Notes: generated by a model not told the origin, from the letters alone. A DNA stretch of 48,482 nucleotides from an uncultured Verrucomicrobiota bacterium (GCA_903826865.1 CAIKGD010000078.1:1-48482); one strand, 5' to 3'; positions 1 to 48,482 are shown, counted from the first letter of the stretch. Translations and numbers: made by a program.

Positions 1-1164
1 GCGAAAAGCATCGGTATAGCCGTAGCAGCGGATACCATAGTCGTCCTTTGCCAGCGGTACCACATCCAGACAACGCCCTTCCGCCAGGGAGAGCGACCAA
101 TTATTTTCAGGCACTCCGGTGATGACATGGCGGCTGGCAAGTTTCCAGGTTCCGGGAACAAAGCTGTTCTCAATCCACAGCGATTCATTCGCCTCACTAC
201 GCCTTGCATCAAAAAAAGAGTTCAGAACAAACTGCCGGGGCTGTCCGGAGGTCGGCACCGCTCCGAGCCGAGTCTGATCCATGACTTTATTTTGAAGCTG
301 ATAGGAGGAATCCACAATATCCCGGCTGTTACCGAAATGATAAAATTCGCCGTTCTTTACAGGGACAACTGCGACGGTGAGAGAAGAAACATCTTCGTCA
401 AAAGCTTCAGGATGGGCGCCTAAATGCAAAGCCCATTGTCCGTATAAATCATACGTAGAGGGCAAACCCTGCTCAAACTGTTCCAGCTTCGCATCCCAGC
501 CGCATTTACGCATTAAGCAATTCACGGCCCGCTCACTCAAAAGCCACACGCCGACATCAACCAGAAAGAGATGATCACGTGAAAGCTCGCGGGTTTTGAT
601 CGCCGCCGGTTTCTGCAAAAATTTGATCAGACGGCATGGATTTTCGCGGTCACAGAACATTACACCGAAATGCTGAGCCATCTCCGGCGTAGTCCACATT
701 CCGAGCAGAACAACATCCGCATCAGGAATATCCTCCGCATCGCCGGCGAGCAAAACGTCGCCGCTGGCAATCAGGACAGCGCTTCGCTGAGATGCCGCAG
801 CCACTTCCCGCAGAAAAGGCTCCTGCATGTCCAGCAGGGTTTGATCAATGCGCTGCCCGAACTTCCAGCGCAAAGCCGGAACGGGCATCAACAACTTACC
901 GTTCGCCGCATAGGCCGGAAGCCTCCGGCTTTCTCCTCCGGAATGAATCAGCAGCTTCTGCGATTTGGACAACCACTGAGCGAACGAATTGCTGCCCGCG
1001 GCCTTCCAGCCCTGCTCAAGCAGATAGGCACTGCCCCCGCCCGACCCTAACGGCGTATCCGGCGGGTCAAAGGAAGCAAAGCAGCGTGAGTTCAGCTCCG
1101 GATCACAGACCGGCAAACTCCGGCACATATTCCGCGGAAGTGAAATTAAAAGTTCGGAAGACAT
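1..1164 (-). CDS. fkp: Bifunctional L-fucokinase / GDP-L-fucose pyrophosphorylase (N-terminal part, cut by window edge)
   Basis: The frame is open from an ATG at 1164 to base 1 (388 codons), so the C-terminus lies outside the window. Fkp-type enzymes phosphorylate L-fucose and then form GDP-fucose with GTP, a cytoplasmic salvage route. The visible part is the guanylyltransferase end: LGSGGGSAY at residues 39-47 (nucleotide loop) and IHSGGESRRLPAYA at 73-86, both of the kind seen in Bacteroides Fkp, with further Fkp-like sequence (VPGTWKLASRHVITGVPE) near base 150. Bacteroides Fkp is about 950 residues, so the GHMP kinase half should follow outside the window. It starts 5 bp after the gmd stop and is the last visible gene of the operon. 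The kinase domain is not seen, so a stand-alone pyrophosphorylase remains possible. Confidence 0.85.
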   Translation of the reverse strand, partial: MSSELLISLPRNMCRSLPVCDPELNSRCFASFDPPDTPLGSGGGSAYLLEQGWKAAGSNSFAQWLSKSQKLLIHSGGESRRLPAYAANGKLLMPVPALRWKFGQRIDQTLLDMQEPFLREVAAASQRSAVLIASGDVLLAGDAEDIPDADVVLLGMWTTPEMAQHFGVMFCDRENPCRLIKFLQKPAAIKTRELSRDHLFLVDVGVWLLSERAVNCLMRKCGWDAKLEQFEQGLPSTYDLYGQWALHLGAHPEAFDEDVSSLTVAVVPVKNGEFYHFGNSRDIVDSSYQLQNKVMDQTRLGAVPTSGQPRQFVLNSFFDARRSEANESLWIENSFVPGTWKLASRHVITGVPENNWSLSLAEGRCLDVVPLAKDDYGIRCYGYTDAFR

Positions 1165-1169
1165 CGTGT

Positions 1170-2222
1170 TCAGAATCCCTTCGAGTACGGTGCGCCGTCG
1201 AGGATTTTCAGATCGCCTTCGGTCATGATTCTGACCAGTTCCTCAAACTTGACTTTGGGTTCCCAGCCAAGTTTTTTCTTAGCCTTGGCAGGATTGCCGA
1301 GCAACTGTTCGACTTCAGCAGGCCGGTAGTAGCGCTCGTCCATGCGAACAACGATCTCGCCGGTCGCTTCGTTCTTGCCAACCTCTTTGACGCCATCGCC
1401 TGCCCACACGACCCGGATGCCGGTGTGCCCGAATGATTTTTCGATAAATTCGCGAACGGTGTGCATTTCGCCGGTCGCCACAACGTAATCATCGGGCGTT
1501 TTCTGCTGAAGCATCATCCACATCATTTCGACGTAATCGGGCGCATAGCCCCAGTCGCGCAAGGCGTTGATGTTCCCCATATACAGGCATTGCTGCAACC
1601 CGCGGGAAATGCGCGCCGCCGCCATGGTGATCTTACGCGTTACAAAGGTTTCGCCGCGCCGGGGCGATTCGTGATTAAACAGAATCCCGTTGCTGGCGTG
1701 CAGACCGTAGGCTTCCCGGTAGTTTTTGACGATCCAGAAGCCGTAAAGCTTCGCCACGCCGTAAGGCGACCGGGGATAAAACGGCGTCGTCTCCGTCTGC
1801 GGCACTTCCTGCACCTTGCCGTACAGTTCCGACGTCGAGGCCTGATAGAAGCGGGCCGGCACGCCGGTTTCACGAATGGCATCCAGCAGACGAAGCGTTC
1901 CGATCCCGTCGGTTTCAGCCGTGTATTCCGGCACCTCGAACGAGACCTGAACATGCGACTGCGCGGCCAGATTATAAATTTCAGCAGGCTGAATTTTTTC
2001 AATCAGCCGGTTGAGATTGCTGGAGTCGGTCAGGTCGCCGTAATGCAGAAACATTTTAACGCCGGTTTCGTGGCGGTCTTTGTAGAGATGATCTATCCGG
2101 CCTGTATTGAATGAGCTGGAGCGGCGAATGATCCCGTGTACTTCATAGCCTTTATCAAGCAGAAGTTCAGCAAGATAGGATCCGTCCTGTCCGGTGATCC
2201 CGGTAATAAGTGCTTTTTTCAT
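1170..2222 (-). CDS. gmd: GDP-mannose 4,6-dehydratase
   Basis: This cytoplasmic short-chain dehydrogenase converts GDP-D-mannose to GDP-4-dehydro-6-deoxy-D-mannose, the entry to GDP-L-fucose, GDP-rhamnose and perosamine. The N-terminal Rossmann loop [12 protein letters not shown] sits at about residues 8-19. The catalytic set is visible as STSELYG and YGVAK (YxxxK), and [14 protein letters not shown] is a GMD signature. At 350 residues it has normal length. I chose the ATG at 2222 because an AAGGAT Shine-Dalgarno lies just before it. The earlier in-frame ATG at 2228 overlaps that site and would add only two residues. It lies between the epimerase and fkp in one operon. No GDP-fucose synthase is visible, so the final product is not fixed by the sequence. 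Confidence 0.95.
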
Positions 2223-2276
2223 AAGCATCCTTCGTTCAGCTAATCATTCAACATGGGTGATACGGCGACGGCCGTG

Positions 2277-3236
2277 TCAGATGCGATGATATTCTTTGTA
2301 CCACTTCACAAATTTCGGAATGCCTTCTGCAATCGGCGTGTGCGGCGTATAGCCCAGTTTTTTATGCGCCTTGGAAATGTCGGCGTACGTGGCGGGTACG
2401 TCGCCCGGCTGCATCGGCAGCATTTCCATCTTCGGTTCAACGCCCAGTGTTTTGGCAATCAGCCGGATCATATCCATCAGATTTTCCGGATTATTGTTTC
2501 CGAGATTGAAAATCTCATAGGGATCAAGCCCCGCCGTGAAGAGCGAGGCTTTGATTCCGGCAATAATGTTGTCCACATAGGTAAAATCGCGCTTCATATC
2601 GCCGTGGTTGAAGACCTGAATCGGCTCGCCGGCCAGCATGGCTTTGGTGAACATCCACATCGCCATATCCGGACGGCCCCATGGCCCGTACACGGTAAAA
2701 AAGCGCAACCCGACCGTCTGCAAGCCATACAAATGCGAGTAGGTGTGACTCATCAGTTCATCCGCCTTTTTGGTGGCGGCGTAAAGACTGATCGGATTAT
2801 CCACCGGATCGGATTCACTGAACGGAACTTTCTTATTCCCGCCATACACACTGGAGCTGGAGGCATAGACCAACCGACTGATTTTTGCGTGACGGCAGAC
2901 TTCCAGAATATTCAAATGGCCTTCGAGATTGGCCTTCTGATAGGCAAACGGGTGGGTCAGTGAATAGCGCACGCCAGCTTGTGCCGCCAGATGGCACACC
3001 AGCTGCGGTTGGTGGAGTTTAACGGCATCCGTCAGCAGTTCATAGTCGGTCAAATCACCGCGAATGCCGGTGTAGCCTTTGCGACCCTCCAGCCGCGCAT
3101 GACGGTCCAGCTTGAGTTGCACGTTGTAATAATCATTAAAGTTATCCAGACCAACCACCTCGTGTCCGTCATCCAGCAGTGAATGCGCCAGCTGAGAGCC
3201 GATAAAACCCGCCGTCCCTGTTACAAATATTTTCAT
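2277..3236 (-). CDS. NAD-dependent sugar epimerase, UDP-glucuronate 4-epimerase-like
   Basis: This 319-residue extended short-chain dehydrogenase has TGTAGFIGSQLA at residues 6-17 (NAD loop), YASSSSVYG and the YAATKK catalytic tyrosine/lysine motif. The stretch LDNFNDYYNVQLKLDR after the second strand and a C-terminus ending in KFVKWYKEYH are typical of the UDP-glucuronate 4-epimerase group, which makes UDP-galacturonate for capsule or LPS. Substrate assignment is by family resemblance; UDP-glucose or UDP-GlcNAc epimerase activity cannot be excluded. It follows a 182-bp leader after the antiterminator gene and precedes gmd by 54 bp, consistent with one nucleotide-sugar operon. Confidence 0.85.
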   Translation of the reverse strand: MKIFVTGTAGFIGSQLAHSLLDDGHEVVGLDNFNDYYNVQLKLDRHARLEGRKGYTGIRGDLTDYELLTDAVKLHQPQLVCHLAAQAGVRYSLTHPFAYQKANLEGHLNILEVCRHAKISRLVYASSSSVYGGNKKVPFSESDPVDNPISLYAATKKADELMSHTYSHLYGLQTVGLRFFTVYGPWGRPDMAMWMFTKAMLAGEPIQVFNHGDMKRDFTYVDNIIAGIKASLFTAGLDPYEIFNLGNNNPENLMDMIRLIAKTLGVEPKMEMLPMQPGDVPATYADISKAHKKLGYTPHTPIAEGIPKFVKWYKEYHRI

Positions 3237-3298
3237 AATTGATTCCTTAAACCAGCCTTGCGGTTCCGTTTAAACCGTTTCCGATCTTCTCCTCCGGC

Positions 3299-3345
3299 CT
3301 CCGAGTCCCGCCCGCTTTGCGGGCGGGCTACCGCCCGCGGTCGCT
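3299..3345 (-). promoter_or_regulatory. Leader with ops-like 9-mer and competing GC hairpins
   Basis: Between the rfaH-like stop and the epimerase start, the minus strand reads GGCGGTAGC at 3335-3327. This equals the first nine bases of the E. coli ops pause element (GGCGGTAGCGTG) recognised by RfaH; the next three bases match only partly. It lies in a hairpin, GCGGGC-GGTA-GCCCGC (3323-3338). That hairpin shares bases with a second perfect one, CCCGCCCGC-TTT-GCGGGCGGG on the plus strand (3307-3327), so only one can form. A recruitment or attenuation role is inferred from its position. The same sequence could instead be one of the GC-rich dispersed repeats of this genome. Confidence 0.45.
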
Positions 3346-3390
3346 CGGGAATTTCCGCCCGAAACCTTCCTTTTCGCCTTTTTCTGTCCG

Positions 3391-3410
3391 TTTCGCAGTC
3401 AATTGCGAAA
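3391..3410 (-). terminator. Hairpin just after the rfaH-like gene
   Basis: TTTCGCA (3391-3397) and TGCGAAA (3404-3410) form a 7-bp stem with a 6-nt loop, 9 bp beyond the stop codon of the antiterminator gene. There is no uridine run on the minus strand after it, so it is at most a weak or pause-type terminator. Its place directly before the ops-like leader makes partial readthrough plausible. Confidence 0.35.
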
Positions 3411-3418
3411 TTTCTATT

Positions 3419-3946
3419 TCACGCAGCGGGCTCCAACGTTTTAATCGGCACTTCCGCTTCCACAGCTGTTCCCATCAGTTCCATCAAAATTTTAACCCGC
3501 TCTCCGCCCGGCAGCACCTGCGTCACTACAGCGCGCAATCCCTGCATTGCCCCTTCAGTCATCACAGCCTGATCCCCCGCCTTCAGGACGGGATCTTTAA
3601 TTACAATAACGCTGTCCGCCTCACGGCGCAGTGCATCCACCACAAAATCAGGGACTTGCGCGCACACACCGGCAAAACGAACCAGGCCGCGCACGCCGGT
3701 CGCCGAGGAAACTGCTCGGAACATCGTCAGCATATCAAATCGGACAAAGAGATAGCCGGGAAACAGTGCCTCTTCAAACCAGACCTTTCCGCGCTTTGTA
3801 TTGCGCCGGAAGCGGATGCGCGGACAGAACACCTCGACACCTTCCAACCGTTCAAGTTGACCGGCAGCAATATGCTCGCGTTTAGGCTGCGTCCTGACGC
3901 ACCGCCACGCGGACCGGGATAAAGATGAAGAGCCTTGTTCCATCAC
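3419..3946 (-). CDS. NusG-family transcription antiterminator (RfaH/UpxY-like)
   Basis: This 175-residue protein has the NusG N-terminal fold: WRCVRTQPKREHIA near residue 14, VFCPRIRFRR, then FPGYLFVRFD near residue 62. A shorter KOW-like C-terminal part holds GDQAVMTEGAMQGLRAVV. Specialised NusG paralogues of this type travel with elongating RNA polymerase and suppress termination in long polysaccharide operons. Bacteroides UpxY and enterobacterial RfaH are examples. It starts 1 bp after the stop of the GbsR-like gene, suggesting translational coupling, and lies just ahead of nucleotide-sugar genes, the classic position for such a factor. Being specialised rather than housekeeping NusG is supported by this context and by the absence of secE, rplK or rplA nearby. 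Confidence 0.85.
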   Translation of the reverse strand: MMEQGSSSLSRSAWRCVRTQPKREHIAAGQLERLEGVEVFCPRIRFRRNTKRGKVWFEEALFPGYLFVRFDMLTMFRAVSSATGVRGLVRFAGVCAQVPDFVVDALRREADSVIVIKDPVLKAGDQAVMTEGAMQGLRAVVTQVLPGGERVKILMELMGTAVEAEVPIKTLEPAA

Positions 3947-3947
3947 A

Positions 3948-4430
3948 TCATTCTGGTTTTATGAAATTCAACGCAAAAGGCAGAAGCGCATTGGCGCGCT
4001 TCTGCCATCCCTGCAACCGTTCCATCCGTTCGGCAATAAATTCCTTCCGGTCCGGAGTTTCTTCAATTAAAAGGCTTTCGATCCGCATCATTCGCTCTTT
4101 ACCATTATTCAAATGCGGGCGAATCTGTTCGTTCACAAAACCTGCCACAATCTTACGCAGTTCAGCCTCCGCCGTAAAGAAATCCCTCCGGTCCCCCGCC
4201 ACATAAACCGGATTGACCGCCCCGAACGAGCGAAGAATTTTAAGTCCCTGACTGGTAGAACCTTTGCTGATTTTTAATTTGCGCATCAGGTCATCAATGC
4301 ACATCGGTTCCGGGGAAATAAACAGAACGCCATAGAGCTCTCCGACTGAGCGCGGCAGGCTCAGCAATCCGGCGATACGCACGAAAATATTTACGACCTC
4401 TTTTTCGAGTTCCGAAAGCGCCGCGGCCAT
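3948..4430 (-). CDS. GbsR/MarR-family winged-helix transcriptional regulator
   Basis: This 160-residue regulator begins LSELEKEVVNIFVRIAGLLSLPRS and has the helix-turn-helix segment MCIDDLMRKLKISKGSTSQG followed by LKILRSFGAVNPVYV. That arrangement is typical of the GbsR branch of MarR-like regulators. I chose the ATG at 4430 because GGGGGA sits six bases ahead of it. An upstream ATG at 4463 would add 11 residues but lies inside a palindrome and lacks a Shine-Dalgarno. It heads the polysaccharide operon and overlaps nothing. Two inverted repeats in its promoter region suggest autoregulation. The ligand is unknown. Confidence 0.8.
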   Translation of the reverse strand: MAAALSELEKEVVNIFVRIAGLLSLPRSVGELYGVLFISPEPMCIDDLMRKLKISKGSTSQGLKILRSFGAVNPVYVAGDRRDFFTAEAELRKIVAGFVNEQIRPHLNNGKERMMRIESLLIEETPDRKEFIAERMERLQGWQKRANALLPFALNFIKPE

Positions 4431-4457
4431 GACTGTCCCCCTTCGATGGTTCAGATT

Positions 4458-4508
4458 GTTCATAAAATAATGAACGATCTGGTTTTTACAAGCTAAATCC
4501 TTGTAAAA
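4458..4508. promoter_or_regulatory. Two inverted repeats upstream of the GbsR-like gene (candidate operators)
   Basis: TTTTACAAG (4484-4492) and CTTGTAAAA (4500-4508) are perfect 9-bp arms around a 7-nt spacer. GTTCAT (4458-4463) and ATGAAC (4470-4475) are 6-bp arms around 6 nt. On the minus strand a possible promoter, TTGTAA-16 nt-TATTTT, overlaps both. Symmetric sites at a regulator's own promoter are what a dimeric GbsR/MarR protein would bind. The assignment is inference from position and symmetry. Confidence 0.5.
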
Positions 4509-4533
4509 TAACTATTTTAGAACAGTTTGGCGG

Positions 4534-4606
4534 TTCCAAACATCGGAAGAGTTACGCCGGTTTTACGAATGCAGTTTTCAACGATTGGAAACCGGCAACA
4601 CCGGTT
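4534..4606. repeat. Composite palindromic repeat (TTCCAA-N3-TTGGAA type plus CCGG hairpin)
   Basis: This stretch holds a near-palindrome of the TTCCAA-N3-TTGGAA type (4534-4548, one mismatch) and a second degenerate copy (4576-4590). The latter runs directly into AACCGG-CAACA-CCGGTT (4590-4606), a 6-bp hairpin. The right part aligns with 11353-11376. On the minus strand the hairpin follows the XRE gene by about 30 bp and might end its transcript, though no uridine run follows. Confidence 0.55.
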
Positions 4607-4634
4607 GCATTTCCCCAGTGCATAAATCGACGCC

Positions 4635-5081
4635 CTATTTCCTGCCCGCAGTTCCAAGGTCGCGAACACCCATCCCTTTGATCTGTTGCAGGCGGGCAAA
4701 AACTTCTTTCCGGCGGATGCCGAGCTTCCCGCTACTCTTCTGCGCTTCCCAGTTACAGACCGTCGGCAGGCTCACACCAGCCAGTTTGGCAAAGGCTTTC
4801 TGCGACAGATGCAGCCGTTTCCGCATGGCACGAATCCCCGCTGAAGTGATCCAGTTGCGTGAGGTTTCTACCGGAGTCTCTTCCTGCACGGATCCCGCTT
4901 TGGCAATGGTTTTGACGAGTTGCTTTTTTTCTTTCTCCAGCAGCTCAATCCGCCGGCGCAGTTCAGCGATATATTTGCGCTGACTGGCGTTAACCGACTT
5001 GACCGGTTTCAGCGCCGCACTGATTTCGCTGCGTGCAATCCGGGAGATTTCCTCTTTCAATACCTTCATCACATTAGCCAT
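4635..5081 (-). CDS. Coiled-coil plus XRE-type helix-turn-helix protein
   Basis: This protein has 148 residues. Residues about 1-60 are a charged helical region with a probable coiled coil (YIAELRRRIELLEKEKKQLV). Residues about 80-115 form a helix-turn-helix of the Xre/Cro type (MRKRLHLSQKAFAKLAGVS, then LPTVCNWEAQ). The C-terminus is basic. AGGAG ten bases ahead of the ATG supports the start. It starts 33 bp after yidC and is probably cotranscribed with the rpmH-yidC genes, in the place where many bacteria have jag/khpB. The role is unknown: a DNA-binding regulator or a nucleoid-type protein is possible, and no toxin partner is visible. Confidence 0.75.
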   Translation of the reverse strand: MANVMKVLKEEISRIARSEISAALKPVKSVNASQRKYIAELRRRIELLEKEKKQLVKTIAKAGSVQEETPVETSRNWITSAGIRAMRKRLHLSQKAFAKLAGVSLPTVCNWEAQKSSGKLGIRRKEVFARLQQIKGMGVRDLGTAGRK

Positions 5082-5114
5082 GATCTTCTCCTGTATTCAG
5101 CATTTACAGGCGTA

Positions 5115-6827
5115 TCAAGCCGGTTTCTGCTTTTTGATCAACATCTGGATGATCATAATTAAATTGCTGGTTGTCCAGTAAAGAACAAGGCCGGACGGCA
5201 TGGTGTAGAAGAAGAAAAGCATCATGATCGGCATCATGATCGCCATCATTTTCTGCTGCTGGGGATCGCCCGCGCTGGGAGTGAGCTTCTGCTGCCACAC
5301 CATCGTGGCAGCCATCAGAATCGGCAGAATGTTGAGCGAACCAACCACTGGGATCATGCCGGCAAAAAGGTTTTCCGGTTCGGAAAGGTCTCTGATCCAG
5401 AGGAATCTGGAAAACCGCAGTTCAATAGCGCTGCGCAGTACAACAAAGAGCGCAATGAAAACAGGAATCTGAACAAGCATCGGCAGGCATCCGCCCATGG
5501 GATTGACCTTATTCTCTTTGTAGAACGCCATGGTTTCCTGCTGCATGCGCTGCGGATTATCTTTGAATTTTTCACGGATTTCTTTGAGCTGCGGCTGAAG
5601 CGCCTGCATTTTCCGCATACTCTCGGTGCCTTTATGGGTAATCGGCCAGAAGATGATGCGGACGATGATGGTGAGCAGCATGATGGCGACGCCGTAGTTG
5701 CGCACGACCTTGTAGAGCGCCTTTAGGCCCCAGAGCAAACCGGTTTGGATCGGGTACATGACCGGATTCATGAATTTCCAGAAGCCGGTGCTCTTGAATT
5801 CCATCACCTCAACCTGTTCCATACCCTGCGTTTTGAGGAAGGAATAATCTTTCGGTCCAATATAGCAGCGGGTCTTGCGGGTGAAGGGTTCGCTGCCGGC
5901 AATCGGCTGGGAATTAAATTGCAGTGCGGCCGAAACTTCGACCGGTACTGATTTTTTGCCTTCACCTTCGCAGCGGACGGAAAGATCAAAGGCGTCCGCA
6001 GCGCTTCCGGGTGTGAGTATCTGCACAAAAAATTTATTTTTGGCAGCCACCCAGTCTGCGGGGCGGGGCGGAATCATCTCAGGTGTTGTGGTGAACTGCG
6101 CCGCCCCTTCGGGCGCCAGCTTTAACAGTTTGTAAAGATCCTTGCCCCAGTGATGAACGCCGTCGGCGGGCGCAAAGGAATCGATACCAAGCGTAATCAC
6201 ACCCTTCATCGCCGTCGACCCTTTGGCTTCCGCCATCGGACCAGTCGGCAGCCGCAAACCGGGCAGATCCCACGGAACGGTGCCGCGATTGACAAAGGAG
6301 TCTTCGACCGTCAGCAGATATTCACCTTCGAGTTTGAGGGTTCTCTCGAAAAAATGCCCGTCGCCAAGCGCCGCCGTATAACGCAGTCCGTCAGCGGTTT
6401 TTTCAAGTGTCCCGGCAGGCACCGGTATACCAGCATAGCGCAACGCGGGAGCGGCAGCAAAATCAAGAACAGCCGGGCCGCTGTCCTTGCTGTTGGTTTC
6501 GGGATAATTTTTAAGGACCGCGGAAACCACCGCGCCGCCGTAGGAAGAGATCGACAGTTCAATGCCGTCATTGGAAAGTGTCATCTGCTGCTCGGGAACG
6601 GAGGGTTTTTCTACTTCCGGTTTTTTTACTGCAACAGCTTCTGCAATAACGGCCGCCTTTTCGACCGGAGCTGAAACCGCCGGCTTCTCAGCGGCGGCCG
6701 GAGCGACCTGACTTACGGGTTGCACGGGCCTCGGGAAAAACTTCTTTTCCAGCGCCGGATAGAAGTTCATCCAGACAAACATCAGCGCCACAATAATTCC
6801 TACAATAATAAAATCACTTTTCTTCAT
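5115..6827 (-). CDS. yidC: Membrane protein insertase YidC (Oxa1 family)
   Basis: YidC inserts and folds inner-membrane proteins, alone or with SecYEG. At 570 residues it is a full diderm-type protein: a first membrane helix at about residues 5-24, a low-complexity Ala/Val/Pro/Glu linker to about 80, a periplasmic beta-sandwich to about 340, then the conserved core. In the core, YGVAIMLLTIIVRIIFWP carries the groove arginine, and KENKVNPMGGCLPMLVQIP precedes the remaining helices. It ends in a basic tail (IKKQKPA). The stop of yidD lies 4 bp upstream of its start, within the usual rpmH-rnpA-yidD-yidC order. Confidence 0.97.
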   Translation of the reverse strand: MKKSDFIIVGIIVALMFVWMNFYPALEKKFFPRPVQPVSQVAPAAAEKPAVSAPVEKAAVIAEAVAVKKPEVEKPSVPEQQMTLSNDGIELSISSYGGAVVSAVLKNYPETNSKDSGPAVLDFAAAPALRYAGIPVPAGTLEKTADGLRYTAALGDGHFFERTLKLEGEYLLTVEDSFVNRGTVPWDLPGLRLPTGPMAEAKGSTAMKGVITLGIDSFAPADGVHHWGKDLYKLLKLAPEGAAQFTTTPEMIPPRPADWVAAKNKFFVQILTPGSAADAFDLSVRCEGEGKKSVPVEVSAALQFNSQPIAGSEPFTRKTRCYIGPKDYSFLKTQGMEQVEVMEFKSTGFWKFMNPVMYPIQTGLLWGLKALYKVVRNYGVAIMLLTIIVRIIFWPITHKGTESMRKMQALQPQLKEIREKFKDNPQRMQQETMAFYKENKVNPMGGCLPMLVQIPVFIALFVVLRSAIELRFSRFLWIRDLSEPENLFAGMIPVVGSLNILPILMAATMVWQQKLTPSAGDPQQQKMMAIMMPIMMLFFFYTMPSGLVLYWTTSNLIMIIQMLIKKQKPA

Positions 6828-6831
6828 AGTC

Positions 6832-7071
6832 TCACTTCTCTTTTTTGCGGTCCGGTACAGGATCGTAACCGCCGGGGTTCCACGGATGGCACCGGCAGAT
6901 TCGCCGGAAACTCAGCCAAAGGCCGTAAACTATGCCATGCTTCTGTATCGCTTCAATCGTATAATCAGAACAACAGGGATAAAACCGGCAGCTCGCCGGC
7001 GTCACGCGCGAGACGGTACGCTGATAAATCCGCACCAATCCTATCAATAAACACTTCATGAAACGCTTCAT
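6832..7071 (-). CDS. yidD: Membrane protein insertion efficiency factor YidD
   Basis: This 79-residue protein has the YidD core with TPASCRFYPCCSDYTIEAIQ and RCHPWNPGGYDPVP, an amphipathic basic N-terminus and the conserved cysteines. YidD sits at the inner face of the membrane and assists YidC-dependent insertion. Placement between rnpA and yidC is the standard arrangement. Two in-frame ATGs (7071 and 7059) are possible and neither has a strong Shine-Dalgarno; I kept the longer form. Confidence 0.93.
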   Translation of the reverse strand: MKRFMKCLLIGLVRIYQRTVSRVTPASCRFYPCCSDYTIEAIQKHGIVYGLWLSFRRICRCHPWNPGGYDPVPDRKKEK

Positions 7072-7117
7072 GGTCTGACTATCGCATTCAAAAGCCTGCG
7101 GTCTACATGCCGCGGCC

Positions 7118-7504
7118 TTATTTTATAAGCCCCGCTTTCTCTGCCAGCCGCTGAAATTCGTGTTCCACCTCCGCATAAGATGCGGAAAGCAGATTGCGGC
7201 GGGCAATGATAACGAGATCAAACGGTCCCGAAAGCTCCGCACGATGCTGGCGGAAAATTTCGCGCAGGCGGCGGCGGGCCAGATTGCGGTCAACTGCGCG
7301 GTTGCTGACTTTTTTACTCGTCACTACGCCCAGTCTCAGGGCGGCATCCGCACCGGCGCGGAGCCATAGCACCATATACCGCCCGACAAAGTTCTTTTTC
7401 TGTGCAAAAGCCTCCCCGAACAGGGAGGCTTTGATCAGGCGCTGTTTTTTAGAAAGCGTTTTTGAGTGCACCGGGCTGTCCTCCGGTGAGCGCATCTTAT
7501 GCAT
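7118..7504 (-). CDS. rnpA: Ribonuclease P protein component
   Basis: This is the protein subunit of RNase P, which trims 5' leaders of tRNAs. The RNR motif is clear in [17 protein letters not shown], preceded by [16 protein letters not shown], and the N-terminal SKKQRLIKA and GRYMVLWL strands are typical. Its start overlaps the 3' end of rpmH: possible starts are GTG 7507, ATG 7504 and ATG 7495, all within or next to the rpmH stop at 7497. I chose ATG 7504; the exact start is uncertain by a few residues. The length of 128 residues is normal. Confidence 0.95.
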
Positions 7505-7640
7505 CACAAACGGTCAGACGTTTGCGGCCTTTGCGGCGGCGGTTGGCAAGGACTTTACGTCCGTCGGCCGTTTCCATACGGCTGCGAAAACCATGTTTGC
7601 GCGCACGTTTAATTTTCGAAGGATGCCATGTACGTTTCAT
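7497..7640 (-). CDS. rpmH: 50S ribosomal protein L34
   Basis: This gene is too short for most ORF filters. It reads [20 protein letters not shown] and continues through [23 protein letters not shown] to a TAA at 7497, 47 residues in all. The family consensus (KRTFQPS.....HGFR.RM.T..GR.VL..RR.KGR) is matched throughout. GGAG eight bases before the ATG is its ribosome site. The last codons overlap the rnpA start. The minus-strand spacer upstream (7641-7716) holds TTGACA at 7704-7699, but I see no good -10 at the proper distance. Confidence 0.97.
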
Positions 7641-7716
7641 TGTTCAATCTCCACTAAAATTCAAAAAGAGCGCAAACCCTGCCAAGTTCACCCGATGCTG
7701 TCAACCCCTTTACCGG

Positions 7717-8619
7717 CTAAAATGGGGCGGCGGTTCCGATTTTGGTGTTAATGGCGGCTTCGGCGATGGACCGCCCGTCGATCAGAACCGGCTGTTTGCG
7801 CACACGCCAGACACGCCGTTTGGTTTTGGCCACCATATTGTGCCCGGAAACAAAGAAAAGAAGCTTTTCTTCAAGCTTGGCCAGCACCCACATCAGCGGA
7901 TAGACCAGCGTGGCAAAGGCATTCAGCTTGGTGTAGTGATAAAACTGCCCGGTACCGGTGTTTTCTCCGGGCATGTTATAGGCTCCGCCGGTCATTTTAT
8001 TGGCGGCCGCCTCGCAAAGCAGTCCGGGCAATTCAACGCAACAGGTAGAATAGGAATCCGTTTCGGGCACATCGAAACCGTCTTTGAGCACTTCAAACAA
8101 TTCGCCGCTGGTGTAACCGGGGCGCTCGAGCCCTTTGGCGTGCCAGGAAAGTCCCACTATAGAGCGAACCGGGCAGCTACCCAGACAGAACCCCATCTTG
8201 CGGGCAGTGGTGACCACCAGGCGTCCGTCCGGTTTCAGCACGCGGTGACATTCTTTGATAAATGCATAGTCGTCGCGGACGCGTTCCAGCGCATCCACAA
8301 TCACCACCACATCATAGGTTCCGTCGGACTCCTGAATGGCAGTTCCCTGGAAAATTTCGACTTGATCATCCACAAACCAGTCCAGCGAGGCTTTGGCGGC
8401 ATTAGAGAGCACCAGCGTTTTCCAGCGGCCCCCGCCTTCACGCAACCGGGCGCTGATAACGCCGTCGCCGGCAGTAATCTCAAGTCCGTTCTGATTCGTC
8501 GTAATACCGATCAGTTCTTTGATTTTGCGAAGCCGCATCTGCCGCCGGACAGAACGTTTGAATAGTTTTTCCTGCCAGCGAACCACTTCATTGCGCAAAT
8601 TATCATCCATAGCTTTCAT
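7717..8619 (-). CDS. Class I SAM-dependent methyltransferase (UbiE/type 11-like)
   Basis: This protein has 300 residues. A methyltransferase core runs from GLEITAGDGVISARL (SAM loop) through TYDVVVIVDALERVRDDYAF to ECHRVLKPDGRLVVTTA, the usual motif IV/post-motif pattern of type 11 methyltransferases. The C-terminus has a hydrophobic stretch (NAFATLVYPLMWVLAKLEE) and a basic tail, suggesting membrane association. The substrate is unknown. The open frame extends far upstream through the divergent terC gene, but codon content there is not protein-like. I chose ATG 8619; ATG 8610 is also possible. It lies upstream of rpmH on the same strand, with 76 bp between. Confidence 0.8.
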   Translation of the reverse strand: MKAMDDNLRNEVVRWQEKLFKRSVRRQMRLRKIKELIGITTNQNGLEITAGDGVISARLREGGGRWKTLVLSNAAKASLDWFVDDQVEIFQGTAIQESDGTYDVVVIVDALERVRDDYAFIKECHRVLKPDGRLVVTTARKMGFCLGSCPVRSIVGLSWHAKGLERPGYTSGELFEVLKDGFDVPETDSYSTCCVELPGLLCEAAANKMTGGAYNMPGENTGTGQFYHYTKLNAFATLVYPLMWVLAKLEEKLLFFVSGHNMVAKTKRRVWRVRKQPVLIDGRSIAEAAINTKIGTAAPF

Positions 8620-8627
8620 GGGGGCGA

Positions 8628-8655
8628 AGTATAGGCATAACCCTAACAGGCGCAA
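8628..8655 (-). promoter_or_regulatory. Candidate promoter of the methyltransferase gene
   Basis: On the minus strand TTGCGC (8655-8650), a 16-nt spacer and TATACT (8633-8628, five of six consensus bases) precede the ATG at 8619 by only eight bases. If this is used, the transcript would be leaderless or nearly so. Confidence 0.4.
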
Positions 8656-8772
8656 AGAGAAAAAAGATTCCCTGTAGAGTGCAAACGCCGGCACGGCACA
8701 AGCCGCTTTCAAATTGACAGAACCCGACCCTGTTTCCACACTCTGCCGCAACAAATACGAAAACACACAACC

Positions 8773-9687
8773 ATGAATATCTTCCCCCTCATTTTTACCG
8801 TTATCGGACTGGGCCTGTTCGAAACCATCACCAGCGTCGATAACGCTATCATCAACGCCGAAGTACTCTCCACCATGCAGACTAAAGCACGGCGCTGGTT
8901 CCTCGTCTGGGGACTGTTGATCGCCGTCTTTCTTGTCCGCGGACTGCTGCCGTGGATCATTATTTGGTCCACAATGCCGGCGCTTGGGCCGATCGGCGCG
9001 CTGACAGCGACGTTCAGCGGCGACGCCTCCGTCGTCGAGGCCGTCGAAAAAGCGGCGCCGACACTCCTGATCGGCGGCGGCACCTTCCTGCTGTTTCTGT
9101 TTCTTCACTGGCTGTTCATCGAACCCAAGAACTACGGACTCGCCGGAGAAGCGTTCTTCCAGAAACAGGGCGTCTGGTTCTTCGCCATCGTCGCCGTCCT
9201 GCTCGCCGTTCTCGTCCGGTTCGCGCTGAAGATCAATCCGGCGATGGCGTTCGGCGCAGTCGTCGGCTCGACAGCCTTTTTCATCACCCACGGCTTCCGG
9301 GAACACGCAGCGCACGCTGAAAAAAACCTGATGAAGAACGGGCTCTCAGACTGGAGTAAAATTCTCTACCTCGAAGTCATCGACGCCACCTTCTCTATCG
9401 ACGGCGTACTGGGCGCATTCGCCTTCACGCTCTCCGTGCCGCTGATCCTGCTCGGCAACGGACTGGGCGCGCTGGTCGTCCGCCAGCTGACCATCGGCAA
9501 CGTTGACCGGATCAAAAAATATCTCTACCTGAAAAACGGCGCGATGTACTCGGTGCTGTTCCTCGGCCTCTTTATGGTTATGGAAAGCTTCGGCTTCCAC
9601 CTGCCCGTATGGCTCTCGCCGCTTATGACCTGCGGCGTCGTCGGCTTCTTCTTTATTAAATCCAAAACCGCACTCAGGAATATCTGA
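8773..9687 (+). CDS. TerC/DUF475-family integral membrane protein
   Basis: This 304-residue protein has eight or nine hydrophobic segments. Acidic motifs within membrane helices are typical of the TerC/Alx superfamily: FETITSVDNAIINA near residue 17 and LEVIDATFSIDGVLGA near residue 200. The two motifs are the usual paired metal-coordinating repeats. The family is associated with metal-ion export and tellurite resistance, and with manganese homeostasis in characterised members; the ion here is not evident. No Shine-Dalgarno is visible before the ATG. A possible -35 TTGACA lies at 8714-8719. The next gene starts 2 bp downstream. Confidence 0.88.
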   Translation: MNIFPLIFTVIGLGLFETITSVDNAIINAEVLSTMQTKARRWFLVWGLLIAVFLVRGLLPWIIIWSTMPALGPIGALTATFSGDASVVEAVEKAAPTLLIGGGTFLLFLFLHWLFIEPKNYGLAGEAFFQKQGVWFFAIVAVLLAVLVRFALKINPAMAFGAVVGSTAFFITHGFREHAAHAEKNLMKNGLSDWSKILYLEVIDATFSIDGVLGAFAFTLSVPLILLGNGLGALVVRQLTIGNVDRIKKYLYLKNGAMYSVLFLGLFMVMESFGFHLPVWLSPLMTCGVVGFFFIKSKTALRNI

Positions 9688-9689
9688 AC

Positions 9690-10046
9690 ATGCACAACAG
9701 AATCCAGTGGACGGTTTTTATTTTGTTGCTGTGCAGCGCCGGTGCCGGGTTCGCTCAGAGCGTCTATTACGGTGTCACCGACCGCTGCCATTATCCCGGT
9801 TACGGCCCCGGCTGGTGGCACGATTACGATAGATACCCCAATGAATACCGCTGCACCGTCGGGGTTTCCGATCAAATCCCCCCGGTCCGCAAAAAAGAGG
9901 AACTCGAACCTGTCAAAAAATATCCGGTCGATAATCCGTTACGATCCCGTCTCGACCAGCGTATGACCGCCATAGAGTCTTCCGGATTTGTAAACACCAA
10001 CAAGGTTCAGATGGAAATCGTTCCCGGCCTCGCGCCGAAAAATTAA
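9690..10046 (+). CDS. Small secreted protein of unknown function
   Basis: This 118-residue protein has a clear signal peptide, HNRIQWTVFILLLCSAGAGFA, with a likely AQS cleavage near residue 23. The mature part is rich in Tyr, Pro, Gly and Trp at first (RCHYPGYGPGWWHDYDRYP), then charged (RKKEELEPVKK). It has two cysteines that could pair. I recognise no domain. It starts 2 bp after terC and 13 bp before the flavoprotein gene, so it is probably cotranscribed with both. Confidence 0.6.
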   Translation: MHNRIQWTVFILLLCSAGAGFAQSVYYGVTDRCHYPGYGPGWWHDYDRYPNEYRCTVGVSDQIPPVRKKEELEPVKKYPVDNPLRSRLDQRMTAIESSGFVNTNKVQMEIVPGLAPKN

Positions 10047-10059
10047 AAAGGAGTCCACC

Positions 10060-10671
10060 ATGAAAGTCGTCGCATTCAACGGCAGTCCGCGCAAAGGCGG
10101 CAACACGGAATTCCTGCTGAAGACCGCCCTCAAGGAACTGGAAGCGGAAGGAATTGAAACCGAGCTGATTCAGGTAGGTGGACAGATGCTGCGCGGCTGT
10201 ACCGCCTGCTGCTGGTGCCGCGACTCCGGCGAAAAACGCTGTGTGATCAACAACGACCCGCTCAACGGATACATCAATAAAATGCGTGAGGCAGACGGCA
10301 TCCTGCTCGGCTCGCCAACCTATTTCGCCGATCTGACCTCGGAAATGAAAGCGCTGATCGACCGATCCGGTTATGTTTTGCGCCCGGGCATGGAATTGCG
10401 CCGTAAAGTCGGCGCCGGCATCGTCACCGCTCGACGCGGCGGATCAATCCACACCTTCGACTCGCTCAACCACTTTTTCCTGATCAATGAAATGCTGGTG
10501 GTCGGCTCCTGCTACTGGAACGACGGCTACGGCGGCCCTGTCGGTGCCGTGGAAACCGGTGACGCCGAAGGCGTCAAAACCGCCCAGATTCTCGGACGGA
10601 ACATGGCCTGGACACTCAAAAAACTTCACGCCTTATTTTTACCGGAGTTTGGAAAAGATATCGACGGATAA
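10060..10671 (+). CDS. NADPH-dependent FMN reductase / iron-sulfur flavoprotein family
   Basis: This 203-residue flavodoxin-like protein has FNGSPRKGGNTEFLLKTAL at residues 5-23, the FMN phosphate loop. GCTACCWCRDSGEKRCVI (47-64) is a Cys cluster like those of archaeal and bacterial iron-sulfur flavoproteins, and GILLGSPTYFADLTSEMKAL is the second flavin-contact motif. It likely transfers electrons or reduces flavin or quinones in the cytoplasm; the physiological acceptor is unknown. An AAAAGGAG ribosome site precedes the ATG. The Cys spacing is not the full [4Fe-4S] pattern that I can confirm. Confidence 0.85.
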   Translation: MKVVAFNGSPRKGGNTEFLLKTALKELEAEGIETELIQVGGQMLRGCTACCWCRDSGEKRCVINNDPLNGYINKMREADGILLGSPTYFADLTSEMKALIDRSGYVLRPGMELRRKVGAGIVTARRGGSIHTFDSLNHFFLINEMLVVGSCYWNDGYGGPVGAVETGDAEGVKTAQILGRNMAWTLKKLHALFLPEFGKDIDG

Positions 10672-10695
10672 AAACCGTCATTGTAGTTTACAGCC

Positions 10696-10998
10696 ATGCA
10701 AAACAGACAGGACATCATGGCACTGCTGAAAGCCAGCCTACCGGAACTCCACCGGGAGTTCGGGGTGAAGACGCTTGGCGTTTTCGGCTCTTTTGCCCGC
10801 GATGAAGTCAGGCCGAATAGCGACCTTGACCTGCTGGTTGAATTTGAACGCCCGATCGGCCTGCGTTTTGTCGAATTCACCGAGCGGCTGGAGAAAATTG
10901 TCTCCCGCTCCGTTGACGTACTGACAAAAGCCGGAGTCGAAAGCATCCGCCAGCCCGAAATCGCCCGAAGCATCCAAAACAGCATCGTTTATGTCTGA
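10696..10998 (+). CDS. MntA-type minimal nucleotidyltransferase (antitoxin of HepT)
   Basis: This 100-residue protein has the nucleotidyltransferase signature [20 protein letters not shown], matching GSX10DXD. MntA-type proteins inactivate the HepT RNase partner by adding AMPs to a tyrosine near its active site. Its stop overlaps the start of the hepT-like gene by 8 bp, the standard arrangement for this type VII toxin-antitoxin pair. It lies 24 bp after the flavoprotein gene, so readthrough from that operon is possible. Confidence 0.88.
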
Positions 10999-11323
10999 AC
11001 GGACAGAAAAAGCCTTTCTGCGCGATATGCTCGAAGCCGCCGAACGCGCCTGCGAGTACTGCTGGAATATGGACTACGACGCCTTCCTCCACGATGGACG
11101 CACGCAGGATGCTGTCGTCCGGAACATCGAGATTCTCGGCGAGGCCGCAAAAAATATTTCTGAGCCGCTCCGCACTAACCACCCGGACATTCCGTGGAAA
11201 AATATTGCCGGAATGCGCGACAAACTGATCCACGACTATTTCGGTGTAAACTTTGATGTTGTCTGGGCCGTTGTGCAAACCGATCTCCCGCCGCTGATTT
11301 TGCAACTAAAGTCCATTTCGTAG
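10991..11323 (+). CDS. HepT-like ribonuclease (DUF86 toxin)
   Basis: This 110-residue helical protein of the DUF86/HepT family has the RX4HXY active-site motif intact as [12 protein letters not shown] near residue 76, plus [15 protein letters not shown] and the terminal [13 protein letters not shown] segment. Family members are HEPN RNases inhibited by MntA through modification of the motif tyrosine, which is present here. The pair appears complete and probably functional. Downstream lies a repeat-rich convergent spacer. Confidence 0.88.
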
Positions 11324-11343
11324 CCCTCTCGAAATCTCACCGC

Positions 11344-11399
11344 TTCCAATAATTGGAACCGGCGCGGCCGGTCGCTTCAATTTTTTCCAAAGCTTGAAA
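11344..11399. repeat. Composite palindromic repeat with GC hairpin in convergent spacer
   Basis: TTCCAATAATTGGAA (11344-11358) is a perfect palindrome with a 3-nt centre. It runs into ACCGGC-GCG-GCCGGT (11358-11372), a perfect 6-bp hairpin, and a run of six T follows at 11381-11386. A degenerate second copy, TTCCAA-AGC-TTGAAA, lies at 11385-11399. The hairpin plus T-run could terminate the hepT transcript from the left. Confidence 0.6.
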
Positions 11400-11477
11400 C
11401 CTGCGCCGCCAACGTTGCGCGTCACTCTGAGTGGGCGGTGTTCGAGATAGAGTGAGTGCGGTGATCCTGTATTTTTC

Positions 11478-12074
11478 CTATTTCATTCTCTTGTAGTACA
11501 ATATACCAAGACCAAGCATGATGACCTCCATCGTAATGTCAAACGGTGTAATCGGCATTTGGCGCAGTAACGTCTCGGCAACACCAGCAACAATCAGGAT
11601 CGTTTGAAGATAGACCGACCATTTACGCATGGTCCAGTAGCCGTAGAATTGGAGTACATCCAGCGCGTTGCTAAAGAATAAATACGGGAGGTAGTATGCC
11701 CCAACTCGTGCAGCACGGGCTACGTATGCATCGCTTTGAAACACCAAGAAACCGATGAGGCAGAAATAGCCGAGGACGTCAAAAACGCAACATAGGGTAA
11801 TAAGTATAGGTCGACCTGATTTGGATGAGTCATCGTATCTTTTATGATTCTGATATTCATCTATCAATCTGCCTGCGACCTCTTGATCTGCATTATTTAC
11901 CCACACTTCCGGCCAAACTTCTTCTGGAGAATCTTCAGCTAACACTACGGATCCCAGTCCCGCAATATAGGTGGCATCTTTGTTTTTGACGTCAGCTGTA
12001 ATTCCATTCTTTTCGAGAATGGATCTAACAAATTCACAAATTGTGATATTGGGCGCTGAGAATACTTTTTTCAT
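11478..12074 (-). CDS. DUF2007-like domain plus membrane segments, function unknown
   Basis: This protein has 198 residues. The first 75 or so resemble the DUF2007 'putative signal transducing protein' fold (KKVFSAPNITICEFVRSILE, then LEKNGITADVKN, then WPEVWVNNADQEVAGRLI). The rest has about four hydrophobic segments, such as ILITLCCVFDVLGYFCLIGF and YLQTILIVAGVAETLL, so the protein is predicted to sit in the inner membrane. Codon use is less GC-rich than its neighbours, suggesting later acquisition. It stands alone between two repeat-bearing spacers and has no obvious Shine-Dalgarno. The domain call is moderate; no function can be assigned. Confidence 0.6.
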   Translation of the reverse strand: MKKVFSAPNITICEFVRSILEKNGITADVKNKDATYIAGLGSVVLAEDSPEEVWPEVWVNNADQEVAGRLIDEYQNHKRYDDSSKSGRPILITLCCVFDVLGYFCLIGFLVFQSDAYVARAARVGAYYLPYLFFSNALDVLQFYGYWTMRKWSVYLQTILIVAGVAETLLRQMPITPFDITMEVIMLGLGILYYKRMK

Positions 12075-12178
12075 TTTTTAGTACAGAACGTTGTTTGGGC
12101 ATCACAACGGAATTTCTGACGCCAAATTGCGGAAAGCGTAGTCTGTCGTGACGGCTTCGTCAAATTTGGAGGAAACGT

Positions 12179-12193
12179 TTCCAAACATTGGAA
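12179..12193. repeat. Perfect TTCCAA-N3-TTGGAA palindrome
   Basis: TTCCAAACATTGGAA is a second perfect member of the palindromic family also seen at 11344. The left arm also belongs to GGAAACGTTTCC (12171-12182), a perfect 12-bp palindrome, so two symmetric sites overlap. It lies about 105 bp upstream of the divergently placed DUF2007-like gene start and downstream of rsmB. Confidence 0.6.
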
Positions 12194-12227
12194 CCCAACA
12201 ATCCGCCAATCCATCAATCCACTAATT

Positions 12228-12283
12228 CCGCTCTGACGAACAGGGCTGCATACAGCCATCGGTGCCGGATTTCGGCGGGAAGA
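12228..12283 (-). pseudogene. Decayed duplicate of the 3' end of rsmB
   Basis: The 56 bases here align with 12384-12440, the last codons of rsmB, at roughly 80 percent identity by eye. Both share CCGCTCTGA at one end and TTCGGCGGGAAGA at the other. In the copy the frame is broken, giving a different terminal peptide. A three-hairpin repeat lies exactly between the two copies. Confidence 0.65.
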
Positions 12284-12291
12284 ATCCAATA

Positions 12292-12372
12292 TGGAGTGCG
12301 GCAGCTTGCTGCCGCCTTAGCCAGCCGAAGCTTGCTTCGGCAAACAAAGCGCAGGCGAGCCTGCGCACTCCA
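12292..12372. repeat. Three-hairpin palindromic element (REP/BIME-like)
   Basis: Three perfect 8-bp stems follow one another: GCGGCAGC-TT-GCTGCCGC (12298-12315), GCCGAAGC-TT-GCTTCGGC (12324-12341) and GCGCAGGC-GA-GCCTGCGC (12349-12366). They are enclosed by TGGAGTGCG (12292-12300) and CGCACTCCA (12364-12372). The 81-bp unit could fold into a cloverleaf-like structure. Similar GC-rich units are, to my knowledge, frequent in Verrucomicrobial genomes and may be mobilised by RAYT-type enzymes. No such gene is in this window. Confidence 0.75.
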
Positions 12373-12378
12373 AACGGG

Positions 12379-13650
12379 TTACTCCGCTCTGATGAGCAGC
12401 GCGGCATAAGCGCCGTCGGTGCCGGTTTTCGGCGGGAAGAGGCGTTTGGCTTTGACGAGGCGGAATTCTTTGTGTTCGCGCGCCCAGCGGCTGACCAGTT
12501 CTTCGTTTTCTTCCACTTCAAGACTGCAGGTGCTGTAAACCATCCGTCCGCCGGCCTTCACGCATTTCGACATGGCGGTGAGAATCTGCCACTGGGTTTT
12601 CTTGAGCAGTTCGATGCGCTCGCGGTTGATCCGCCAGCGGGCGTCCACGCGGCGGCGCAGTACGCCGGTATTCAGGCACGGCACGTCGAGCAGAATGGCG
12701 TCGAACATTTTTCCAGCCATTGGAAGACCCTTGGCGGCGTCGCCTTTGAGAATCTGCACAAAGTCCCAGCCGGTGCGGGTGATGGTGTCCTTGAGCGTAT
12801 CAAGCCGGTCGTCGTAAACATCCATGGCGACCAGTTCGCCCTTCCCTTCCATCATTCCGGCGATCATGGCGGTTTTGCCGCCGGGCGCGGCGCAGGCGTC
12901 GAGTACGGATTCGCCCGGCCGCGGATCAAGCAGTTCGACAGAAACCGAGGTGGCCGGATCCTGAACGACAAACCAGCCGTCGCCGTAGCCCGGAACTTTC
13001 GTCACCGGCACGCCGCGCGGGAGAATCAGAAATGTTTCCGGACTTTGGAACGGATGCGGTATGACGTCGATTCCGGCGGCTTTCAGAGCTTTCTTGAACT
13101 CCGCCGGCGAAATACGGGCAGGCTCGACGCGGAGAATTGTTTCGGCGGGCTGATTGTTCCATTCGCAGAGCTGAAGCGTATCGCGCTCGCCGTATTGTTT
13201 GACCCAGCGATGAATGAGCTGTTCGGGGTGCGAAAGGCGGATATCGTCGGGCTGCTTTTTCAGATTCAGCAGAATAGCCGCCTTCTCTTCCTGCACGTTG
13301 CGCAGGACGGCGTTGACCATGCCCGATGCGCGCAGGGCGTCTTTATGGCGGCGGCTCTTAATCGCCTCAACGGTTTCGTGAACGGCGGCGAATTCTTCGA
13401 CGTTGTCCATAAAGCAGAGCTGGTAGACGCCGACATGCAGGGCGGCGAGAATGAAGTCTTCCGGGCGGCGCGGAATAAATTTCTGTTCAATGTATTCCAG
13501 AGCCAGCTTGCGGCGGATGACGCCGTAAACCAGTTCGGTGACAAAGGCGCGGTCATCCGTCACCTCGGCAAGCTGACGGTCCGGAAAGCTTTCACTTTCA
13601 ATCCAGCGGGTGATGATTTCGGCGGCGACAAGACGACTGTTTTTCTTCAT
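12379..13650 (-). CDS. rsmB: 16S rRNA (cytosine-C5)-methyltransferase, RsmB/Sun family
   Basis: This protein has 423 residues with two parts. Residues about 1-130 resemble the NusB-like RNA-binding domain (ELVYGVIRRKLALEYIEQKF). The C-terminal RsmB/NOL1 catalytic domain has VLDACAAPGGKTAMIAG as the SAM loop, LLDVPCLNTGVLRR with the PC cysteine, and GGRMVYSTCSLEVEENEELV with the TCS catalytic cysteine. It methylates C967 of 16S rRNA in characterised homologues. The annotation follows the full-length frame ending at the TAA at 12379. Its last 57 bp are duplicated downstream around a repeat element. It is divergent from the ArsR operon. Confidence 0.93.
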   Translation of the reverse strand: MKKNSRLVAAEIITRWIESESFPDRQLAEVTDDRAFVTELVYGVIRRKLALEYIEQKFIPRRPEDFILAALHVGVYQLCFMDNVEEFAAVHETVEAIKSRRHKDALRASGMVNAVLRNVQEEKAAILLNLKKQPDDIRLSHPEQLIHRWVKQYGERDTLQLCEWNNQPAETILRVEPARISPAEFKKALKAAGIDVIPHPFQSPETFLILPRGVPVTKVPGYGDGWFVVQDPATSVSVELLDPRPGESVLDACAAPGGKTAMIAGMMEGKGELVAMDVYDDRLDTLKDTITRTGWDFVQILKGDAAKGLPMAGKMFDAILLDVPCLNTGVLRRRVDARWRINRERIELLKKTQWQILTAMSKCVKAGGRMVYSTCSLEVEENEELVSRWAREHKEFRLVKAKRLFPPKTGTDGAYAALLIRAE

Positions 13651-13674
13651 AGGGGAAAGCAGTGAACCGGAATG

Positions 13675-13689
13675 TTCCGATGATTGGAA
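13675..13689. repeat. TTCCAA-N3-TTGGAA type palindrome, one mismatch
   Basis: TTCCGATGATTGGAA differs from the perfect palindrome by one base. It lies in the divergent spacer between rsmB and arsR, 25 bp before the -35 of the arsR promoter, and may be a repeat rather than a regulatory site. Confidence 0.45.
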
Positions 13690-13713
13690 GTCCAGTCCAA
13701 CCGATTTTATATA

Positions 13714-13741
13714 TTGACATATTATTATTTTTTAATATGTT
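13714..13741 (+). promoter_or_regulatory. Promoter and overlapping operator of the ArsR efflux operon
   Basis: TTGACA (13714-13719, perfect -35) is followed 16 nt later by TATGTT (13736-13741). Overlapping both are perfect 8-bp inverted arms, ACATATTA (13717-13724) and TAATATGT (13733-13740), 8 nt apart. This AT-rich symmetry is typical of ArsR-family operators, and occupancy would block RNA polymerase. The ATG at 13748 lies six bases past the -10, so the transcript would start at or very near the codon. Confidence 0.7.
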
Positions 13742-13747
13742 GGCGGC

Positions 13748-14080
13748 ATGAACTCAGAAAAAAACTGTATCCGGCAGCGCCGCCTGAAAGTCGAAGCGCT
13801 GGAACGCGCCGCACAAACGCTGAAAATGCTGGCGCATCCGCAACGCCTGCGTATCATTGAACTCCTCGAACGTGATCGGGAGGTTCCAGTGTACACTCTG
13901 ATCGAAGCAACCGGTTTTCCGCAGGCGGTGGTTTCTCAGCATCTGAACCTGATGCGCCGCGTCGGCCTGCTGACGGCCCGCCGCCAAGGCAAAGAAATGT
14001 GGTATTCCATCACCGATCCGCGCGCCCTTTCCATTCTCAACTGTATCTGCACTCACTGTTCAAAAGGAGACTTCGAATGA
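13748..14080 (+). CDS. ArsR-family transcriptional regulator with C-terminal Cys cluster
   Basis: This 110-residue winged-helix protein has TLKMLAHPQRLRIIELLERD, then FPQAVVSQHLNLMRRVGLL as recognition helix and VRRQGKEMWYS-like wing residues (ARRQGKEMWYSITD). The classical ELCVCDL metal site is absent. Instead there are cysteines at 99, 101 and 104 (NCICTHC) and one at residue 7, which could bind a metal or act as a thiol switch. It heads the efflux operon; its stop overlaps the tolC-like start by four bases (ATGA). Autorepression is supported by the palindrome at its promoter. Confidence 0.88.
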   Translation: MNSEKNCIRQRRLKVEALERAAQTLKMLAHPQRLRIIELLERDREVPVYTLIEATGFPQAVVSQHLNLMRRVGLLTARRQGKEMWYSITDPRALSILNCICTHCSKGDFE

Positions 14081-15417
14081 AACTTAAACTGCCCCGATTT
14101 TCCCGCTGCCTAATCGCACTGATGATCCTGAGTGTCCTGATGGTTTCCGATGCGTTTGCTGTCACGCTGGATGAGTGCATTGCCGCCACGCTGAAAAACA
14201 ATCCGGATGTACGCGCCGCCACGGAACGCGTTCAGGTTGCGCGGGCGGCCATCAAAGAGGCTCAGTCGGCCTACTACCCGATGCTCACCGCCTCAAGTAC
14301 ATATGCCCGAACGGACAATCCGGCCCAGGCTTTCATGATGAAACTGAACCAGCGCAACGCCTCTTTGATGTCCGATTTCAACAATCCGCCGGATACCGAC
14401 AATTTCGCGCTGAGCCTCGGCGTAAAATACTGCCTGTATGACTTCGGACGGCGTGGACTGAACAACGAAATGGCTCAGGGCGGAGCCGAGGTGTCGCGGC
14501 TGGTATTGCGGGGTCTGCAGAACGACTTAATTCATCAGGTTACACGCGGATACTACACCGTTCTTCAGGCAGGTGCCTTCGTCACGGTGCAGGAGGAGTC
14601 GGTCAAGACGCTGGAGGAAAGCCTTCGGGTTGCTAATGAACGCGTGCGAGCTGGCAGCGCGGTGAAGACCGATGTCCTGAATCTCGAAGTGCAGCTCGCC
14701 CAGACCGAAGAAAATCTGATTCGTGCGCGTAACAGCGTCAAGCTGTCACTGGCGGCGCTCAACACGGCCATCGGCACCAATCTGGTGGCTTCCGCCAGCA
14801 CCGCCGTAATGGCGGAGCCGCAGGTCATCAAACCGCCGGAGACCGAAGACCTGAGCGTTATTCTAAACCGGCCCGAACTGCTGGCCGCCCGCAAGGTCGT
14901 TGATGTTCAGCATGCCGCACTGCAGAAAGCCCGGCGTCAATATATGCCGACCGTGAACGCTTTCGGTTCCATGGATTGGAACAGCGATGTTTCGACTGAC
15001 TACGAACAAAGCTACCTTGTCGGCGTGACCGCCGAAGCAGAGCTTTTCGGCGGCTTTCGCCGGGGCGCCGTGATTTTAGGTGCCGGTGCACAGCAGCGGG
15101 CGGCGGAGGCCGATGCCGAAAAAACGGCAAACAGTCTCCGGCTCGACCTCACCTCGGCCTCTATACAGGCCGGCGAAGCGTGGGAGCGGCTGACTGTCGT
15201 CCGCAAAAGCATTGAGAACGCGAGGGAAGCCCTGAGAATCACTCAGCAGCGCTATCAGCAAGGCGCGGCGGATCTGCCCGAATTACTTACCGCGCAAGTG
15301 GGTCTCACCGGAACACGCACACGCAATGTCGCCGCGCTGTATGACTACCTGACCGCCATTTCAAATCTGGATCGGGCGAGAGGTCAACTGACCGACAGAT
15401 ACTTGCACGACAAATGA
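14077..15417 (+). CDS. TolC-family outer membrane efflux channel
   Basis: This protein has 446 residues. A signal peptide (residues about 1-28, LIALMILSVLMVSDAFA) precedes VTLDECIAATLKNNPDVRAA, the usual start of an outer-membrane efflux protein. Two long coiled-coil repeats follow, each with the pattern ..AR..VK.SLAALN (first repeat) and ARKVVDVQHAALQKARRQYMPTVN (second repeat). It would form the trimeric outer-membrane exit duct for the adaptor and pump encoded next. The frame is open further upstream, but the ATG overlapping the arsR stop and the AAAGGAG ahead of it decide the start. Confidence 0.92.
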   Translation: MKLKLPRFSRCLIALMILSVLMVSDAFAVTLDECIAATLKNNPDVRAATERVQVARAAIKEAQSAYYPMLTASSTYARTDNPAQAFMMKLNQRNASLMSDFNNPPDTDNFALSLGVKYCLYDFGRRGLNNEMAQGGAEVSRLVLRGLQNDLIHQVTRGYYTVLQAGAFVTVQEESVKTLEESLRVANERVRAGSAVKTDVLNLEVQLAQTEENLIRARNSVKLSLAALNTAIGTNLVASASTAVMAEPQVIKPPETEDLSVILNRPELLAARKVVDVQHAALQKARRQYMPTVNAFGSMDWNSDVSTDYEQSYLVGVTAEAELFGGFRRGAVILGAGAQQRAAEADAEKTANSLRLDLTSASIQAGEAWERLTVVRKSIENAREALRITQQRYQQGAADLPELLTAQVGLTGTRTRNVAALYDYLTAISNLDRARGQLTDRYLHDK

Positions 15418-15433
15418 AAACTGGAGAAAGACA

Positions 15434-16522
15434 ATGACTGAAGAAATGCAAAATGGAAAAATGGAAAGCGAAACGCCGCCCGTGCCGATGCGCTACTGGA
15501 GACGTCACGCAAAACCGTTAGTAGGAGTCGCTATTCTAGGTGTTCTCATTCTCTGGAGTATTGGTGTTTTTCACAAGCGCACAGCGGCCGATCACCTTGC
15601 ATATCAGGCCGGACTTCCTGTACCGGCAAATGCAAAACTGCTGAAGGTGAAGCTAGAACCGGTCGCGCCGCGCGTGGATGTGGTCGGCACAGTCGCGTCC
15701 GGCACAAAGGTCAATCTGTGTGCCAGAATGCCTGCCTATGTGACAGAGGTATTTGTCTCCGCAGGCAGTTCCGTTAAGAAGGGGCAGGAACTCGTCACGC
15801 TTGATGACCGGGAAATTCAGGAACAGGCTGCGGCGTCCGAAGCGCAGTTCAAACAAGCCGAGACCGAGATGAACCGGACCCGCCAATTGTTCGAAAATCA
15901 GGCGGCCACCGAGCAGGCGTTCACGTCCGCACAGTCTCTGTTTACAATAGCGCGCGCTCAACGGGAGCGCAGCAGAGTCATGCTCACCGATACCCGGATT
16001 ACCGCCCCTATTGACGGAATCGTTACGGATCGTCACGTTGAACCCGGCGATCTGGCCGCTCCGGGCCAAACGCTGATGGCCGTATATGACCCGGCAAACA
16101 TGCAGCTTGAAGTTCCCGTTCCGGTGCGGCTGCTCGCCAAACTCCCTGTCGGACAAACCGTAGAAATTACGCTCGACCGTCCGGCCACCAACTTTCAGGG
16201 CCGGGTGCGGCAGATCGTAAGTGAGATCGATCCGCTCAGCCGTACCCAGCTCGTCAAAGTTCACATCGAGAAAACCTCCGGCGATGTCCTTCCGGGAACC
16301 TTCGGCCGGCTATGGGTGGCCGACGACGCCCGTCCGGCTATCGTAATTCCGGCCGCCGCCGTTTACCGGGCCGGCCAGATTGAACTGGTGCAAATCGTCA
16401 AAGATCAGCGCGCCATCCGCCGCGCGGTTCGAACCGGACCGAGACACGGCACATCGGTGGAAATACTTTCCGGTCTGGATGCCGGAGACCTTCTCCTCTT
16501 GAACCCGATTGAGGAAAACTGA
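15434..16522 (+). CDS. RND efflux periplasmic adaptor (membrane fusion protein)
   Basis: This protein has 362 residues. A single membrane anchor (PLVGVAILGVLILWSIGVF, about 29-47) is followed by a lipoyl-like hairpin domain (MPAYVTEVFVSAGSSVKKGQ) and a coiled coil with Gln/Glu/Ala repeats. The matching lipoyl half is ITAPIDGIVTDRHVEPGDLA, followed by the beta-barrel and membrane-proximal domains. It links the RND pump to the TolC-like channel. It sits 16 bp after the channel gene and 2 bp before the pump gene. Confidence 0.92.
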   Translation: MTEEMQNGKMESETPPVPMRYWRRHAKPLVGVAILGVLILWSIGVFHKRTAADHLAYQAGLPVPANAKLLKVKLEPVAPRVDVVGTVASGTKVNLCARMPAYVTEVFVSAGSSVKKGQELVTLDDREIQEQAAASEAQFKQAETEMNRTRQLFENQAATEQAFTSAQSLFTIARAQRERSRVMLTDTRITAPIDGIVTDRHVEPGDLAAPGQTLMAVYDPANMQLEVPVPVRLLAKLPVGQTVEITLDRPATNFQGRVRQIVSEIDPLSRTQLVKVHIEKTSGDVLPGTFGRLWVADDARPAIVIPAAAVYRAGQIELVQIVKDQRAIRRAVRTGPRHGTSVEILSGLDAGDLLLLNPIEEN

Positions 16523-16524
16523 CC

Positions 16525-19500
16525 ATGGACACCCAACCAAAACATTCAGTCGTCGGCGGGATCATCGAAACATTTCTCAAAGGAAACCTCGCCATCCTTT
16601 TGATCATCATCGCGCTGGTCGCCGGTGCGGCGGCGCTTCTCATCACGCCGCGTGAGGAAGAACCGCAAATCGTCGTGCCGCTGGCTGACGTTATGGTCAT
16701 GTATCCCGGCGGATCGGCTGAAGAAGTTGAGCGGCTGGTCTCTTCGCGGCTCGAACGCATGCTGTACCAGATAGACGGCGTGGAATACGTCTATTCCATG
16801 TCCCGCCCCGGCATGGCCGTCGTAACGGTACGCTTCAAAGTCGGTGAGGATCGCGAGAAGAGCCTGATTAAACTCTACAACAAGATTTTCCAGAACATCG
16901 ACAAGACCACTCCCGGGATCGCCGGCTGGGTCGTGAAGCCGGTCGAGATTGACGATGTGCCGGTCATCAATGTGGCGCTCTACAGCGATCGCTACGATGA
17001 ACACGCGCTCTACCGAATGGGCGAAGAAGTCGTTTCGCGTCTTCAGCACATTCCCGACACCGGCAACATCACGCTCCACGGCGGACAGCGCCGTGTACTC
17101 CACGTATATCTCGATATGGAGCGCATCGCGGCCTACGGGCTGTCGCCAATGGAAATCGCCGGTGCGCTGAAGGTGTCGAACTCCCAGCTGGAAAGCGGCG
17201 GACTGGAACAGGCCAACGCCTCGCTTCGCGTTGAGGCCGGACCGTTTATCCGGGACGCAGCCGAAATCCGCAACCTGATGATCGGTATGCACGCCGATCG
17301 GCCGGTCTATCTACGCGACGTGGCGAAGGTCGAAGACGGTCCTGAAGAACTCCAATCCTACACGCGGATCGGCTTCGGCGCGGCAGCGGCCATGCCAACT
17401 AACGGTCTGGTGAAGGGCGAATCCTTTCCCGCCATCACCATCGCCGTGGCCAAGAAAAAAGGCAGCAACGCGGTGTCGGTGACCCGGGAAGTGGAACGCT
17501 CGCTCGAAGCCATGCGGGGCAAGATCATTCCGGACGAGATTCAGTTCAGGACAACCCGCAACTACGGCGAGACCGCCAACGACAAAGTCAACAGTCTGAT
17601 TGAGAGTCTTCTGGAGGCCATCATCACGGTCATCGTGCTGATTGCCATCACCATGACACTGAGGGTCAGCCTCATCGTCGCGCTGACCGTACCCATCACC
17701 TATGCGCTGACTTTAATGATCAACTACCTTGCAGGCTACACGATCAACCGCGTAACGCTCTTCGCACTGATTCTCTCGCTCGGCCTTCTGGTAGACGATC
17801 CCATCGTGGCGGTGGAAAATATTTACCGTCATCTGGCGATGCGCAAACTTCCCCGTCTGAAAGCCATCGCTATGGCCATGAATGAGGTGTTGCCGCCCGT
17901 CATCCTGGCCACGCTGGCGGTTGTGGTGGCGTTCATTCCGCTGTTTTTCATCTCCGGCATGATGGGACCGTATATGCGTCCCATGGCCCTGAATGTGCCG
18001 CTCGCCATGCTGGCTTCCATGCTGGTTTCCTTTGCCATCACACCGTGGGTATCCAACAAACTGTTGCGCGACGATATTACTCATGAAGTTTACGACGTTA
18101 AAACAACTCGCACGTATCGTCTGTACAGCTCTATCCTGCGGCCCTTTGCCGATTCGCGCCGCAAAAGTGTACTTCTGTTATCGGTCACCGGCGTCCTGTT
18201 TATCCTGTCGCTTCTGCTGATCCCCACCGGCGGCGTGCCGCTCAAAATGCTGCCGTTCGACAACAAGAACGAATTTCAAATGCTCGTGGATCTGCCGGAG
18301 ACCGCCACGCTGGAAACCACAGACCGGGTGGTGCGGGATATGGAAGCCTATTTGCGCACGCTCCCTGAAGTTACAGACTTCACCTCTACGGTCGGTGCAG
18401 GCTCGCCCATGGACTTCAACGGTCTGGTGCGGCACTACTATCTGCGGCAAGGGCCGCATGTGGCCGACATCCGGGTCAACCTGCTGCACCGCACCGACCG
18501 GAAAATGGACAGCCACTCCATCATCCTGCGTATGCGTAACGACATTGCCGCCATCGGACGGCGCTGGAACGCGCGCGTCAAACTTGTGGAAGCGCCGCCG
18601 GGCCCGCCTGTACTTTCAACGGTTGTCGCTGAAATCTACGGACAACCCCGCACCACGTACGGGGAGTTGATCGACGCGGCACAGATCGTTAAGGCCCGCA
18701 TGGAAAAGGAACCGGGTGTTGTGGATGTTGACGACACCGTCGAGGCCGACCAGCGGGAGCTCTTCTTTCATGTGGATCGCGAGAAGGCCGGCCTGAACGG
18801 CATCTCGACCGAGGATATTACGCAAACGCTCGCCCTGACCCTCAACGGCCTGTCCAGCGGCATGGTGCATGTATCTGGTCAACAAAATGAAGTGCCCATT
18901 ATCCTGCGGCTGCCGCGCGAACATCGCTCAGACCCTGCCCTGCTCAGGAATATTGTCATCAAAGGTAAAAACAGCCATTCGGTGCAGCTCGGCGAACTGG
19001 GACAATTTGAAAATACAATCTACGACAAGACCATCTTCCATAAGAATCTGGAACGCGTCGTCTACGTCACCGCAGAAATGGCTGGTCGCGGCCCGGCCTA
19101 TGCCGTGCTCGGCCTTCAGTCCCACTTCAAAAAACATCCGCTGCCCGGCGGGGTGAAAATCGATTGGCGGGGCGAGGGTGAATGGAAAATCACTCTGGAT
19201 GTCTTCCGGGATCTGGGCATCGCCTTCGCGGCCGCGCTGGTGGCGATCTATGTCCTGCTAGTCTATCAGACTGCTTCATACATTCTGCCGGTGGTCATCA
19301 TGACATCTATTCCGCTCACTCTCATCGGAATCCTACCGGGATTCTGGCTGCTGAACCTTCTCGTCAACCGTCCGGTGGGCGGATTCAGCAATCCGGTATT
19401 CTTCACGGCGACTGCCATGATCGGCATGATCGCGCTGGCGGGCATTGTCGTCCGCAACGGCATCATTCTGGTGGACTTCATCCGCAACGCGGTCGCTCGC

Positions 19501-19749
19501 GGCCAGTCGCCCCGCGAGGCCGTCTTCGAAGCCGGTGCCGTCCGGTTTCGTCCCATCTTCCTTACGGCCGGCGCCGCGCTGCTGGGCACATGGCCGATCA
19601 CCCTCGACCCGATCTTCAGCGGATTGGCGTGGTCCATTATCTTCGGACTGTTTGTCTCTACCGCATTCACCCTGCTCATCATCCCAACCGTCTACATGCT
19701 GATTTATGGAAAACAAACAGACGGTGCAAAAACGGAGGAACCAACATGA
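16525..19749 (+). CDS. RND-family efflux transporter permease
   Basis: At 1074 residues it is full length for an AcrB-like inner-membrane pump with 12 membrane helices and two large periplasmic loops. The start is typical (IETFLKGNLAILLIIIALVA). The proton-relay aspartates are at 424-425 in LGLLVDDPIVAVEN. In the tenth helix the AcrB lysine position appears as arginine (GIVVRNGIILVDF, R977). The second half begins SRRKSVLLLSVTGVLFILSL. Substrates of this branch range from drugs to solvents to metals; neither the Met triad of heavy-metal pumps nor drug-pocket residues could be judged by eye. It overlaps the next gene by four bases. Confidence 0.93.
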   Translation: MDTQPKHSVVGGIIETFLKGNLAILLIIIALVAGAAALLITPREEEPQIVVPLADVMVMYPGGSAEEVERLVSSRLERMLYQIDGVEYVYSMSRPGMAVVTVRFKVGEDREKSLIKLYNKIFQNIDKTTPGIAGWVVKPVEIDDVPVINVALYSDRYDEHALYRMGEEVVSRLQHIPDTGNITLHGGQRRVLHVYLDMERIAAYGLSPMEIAGALKVSNSQLESGGLEQANASLRVEAGPFIRDAAEIRNLMIGMHADRPVYLRDVAKVEDGPEELQSYTRIGFGAAAAMPTNGLVKGESFPAITIAVAKKKGSNAVSVTREVERSLEAMRGKIIPDEIQFRTTRNYGETANDKVNSLIESLLEAIITVIVLIAITMTLRVSLIVALTVPITYALTLMINYLAGYTINRVTLFALILSLGLLVDDPIVAVENIYRHLAMRKLPRLKAIAMAMNEVLPPVILATLAVVVAFIPLFFISGMMGPYMRPMALNVPLAMLASMLVSFAITPWVSNKLLRDDITHEVYDVKTTRTYRLYSSILRPFADSRRKSVLLLSVTGVLFILSLLLIPTGGVPLKMLPFDNKNEFQMLVDLPETATLETTDRVVRDMEAYLRTLPEVTDFTSTVGAGSPMDFNGLVRHYYLRQGPHVADIRVNLLHRTDRKMDSHSIILRMRNDIAAIGRRWNARVKLVEAPPGPPVLSTVVAEIYGQPRTTYGELIDAAQIVKARMEKEPGVVDVDDTVEADQRELFFHVDREKAGLNGISTEDITQTLALTLNGLSSGMVHVSGQQNEVPIILRLPREHRSDPALLRNIVIKGKNSHSVQLGELGQFENTIYDKTIFHKNLERVVYVTAEMAGRGPAYAVLGLQSHFKKHPLPGGVKIDWRGEGEWKITLDVFRDLGIAFAAALVAIYVLLVYQTASYILPVVIMTSIPLTLIGILPGFWLLNLLVNRPVGGFSNPVFFTATAMIGMIALAGIVVRNGIILVDFIRNAVARGQSPREAVFEAGAVRFRPIFLTAGAALLGTWPITLDPIFSGLAWSIIFGLFVSTAFTLLIIPTVYMLIYGKQTDGAKTEEPT

Positions 19750-19934
19750 GAATAGAAAATGGGGTGCGAGTATTTGCGGGCATCATGACTTTGATCTCCG
19801 CCCTGCTGGCGGCAGTGGTCAGTAAATGGTGGCTGCTCCTTACCGCCTTCATCGGCGTGAATCTGATTCAGTCAGCCTTCACCGGTTTCTGCCCGGCGGC
19901 CAAAGTCATGAAAAAGCTCGGGCTGAAAGAGTAG
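19746..19934 (+). CDS. DUF2892 (YgaP-type) small membrane protein
   Basis: This 62-residue protein overlaps the RND stop (ATGA) and is easy to miss. It starts MRIENGVRVFAGIMTLIS, has two hydrophobic helices, and ends GFCPAAKVMKKLGLKE. This is the typical DUF2892 pattern, including the NG/VR start, the GFCP motif and the KKLG end. In E. coli YgaP the same domain anchors a rhodanese sulfurtransferase; here it stands alone. Its fixed place in an ArsR-led operon suggests a link to sulfur or thiol chemistry, which is inference. Confidence 0.85.
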   Translation: MRIENGVRVFAGIMTLISALLAAVVSKWWLLLTAFIGVNLIQSAFTGFCPAAKVMKKLGLKE

Positions 19935-20020
19935 GAACCGGAACTGTTCGCCGGCTTCGGTCCAGCTGCGCCGACCGGGAGCCGTCAGGTTGCCGGTTTC
20001 CAGCAGCAGGGGTTTTGTGT

Positions 20021-20623
20021 TTACTTGATTTGCACCTGTTTCGGAGCCTGATCGACCTGAACCTTGGGCAGCGTGATTTTCAGCACGCCGTCTTTGTATT
20101 CGGCGGCGACTTTCTCCGCATCAACCGGCTTCGAGAGCATCACCGCGCGGCTCATAAACCCGGCACTGCGCTCCTGCATCAGCACCCGGTCGCCGTCCTT
20201 CCTGACGGTTTCCTGCTTGCGTTCCGCTTTCACCGTCAGAATGTTGTCCTTCACTTCGACGGAGATTGCGGATTTATCCATACCGGGCAGATCCATCTGC
20301 ACGTGATAGGCATCCGCCAGCTCGCGCAGATCCATATCGGGTTTGGCAAACTGCCCGTCCAGCTCCTCCGCCAGCTGCGGCATGACGCTGAACGCCGCAA
20401 ACGGCCGGCCGAAGAAGCGGTTCATGTCACGGTGCATCTGAATCATTTCGCGCACCGGATCCAGATAGTCCGGGGCGCACGGTTCACCGGCGGCCTTCTG
20501 CTCCGCCGCATCGGTTTTCACATCCACTTTCCCGTTCGTATTTCCGGCGCAGGCTGTGCTCGCCGCCAGCAGCAGCGCCAGAGCCGCGCCGGTTGAACAG
20601 GGTTTAAAATTAAGGGTTTTCAT
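20021..20623 (-). CDS. Exported Hsp20/alpha-crystallin small heat-shock protein
   Basis: This protein has 200 residues. The first 27 form an export signal (TGAALALLLAASTACAGN) with a cysteine that could be lipidated, although the lipobox is not canonical. The alpha-crystallin domain spans about 95-195: DAYHVQMDLPGMDKSAISVEV, VKDNILTVKAERKQE, then AAEYKDGVLKITLPK. Start ATG 20623 is chosen because GGAGG lies eight bases ahead; the upstream ATG overlaps it. Most Hsp20 proteins are cytoplasmic, so a periplasmic holdase is unusual. It is divergent from an OmpR-type two-component system. Confidence 0.88.
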   Translation of the reverse strand: MKTLNFKPCSTGAALALLLAASTACAGNTNGKVDVKTDAAEQKAAGEPCAPDYLDPVREMIQMHRDMNRFFGRPFAAFSVMPQLAEELDGQFAKPDMDLRELADAYHVQMDLPGMDKSAISVEVKDNILTVKAERKQETVRKDGDRVLMQERSAGFMSRAVMLSKPVDAEKVAAEYKDGVLKITLPKVQVDQAPKQVQIK

Positions 20624-20759
20624 TTTCAATACCTCCATTGATTTCTCTCTTCATCTCCTGCTGTTCCGTTTTCCAAAGGATCGTCATACCATCGGCATCA
20701 CCTCCCCTGTTTTTCTGCCGCCAGTAAACCGCAGCAACCTTTCGGTATTCTTTCCGCCG

Positions 20760-20793
20760 CATTACAAAGCAGTAATGATTCCGGACATTGACA
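20760..20793 (+). promoter_or_regulatory. Inverted repeat and -35 in the hsp20/two-component divergent spacer
   Basis: CATTAC-AAAGCA-GTAATG (20760-20777) has 6-bp arms and lies 11 bp ahead of TTGACA (20788-20793). No -10 at ideal distance is obvious: TATTAG follows after 14 nt and TAGTTC after 17. The repeat could be the target of the encoded response regulator and serve both directions; this is inference. Confidence 0.35.
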
Positions 20794-20843
20794 AAACAGG
20801 CTCCCGGTATTAGTTCTGAAAGCGGTTTGCAAAGGAGAACGCT

Positions 20844-21518
20844 GTGCGGATTTTAGTAATCGAAGACGACCGGAAAATTTCGTCGTTCCTGGAAAAAGGA
20901 TTCCGGGAAGCGGGCTGCGCGGTGGACACCGCCGCCGACGGTGAGAAAGGCCTGCTGCTGGCGCGGCAGGAAATCTACGATGCCGTCGTCGCCGACCTCA
21001 TGCTGCCGAAACTCGACGGCCTCACCATGATCAGCCGCCTGCGCGCTGAAAAGGTTAATACGCCCGTGCTGATCCTGAGCGCCAAACGTTCGGTGGACGA
21101 CCGGATCAAAGGATTGCAGGCCGGCGGCGATGATTACATGGTCAAGCCCTTCTCCTTTTCTGAACTGCTGGTGCGCATCCAGACGCTGCTGCGCCGCTCC
21201 AGCCGTACGCCGGAACCGGCCGTTCTGCGCGTCGAAGGACTCTGTCTGGATATCGCCCGCCGCACGGTCGAACGCGGGGGACAGACCATCGAACTCCAGC
21301 CGCGCGAATTCGCCCTGTTGGAATTCATGATGCGCAACGCCGGACGGGTCGTTACCAAAACCTCCATTCTGGAAAATGTTTACGACTACAGCTTTGACCC
21401 GCAGACCAATGTCGTTGATGTGCTCGTCTGCCGCCTGCGCAACAGCATTGACCGTGACTTTGAAGAAAAACTGATTCACACCGTCCGCGGAGCCGGTTAT
21501 GTCCTCAAGAAAAAATAA
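20844..21518 (+). CDS. OmpR/CusR-type response regulator
   Basis: This protein has 224 residues. A receiver domain has IEDDRKISSFLEKGF, the phospho-acceptor Asp51 in VVADLMLPKLDG, and LILSAKRSVDDRIKGLQAGG with the conserved lysine in VKPFSF. A winged-helix DNA-binding domain starts near 125 (LELQPREFALLEFMMRNAG in context) and ends IHTVRGAGYVLKKK. The start is GTG at 20844 with AAAGGAG six bases ahead. It overlaps the kinase gene by 20 bp, so the two are translationally coupled. Confidence 0.93.
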   Translation: MRILVIEDDRKISSFLEKGFREAGCAVDTAADGEKGLLLARQEIYDAVVADLMLPKLDGLTMISRLRAEKVNTPVLILSAKRSVDDRIKGLQAGGDDYMVKPFSFSELLVRIQTLLRRSSRTPEPAVLRVEGLCLDIARRTVERGGQTIELQPREFALLEFMMRNAGRVVTKTSILENVYDYSFDPQTNVVDVLVCRLRNSIDRDFEEKLIHTVRGAGYVLKKK

Positions 21519-22899
21519 TCCGGTCCGGATGGCCTTCAGCCTGCGGCTGGCGCTGATCTACACCGTCGCGCTCTGCGTCTCGCTGGCCGCGCTCTTCGCC
21601 GTCACCTACCAGCTCGTCCGCCGCGTCGTCGAAAACCGCGACCACGACGTCATCGAAGCACAGACCGCGCAGTTTAAATCGCTTTTCCACCGCGGCGGTG
21701 TACAGGCGATTGCCTCTTACTTCAGCCAGCAGATCAGCGCGTCACCGGAACAGTCCTTTGTCCGTATCGTTGATGACTATAATCAGGTGCGCTTCATCAC
21801 CGCCTCGCACCAGCTCTGGAGCCTGCTCGACCGTAAAACCGGCGGACAGCCTCCGTCCGACCGGGCGCGCTGGGACGAACTGATCCGCGAAGAGGCGGGC
21901 GGAAGCTGGCTCGTCGGCACCACGCCGCTCGCTCCCGGCCTTTATTTGCAGGTCGGGCGCAATAACACCGAAAGCCGGATGGTGCTCGCCAACTTCCGTA
22001 AAACCGCACTGAATATCTTTCTGCCCGCCGTTGTTTTCAGCTTACTTGTCGGCTGGCTGATGACCCGCAGCGCACTCGCGCCGCTGCGCGCGCTCATTGA
22101 TACCGTCCGCCATATTCTGACCACCGGAGACCTCAAGCGCCGTGTTCCCGCCGGTGCAAAGCGCGGCGAACTCGTCGAGCTGACCGGCATGTTCAACCGG
22201 ATGCTCGATCAGAACGAAAAGCTCATTCAGGGTTCGCGCGAAACGCTCGACAACGTCGCGCATGACCTGCGCACGCCGATGACCCACCTGCGCAATTCCG
22301 CCGAACGCGCGCTCCAGCTTCCGGAAACCGATCCCGCCGCCCTGCAAAACGCGCTCGCCGACTGCGTGGAGGAATCCGAACAGATTCTGCGCATGCTGAA
22401 TGTGCTGATGGATCTGGCCGAGGCCAGCACCGGCAGTATGCACCTTGACCGGGAAGAAACCACTCTGCGCGAACTGGCCGACGAAGTAATCGAACTCTAC
22501 GCGCTGGTCGCCGAAGAACGCGGCATTCAGATTCAGAACAAAGTTCCGGCGGGGTGCACCGTAACCGCCGACCGCCTGCGCCTGCGCCAGTGCGTCGCCA
22601 ATCTCGTTGACAACGCGCTCAAATACAGCCCGGACGGAAGTTCCGTCCGCCTTTCCGGCGCATCTGCTGATGGAACGGTTTCCATCTCCGTTCAGGATCA
22701 CGGTGCCGGAATCGCGCAGGAAGATATACCGCGCATCTGGGAACGGCTTTACCGTGCGGAGCAGAGCCGTACCACGCCCGGCCTGGGCCTCGGCCTCAGC
22801 CTCGTCCGCGCCATCACCGAAGCTCACGGCGGAACCGTCGGCGTCGAAAGCGAATCCGGCCGCGGATCAACCTTCACCCTCCGCCTGCCAAAGAACTAA
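21499..22899 (+). CDS. Membrane sensor histidine kinase
   Basis: This protein has 466 residues. Two membrane helices (about 14-36 and 170-190) flank a periplasmic domain of about 130 residues. A HAMP linker (APLRALIDTVRHILTTGDLK) is followed by the dimerisation helix with phospho-accepting His255 in DNVAHDLRTPMTHLRNS. The ATPase domain has NLVDNALKYSPDGS (N box), VQDHGAGIAQEDIPRIWERLYR (G1/F box) and PGLGLGLSLVRAI (G2 box). Architecture is of the CusS/heavy-metal group, but the sensed signal is unknown. The divergent exported Hsp20 points to envelope stress, which is inference. Confidence 0.92.
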   Translation: MSSRKNNPVRMAFSLRLALIYTVALCVSLAALFAVTYQLVRRVVENRDHDVIEAQTAQFKSLFHRGGVQAIASYFSQQISASPEQSFVRIVDDYNQVRFITASHQLWSLLDRKTGGQPPSDRARWDELIREEAGGSWLVGTTPLAPGLYLQVGRNNTESRMVLANFRKTALNIFLPAVVFSLLVGWLMTRSALAPLRALIDTVRHILTTGDLKRRVPAGAKRGELVELTGMFNRMLDQNEKLIQGSRETLDNVAHDLRTPMTHLRNSAERALQLPETDPAALQNALADCVEESEQILRMLNVLMDLAEASTGSMHLDREETTLRELADEVIELYALVAEERGIQIQNKVPAGCTVTADRLRLRQCVANLVDNALKYSPDGSSVRLSGASADGTVSISVQDHGAGIAQEDIPRIWERLYRAEQSRTTPGLGLGLSLVRAITEAHGGTVGVESESGRGSTFTLRLPKN

Positions 22900-22901
22900 A
22901 C

Positions 22902-22964
22902 GGTGGAGCGGGCCGTCCCGGCACGCTTCTTACCGAAAAACGCGCTCGGCGATCGCGTTCCACC
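22902..22964. repeat. GC-rich palindromic repeat after the kinase gene
   Basis: GGTGGAGCG (22902-22910) and CGTTCCACC (22956-22964) form an outer stem with one wobble. Inside are GC-rich smaller inverted segments such as GGGCCGTCCC and GCGCTCGGCGATCGC. The size of 63 bp and nested layout resemble the three-hairpin element at 12292. It begins 3 bp past the histidine kinase stop and may end its transcript. Confidence 0.5.
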
Positions 22965-23168
22965 TTTATCTTGTCCATTAAAATCCGTGCCGATCTGTGT
23001 AATTGCCGCTTCGTTGCCCCGCATTCGCGGAGCCCAGCTCGAATTTGTCTCGGTTCGCGGTTTCCGACTCTGGCGGATCCGCCGAAGGCGGAAATTTCTC
23101 TGTGTCTCCGTAATTTCTGCCTGTCCGCCGTAGCCTTTAGCGCAGGCGGATGGTAGAAACTCTCCCGC
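22965..23168. other. Non-coding spacer with low-complexity repeat-like text
   Basis: No convincing reading frame is present. The plus strand has phrases such as AAAATCCGTGCCGATCTGTG and TCTCTGTGTCTCCGTAATTT, which resemble decayed short dispersed repeats. It also holds GGCGGATCCGCC (23094-23100 area) and TCCGCC...GGCGGA near the helicase start. No promoter for the helicase gene is obvious. Confidence 0.4.
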
Positions 23169-25769
23169 ATGAACCCCAAGACCCTGCCAATTTATGAACT
23201 GCGCGATGAGCTGATCGCGGCGCTGAAAACAGACAGCCGTCTGATCATCGAAGCGCCGACCGGCTCCGGTAAGTCGACGCAGGTTCCGCAGATGCTTTTA
23301 GACTCCGGCCTTTGTGGGGCAGGCGCCCCCGCCTGCCATTCCTCTGCGCAGACAGGGATGCCTTTGCCACATTTAGGCGGCGAAATCGTCGTGCTCCAGC
23401 CGCGCCGGATCGCGGCACGCATGCTGGCGCGGCGCGTTGCCCACGAACGCGGCGGCGAAACCGGCGGTGAAGTCGGTTATCAGGTTCGCTTTGAAAACTG
23501 CATCTCGAATAAAACCCGCATCCGCTACGTCACCGAAGGAATTCTGCTCCGCCAGATCCTGAGTGATCCCGAACTGCGCGGAGTTTCCGCCGTCATCTTC
23601 GACGAGTTTCACGAACGCCATCTCTACGGCGACATCACCCTCGCCCGCGCGCTCCATCTTCAGAAAACGCGGCCCGATCTGAAAATTATCGTCATGTCCG
23701 CCACGCTCGACGCCGCGCCGCTGCGCGACTATCTCGCGCCGTGCCGCGAGCTGAAATCTGAAGGCCGCATGTTTCCGGTCGAAATTTCCTACGCCGCCAA
23801 AAAAATAGATTTTGATCATCACCCCGTGTGGGAAGCCGCCGCCGATGCGTTTGAAAGCGCGATCCGTTCCGGCGCAGAAGGCGACGTGCTCATCTTCATG
23901 CCCGGCGCGTATGAAATCTCGCGCACCGTTGAAGCCGTCCGTTCCAAGTCCTGCGCCAAAGAGTTCGCCGTCCTGCCGTTGCACGGCGAGCTTTCGCCGC
24001 GCGATCAGGATGCCGCTGTCGAACCGGGCGGCGGACGTAAAGTGGTGGTTGCGACTAACGTCGCTGAAACGTCCATCACCATTGACGGTATCCGCGTCGT
24101 GATCGACAGCGGACTCGCCCGCATCGCGCGCTATGATCCCAACCGCGGCATCGACACGCTGATGGTTGAGCGGATCAGTCGCGCCTCGGCCGATCAGCGC
24201 ACCGGCCGCGCAGGCCGTACCGCGCCGGGCATCTGCCATCGGCTCTGGACGCTTCAGGAGCAGAGCACGCGCAAAGCGCAGGAGCTGCCGGAAATTCTGC
24301 GGCATGATCTGGCTGAAGTAGTGCTGACGCTGAAAGCCGGCGGTATCGACGATGTTGAAAATTTCGCGTGGCTGGAAAAGCCCGATCCGGTTTCGCTGGC
24401 GCGCACGCTCACCCTGCTCACCGATCTCGGCGCGCTCGATCATCACGGCAAGCTGACGAAAACCGGATCGCGCATGGTGCAGTTTCCGATGCACCCGCGC
24501 TACGCGCGGATGCTGCTGGCAGCGGATCAGTATCACTGCGTCCGGCAGGCCTGCCTGATCGCCGCGCTGACGCAGGGCAAAGGCATTCTCGAACGCAACA
24601 AAGGCAAGGAAGTCCACGGACAACGCGACGATCTGCTGGGTGACGACGACTGCTCTGACTTTAAACGGCTCATGCGGGCGTGGAGTTTCGCCGATAAAAA
24701 CAATTATAACACCGGAGCCTGCCGCGAACTCGGCATTCACGCCGCTGCCGCCCGGCAGGTAAAGCCGCTCTACGAACGGTTCCTGCAAATCGCCGAACAG
24801 CAGGATTTGAAAATCAACCGGTCTGCGCCCGAAGATGAATTTCTGCAGAAGTGCATTCTGACCGCCTTTTCCGATCAGCTCGCCAAACGGTGCGACAAAG
24901 GAACCCTGCGCTGCGAACTGGTACACGGACGCACCGGCGAACTGGCGCGCGAAAGCGTTATCCGCGACGCGGAACTGTTCGTCGCCGCTGAGATCACCGA
25001 GATCGGCCAGACACGCGGCCAGACCGGCGTTCTGCTTAACCTCGCCACCGCTATCGAAGAAGAATGGCTGGAAGAACTGTTTCCGGAAGATTTCAGCGAA
25101 ATCCGTGTGCCTCAGTATGACACCTCGATCAAGCGCGTCGTCGTCGAACGGCGCAGAATGTTCCGCGATCTTGCACTCGATTCCTCCATTACCCACGATC
25201 CGCAGCCCGATGAAGCCGCCGCCGTCCTCGCCGCCGAAGTGCTTAAGGGCAATCTCGACATTCCCGGCTGGGATGAAGAGATCGAAAACTGGATTCTGCG
25301 CGTCAACCTGCTGGCGGAGTGGTGCCCCGACAAAAATATTCCGGTCATTGACGAAGCCGCGCGGCGCACAATGCTCGAGGAACTCTGCCTCGGCGCGGTC
25401 TGCCGTAAAGATCTGCGCGAAGCGGATGTGAAAACGGTTGTCCGCGACTGGCTGACCTATGAGCAGCAGCAGTGGATTGAAAAACAGGTTCCGGACCGCT
25501 TTACGATGCCGGGAGGACATCGCGCGCGCATCCGCTACGAAGCCGGACATAAGCCGGTGCTCTCCGCCATGATTCAGGATTTTTTCGGCATGACCCGGAC
25601 GCCGCGCATCGCTTTCGACCGTGTACCGCTCTGTGTCGAACTGCTCGCCCCCAACCGCAGGCCGGTGCAGATCACCGAGGATTTAGAATCTTTCTGGCGC
25701 GAAGCCTATCCCGAACTCCGCAAATCGCTCTCGCGGAAATACCCCCGCCATGAATGGCGGGAGCTGTAG
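23169..25769 (+). CDS. hrpB: DEAH-box ATP-dependent helicase HrpB-type
   Basis: This 866-residue superfamily 2 RNA helicase has APTGSGKSTQVPQML near residue 30 (Walker A), FDEFHERHLYGD as motif II (DEFH variant of DEAH), VMSATLDAAPL as motif III, VVVATNVAETSITIDGI as motif V and QRTGRAGRTAPGICHRLW as motif VI. A helical ratchet and the HrpB C-terminal domain follow. Two oddities stand out. About 22 extra residues between motifs I and Ia are encoded by a palindromic repeat (23313-23371), and the last codons overlap another palindrome (25744-25761). The frame remains open, so the protein should still be made. The cellular target of HrpB is not established. Confidence 0.9.
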   Translation: MNPKTLPIYELRDELIAALKTDSRLIIEAPTGSGKSTQVPQMLLDSGLCGAGAPACHSSAQTGMPLPHLGGEIVVLQPRRIAARMLARRVAHERGGETGGEVGYQVRFENCISNKTRIRYVTEGILLRQILSDPELRGVSAVIFDEFHERHLYGDITLARALHLQKTRPDLKIIVMSATLDAAPLRDYLAPCRELKSEGRMFPVEISYAAKKIDFDHHPVWEAAADAFESAIRSGAEGDVLIFMPGAYEISRTVEAVRSKSCAKEFAVLPLHGELSPRDQDAAVEPGGGRKVVVATNVAETSITIDGIRVVIDSGLARIARYDPNRGIDTLMVERISRASADQRTGRAGRTAPGICHRLWTLQEQSTRKAQELPEILRHDLAEVVLTLKAGGIDDVENFAWLEKPDPVSLARTLTLLTDLGALDHHGKLTKTGSRMVQFPMHPRYARMLLAADQYHCVRQACLIAALTQGKGILERNKGKEVHGQRDDLLGDDDCSDFKRLMRAWSFADKNNYNTGACRELGIHAAAARQVKPLYERFLQIAEQQDLKINRSAPEDEFLQKCILTAFSDQLAKRCDKGTLRCELVHGRTGELARESVIRDAELFVAAEITEIGQTRGQTGVLLNLATAIEEEWLEELFPEDFSEIRVPQYDTSIKRVVVERRRMFRDLALDSSITHDPQPDEAAAVLAAEVLKGNLDIPGWDEEIENWILRVNLLAEWCPDKNIPVIDEAARRTMLEELCLGAVCRKDLREADVKTVVRDWLTYEQQQWIEKQVPDRFTMPGGHRARIRYEAGHKPVLSAMIQDFFGMTRTPRIAFDRVPLCVELLAPNRRPVQITEDLESFWREAYPELRKSLSRKYPRHEWREL
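23313..23371. repeat. Palindromic repeat embedded in the hrpB reading frame
   Basis: TGTGG (23313-23317) and CCACA (23367-23371) enclose a perfect 7-bp stem, GGCAGGC (23318-23324) with GCCTGCC (23331-23337). It encodes a Cys/Ala/Pro-rich insert between LLDSG and GGEIVVLQP, where ordinary HrpB proteins have a short loop. Confidence 0.65.
25744..25761. repeat. Palindrome at the 3' end of hrpB
   Basis: CCCGCCAT-GA-ATGGCGGG is a perfect 8-bp inverted repeat that encodes the final residues (PRHEWREL) and nearly reaches the stop codon. It could serve as a terminator stem, but no T-run follows. Confidence 0.55.
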
Positions 25770-25885
25770 AAGCGGCACCTCCGTCACATCCGAACACTGG
25801 AATATTTGAATGCAGCACGATAAGGCAAAGATTTTTTGTTGCGTTGCTGCGGGGCACAAAGTAACTTCTCGGCTCTCTTTTCAAT

Positions 25886-25961
<76 letters not shown>

Positions 25962-26004
25962 CCGGGGCTCGGCTCTTCCCCAAAGGCGTGGAATATTCGT
26001 GCGG

Positions 26005-27129
26005 TTATTTTTGTTTTTTACAACCGGCTGTAGAATCCAGAATCTCCAGACAGGGAATCAGGCGCACCTGACAGGACGCGACAGACTGCGAATTGCGATC
26101 CGGACTCGCTAACCGTTCGATAATGATCCGTCCGGCCTCCACACCCATTTTCCATGGATCCTGACGAATAGTCGTCAGCGGCGGGACAACCAGTCTGCTC
26201 CAGCTCAGCCCGCCGTATCCTATGACAGACAAATCATCTGGAATGATGAGCTCCATCTCCGCAGCTATCTTGTAAACCGAAGGAGCAAAACTGTCGTCTG
26301 CCAGAAATATGGCGGTAATATCTGAATTTTCCTGCAAAAGTTCCTGCGCAGCACGCGTACTTCCCTCATACTGACCGACCTCAACCGTCGTGCAATCCGC
26401 TCCGGCTTCGCGGATAATTTTTTCAAAAACTTTCCGCCGTTTCGCGTAGGTTCCATAGCCTTGATAGCCGGCGATCTGACCGATCTGGCGATGCCCTAAA
26501 GAAAGCAGATGTTCTGCCGCCATTCTGCCGCCCGCCGTTTCGTCTGTGCCGACAAAATCGGCGTGCGTATGAGAAGCCAAACGGTCTATGGTTACCAGAG
26601 GAATACCCCGTTCCCATACTTCATTGAAATAGATATCCGCAACTTTGTCATCTCGCGGACAAACAATCATGCCGTCCACCCGATGATCGAGGAGGTTATG
26701 AATCACCTCCAGCTCTGTACGTTCCCCCGGAGCCGGCGGACGGTCAGGATGGGAAGGCAGCCAATCCATCAACGGCAGCAGCCCTTTGGCCTGCAACCCT
26801 TCCTGAATACCCAGCAACATCTGAGATGACCACTCGTTGCCGGGCTTCATGACAACCCCCACCATTCCGGAGCGCCCGGTCTGAATGGCACGAATCAGGT
26901 TGTTCGGGCGGTAGCGCAATTCCTTGGCAACTTCCAGAATACGCCGACTGGTTTCTCCTGCAACCAGTGAACTGTTGCGAAGCGCCAGCGAAACCGTATT
27001 AATGGAGACTCCCACCCTTTCAGCAATATCTTTCAGGCTGGATTGGCGCGATTGAGAAATGTGGCCTTTTTCAGCCCCGGATGTTTTTCCGCCGCCTGTT
27101 TTTACCTGAACGTGCTGCTTTTTATTCAT
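26005..27129 (-). CDS. LacI-family transcriptional regulator
   Basis: This protein has 374 residues. An unusual 30-residue basic extension precedes the helix-turn-helix SLKDIAERVGVSINTVSLALR (about 31-51) and hinge helix RYRPNNLIRAIQTGRSG. The periplasmic-binding-like sensor has DGMIVCPRDD, IPLVTIDR and a C-terminal VPPLTTIRQDPWKMG. LacI proteins repress or activate sugar-use genes in response to a sugar-like ligand. It is the last gene of the sulfatase/glycosidase cluster, 105 bp after the GH42-like gene, and is the likely controller of that cluster. The perfect palindrome at 46476 is its best candidate operator. Confidence 0.92.
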   Translation of the reverse strand: MNKKQHVQVKTGGGKTSGAEKGHISQSRQSSLKDIAERVGVSINTVSLALRNSSLVAGETSRRILEVAKELRYRPNNLIRAIQTGRSGMVGVVMKPGNEWSSQMLLGIQEGLQAKGLLPLMDWLPSHPDRPPAPGERTELEVIHNLLDHRVDGMIVCPRDDKVADIYFNEVWERGIPLVTIDRLASHTHADFVGTDETAGGRMAAEHLLSLGHRQIGQIAGYQGYGTYAKRRKVFEKIIREAGADCTTVEVGQYEGSTRAAQELLQENSDITAIFLADDSFAPSVYKIAAEMELIIPDDLSVIGYGGLSWSRLVVPPLTTIRQDPWKMGVEAGRIIIERLASPDRNSQSVASCQVRLIPCLEILDSTAGCKKQK

Positions 27130-27234
27130 GCGGCATTTTTAGCACAGACCAAGACACTTCGTCCAGAATAGATGCAACCGGACCTTTGCGCCCGATTGTA
27201 AAAAACCGGTTCGCTTCAACCCGTTGAGGGTGTT

Positions 27235-29346
27235 TTAAAATACCAGCTCAATCATCTGATGCCCCTGCATCCGCTCAATCGGAATCTGCACGGCACCATT
27301 ATGCTGATTAAAGGCCATGGCTGTTTTTTGCGGAACGCCCCGGACGGAAACAACCGGACGGTCTTCTCTGACTGTTACCGTGAAGCCTCCGATCGGAACT
27401 GTTTCCTCAACTATTTCCAGCTTTTCACCCCGGCGTTCCGGGATGTAGTAGAGCAAATGAAGCACGTTGCGGTTTTCCTGCGGCTGCTCGTTATACGTCA
27501 CCAGCAAGTTGTGCGGCCCGGTATGTGAAACAACCGGCGGCCCTATCAGCAATTCAATGGCATTCCACAGCAACTGTCTGCACCACAAGGGGGAATTGAA
27601 TGCATAAATCCGTGCCAGCGGATGGCAAAAATAGATCGCATTGCCGTTGCGCACCGCCGCCGGACGCCCCGATTTCCCGGTGGATGGAGTCTGAAGATGC
27701 GAGCAGTAATGCCGCCAGTCACGGTCGAAATACGACTCAATCGCGGTCAAAAGCACTTTCGCCCCGGATGAAGCCTCTATATCCAATCCGCGCAGATACA
27801 TTACGTGTTCCGTTTCAGGCAGATTCTTTCCAATTTCACCGGAAGGGATAACATAGTCCGTGTAATTATTGTTGAAAAACCAGCGTCCACGGGCCGGTTT
27901 TTTATCTCCGTCTTCAAAAACGGGCCCGTCTCCGGTTTTACGGATCCCCAGCGACTTGACCAGAAAATCATTTTTCCCGGAATCCAGCCCGGACTCAAAC
28001 GAAGCAATCAGCTTGCCACCGTCCGCAACATAGGCATCCAGTCTGGCGGCAAATGATCCCGTCGCGGGGATGCTGTCAGGCAGAATCAACAGTTTGTACT
28101 TTGAGAAGTCCGCTTCGCGGTCAATGAGGTCGAACTGATGTGCACCCTCCTGGAGCATACGGACAATCCCGCTCATTTCAGGGGGGAAATTAAATACCGT
28201 AGAAACTCCGGCTTTGGGCGTTTCGTCATCATAGATTCCGTCTTCGGGATGCAGCACGCCGATTTCCGCAACCGGACTGGAGGGATAACACCACGGCTCT
28301 TTTTCCGCGATGGAATTATATATCCTGCCGATCAAGTCATACGTTACCGGACATATTTCCCCGGACGGGTGCAGCTGGTCGCCGATTGAACACTTTGCTC
28401 CGACAGCCAGCATCCGGAAGCATTCGTACTCTAGTGAGGCCTGCGGTTTAAAGGAATGAAAATCCCCCCACATGGAATGAAACTTGCCGGTCATGCCGAG
28501 AAACTCTTTGCCCAGTGTGCGGACATACCGCGCGGTAACAGGAAAATGAATATATCCCCAAGGTCCGCTGCCCTGCGACTCGATTTCGAAGTGAGAATAG
28601 CAATCCAGCATCCGGCGATGATGACAGGAAATATGCCCGGAGTTGTAGAAAAGAGAACAATCCCGGCTGAACGAGCGTACATGAGCCGTCATGGCAGACG
28701 TAAATTCCTCAATCACAGTCCGGCCGAACCGGCAGCGCTCATAATCATCAGACGGATCAAGTCCGCGCTCCATCATCTGCGACCGGGTCCACTTGCTGGA
28801 ATCATCCAGAGGAATAACAATGTCAAAGAAAAGTCCATCAACAACCGGAACCGACGTGAACAGGTCATTAACGATTTCTTTCAGGAAATCAAAATAGGGT
28901 GAATTGACCGCCAGAAGATGTCCAAACCCCGCTTCATACGGCTTGTTTTCAATAATCCGTCCGGTGCGGTCCATAGCCAGCCATTCCGGATGCTCGCGGG
29001 CGGTTAACTCGTCCAGCTGAACGGTTAAATAGATCGGGGTTCTGATGCCCCGCTTCCGGCAGGCTTCAATCTGTTCCACCAGCATATTTCTATGAACCAG
29101 CGTTGGATGCACCCGTTCCGGAAACCGCTTGCTGTCGTAGTAGAGATACCCATGATGGCACCGTGCGAAAAGCGTTACGGAATTCACTCCGGCGCGCGCC
29201 AGAGTGCCGGCAAAATTATCTGAATCAAACCGCTCTCCAACCGCCGGGATCCATTCTGCGGTGTGAAAATCCATATGAATCTGCCGGGAGGGAAGCCGGT
29301 TTTTTGTACAAATCTTCTTCTCTGGTTTCTTCATATTTACTTTCAT
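27235..29346 (-). CDS. GH42/GHL-like glycoside hydrolase with beta-galactosidase trimerisation-type domain
   Basis: This protein has 703 residues. The N-terminal TIM barrel begins RQIHMDFHTAEWIPAVGERF and continues with VNSVTLFARCHHGYLYYDSK, then RGIRTPIYLTVQLDE and VDGLFFDIVIPLDD. From about 365 a glutamine-amidotransferase-like fold (VAEIGVLHPEDGIYDD, then YKLLILPDSIPATGSFAARL, then YVADGGKLIASF) matches the beta-galactosidase trimerisation domain, and a beta-sandwich ends the chain. No signal peptide is evident, suggesting cytoplasmic action on imported sugars. Its ATG abuts the stop of the upstream gene with no spacer and there is no strong Shine-Dalgarno. The exact family and substrate are not assignable; catalytic acids were not identified. 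Confidence 0.65.
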   Translation of the reverse strand: MKVNMKKPEKKICTKNRLPSRQIHMDFHTAEWIPAVGERFDSDNFAGTLARAGVNSVTLFARCHHGYLYYDSKRFPERVHPTLVHRNMLVEQIEACRKRGIRTPIYLTVQLDELTAREHPEWLAMDRTGRIIENKPYEAGFGHLLAVNSPYFDFLKEIVNDLFTSVPVVDGLFFDIVIPLDDSSKWTRSQMMERGLDPSDDYERCRFGRTVIEEFTSAMTAHVRSFSRDCSLFYNSGHISCHHRRMLDCYSHFEIESQGSGPWGYIHFPVTARYVRTLGKEFLGMTGKFHSMWGDFHSFKPQASLEYECFRMLAVGAKCSIGDQLHPSGEICPVTYDLIGRIYNSIAEKEPWCYPSSPVAEIGVLHPEDGIYDDETPKAGVSTVFNFPPEMSGIVRMLQEGAHQFDLIDREADFSKYKLLILPDSIPATGSFAARLDAYVADGGKLIASFESGLDSGKNDFLVKSLGIRKTGDGPVFEDGDKKPARGRWFFNNNYTDYVIPSGEIGKNLPETEHVMYLRGLDIEASSGAKVLLTAIESYFDRDWRHYCSHLQTPSTGKSGRPAAVRNGNAIYFCHPLARIYAFNSPLWCRQLLWNAIELLIGPPVVSHTGPHNLLVTYNEQPQENRNVLHLLYYIPERRGEKLEIVEETVPIGGFTVTVREDRPVVSVRGVPQKTAMAFNQHNGAVQIPIERMQGHQMIELVF

Positions 29347-32172
29347 TCAATTATTCTGCTGCCCGACTGATATTTTCAGACGGACAAATCCGGATTCGCC
29401 GGCTTGAATCCGATTGGTGACGTTTTCAAAACTGCTGTCGATAATCCCCGTACCGGTTTCGGCGATCCCGCTGGTGCTCCAGCCGGAGGAAAGCAGATTG
29501 GTGACAGCTTCCACTTTATAGGCGAGGCTGCGAGCCGTCGCATCGCGGCGGCGGCGATAAATGTATTCGAAACCCTGCCCTGCTGCATTGGTGCCGGACA
29601 GGTTTGCAATGTTTGGAAACTTTTCACGGTCTGCCGGGATCGGGTTTCCAACGTTTGCAAACGTTCCGAAGGCGTATTCGAGAAGGTTGTCTTTTCCGTC
29701 GCCGTCCGGGTCGCTTGAATAATTTTGATTGGTTGAACTCAGCCCCTGGCCGGTCAGCCATTCATTGAAATAGTTCGCGCCAATACCGGAAATGGATGCG
29801 GTGCGGTGTTCGATATCCAGAATGACATCAAGATGCTCAAAGGAGCGGGTGTAGACCCAGCCTGTACGGACCGCATCGCCCAGCGGCCTGCCAAGCGGCA
29901 TGCGGTATTCCGGAAAATCAGCCAGACTGCCGTAGTTTTCGGTGTAACCCCAGGAATAGCAGAAATAGCTGTAGGGCTGAGCGGAAACCAGATAGCAGGC
30001 CAATGAAAAGGCGATTTTATTACGCGCTTCGATGCACAGATTCTCATACGGTTCGGCCATTTTTGCTGTATTCAACGAGGTAAAATCGGGATCCGGCCAG
30101 CCTTTAACGATAACCATCTTGCCGGATTTTCCGACACTGCTGATGGTATCCATATCACGGGCGATTGTTTCTTTGTTGGTGCAGGCAAACGCAGTGAAAT
30201 GCTCAACCATCACTCCGTCCGCATGCGGCAGATATTCGAGCCCCGATGTTGTGTCGCCGTTCAGCGAGCGGAACCCGTTGTAGATGACGATGGCGTTGGT
30301 TCCCATTTCAACCTGCGCACGATCCAGCTGGTCGCAGGTCGCATTGACCAGATCAGATGTCGTCGCCGGAGCCCAGTACGGCAGCAGCACGGAACGAACC
30401 GGCTGCATCACAGCATCCGCAAAAACTCCGTTGCAGCTGTATTGCGCAGTCCCTTTCCCTGCCTGCTGCGCCCACCATTGGCGGAAACTTTCATTGAGAA
30501 TATTATACTGTTCAACCGTTGTGTCTGTTTTGTAAACCGGCACGCCGTTGGTATTGCGCAGGATCCATTCCGGGTGCAGGGCCGCGTCTGAGCAGGCGCT
30601 ATAGAACGGGTAATTTAAAAATGAATTCCAGTAGTAAAGAATTTTCATGCCGGGGTTGGCTGCTTTGAGCCGGGCCGCGTCATTGGAAATACCTGCCTCA
30701 GTCGATCCGAACTGCAGGCGGGCATGCCCCTTTTCCAGACAGACAAAATCGGACGTGGCGGCAACAAAAGCCACCTCCGCATCGGTCAGCGCCGCTTTGG
30801 ATTTCCCGAAGTGAATATAGACGGGAATGGTGTCCCATGAAAACGGCGGATACTTCGGATGCTTTATGACATTAATGGTCATGGTCGCCTGATTGGTTCC
30901 GCCGGCACCGTCGGACATTTGAACAGTGAATATATTCAGTCCGAAATCCCCGCCAGCGGGCACTCCGGAAAGCGTTCCGCTGGACGAAACAGATAGCCAG
31001 TCCGGGCCGGATATTTTTGAACACTCAACCGCTCCGCCCGGAACGGCGTTGCTTTCGGGAATTACGGCGGAATAATTCAGATAAACCACCGCATCGGGCA
31101 TATGAAGGTTTTCCGGTAAAACGGCGAGCTGTATCCAGTCCCTGCCATCAGTCTGATCCTGCACAAGAAAAGTCATGAGCGACGGATCAAATCCGGCAAC
31201 TGAAATATTCGTGATACCGGCCAAACTGTGCAGATCGACTGAATCAAACAGTGTATAGACGCCGCCTGTTCCGCTGTAGGCCGAGCCGTCCACCGCCAGC
31301 CTGACTCCGGAAAGATCCAGCCGGTTTGTGACATGAACCGTGCTGATTCCGTTTGTATTAAAAACGAACCGGAATATCCCGTTGGTCGCGGAGGCAGTCT
31401 GGCAATTCAGCGTATCTATGATAATTGAAGACCCGTCCCCGACCACCCGGAATTCAGCCGGGTTCTGGCCTCCATTGGATCCGACTTTAACTTGAGCATC
31501 CAGATTCACCATGCCGCCACTCACCTCAAAAAGACCTGTGTTCAGATCGAGTGAATCATTCATCAGTGTGCCGGTGATATTTATACTGCCCGAGGATAAC
31601 CTGACGGTTCCCAATCCGCTGATAGTCAGGGTTTTGTTGCTGAATACACTGCTCAGCGTACCGCCCTTCACATCAACCAGCCCGCCTTTGTTTACCAGCA
31701 ACGCATCGCCCATGCTCAGCGTACCACCCGTCAGATTGTAGATTCCGTTCGTCCCGGCAGACGTTGGATTGCCTACTGTATTGGTAGCAAACGAAACCGT
31801 CCCGGCAGACTGGTTTACCACTCCGGTCCCCGTGGAACCGGAGGCCACCTGAATCACCGGAACCGTTAGGGTGCCGGAACTGATAACATTTACGATGCCC
31901 GGATTTGTATTATTCACAACTTGCAATTTGGCAATCGTTGCGGATGTGTCGAGCGTTACAGCCTGATTGTTATTTATGACCACCGTATTTGTCGCCGCCG
32001 GAAAAACCGTAGATGCAGAATAGTCCGGGCCGCCGGTGCTGCTGCTGTTATCCTTCCACCGCGAAAGATCAGACCAGTTTCCGCTCCCTCCGACGCGAGT
32101 ATACGAGACCGCCGCCGGTCCGGTCGTGCTCAGCCCGGCAAATATCAGCAACAGGTATAGAGTTCTTTTCAT
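29347..32172 (-). CDS. Secreted beta-helix / Ig-like / GHL15-like multidomain protein
   Basis: This protein has 941 residues. A signal peptide (KRTLYLLLIFAGLSTTGPAA) precedes a repetitive Ser/Thr/Gly/Asn region (about 25-300) of the autotransporter-adhesin type, with repeats such as GIYNLTGGTLSMGDALLVNKG. An Ig-like cadherin-type module follows (DWLSVSSSGTLSGVPAGGDF, about 390). Residues about 445-790 resemble the putative glycosidase GHL15 (YIHFGKSKAALTDAEVAFVA, then MKILYYWNSFLNYP, then FADAVMQPV). The C-terminus has DPDGDGKDNLLEYAFG, a Verrucomicrobial C-terminal module. A surface-bound glycan-acting enzyme is inferred. Its start is 11 bp after the sulfatase stop, and its stop abuts the next start. 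Confidence 0.7.
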   Translation of the reverse strand: MKRTLYLLLIFAGLSTTGPAAVSYTRVGGSGNWSDLSRWKDNSSSTGGPDYSASTVFPAATNTVVINNNQAVTLDTSATIAKLQVVNNTNPGIVNVISSGTLTVPVIQVASGSTGTGVVNQSAGTVSFATNTVGNPTSAGTNGIYNLTGGTLSMGDALLVNKGGLVDVKGGTLSSVFSNKTLTISGLGTVRLSSGSINITGTLMNDSLDLNTGLFEVSGGMVNLDAQVKVGSNGGQNPAEFRVVGDGSSIIIDTLNCQTASATNGIFRFVFNTNGISTVHVTNRLDLSGVRLAVDGSAYSGTGGVYTLFDSVDLHSLAGITNISVAGFDPSLMTFLVQDQTDGRDWIQLAVLPENLHMPDAVVYLNYSAVIPESNAVPGGAVECSKISGPDWLSVSSSGTLSGVPAGGDFGLNIFTVQMSDGAGGTNQATMTINVIKHPKYPPFSWDTIPVYIHFGKSKAALTDAEVAFVAATSDFVCLEKGHARLQFGSTEAGISNDAARLKAANPGMKILYYWNSFLNYPFYSACSDAALHPEWILRNTNGVPVYKTDTTVEQYNILNESFRQWWAQQAGKGTAQYSCNGVFADAVMQPVRSVLLPYWAPATTSDLVNATCDQLDRAQVEMGTNAIVIYNGFRSLNGDTTSGLEYLPHADGVMVEHFTAFACTNKETIARDMDTISSVGKSGKMVIVKGWPDPDFTSLNTAKMAEPYENLCIEARNKIAFSLACYLVSAQPYSYFCYSWGYTENYGSLADFPEYRMPLGRPLGDAVRTGWVYTRSFEHLDVILDIEHRTASISGIGANYFNEWLTGQGLSSTNQNYSSDPDGDGKDNLLEYAFGTFANVGNPIPADREKFPNIANLSGTNAAGQGFEYIYRRRRDATARSLAYKVEAVTNLLSSGWSTSGIAETGTGIIDSSFENVTNRIQAGESGFVRLKISVGQQNN
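29650..29665. repeat. Perfect 16-bp palindrome inside a coding region
   Basis: AACGTTTGCAAACGTT is fully symmetric. It lies in the C-terminal linker codons of the beta-helix/GHL15-like gene, next to TTTCC and GGAAAC segments that recall the TTCCAA/TTGGAA repeat family. Confidence 0.4.
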
Positions 32173-32183
32173 CCAGGAATATT

Positions 32184-33893
32184 CTATTCCTTTTTCCCTG
32201 CGTTGACGAATTCCTGCTCAGTCAATTTCCCATCTTTATTGGTGTCAAACGAATCATACTTCTGCCGCAAAGAAGCTGCCGCGTCGTCCTTGCGGTTCCC
32301 CAGATATTCCGCAAAAGACATAAATCCGTCGCGATCCGCATCGAGTTTTTTGAAAAGGTCTGCGCGGGCAGCAGACTGATCCTGAGCGGGGGCAGACGGG
32401 CTTTTTTGAGCCTTCACCGCCGAAACAGATCCGGCAGCAGCCGTTGCGGAGCGCTCCTGCCCGTCTACCGTGAGCCGCGAGGGAATCGTTTTCGGCAGAG
32501 TTTCAATCCACTGCTCTACCGCCCGGAGCATCGTTTTCATGCGCTCAGGTTCCTGTGCAGACAAATTGTTTTTCTGGTCGCGATCAGCGATTACATCGTA
32601 CAGCTCAATCCGGCTTCTGTCTTCGCTCGTCAAAAAGACCCACCGCCCGTCACGCATTGCATAGGCCGGCCAGTCATCACCGCTATGTCCTCCGCTCCAT
32701 TTCCAGAAAAGCGGTTTAGAACGTTCCATCGGAGTGCCGAACAGTGCCTGCAGCATATTTTCACCGTCGCTCTGATAACCGACTGGCAGTTGTTCAACTC
32801 CGGCCGCAGCGGCCAGCGTGGGCAGCATATCGACAGCTGAAATCATCGTGGTTTTATCAATCTTTCCGGCGGGAACGTGCCCCGGCCAGCGCACGAGAAA
32901 AGGTGTGCAGACTCCGCCGCTGTAGAGACTGCGTTTCTGTCCGCGCATTCCTCCGGTAACACCCCGGCTGTAATATTGCATTTTTCCATGATCCTCAGAC
33001 GAATGCTCCGGCCCGTTATCACTGGAGAAGACCACAATCGTGTTATCCCTCAACCACAGCTCATCCAGCTTCTTGAGAACGAGGCCGATCTGTGTGTCCG
33101 CCCGTGTTACCGCCGCATAATAGGTCTGCTCCGGCTCCGGAACATCTTTGTAGGGGATGCGGTCTTCCGGACGCGCTAAAGTCAGGTTATGCGTTTCCAT
33201 AATCCATAAATTGATAAAAAACGGCCCGTTTTTATTCGCTTCGATAAACTTAAGCGTGTTCTCAACCGAAGCGATTGTGAGATAGGCTGCTGCCGGACTT
33301 TGATGCGGCTCGCCCTTTTCAGCTTCCACCGAAGTCCCGTCGAAGACGCTGCGTGTATCGGGGCCGGCCCAGGCGAAAACGGCCGCGTCGTCATAACCGT
33401 AAACCGGGTATTGAGGGGCGCCCTGTCCGGCCCCGGCAAGCGAAAGATGCCATTTGCCGTAGTGAGCCGTCGCGTATCCGGCCTGCTTCAAAATTTTAGG
33501 CAACGTCACCGCTTCGGGATCAAGCCAATCCGGCATACCCCTCTTCTGATTTTCTGCGGGCGATGCAAAATGCTGATGCACACCGAACCGGGAAGGAAAA
33601 TTTCCGGTCAGCAAAGCAACCCGGCTCGGCGAGCAGACCGGATTATTGACTGTAAACTGGTAAAAATTCATTCCCTCCGAAGCCAGCTTATCCAGATTCG
33701 GGGTCAGAATATTTTTATTTCCGTTCACCGCCAGATCTCCCCAGCCGAGATCATCCGCATAAATAAATACGATATTCGGACGGGCATCCTGCGGCGGAAC
33801 CGCTGCGGCGGAACCTCGCGCTGCCAGCGCCAGCATCGAAATGCCCGCCGAACTCTTCACCCAAAACTGTTTTCTGCTTTTCTGTTGCATCAT
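32184..33893 (-). CDS. FGly-dependent sulfatase with C-terminal EF-hands
   Basis: This protein has 569 residues. An export signal of weak Tat style (SRKQFWVKSSAGISMLALAA) is followed by the alkaline-phosphatase-fold sulfatase: RPNIVFIYADDLGWGD (metal aspartates 47-48), the CSPSR site with Cys87 to be converted to formylglycine, GKWHLSLAG and SSDNGPEHSSEDHG. After about 480 come two EF-hand-like loops, DADRDGFMSFAEY and DTNKDGKLTEQEF, probably binding calcium. The start overlaps the stop of the GH106-like gene by four bases (ATGA) with AAAGGAG ahead. It removes sulfate esters from a glycan; position specificity is unknown. Confidence 0.9.
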   Translation of the reverse strand: MMQQKSRKQFWVKSSAGISMLALAARGSAAAVPPQDARPNIVFIYADDLGWGDLAVNGNKNILTPNLDKLASEGMNFYQFTVNNPVCSPSRVALLTGNFPSRFGVHQHFASPAENQKRGMPDWLDPEAVTLPKILKQAGYATAHYGKWHLSLAGAGQGAPQYPVYGYDDAAVFAWAGPDTRSVFDGTSVEAEKGEPHQSPAAAYLTIASVENTLKFIEANKNGPFFINLWIMETHNLTLARPEDRIPYKDVPEPEQTYYAAVTRADTQIGLVLKKLDELWLRDNTIVVFSSDNGPEHSSEDHGKMQYYSRGVTGGMRGQKRSLYSGGVCTPFLVRWPGHVPAGKIDKTTMISAVDMLPTLAAAAGVEQLPVGYQSDGENMLQALFGTPMERSKPLFWKWSGGHSGDDWPAYAMRDGRWVFLTSEDRSRIELYDVIADRDQKNNLSAQEPERMKTMLRAVEQWIETLPKTIPSRLTVDGQERSATAAAGSVSAVKAQKSPSAPAQDQSAARADLFKKLDADRDGFMSFAEYLGNRKDDAAASLRQKYDSFDTNKDGKLTEQEFVNAGKKE

Positions 33894-36800
33894 TTTTCTC
33901 CTTTTGACAGTTCAATCTTTTTAACTTCTGCTGCCTGAATCGTCACAGGACCGAGCAGGCCGGAAGGCAGCAGCTTGTCGTCTTTCTTCCAGTGTTTCCA
34001 GGTCGTAAACGTCACACGGCGCGGCTCAGGCCTCGGCAGACCGTTGGTCAGCCAGGCCGGCCACTCTTTGATGGCTCCGCCCGTTTCAAAAACACAGTCG
34101 TCCGGGAACTGCTCGTCGCCGATCAGCCGGTTCGGCCACAGGTTGGTGACTTTGATTTCGAGTTTGTTTTTGCCGGGCTTGACCGCGCCGGTAATGTCCG
34201 CACGGAACGGCGGTTTCCACAGGATGCCCAGCGGCTTTCCGTTCACGGAAACTTCGGCAATATTCTTCACTTGGCCGAGATCCAGTGAAAGCTGACGCCC
34301 GCCGCCGGTCATTTCCGCCGGAATTTCCACTTCCTTAACGTAAGTCGCCGTGCCGGAAAAATATTTCACACCGCTCTCCGCGTGATCCGTCCACGAAATC
34401 AGCTTGTCGAGCGTAACCGTCGCGGGCGCACCCCGGTCCGGCGGGAAGTTCAGCGCCCACGGGCCGGATACTTCGAGCGGCTGCGGAACAGAAACATCAA
34501 CCGCCGCAGTGCCGTTGGCGGACACGAATTCATAACGTCCGCTTTGCCGGAATTCGGCGGCCACCGCACCGTTTACAACCCGGCAATCGAATCCGTCAAA
34601 CAGCCCGATGCCGGGGGTTTTTTGCAATCCGGCGATTTCATCCGCACTCAGAGCACGTCCGTAAACACAGGGTGTTTCCATTGCGCCTTTGAACGGCGGA
34701 AACGGACGGCTGAATTTGATTCCGGCACACGGATGAACAGTCTTCAACCCTTTCATGCCTGTATGAACCAATTTGCCGTTCACATACAGCGACGGTGTAC
34801 CTTCCCGATACACCACCGCAATATCAGTCCAGCCGGCGAGGTTTGCCGGATACACAAGAATCGGTACCAGATAACTCACCGAGTGTTCGAAAACGGCAAT
34901 ACCGTTCACCCCGGCTGAAATCCCCATACCCGAATCTTTCCTGCTCCACAGTTGATGCCCCGGCAGCGGAAAGAATACAAAACTCTGACCATCCACCTTT
35001 GCAATACCGGCGTTCGTTTCAGCCGGCAGAGTAATCGCTGTGCCGGGTTTTACCCTGACCGTTACGGTAAAGGTATCGCTGATGTTCATTCCGCTTTCCG
35101 CAGGCTTTTCGAGCTGCGCCGGCGGGTAAAATACTGCGCCGTTCAGCCGCACTTCGCTGACAGCGTTCTTCGCGGCGGGCTGACGGAACACGACAAAAAC
35201 CGATCCGGCCGGATCGAACTTCACCGGCACCGTGATGCGTCCGTCTTTTTCGTTCCAGACGGCAGCCTGTTCAATGCGTCCGGTGTCAGGATACCAGAGT
35301 TCCGGCACTTTGCCGCTGACGCGGAAAGTGCAATCCACCGTGTCCGTCTGGTCGCGCTGGCTGGACACAAAATAGATGTCCGCACCGCCGGCAAGACGGT
35401 GAATATAGGCCAGCTGTGAACCGCCTTCCGCCGCAAATTCAAAATCCGGCTTCACGTTCAGCGCGGCAAATACCTGTTCCATCGTCTGCCCCAGAACGAC
35501 TTTACCTTTACCAAGGCGATGTTCGGTGACCGTCTTGCCGTCGCAATCGCCCCAGAGTTCGGCGACGAGCGATTTAATCTCTTCATCGCACTGCGGATAA
35601 CCTTCAAGGCCGGGCGCGCGTTCCGGCGGCGGGCCGACGAGCGTCAGCCCGTCCGCGACAAAGTCGCGAAGTTTACGCAGCAGTTTCGGTGTCATGACAT
35701 TATCCACCTGAGACAGTGTCAGCACACGGTAGGTCATGCCGCTTTTGAGCACGAGCTGTCCGTCTTTGACCGCCGCCTGATTCAGCAATACATCGTCACT
35801 GATGCCGTCATAGTCGTAGCCGGGCGGCAGCGCGGGATTAATTTGCGACATATCTGCCAAAGCGCTTTCGCCGCAGAATACGGCAGTATCCGCAGCGAAA
35901 CGTCCCTGCTGGAGCATGAACTGACTGCGGGCAAGGTATTCCATCCACGCGCGCCCTTGTTCCCACCAGGTAACATTGCGATCAAAGTGCGTTCCAAATA
36001 TGCCAAAGGTCATGCCCGGCCAGCGGTTCGTCCACGGCTGCTGAGCCGGGCTGGCTAAAACAAAGCGGTTGATGCCTGCGCAAAACGCGAGATCGCCAGG
36101 CGCTTTAAGCGCATAGGGATCTTCCAGCCAGCGGCTGCAGCCGTCTGAGGGAGTGGCGCTAAACGCTTCCGCGCCGATAACCGTCCGTCCGTAGATGTGC
36201 CCGACGGTCGAAGCGTGCTTCATGGAGGCGTTCGCTTTCCGTCCGACCCAGAATTCACCCATAGGAATGTCCGCCGACTCACCGCATTGCAACAACAGTC
36301 CGCCGTAAGGCTCCAGCGATGACACAAGACCGTTGGCATGGCAGAGCTTCTGAAAATGCGCGTAGTATTTTTCGGAGATCAGCTCCGCCTCGGTGCGCCG
36401 CATGTCCCACAGGAAACGTTCGGTGACTTCCCGGTTGTCCACCACGCGCCCGGTGACGGTGACCAGCCAGGGCAACGGATCGTAGCCGCGCCGCTGCCGG
36501 AATTCTTTTTGGAATTCGGCCGTCCAGTTCTGGCCGCCGACTTCCCAGCTGTCAATATGCGCCCCGGCAACCGCCTTGTCTTTGCCGGACAGCGGACCGA
36601 AGTCGTTCACCATCTTTTGCATAAAGCCTGCCCAATGCGCATCCAGCGCCTTCGTGCTCATCTTATCGCATTCCAGCCCGTGTCCGCTTTCGGACGCAGG
36701 GTGGTTGTCCATGCCGATCGGCGTGTAACCGATGCGCAGAACGATCCACGATCCCTGCGGCACATCCCAATCGAGCGTTCCGTCCGGCTTCATTTTGCCG

Positions 36801-37882
36801 GTGAGGTTGATGATTTGATCGTTTTTCAGCGCCAGACCGGGTGCGAGAACGCCTTTCTCAATCACGATCTTTTCCAGGCCGCCTCTTTTCGTCATACCGC
36901 TCTTCGCGACAGCTTCACTGGTGCGTATGCCTGAGCTTAGTGAAACTTCAGCCACAGGCAGGTCACCTTTGGAGATAAACAGAATGCGGTAAAATCGCAC
37001 CGGGGCCGGGTCATTCCCCAGTGAAACAGTCACCGGGTAGTTGTCGGTATGATCAGAGTTTATTTTGGTAGGGAACCCGATCTTCTGCAAATCTTTGAAC
37101 TCACGTCCGTCTTCTGAGCCTTGAACGATGCCCTGCGCTGCTCCGGTAAACTTGCCGAGGAGAATCGTGGCGCTTCGTGCCGCAAACGGCTGAGCAAACT
37201 CGAATTGAATAAAGTGCTTATTTTTGCCGCCCCGTAACAGCGGTAAATTCACCGCCGTGTCCGGGTTACCATCAAAAAGACAGCCGTCACTGAAATTGCT
37301 CACGCTCGCCGTCACCTTCGGCGACAAGGATTTCATAGTGATCTCTTCGCCTGCCGGCGCAGGAAACGCCAGCACCTCAATGTCCCGGTAAAAATTTAGT
37401 TGCGTCTTGGGTTGTAGCAGCTTGCCCGGAAAATGCACCGGTCCGGACACGGCGGTCTCACTGATGCTGAGCTGCTGCATTCCGTTTTCCGGCGTAATCC
37501 AGGGGCCGCCGCTGCCGCACCAGCCCGCGTCGTTGTTCAGGCTGATTTTTACACCCAGCCGGTCAGCTTCCTTAGCCGTATGCATCATTATCGCACGCCA
37601 CTCGTCCGTCATGAACTGCGCCGGGCCTGAAGGGGTACCTCTGGGCGCGGCTAAGGCCACATCAAAAATCAGCGCCCCGCCGATGCCAACACGTTTCATC
37701 GACTCAAGGTCCGCCGTGATGCCTTCCTTTGTGACATTGCCGTTCATCCAGAACCAGTACATCCAGGGTTTGGCTGAGTCGGGCGGCGACCGGAATCCCT
37801 GTTCCAGTGCGTCGGCGGCCTGAGCGTGTGTTCCGAAAAGTGCGGAACAGATGAGTATAAGTATTACGGTTGCATTTTTCAT
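33890..37882 (-). CDS. GH106-like glycosidase (alpha-L-rhamnosidase family) with LamG-like insertion
   Basis: This protein has 1330 residues. The signal peptide is MKNATVILILICSALFGTHA; the mature start is ALEQGFRSPPDSAKPWMYWF. GH106 hallmarks are WMNGNVTKEGITADLESMKR, DSWEVGGQNWT (Glu about 446) and GAEAFSAT (Glu about 570), the two acids at a spacing like those proposed for BT0986. The C-terminal beta-sandwich has GILWKPPFRADITG and NLWPNRLIGD. It is about 170 residues longer than its two paralogues because of a concanavalin/LamG-like insert (DNA about 34560-35095; SLYVNGKLVHTG and GRALSADEIAGLQ). ATG 37882 is chosen over an upstream ATG at 37912 because AAGGA lies ahead and the paralogues start there. 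Confidence 0.85.
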   Translation of the reverse strand: MKNATVILILICSALFGTHAQAADALEQGFRSPPDSAKPWMYWFWMNGNVTKEGITADLESMKRVGIGGALIFDVALAAPRGTPSGPAQFMTDEWRAIMMHTAKEADRLGVKISLNNDAGWCGSGGPWITPENGMQQLSISETAVSGPVHFPGKLLQPKTQLNFYRDIEVLAFPAPAGEEITMKSLSPKVTASVSNFSDGCLFDGNPDTAVNLPLLRGGKNKHFIQFEFAQPFAARSATILLGKFTGAAQGIVQGSEDGREFKDLQKIGFPTKINSDHTDNYPVTVSLGNDPAPVRFYRILFISKGDLPVAEVSLSSGIRTSEAVAKSGMTKRGGLEKIVIEKGVLAPGLALKNDQIINLTGKMKPDGTLDWDVPQGSWIVLRIGYTPIGMDNHPASESGHGLECDKMSTKALDAHWAGFMQKMVNDFGPLSGKDKAVAGAHIDSWEVGGQNWTAEFQKEFRQRRGYDPLPWLVTVTGRVVDNREVTERFLWDMRRTEAELISEKYYAHFQKLCHANGLVSSLEPYGGLLLQCGESADIPMGEFWVGRKANASMKHASTVGHIYGRTVIGAEAFSATPSDGCSRWLEDPYALKAPGDLAFCAGINRFVLASPAQQPWTNRWPGMTFGIFGTHFDRNVTWWEQGRAWMEYLARSQFMLQQGRFAADTAVFCGESALADMSQINPALPPGYDYDGISDDVLLNQAAVKDGQLVLKSGMTYRVLTLSQVDNVMTPKLLRKLRDFVADGLTLVGPPPERAPGLEGYPQCDEEIKSLVAELWGDCDGKTVTEHRLGKGKVVLGQTMEQVFAALNVKPDFEFAAEGGSQLAYIHRLAGGADIYFVSSQRDQTDTVDCTFRVSGKVPELWYPDTGRIEQAAVWNEKDGRITVPVKFDPAGSVFVVFRQPAAKNAVSEVRLNGAVFYPPAQLEKPAESGMNISDTFTVTVRVKPGTAITLPAETNAGIAKVDGQSFVFFPLPGHQLWSRKDSGMGISAGVNGIAVFEHSVSYLVPILVYPANLAGWTDIAVVYREGTPSLYVNGKLVHTGMKGLKTVHPCAGIKFSRPFPPFKGAMETPCVYGRALSADEIAGLQKTPGIGLFDGFDCRVVNGAVAAEFRQSGRYEFVSANGTAAVDVSVPQPLEVSGPWALNFPPDRGAPATVTLDKLISWTDHAESGVKYFSGTATYVKEVEIPAEMTGGGRQLSLDLGQVKNIAEVSVNGKPLGILWKPPFRADITGAVKPGKNKLEIKVTNLWPNRLIGDEQFPDDCVFETGGAIKEWPAWLTNGLPRPEPRRVTFTTWKHWKKDDKLLPSGLLGPVTIQAAEVKKIELSKGEK

Positions 37883-37908
37883 TTTCTGATTTCCTTTTGA
37901 GGTGTGCA

Positions 37909-40900
37909 TCACAGCTCGATTTTTTTCACTTCCGCCGCCTGAATCGTCACCGGCCCGATCAGCCCGGAGGGGAGCAAAGGATCGTCCTTTTTCCAGAGTT
38001 TCCAGGTCGTGAACGTGTAGCGGCCGGTCGGGTCGGGTTTTCCTTCAGTTAACCACGCAGGCCAGTTCTTGAGCGATCCGTCCGGCGCGCGGCTGCTGTC
38101 ATCCGCCAGCTGGTCGTCACCGATCAGACGGTTGACCCAGAGATTAACGACCTTAACTTCCAATGTGTTCTCGCCAACCTGAAGCGCTTCCGTTATATCC
38201 GCAAGAAATGGCGGTTTCCAGAGAACGCCGAGTTTCCTGCCGTTAAGGATAACCTCGGCCATTACTTCCACTCTGCCTAAATCAAGAAACACTCTGGATT
38301 CCTGACTCCGGACTTCCGATTTGAACGTCGTGCGATAGACTGCGGTTCCGCTGTAGTAATGAATGCCTGGTTCAGTACGCTTGCTCCAATCTTCGAGCCG
38401 GTCAAATGCAACGGGCGATTCCGGACCGCCGGACTCCGGATCGAAACGAACTTCCCAAGATCCGGCCAGCTCCTGTGCCGGCGGCAGAGCAGGAACTTCG
38501 CAGTGCAGCGTGCGCCCCGAAGCGGTCTTCAGTTCATATTGCCCCGGCTGCCGCGCCTCCACCGTGATCCCGCCGGAAGCATTGCGCCGCAGGTCAACCC
38601 TTGAGTCTGCGGCAACGTTCGTCACAGCAGATGCAGGAAAAATTGAACGTCCGTTATGCATAACGGCGACGACCGGATCCGTGCCCTTTGCAACCGGATG
38701 GAACACAATAAACACGGATTCAGCCGGGCCGAGCCGCAACGGCACACGCGTGACGTCGCCTGCCTCACTGAAAACCGCAACCGGTTCAATGCGCCCGCTC
38801 TCCGCCTGCCAGAATTCCGGCTGTTTTCCAATGACGCGGAATGCAGCGACCGCCTCCACATTGGTTTCCGCCGGATTAGAAACAAAATAAATATCCGTTT
38901 CGCCGTCGCGACGATGGATGCAACGGAGGTTTTTATCCGCCGCGAAATCGGGTGAAATCTTCATTCCGGCAAGAACTTCCTCCGCCGTCTTTCCGGTCAA
39001 TATCCGCCCGGATTTCCACAGGTCATCCGCAATCTTCTTTACCTCGGCATCGCATTCCGGGTAACCGCTCAGGCCGGGTGCTTTGACCGGTTTCGTTGTT
39101 CCGATCACCGTTGCACCGCCGTCGGCGAGCTCTTTAATTTTACGCAGCAGCTGCGGTGTCATAGTGTCCGTGGCGGATGGCAGCACCAGCACCCGGTAGT
39201 TCATTCCGTCAGACATCACAATCCGGCCGTCCTTCACCGACATGCGCGTCAAGACGGCCTCGGCCGGACACAAATCGAAATTGTAACCGGGTCTCGTATG
39301 CGGATCGGTTCCCGGTTTCGGCTTCACATTGAAAGAATTCGGTGCGCTTTCAGATTGGAGGTAACAGATATCGGCAACGAAAAGGCCCTGACGGAGCAGG
39401 TACTGGCAGCGGGCCAGATACTCATGCCACGGCTTTGACCATTCCCACCACGTCTGCGTCCGCTCGTAATGCAGACCCCACGGGCCCATACTCACACCGG
39501 GAACGCGGGATGGATTTACCCACGGCTGGAGTGCGTACCGGTGAATGACAAACCGGTTAATACCTTCGCAAAAAGCCCAGTCGGCGATGCCCTTGACATT
39601 GCCCGGATGGCTGAGCCACTTTTCGCCGTTATTGGATGTGAGGGCTTCCGCACTCACAATCCGCTTGCCGTATACGTGGGCCGATGAAGACATCCGCGTG
39701 ATGCTGCTGGCAAACGCTAATTCCGGCCGGGCCCAGAACTCGCCCATCGGTTCGTCGGTCCGCCCTCCGCAGGCCAGATTGTCAAACAGATCGGTTCCAT
39801 ACGCCTCCATCGAAAAATACATCCCGTTCCGGTTCGCCAGGGTGCGCAGATGTCCGGCATAATTGTCCAATACCATTTCGGAAATCGTCCGACGCATATC
39901 CCATAAAAACCGCTCGGAAACCTCCAAACTGTCCACCACATGACCGTCCGTCACCGGCAGGAACGGCAGCAGATCGTAGCCGCGCCGCCGCTGAAATTCC
40001 TCGCGCATCCGCGGCGTCCAGTTTTGCGAGCCGACTTCCCAGCTGTCAACATGGGTTGCCGCGAGGGTTTTACCGGCAAGCGGTTTATTGCCGTCAATCA
40101 CTTTCGCCATCAGGCTGTTAAAATGTGTCTCAACGGCTTCTTTGCTGAGTTTATCGCATTCCAGACCGCGGCCGGACATCGGCGCAGGATTGTTTTCCTT
40201 TCCGGCAGCCGTATGCCCGATACGCAAAACGGTCCATTTGCCGGGCGGCGCATCCCATACCAACCGGCCGTCTGTATCCACCCTGCCCGTCAGGTCAACG
40301 ATTCGTCCGCGCGGAATTACCAGTTTCCCCGGCAGCGCCGGAAACACCGTCGGCGATTCAAAATTCCTTTTGACAAATGCCGCCTTTCCTTCGATGCCAT
40401 CGATGCGGAAGCCCGGGCTGAGTCTCACGTCCGAAACAGTCAGTTCTTTGCTCGCTTTATGAGCACCGGTGAACACAACGCGGAAAAACCGTGCCGACAC
40501 TTCATCAAACGACACCGTGGCCGAAGTCAGATACGCATCAAATTCACGAACTGTCCTAAACGTCTGCCCGTCGTCGGAAACCTGCAATCTGGCGTGTGCG
40601 GAATGCTCCGACCAGCCGATGAAATTCAGTGTCAGTGAGCGGGCGGTAAACGGCTCCGGAAACGCCATCTGCACCCATTGCGGATGTGCGTCATCCGGTT
40701 TCGGCAACGTAATGCTTGTAGAGGGATCGCCATCCATCAGTATCCGTCCGTCGACCCCGGGCTTTCCGGAACTGACTGAAATCTCCGGATTGGCTCCGGC
40801 GGCCTTCACATCATCGCCGTCAGCGGTCGGGAACGCCAGCACGGCAATGTCCCGGTAAAAGTTCGTTGCCGCCGTCAGCTGCGGCCGCCATCTCAGCGGT

Positions 40901-41379
40901 GAAACAACGGCCGGCGGCGGCTGAGGCAACAGGTCATTAAACTTTTTCGGCCCCTCGACAAACGTTTCGCTCATTGTGAGTACCTGCATGGAAAGTTCCG
41001 GTGTGATCCACGGCCCGCCGCTGCCGCACCAGCCGGCATCGTTATTCATGTTGATTGCCAGCCCGAGCCGGTTCGCTTCATTGCAGGCGTGCTTGATCAG
41101 ATCGCGCCAGAGCGGCCCGGCAAAATCGGCCGGGCCTGCCGGTGTACCCTGATTCACTTCCATGTAAATAACCCCGCCGATGCCGACGCGCGCCATTGCT
41201 TCAAGATCGGCGGTAATACCTTCCTTGCTGAGGTTTCCGTTGAGCGCTATCCAATAGACCCACGGTCTGGCCGAATCGGGCGGAGACAAAAATCCCTTTT
41301 CAAGCGTATCGGCGGCTTGAATGTGTGTTCCGAAAAGTACGGAACAAATGAGTATAAGTAGGACGGTTGCATTTTTCAC
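37909..41379 (-). CDS. GH106-like glycosidase (alpha-L-rhamnosidase family), paralogue 2
   Basis: This 1156-residue protein has a GTG start preceded by AGGAGAACCCG. The signal peptide is almost identical to its neighbours (MKNATVLLILICSVLFGTHI). Family motifs are ALNGNLSKEGITADLEAMAR, DSWEVGSQNWT (Glu about 447) and SAEALTSNNGEKW (Glu about 577), with RTDEPMGEFWARPE between them. A C-terminal module has GVLWKPPFLADITE and NLWVNRLIGDDQ. The first hallmark has WIALNGN where the others have WMNGN, a possible specificity change. It lies 15 bp after paralogue 3 and 26 bp before paralogue 1. Confidence 0.86.
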   Translation of the reverse strand: MKNATVLLILICSVLFGTHIQAADTLEKGFLSPPDSARPWVYWIALNGNLSKEGITADLEAMARVGIGGVIYMEVNQGTPAGPADFAGPLWRDLIKHACNEANRLGLAINMNNDAGWCGSGGPWITPELSMQVLTMSETFVEGPKKFNDLLPQPPPAVVSPLRWRPQLTAATNFYRDIAVLAFPTADGDDVKAAGANPEISVSSGKPGVDGRILMDGDPSTSITLPKPDDAHPQWVQMAFPEPFTARSLTLNFIGWSEHSAHARLQVSDDGQTFRTVREFDAYLTSATVSFDEVSARFFRVVFTGAHKASKELTVSDVRLSPGFRIDGIEGKAAFVKRNFESPTVFPALPGKLVIPRGRIVDLTGRVDTDGRLVWDAPPGKWTVLRIGHTAAGKENNPAPMSGRGLECDKLSKEAVETHFNSLMAKVIDGNKPLAGKTLAATHVDSWEVGSQNWTPRMREEFQRRRGYDLLPFLPVTDGHVVDSLEVSERFLWDMRRTISEMVLDNYAGHLRTLANRNGMYFSMEAYGTDLFDNLACGGRTDEPMGEFWARPELAFASSITRMSSSAHVYGKRIVSAEALTSNNGEKWLSHPGNVKGIADWAFCEGINRFVIHRYALQPWVNPSRVPGVSMGPWGLHYERTQTWWEWSKPWHEYLARCQYLLRQGLFVADICYLQSESAPNSFNVKPKPGTDPHTRPGYNFDLCPAEAVLTRMSVKDGRIVMSDGMNYRVLVLPSATDTMTPQLLRKIKELADGGATVIGTTKPVKAPGLSGYPECDAEVKKIADDLWKSGRILTGKTAEEVLAGMKISPDFAADKNLRCIHRRDGETDIYFVSNPAETNVEAVAAFRVIGKQPEFWQAESGRIEPVAVFSEAGDVTRVPLRLGPAESVFIVFHPVAKGTDPVVAVMHNGRSIFPASAVTNVAADSRVDLRRNASGGITVEARQPGQYELKTASGRTLHCEVPALPPAQELAGSWEVRFDPESGGPESPVAFDRLEDWSKRTEPGIHYYSGTAVYRTTFKSEVRSQESRVFLDLGRVEVMAEVILNGRKLGVLWKPPFLADITEALQVGENTLEVKVVNLWVNRLIGDDQLADDSSRAPDGSLKNWPAWLTEGKPDPTGRYTFTTWKLWKKDDPLLPSGLIGPVTIQAAEVKKIEL

Positions 41380-41394
41380 CGGGTTCTCCTGTCG

Positions 41395-44300
41395 TTACAG
41401 TTCAATTCTTTTTACTTCAGTCGCCTGAATCGTCACCGGTCCGAGCAGTCCCGACGGAACCGGCTTGTCCTCTTTATTCCAGTGATGCCATGTGGCAAAC
41501 GTAATGCGCCCGGTATCCGGAACAGGGCCGCCGTCCTTCACCCAGTCCGGCCATTCGAGCGGAGCCCCGGCATCAAATTTTCCGGTGCTTTTCCACGTCA
41601 AATACGGCTGCTTGAATTCGTCACCGATAAGCCGGTTGATCCAGAGATTCGTCACGCGGATTTTCAGCGTGTTTTTCCCCGGTTTCACCAGCGCGGTGAT
41701 GTCGGTTTTGAACGGCGGCTTCCAGAGGATTCCCGTATCTTTGCCGTTCACGTTCACTTCGGCGATGACTTCGACCCGGCCGAGGTCAAGCGATAGTTCG
41801 ATGTCTTTCTTCACCATGTTTGCCGGAATATCTATTTCCTTTGTATAGGTTGCGCTGCCGGAAAAATATTTGATCCCCTCTTCCGGATGTTCCGGCCACG
41901 AAATCAGTTTTTCAAATGTTGCTGACGGCGGGGCGCCGAGCTTCGGCGGGAAGGAAACGTTCCACGGCCCTGTCACGGTCAGCGGTGCCGGAACGCCGGT
42001 GACTTCAACGGACTTTGTTCCCGCTGCCGACGTGACTTCATAACGGCCGTTTTCACTGGCAACCAGTTCTGCGGCCTTGGGCCATACGCGGATTTGGGCA
42101 CCGGCTGCTCCGGTAAACGCGGTAATTTCCGGCAAGCCTGTTTTGCGGAATACGACGAACACCGAGCCGCACGGATCAAATTTAATGGGCACTGTCGTGC
42201 GACCGTTCTCCGTTTTCCAGACGCCGACGGTTTCGATGCGCCCCGTGTCCGGATACCAGAATTCCGGAACCTTGCCGGTAACGCGGAAGGTTGCATCAAC
42301 CGTTACCGGGATATTCGTTTCGCTGGCGACAAAATAGACTTCTGCATCGCCTGCGCGCCGGTGAATCCAATTCACTTTCGCTGTACTTCCAGTGGATTTG
42401 CACTCGAAATCAGGCGCAAGGCCGATTGCGGAAAAAACTGCCGGCAGCGGTTTGCCCCAAAAAACTCTGCCTTTCCCGTACGAATGTTCCTGCTTCGTTT
42501 TCCCATCGCAATCGCCCCAAACCTCTGCGGCGATGGTCTGCACTTCTTTATCGCACTTCGGATAATCCAGCAGACTGGGTGATTTCGCCGGTTTCGGGCC
42601 GAGGACAACGGCGCCATCGCGAACCAGCTCGCGGATTTTGCGCGCCACAGCAGGTGTCATAAACACACCTTCGGACAGCACCAGTACCCGATACTGCATG
42701 CCGGACGGAAGATGGATGATCCCGTCCTGAACCGTCATCGTCAGCAATATTCCGCTGTTCAAATAATCATAGCCGTAACCGTCAAAGATTATGTTTTTTG
42801 CCAGATGAGGAAGATTCGGTTCGTCCTCACTAAGCAGCACGCAGCAATCGGCAGCAAACAATCCTTCCTGCAGTATATACTGACAACGGGAAAGATAGGA
42901 AAGCCATGCGCTGCCCTGTTCGAACCAGGTGGTTGTTTGATTGAGATGAATTCCGTACGGACCGAACGTCATGCCGGGCAGGCGGTTCGTCCACGGCTGC
43001 TGGGCCCAGGCGGAAATAACAAAGCGATTGATGCCGCCCGCATACACTTTGTCGCCGAGCGCCTTGATGGCGAAGGGATAATCCCGCCATCCCGCATCTT
43101 GAAGACCGGCGGTGAACGCTTCTGCGGCAATGTATTTCCGTCCGACGGCATGCGCCGCAGACGGGGCGACTTTGAGGCCGGCGTTCATACCAAGTTTGCC
43201 GACCCAGAACTCGCCCATCGGCGTATCGGTGCGGGTCATACACTGAAAATCGTCAAAGTTTCCGTGGTAGGCCTCAGCTGAAAGCGCAAGGCCATGCTTT
43301 TTCGCCAGCGTTCGCAGATAACCATAGTTGTTGTCGGCGATCAGATCGGAACAGGTTTTGCGGAAATCCCAGAGAAACCGCTCGCTCACTTCGGGGGATT
43401 CGACCGGATAACCGAATGCGACGGGCAGCAGCGGGAGCGGATCGTATCCGCGGCGTTTCTGGAATTCCTCCCGGAATTTCGGTGTCCAGTTCTGCGGGCC
43501 TTCCTCCCACGAATCAATGTGCGTGGAAACAATCGTTTTCCCGGCCAGTGCCCCGGCATTATGAAGCATCTTTCCGAGAAATCCTTCAAAATGGATATCC
43601 AGCGCCTCCCGGCTCATTTTATCACACTCGAAGCCGGTGCCGTTCGGCGTGCACGGATGCCCGACTTTGCCCGTCGTCGTGTGCCCGACGCGAAGAATGG
43701 TCCAGTTCCCTGCCGGCACGTCCCATGTGAGCGTGCCGTCCGCCGCCAGCGATTTCGTAATATCAATAATGCCGTCGCGCTGGACGGCCCCGGGATACGG
43801 GAACCAGTTCGTCTCAATCATGACGGAACTGTATCCCGACACGAATCCCGCCTTGTAGCCCCATTTAGGAACCTGCAACCCGCGGTGCAGTTCAACCTCC
43901 GTGATGTCCATTTTTCCAGGCAACTTCACTCTGGGATCCGCCTTTGTGAAGACAAGCCGGTAAAATTTTCCCGAAACCGGGGGAAACGCAATTTCGGTCT
44001 TCGAAGCATCCTGTCTAGTGATGCGGATGGCTATTTTTGTTACACTGGTGTAGGTGATTCCATCAGCGGAAACCATCAGTTCGCCCGAATCCGCCTGCGC
44101 CCCCGGCCCTGTATTTGCGGTAAGCGCCTGCGCAGTAAAGGGCTCAGCGAATTCAAACTGAATAAACTGCGGCCTGCCCGGTTCCGGCAGCGGAAGCGGT
44201 GAACCGGTCCCCTTGCTGCCATCAATAACTTTTGCGCCTTCAAATTCCGGATCGCTGCCGCTCACCGCCGGTGCGCATTCGCGCATCGGCATGGCGTCAC

Positions 44301-44853
44301 CTTCCGGTGACCGGAATGCAAATATTGCGATGTCGCGGTAATACGGAACCGGTGCCGATCCGCCTTCTGCAATCTCGGCCTTGTTGGCCGGTGGTAAAGG
44401 CAGTTTCCTCGCATACTTGCAGGGCCCGGCAATGCGCGTCTTGCTTGAGGTAAGAGTCTGCATCGAATGCTCAACGGTATTCCACGGGCCGCTGCTTCCC
44501 GACCAGCCGTCCGCATTGTACAGAGTAATTTCGATACCCAGCCGGTCCGCTTCGCGCACCGCATGCAAAAACAGCGCGTTCCATTCGTCCGTCAGAAAAT
44601 CCACCCGTCCCGGAGGAATGAAGGCCGACACGCTCATAAGCAGCACGCCGCCGATGCCGACGCGATGCATCGATTCAAGGTCGTCCGTAATGCCTTCTTT
44701 CGTGAGGTTGCCGTTCATCCACATCCAGTACACCCAGGGTTTGGCGGAATCGGGCGGAGTTTTAAATCCCTGTTCCAGCACGCCGGCGGCACGAACGTGT
44801 GTTCCGCAAAGCATGGAACAGATGAGCATCAGTATTAAGGTTGCGTTCTTCAC
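41395..44853 (-). CDS. GH106-like glycosidase (alpha-L-rhamnosidase family), paralogue 3
   Basis: This 1152-residue protein has a GTG start and GGAAG nine bases ahead. The signal peptide is MKNATLILMLICSMLCGTHV. Motifs are WMWMNGNLTKEGITDDLESM, DSWEEGPQNWT (Glu about 449), RTDTPMGEFWVGK and AAEAFTAGLQDAGW (Glu about 577). The central galactose-binding-like part has ALTANTGPGAQADSG, and the C-terminal sandwich has GILWKPPFKTDITA and NLWINRLIGDE. All expected catalytic positions seem intact. It is the first of the tandem paralogues in transcription order, 25 bp after the sulfatase. Confidence 0.86.
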   Translation of the reverse strand: MKNATLILMLICSMLCGTHVRAAGVLEQGFKTPPDSAKPWVYWMWMNGNLTKEGITDDLESMHRVGIGGVLLMSVSAFIPPGRVDFLTDEWNALFLHAVREADRLGIEITLYNADGWSGSSGPWNTVEHSMQTLTSSKTRIAGPCKYARKLPLPPANKAEIAEGGSAPVPYYRDIAIFAFRSPEGDAMPMRECAPAVSGSDPEFEGAKVIDGSKGTGSPLPLPEPGRPQFIQFEFAEPFTAQALTANTGPGAQADSGELMVSADGITYTSVTKIAIRITRQDASKTEIAFPPVSGKFYRLVFTKADPRVKLPGKMDITEVELHRGLQVPKWGYKAGFVSGYSSVMIETNWFPYPGAVQRDGIIDITKSLAADGTLTWDVPAGNWTILRVGHTTTGKVGHPCTPNGTGFECDKMSREALDIHFEGFLGKMLHNAGALAGKTIVSTHIDSWEEGPQNWTPKFREEFQKRRGYDPLPLLPVAFGYPVESPEVSERFLWDFRKTCSDLIADNNYGYLRTLAKKHGLALSAEAYHGNFDDFQCMTRTDTPMGEFWVGKLGMNAGLKVAPSAAHAVGRKYIAAEAFTAGLQDAGWRDYPFAIKALGDKVYAGGINRFVISAWAQQPWTNRLPGMTFGPYGIHLNQTTTWFEQGSAWLSYLSRCQYILQEGLFAADCCVLLSEDEPNLPHLAKNIIFDGYGYDYLNSGILLTMTVQDGIIHLPSGMQYRVLVLSEGVFMTPAVARKIRELVRDGAVVLGPKPAKSPSLLDYPKCDKEVQTIAAEVWGDCDGKTKQEHSYGKGRVFWGKPLPAVFSAIGLAPDFECKSTGSTAKVNWIHRRAGDAEVYFVASETNIPVTVDATFRVTGKVPEFWYPDTGRIETVGVWKTENGRTTVPIKFDPCGSVFVVFRKTGLPEITAFTGAAGAQIRVWPKAAELVASENGRYEVTSAAGTKSVEVTGVPAPLTVTGPWNVSFPPKLGAPPSATFEKLISWPEHPEEGIKYFSGSATYTKEIDIPANMVKKDIELSLDLGRVEVIAEVNVNGKDTGILWKPPFKTDITALVKPGKNTLKIRVTNLWINRLIGDEFKQPYLTWKSTGKFDAGAPLEWPDWVKDGGPVPDTGRITFATWHHWNKEDKPVPSGLLGPVTIQATEVKRIEL

Positions 44854-44878
44854 TTTTTAATCTTCCAGTTGTTTATTC

Positions 44879-46366
44879 TTAATAAACCAGTCTGGCATCA
44901 CCGCCATGCTTGATCATTTGCGGATATGTTTTATCCCACCAGACATCATAGGCTGCCGCCATCCGCTGCGCGAGTTCAGGCATCTGAGCGGCAATATTTT
45001 TCTGACAGGCAGGATCGGCGAACACATCATAAAGTTCCCAGCCTTTAGTAAGACCCCATAAAAACTGTGCATTGGTCGTTGTATATGGCGCACTGACCGC
45101 TCCCTGCTGAATCCGCAGGAGATTGTTGTTGGAGGCTTGCGGCTCAGCGGCGCTGAGCCCTTGAGGATCGGCAGACGGTTCGCGCCGGGCCAGCAGATAG
45201 TTTTTCCAGCGCACGGCGGCTTCGGTATATTTGCTTAGCGCGGCCATGCCGCCGGCCCATCGTCCGACATGTTTAAACACCATCCGGTCAGTCCACGGAA
45301 CCGTTCCCCCTTCCAGCAAAGGAATCAAACTGTATCCGTCTTTTTCGGACTGGAATTCTCCGGGCAGCGCAACTCCTGTAAGATCACAAAGCGTAGGCAG
45401 TACATCCACCGCATCGGCCAGCACATCAATATTGTGCGGCGTCCAATGTCCCGGCCAGCGCCAGAGCGAGAACGCGCGGAATCCGCCGATCCACGATGTG
45501 CATTTGCATCCGCGCATTCCGGCATTGTAGGTGTCCACGCCATAGGTTCCGCCGTTATCGTTCATTAGAATAACAACCGTATTGCTGCTCAGTCCCAGTT
45601 CATCCAGACGGGCCGTCAGGCGTCCGATATTTTTATCGACATTGGCCACCATTCCGTAAAACACAGCTGTTTTGTCGTTCACTTTGCCCCGATACGGCGC
45701 GATATCCTCTTCGGGCACGCGCAACGGATCGTGCGGCGACCAGGTGGCGAGATAGCAGAAAAACGGACGTTCCCTGTTTTCGTCGATAAAACGAATAGCC
45801 TCGGCAAAAAGCACATCTTCACGGAATCCCTGACCGGCTGTCTTCTTCCCGTTGCGGCGGACGACCGGGTTGAAAAACCCTTTTTCGCTCTGCGGATCTT
45901 CCAGTGACACGTCATAATCAAATCCCCGGCCTTTCGGGCTGTATTCCGGCCCGTCGCCCATGTGCCATTTTCCAAGATGCGCCGTAACATAGCCGGCCTG
46001 CTTGAGAAACTGCGGAAGAATAGTGCGTTCTTTCGCCATATGCTCGCGCGGCGGAATCGTATGGGTCACGCCGGACCGGAACGGATACATTCCGGTCATC
46101 AGAGCCGTGCGGGACGGTGCACAGGCGGTTTCCACGCAAAAGTTATCGAACCGCACACTTTGGTCATACAGACGATCCATATTCGGTGTTTTAATCACCG
46201 GATTGCCGGTGCGTCCCAAATCGCCATAACCCTGATCATCCGTAAGAATGAAAACGATATTCGGTTTTTGTGATTCAACTGCAAAGGAATGACCCGCCGC
46301 GCCCAAACCGGCCAACCCTGTAAGAAGGAACTGCGCTGTTTTACCCGAGGCCTTTGTTTTTTTCAT
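44879..46366 (-). CDS. FGly-dependent sulfatase, first gene of the cluster
   Basis: This 495-residue S1-type sulfatase has a signal-like N-terminus (TAQFLLTGLAGLGAAGHSFA), KPNIVFILTDDQGYGD (metal aspartates 43-44), CAPSR with Cys82 as the formylglycine precursor, LGKWHMGDGPEY and ILMNDNGGTYGVD. A stretch near residue 405 (DPQGLSAAEPQAS) is encoded by a perfect DNA palindrome (45141-45159), perhaps an inserted repeat. It is the first gene behind the palindromic operator and promoter at about 46480-46507. It needs a formylglycine-generating or anaerobic maturing enzyme, not found in this window. Confidence 0.9.
   Translation of the reverse strand: MKKTKASGKTAQFLLTGLAGLGAAGHSFAVESQKPNIVFILTDDQGYGDLGRTGNPVIKTPNMDRLYDQSVRFDNFCVETACAPSRTALMTGMYPFRSGVTHTIPPREHMAKERTILPQFLKQAGYVTAHLGKWHMGDGPEYSPKGRGFDYDVSLEDPQSEKGFFNPVVRRNGKKTAGQGFREDVLFAEAIRFIDENRERPFFCYLATWSPHDPLRVPEEDIAPYRGKVNDKTAVFYGMVANVDKNIGRLTARLDELGLSSNTVVILMNDNGGTYGVDTYNAGMRGCKCTSWIGGFRAFSLWRWPGHWTPHNIDVLADAVDVLPTLCDLTGVALPGEFQSEKDGYSLIPLLEGGTVPWTDRMVFKHVGRWAGGMAALSKYTEAAVRWKNYLLARREPSADPQGLSAAEPQASNNNLLRIQQGAVSAPYTTTNAQFLWGLTKGWELYDVFADPACQKNIAAQMPELAQRMAAAYDVWWDKTYPQMIKHGGDARLVY
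45141..45159. repeat. Perfect inverted repeat inside the sulfatase gene
   Basis: GGCTCAGCG-G-CGCTGAGCC has 9-bp arms around one base. It lies in a poorly conserved region of the sulfatase between LLARREP and NNNLLRI, and resembles the small GC palindromes elsewhere in the window. Confidence 0.5.
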
Positions 46367-46475
46367 ATTTTCAACCCTCTGCCCTTCGGTTTCTGTAATT
46401 TCTGCGATATTACGGCTTTACCGACGACTCCGTCACTCCTGTTCCGCAAAAGACATATGTCGCTTAAATGCCTTG

Positions 46476-46491
46476 TTATTAGTACTAATAA
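46476..46491. promoter_or_regulatory. Perfect 16-bp palindromic operator candidate
   Basis: TTATTAGTACTAATAA is fully symmetric. It overlaps a candidate -10 (TACTAA on the minus strand, 46484-46479) that lies 17 nt from a TTGACC -35 (46507-46502). It is 110 bp ahead of the sulfatase start. Symmetry and position fit a LacI-type repressor site. Confidence 0.6.
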
Positions 46492-46674
46492 ATACAGCTC
46501 CGGTCAATTGATTTCTCGACTCCGTATTCAATGCAAGTCTGTATAAAGAGAACACAGACATGACCAGAAGAACGGTTTTTGCAGACACGGCACAGACTAT
46601 ACCGGTGAACGTGAATTTTCCACGCCATTGAAGCGTTTAAAACAATGCGGCAGGTATTTCCGGCCCCCGTCTAT

Positions 46675-46698
46675 GGCGCAGGTGCGGGAGCCTGTGCC
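46675..46698 (-). terminator. GC hairpin after the HAD-family gene
   Basis: GGCGCAGG (46675-46682) and CCTGTGCC (46691-46698) pair over 8 bp with one G-U wobble around an 8-nt loop, 13 bp beyond the HAD stop. No uridine run follows. It also resembles the REP-like stems at 12349 and 23318. Confidence 0.4.
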
Positions 46699-46710
46699 GC
46701 AAACTGACGT

Positions 46711-47673
46711 TCACCGCAACTGCCGGAGAACCTGCTCAAAGTTTTCTGAGTAGTGCGTGCACAGCGATTTCGTTCCGCTCTCAATGATATTGCCGCCGCC
46801 GATGCCGATCGGCGCGAATCCGGCCAGCAGGATGGAAACCACCCCGGCCCCGCTGTCTTCAATGCCGACCACGCGGCGGCGCTCCTCGAACGGAATACCG
46901 AGTCCGACCCGCGCGGTTTCCGCATAGAGCCACGGATGCGGCTTGGGTGAAAGTTCGCCGAGCGTGCCCGGTTCGCCGGGGCGAATGGCATAGCCGGCTG
47001 TAATAATGGCGTCGTAGAATTCTTTGGGGTCGCCCATCCCCAAAGTTTGAAACGCATTAAGAATTTCCGGCCAGGCTTTTTCGTAGAGGCCGGAGGTGAC
47101 CAGCCCGATTTTCACCTTCATCGCTTTGAGCTCATATAAAAACTCTTTGATGCCCGGTGACGGCGTGAAGGCTCCCTTTTTGCCGCGTCCTTCGAGAATT
47201 TCCTTCATCTCATAGTTGGTGTGCTTGAAATACCACGTCCGCGCCGCTTCGACCGTTTTGTCCGGACAGTATTTGCGGACACAGTATTGCAGGTGCTCAG
47301 AAACGGAGTGACCGGAAACATGCGGCTCGTCACAGGCTTCGAGTTTAAACTTCGGATCGCCCAGCAGACTGGCGGTGGTCTTTTCGATAATCCATATCCA
47401 GAAGTGTTCGCTGTGCACTGTCGTGCCGTCGAGATCCATCAGCACCGCCTTGAGCGGCTTTTCAATTTCGACCGGATGAAGCGGATAATAAGCCGGATAC
47501 CCCATCGCCGATTTGACCAGAGCGAGCGAGCGTCCGTCCTCAAAAGTTACGAACTCCACTTTACGGTCGGCAATGGTCTTAACCGAAACCACGCCGTTCT
47601 CATCCGCTCTGAACACCCCGTCAGATGTTTGTTCCAAGGCAATCAATTCCCCGGTATTCAAAAACTCATTCAT
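46711..47673 (-). CDS. HAD-superfamily phosphatase (phosphoglycolate phosphatase/beta-PGM-like)
   Basis: This protein has 320 residues. A 70-residue N-terminal extension precedes the HAD core: AVLMDLDGTTVHSEHFW (motif I, nucleophile aspartate, near residue 80), KIGLVTSGLYEKAW (motif II), PKPHPWLYAE (motif III lysine) and VVGIEDSGAGVVSILLAGF (motif IV). The motif spacing and helical cap are those of subfamily I. It likely dephosphorylates a sugar phosphate or similar metabolite; the substrate is not evident. It starts 25 bp after the desaturase stop and is on the same strand. Confidence 0.85.
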   Translation of the reverse strand: MNEFLNTGELIALEQTSDGVFRADENGVVSVKTIADRKVEFVTFEDGRSLALVKSAMGYPAYYPLHPVEIEKPLKAVLMDLDGTTVHSEHFWIWIIEKTTASLLGDPKFKLEACDEPHVSGHSVSEHLQYCVRKYCPDKTVEAARTWYFKHTNYEMKEILEGRGKKGAFTPSPGIKEFLYELKAMKVKIGLVTSGLYEKAWPEILNAFQTLGMGDPKEFYDAIITAGYAIRPGEPGTLGELSPKPHPWLYAETARVGLGIPFEERRRVVGIEDSGAGVVSILLAGFAPIGIGGGNIIESGTKSLCTHYSENFEQVLRQLR

Positions 47674-47698
47674 ACTTTAATTTGCATTCCTCTCTGTC

Positions 47699-48406
47699 TC
47701 ACTGTTGTTTCACCAGCTCATCGACCGGCACATATTCATTCTCAGGATGCATATCTTTTTCACGGGCAATAGCGAACATCTCCCTCCAGCAGTCAACCAT
47801 ACTTCCCGGTTCCGCCAAATCTTTACAGATAATACCGTGCAGTTTGGGGAGGTTGCGGGAAGGCACCCCCGGGAACAGGTGGTGATCGACATGATCGTCG
47901 AGCCCCCAGAAAATCATCTTGATGAAAGGATTGACCCGGACCGAGCGGGTGGACAGGCGCTGATCAGTCACGTTATATGCCCGGCCGATATGCTCCGTGG
48001 AATGCCAGAGCTGCTCGATCGCTGCTCCGATCTGCCAGGCAATGGTGAAAAATAAAACCGGAGCCCAGCAGCGGAACCGGATTGCGGAGGCGACGACTGC
48101 AAGATGTATAAGGAGAATCGCCAGCGATTCGATCCGGATGACAAGGATGTCTTTTTCACTGCAATGCCCGTTCATCATCCGGTCTTTCTGTCCAAGAGCA
48201 CGCCGGATCTGCACCATAACATCGCGACCCAGCTGCGGAATCGCACCGACCACCAGAATTTTAAGGATAATGATCCGGAAAAAATTCCGCAACCAGCGGC
48301 TCGTAATCACCTCCGGCCAGTCGGTTTCCGGATCGATTCCGCGGACCATGGTGCAGCGATGATGCAGCCGGTGGGAAATCCGGGCATAGCGCGGGCTGTT
48401 CCACAT
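47699..48406 (-). CDS. Fatty acid desaturase family protein, C-terminal part after apparent frameshift
   Basis: From the first ATG the frame gives 235 residues. Histidine boxes are visible as ISHRLHHR near residue 10 and DDHVDHHLFPGVPSRNLPKL near residue 170, the HxxHH pattern of membrane di-iron desaturases. Hydrophobic segments lie between (IIILKILVVGAIPQL and IHLAVVASAIRF). The ATG at 48406 directly follows an in-frame TGA and has no ribosome site. The upstream piece of the same protein continues in another frame to the window edge, so this is probably not a true start. Such enzymes insert double bonds in acyl chains; substrate unknown. Confidence 0.65.
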   Translation of the reverse strand: MWNSPRYARISHRLHHRCTMVRGIDPETDWPEVITSRWLRNFFRIIILKILVVGAIPQLGRDVMVQIRRALGQKDRMMNGHCSEKDILVIRIESLAILLIHLAVVASAIRFRCWAPVLFFTIAWQIGAAIEQLWHSTEHIGRAYNVTDQRLSTRSVRVNPFIKMIFWGLDDHVDHHLFPGVPSRNLPKLHGIICKDLAEPGSMVDCWREMFAIAREKDMHPENEYVPVDELVKQQ

Positions 48407-48482
48407 TCACCAGATACAGCGGATAAATCATCAGCAGATGTGAAAAATGCCGATGCCCGATCGTCAGTGGAAAATCCTTTCC
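48402..48482 (-). pseudogene. Upstream fragment of the desaturase in another frame
   Basis: Reading from base 48482 on the minus strand gives DFPLTIGHRHFSHLLMIYP and then LYLVNV, fitting the preceding part of a desaturase. It joins the next frame only if about two bases (a GT/TG unit in GTGTGG) were lost near 48402. Either the gene is broken or the assembly has an error here. Confidence 0.5.

What the first reader, a model, noticed from the sequence alone, without database searches (positions are those of the whole stretch)
26005..46510. Single-strand sulfatase/GH106/GHL15 cluster as a SusCD-free glycan-degrading locus
Eight genes (two sulfatases, three GH106-like glycosidases, a surface beta-helix/GHL15 protein, a GH42-like enzyme and a LacI regulator) run on one strand. 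Junctions are overlapping, abutting or under 30 bp, except before lacI. Sulfatases with alpha-L-rhamnosidase-family enzymes suggest a sulfated 6-deoxyhexose polymer (ulvan-like, fucoidan-like or a host or algal mucilage). There is no SusC/SusD, so uptake and surface capture must work differently; the beta-helix protein may provide the surface handle. Seen: gene order and motifs. Inferred: substrate.
Basis: partly seen in the sequence, partly recalled or inferred. Interest (0 to 1): 0.65.

Follow-up and report, generated by a model that had tools for sequence, protein, structure and literature searches.

The report
LacI-controlled sulfated fucan/rhamnan degradation operon
A bacterium that lacks the usual sugar-capture pair SusC/SusD carries an eight-gene, probably LacI-controlled set of sulfatases, an endo-fucanase, a fucosidase and three distinct rhamnosidase-family enzymes for dismantling a sulfated fucose/rhamnose polysaccharide; loci of this kind are known in its relatives, but the control site and the way the gene set grew between two sister species can be read off and tested.

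Summary
The eight-gene, single-strand cluster (26005-46366) is real. Family searches confirm three GH106 proteins, two S1-type sulfatases and a LacI regulator, and sharpen two calls: the 'GH42-like' enzyme is a GH151 alpha-L-fucosidase and the 'GHL15' domain is a GH168 endo-fucanase, both with catalytic residues conserved. SusCD absence is real (no SusD in the genome) but normal in this phylum and already published. Additions here: (1) A sister species has the orthologous SulfA-SulfB pair only 13 bp apart with no GH106 between them, plus GH141, a LacI ortholog and L-fucose isomerase nearby, so the GH106 trio is a lineage-specific three-gene block. (2) The three GH106s belong to three deep clades, not one tandem duplication. 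(3) A palindrome, TATTARTAYTAATA, lies 109 bp upstream of the operon and upstream of two further orthologous operons in both species (one encoding an MFS_2 sugar transporter). It is absent from five sampled genus members, which also lack a close LacI ortholog: a candidate LacI regulon. Best reading: a LacI-repressed operon that desulfates and depolymerises a sulfated fucose/rhamnose polysaccharide outside the cytoplasm and trims fucose inside it. Enzyme families are shown; substrate, transcription and LacI binding are inferred. Testable, moderately novel.

The parts
46476..46491 (.). perfect 16-bp palindrome TTATTAGTACTAATAA, candidate LacI operator, 109 bp upstream of the operon's first start codon
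   Evidence: conserved upstream of the orthologous operon in sister species G003
44879..46366 (-). SulfA, S1-type formylglycine sulfatase (signature C82-A-P-S-R), signal peptide
   Evidence: 79% ortholog in G003
41395..44853 (-). GH106c, alpha-L-rhamnosidase-family exo-enzyme, signal peptide
37909..41379 (-). GH106b, alpha-L-rhamnosidase-family enzyme of a second clade, signal peptide
33890..37912 (-). GH106a, alpha-L-rhamnosidase-family enzyme of a third clade with a LamG insert (945-1094); likely true start ATG at 37882
32184..33893 (-). SulfB, S1-type sulfatase (signature C87-S-P-S-R) with C-terminal EF-hands, signal peptide
   Evidence: 80% ortholog in G003
29347..32172 (-). modular GH168 endo-fucanase: signal peptide, beta-repeat module (1-360), Ig-like (365-435), GH168 catalytic domain (440-794), C-terminal domain with DPDGDG motif
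27235..29346 (-). GH151 alpha-L-fucosidase, no signal peptide (cytoplasmic)
26005..27129 (-). LacI-family regulator, 77% ortholog in G003 with nearly the same DNA-binding domain
25886..25961 (+). tRNA-Lys(CTT) bordering the locus; no second copy of its 3' end found in the window
46711..47673 (-). HAD-family hydrolase upstream of the operon; ortholog also flanks the sulfatase operon in G003 (89%)

Best explanation
The cluster is a SusCD-free catabolic operon for a sulfated polysaccharide containing L-fucose and, most likely, L-rhamnose. LacI holds the promoter off by binding the palindrome at 46476-46491 (inferred). On induction the exported sulfatases SulfA and SulfB remove sulfate esters, the exported modular GH168 endo-cleaves the fucan backbone, and three exported GH106 enzymes of different clades remove rhamnosyl units of different linkage. 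Small fucosylated products enter through an inner-membrane transporter, a candidate being the MFS_2 protein in a co-regulated operon on contig C4. In the cytoplasm GH151 releases fucose. Shown: gene order, families, catalytic residues, export signals by sequence, conservation of the palindrome, orthologous operons. Inferred: substrate, co-transcription, LacI binding, transport.
For: Families and catalytic residues: GH168 has all seven residues reported as conserved in the family (E480, K481, Y514, N516, D586, N632, E657; list in PMC10778895). GH151 keeps the nucleophile, acid/base and complementing His of ALfuk2 (D175, E256, H550). GH106 keeps the two Glu motifs HIDSWE-type and PMGEFW. Both sulfatases have C-X-P-S-R. 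Fucose context: GH141 and L-fucose isomerase beside the orthologous sulfatases and LacI in G003. Rhamnose context: GH106-rhaA-aldolase-FGGY kinase, and rhaM-AraC-GH106, elsewhere in the genome. GH168 loci of the phylum carry a sulfatase within about 10 kb in 27 of 34 cases, against 8 of 80 GH106 loci (different samples). One other class member combines GH106, sulfatases, GH168 and a sodium:solute symporter (L131). Regulation: exact TATTARTAYTAATA occurs 6 times in 364 kb of G000+G003 stretches and not at all in 864 kb of comparison stretches, in three pairs of orthologous operons (the C4 member of one pair has one mismatch); genome-wide it is absent, one mismatch allowed, from five other genus members; LacI ortholog 77% in G003, at most 40% elsewhere in the genus.
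Against: No expression or biochemical data. GH106 characterised members are rhamnosidases, but specificity of these clades is untested. Sulfatase subfamily could not be assigned; best PDB matches are carrageenan sulfatases of modest similarity. No transporter lies inside the cluster. Promoter and terminator scans were not above chance. LacI is separated by 105 bp and may be transcribed on its own. Five genomes without the site is a small sample, and the 864 kb comparison set was not matched for base composition.
Confidence: 0.72

Rival explanations
1. The target is pure sulfated fucan (fucoidan type) and the GH106 enzymes act on fucosidic or other linkages rather than rhamnose.
For: GH168 and GH151 are fucose enzymes and the sister species has only fucose-type partners (GH141, FucI) at the same sulfatases; the three GH106 clades are deep and largely uncharacterised.
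Against: GH106 genes in the same genome sit directly beside rhaA, a rhamnulokinase-like kinase and rhaM; no characterised GH106 fucosidase is known to me.
Confidence: 0.2
2. The locus degrades ulvan or another sulfated rhamnan, with fucose enzymes as accessories.
For: Three rhamnosidase-family enzymes with sulfatases.
Against: The only backbone (endo) enzyme is GH168, whose tested members FunA and FWf5 had narrow specificity for fucans and were not promiscuous towards ulvan (PMC10778895); no polysaccharide lyase lies in the cluster.
Confidence: 0.08
3. The locus recycles the cell's own sulfated deoxyhexose-containing envelope or exopolymer, not an external algal glycan.
For: The same contig carries GDP-mannose 4,6-dehydratase and fucose pyrophosphorylase-like genes, and Pontiella strains make sulfated exopolymers (PMC7356697).
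Against: The hydrolases are accessory: most genus members lack GH106 and GH168, and the genome has about 40 sulfatases, which fits foraging better.
Confidence: 0.1
4. The cluster is a mobile island inserted at tRNA-Lys.
For: tRNA-Lys ends 43 bp from the lacI stop; synteny with G003 breaks there, HrpB and HAD being 317 kb apart in G003.
Against: No repeat of the tRNA 3' end elsewhere in the window and no integrase family hit among the scanned genes; sulfatases, LacI and HAD are orthologous and syntenic in G003.
Confidence: 0.07

Closest known systems
SusCD-free fucose/rhamnose PUL-like loci of Verrucomicrobiota (Orellana et al., PMC8857213; Lentimonas fucoidan work cited there)
   Same: sulfatases with fucosidases and rhamnosidases, no SusC/SusD, putative sugar transporters as substitutes
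   Different: GH168 and GH151 instead of GH29/GH95 in the cluster, three GH106 genes in a row, LacI with a conserved operator-like site; no bacterial microcompartment shell genes found in this genome
Fucoidan-degrading Pontiella desulfatans and P. sulfatireligans (PMC7356697)
   Same: same order by inference, very rich in sulfatases and fucosidases; P. desulfatans has 56 rhamnosidase genes
   Different: much larger genomes; this genome is 2.64 Mb with about 40 sulfatases
GH168 endo-fucanases Fun168A/FunA, FWf5, MeGH168 (PMC12210190, PMC10778895)
   Same: catalytic domain and active-site residues
   Different: FunA and FWf5 have only signal peptide and catalytic domain; here the domain is fused to a beta-repeat module, an Ig-like domain and a C-terminal domain
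GH151 fucosidase ALfuk2, PDB 6TVK (PMC10154630)
   Same: full-length homology, catalytic pair and complementing His
   Different: found inside a sulfatase operon; substrate untested

Membership tests
Bacteroidota-type polysaccharide utilization locus | SusC/SusD-like pair | tested here: not met
   No SusC- or SusD-like gene in the cluster; no PF07980 SusD in the genome. SusC/TonB families were not searched genome-wide.
SusCD-free PUL-like locus of Verrucomicrobiota | co-localised sulfatases and deoxyhexose-active glycosidases without SusCD | tested here: met
SusCD-free PUL-like locus of Verrucomicrobiota | membership of the organism in the phylum or its close relatives | tested here: inconclusive
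GH168 fucanase | TIM-barrel homology and conserved active-site residues incl. nucleophile Asp and acid/base Glu | tested here: met
GH168 fucanase | endo-cleavage of sulfated fucan | not testable with these tools
   needs assay
GH151 alpha-L-fucosidase | full-length homology, Asp/Glu catalytic pair and His from the neighbouring monomer | tested here: met
GH42 beta-galactosidase | GH42 catalytic domain | tested here: not met
   only the trimerisation-like domain matches
GH106 alpha-L-rhamnosidase | Glyco_hydro_106 domain and the two conserved Glu motifs | tested here: met
   assignment of these Glu as catalytic is from memory of the BT0986 work
S1 (formylglycine) sulfatase | Sulfatase domain and C-X-P-S-R signature | tested here: met
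S1 fucoidan sulfatase subfamilies (S1_15/16/17/22/25) | subfamily assignment | not tested
   SulfAtlas not available
LacI-family repressor | LacI HTH plus periplasmic-binding-like domain | tested here: met
LacI-family repressor | binding to the predicted operator | not testable with these tools
   co-occurrence only

The most novel reading that the evidence does not exclude
One LacI-family protein reading TATTARTAYTAATA controls a multi-operon regulon for a sulfated fucose/rhamnose glycan, in which pre-existing sulfatase operons grow by insertion of ready-made hydrolase blocks (GH106 trio between SulfA and SulfB; GH168+GH27 in the GH38 operon; GH168 fused onto a beta-repeat module), with uptake by an MFS_2 transporter in place of SusCD.
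Probability: 0.45. Interest if true: 0.55.

Novelty: new member of a known kind. Interest (0 to 1): 0.42.

Why it matters
How bacteria without SusCD take up and regulate sulfated fucans, a recalcitrant carbon pool, is poorly known. A short conserved operator-like site, one regulator and a sister species with a simpler version of the same operons give a concrete handle: the regulon can be footprinted, the inducer identified, and the effect of the added GH106 and GH168 genes measured. The GH151 and GH168 calls also correct annotations that would read as 'GH42-like' and 'hypothetical GHL15'.

Tried and rejected
The tRNA-Lys island idea was tested by searching for a repeat of the tRNA 3' end (none); an earlier search used a wrongly guessed tail and is void. 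Promoter and terminator scans were at chance level. Bacterial microcompartment genes (PF00936) were sought as the expected fate of fucose/rhamnose in Verrucomicrobiota: none. A single-sequence fold of the beta-repeat module gave pLDDT 50 and was not used for a fold search. A 344-aa G003 protein first taken for a GH168 is only the beta-repeat module.

Full report
WHAT WAS CHECKED. The window is the whole of contig C78 of a 2.64-Mb, 98% complete assembly. All eight ORFs lie on the minus strand at the given coordinates and the junctions are as tight as described, with 105 bp before lacI. One start is probably wrong: GH106a reads better from the ATG at 37882, which has a good ribosome-binding site and restores the signal peptide MKNATVILILICSALFGTHAQA shared in closely similar form by the other two GH106s.

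FAMILIES. Three proteins are GH106 (E about 1e-202 to 1e-210), two are sulfatases with the C-X-P-S-R signature, one is LacI. The 703-aa protein is GH151: it aligns end to end with the alpha-L-fucosidase ALfuk2 (PDB 6TVK, E 1.6e-121). The published nucleophile D154, acid/base E235 and complementing H503 (PMC10154630) correspond to D175, E256 and H550. The GHL15 domain is GH168: residues 440-794 match the solved GH168 enzymes, including Fun168A (8YA6) and MeGH168 (9NHF) (PMC12210190). All seven residues reported as conserved across the family (PMC10778895) are present: E480, K481, Y514, N516, D586, N632, E657. Unlike FunA and FWf5, which have only a catalytic domain, this protein also carries an N-terminal beta-repeat module, an Ig-like domain and a C-terminal domain. 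SulfA, SulfB, the GH106s and GH168 have export signals; GH151 and LacI do not, which puts fucosidase action in the cytoplasm.

SUGAR CONTEXT. Elsewhere in the genome a GH106 gene is followed directly by L-rhamnose isomerase, a class II aldolase and an FGGY kinase (contig C7, L082), and L-rhamnose mutarotase lies next to a GH106 on contig C47 (L076). Contig C9 holds three GH106s, GH95, a GH29-type fucosidase, sulfatases and GH168; contig C20 holds a GH151 and a GH168 paralog. The genome has about 40 sulfatase and 22 GH106 matches, many of the GH106s cut by contig ends.

RELATIVES. In its genus (14 genomes) GH106 is abundant only here, with two clear genes in G001, a doubtful fragment in G007 and none in the rest. 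Across the phylum about half the sampled genomes have GH106, some with more candidates than this one, and GH168 is found in 30 of 388. In the sister genome G003 (HrpB 93% identical) the order is HAD - beta-repeat protein - SulfA (79%) - 13 bp - SulfB (80%) - convergent GH141 - LacI (77%) - L-fucose isomerase. The GH106 trio therefore sits exactly between two genes that are neighbours in G003, and GH168 is fused here to a module that stands alone there. Because most of the genus lacks GH106, gain here is more likely than loss in G003, but direction is not proven. The three GH106s fall in three separate deep clades and holding them together is rejected (p-AU 4e-77). Members of the same clades recur in arrays on C39, C9 and C58, so the block looks like a set of complementary specificities, not gene dosage (inference).

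REGULATION. A perfect palindrome TTATTAGTACTAATAA lies at 46476-46491, 109 bp before SulfA. With TATTAGTAYTAATA and one mismatch, G000 has four places and G003 four, while G013, G002, G001, G011 and G004 have none. In the stretches read, exact TATTARTAYTAATA occurs six times in G000+G003 and not in 864 kb of other sequence. The G003 sites and three of the four G000 sites lie 51-109 bp upstream of a start codon of three pairs of orthologous operons or, in G003, of a PATR/PEP-CTERM gene: the window operon; a GH38-PfkB-MtlD-SASA-sulfatase operon, into which this genome has an extra GH168 and GH27; and an operon with an MFS_2 sugar transporter (91% identical between species) and an EF-hand sulfatase. 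The fourth G000 site (C17) is weaker and lies before a secreted protein of unknown family. The regulator follows the site: the LacI ortholog is found at 77% in G003 and at most 40% elsewhere in the genus, and the two DNA-binding domains are almost identical. This is co-occurrence, not proof of binding.

WHAT IS KNOWN. SusCD-free loci with sulfatases, fucosidases and rhamnosidases are described in Verrucomicrobiota, with sugar transporters proposed to replace SusCD (PMC8857213); a pilus-like attachment system is proposed in Akkermansiaceae (PMC13174399). No SusD and no microcompartment shell proteins were found here. The organism is placed in Kiritimatiellota only by inference: same-order genomes of 8.7 and 7.4 Mb match the Pontiella type strains (PMC7356697), whose sister family is Tichowtungiaceae (PMC10880615).

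VERDICT. Observation confirmed; interpretation partly supported and sharpened. It is a new member of a known kind of locus, with a modular GH168, a three-clade GH106 block and a candidate regulon as its points of interest.

Noticed in passing
L080:4365-4378 (own contig C7) and L241:7862-7875 (G003): The operator-like site also precedes an orthologous GH38-PfkB-MtlD-SASA-sulfatase operon; this genome has an extra GH168 and GH27 inside it that G003 lacks.
   Followed up: yes
L243:3844-11411 (own contig C4): Operator-marked operon with an MFS_2 sugar transporter, an EF-hand sulfatase and an 875-aa secreted protein without Pfam family; its product may be the missing uptake step.
   Followed up: partly
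contigs C7, C8, C9, C18, C39, C47, C58, C70, C74 of G000: Many contigs of this assembly begin or end inside or beside GH106 genes, so similar GH106 copies probably break the assembly and the true count is uncertain.
   Followed up: partly
L061:635-877 (G003): A second partial match to the SulfB C-terminal part follows the end of SulfB, perhaps a duplicated EF-hand tail or a remnant.
   Followed up: no
window 1-3236: Fucose pyrophosphorylase-like, GDP-mannose 4,6-dehydratase and epimerase genes on the same contig suggest that the cell makes GDP-deoxyhexoses itself.
   Followed up: no
window 13999-22899: OEP-HlyD-AcrB efflux operon followed by a response regulator and histidine kinase, just left of HrpB and the locus.
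   Followed up: no
window 12262-13665: 467-aa ORF with no Pfam match but 84% identical DNA in G003: a conserved gene of unknown family.
   Followed up: no
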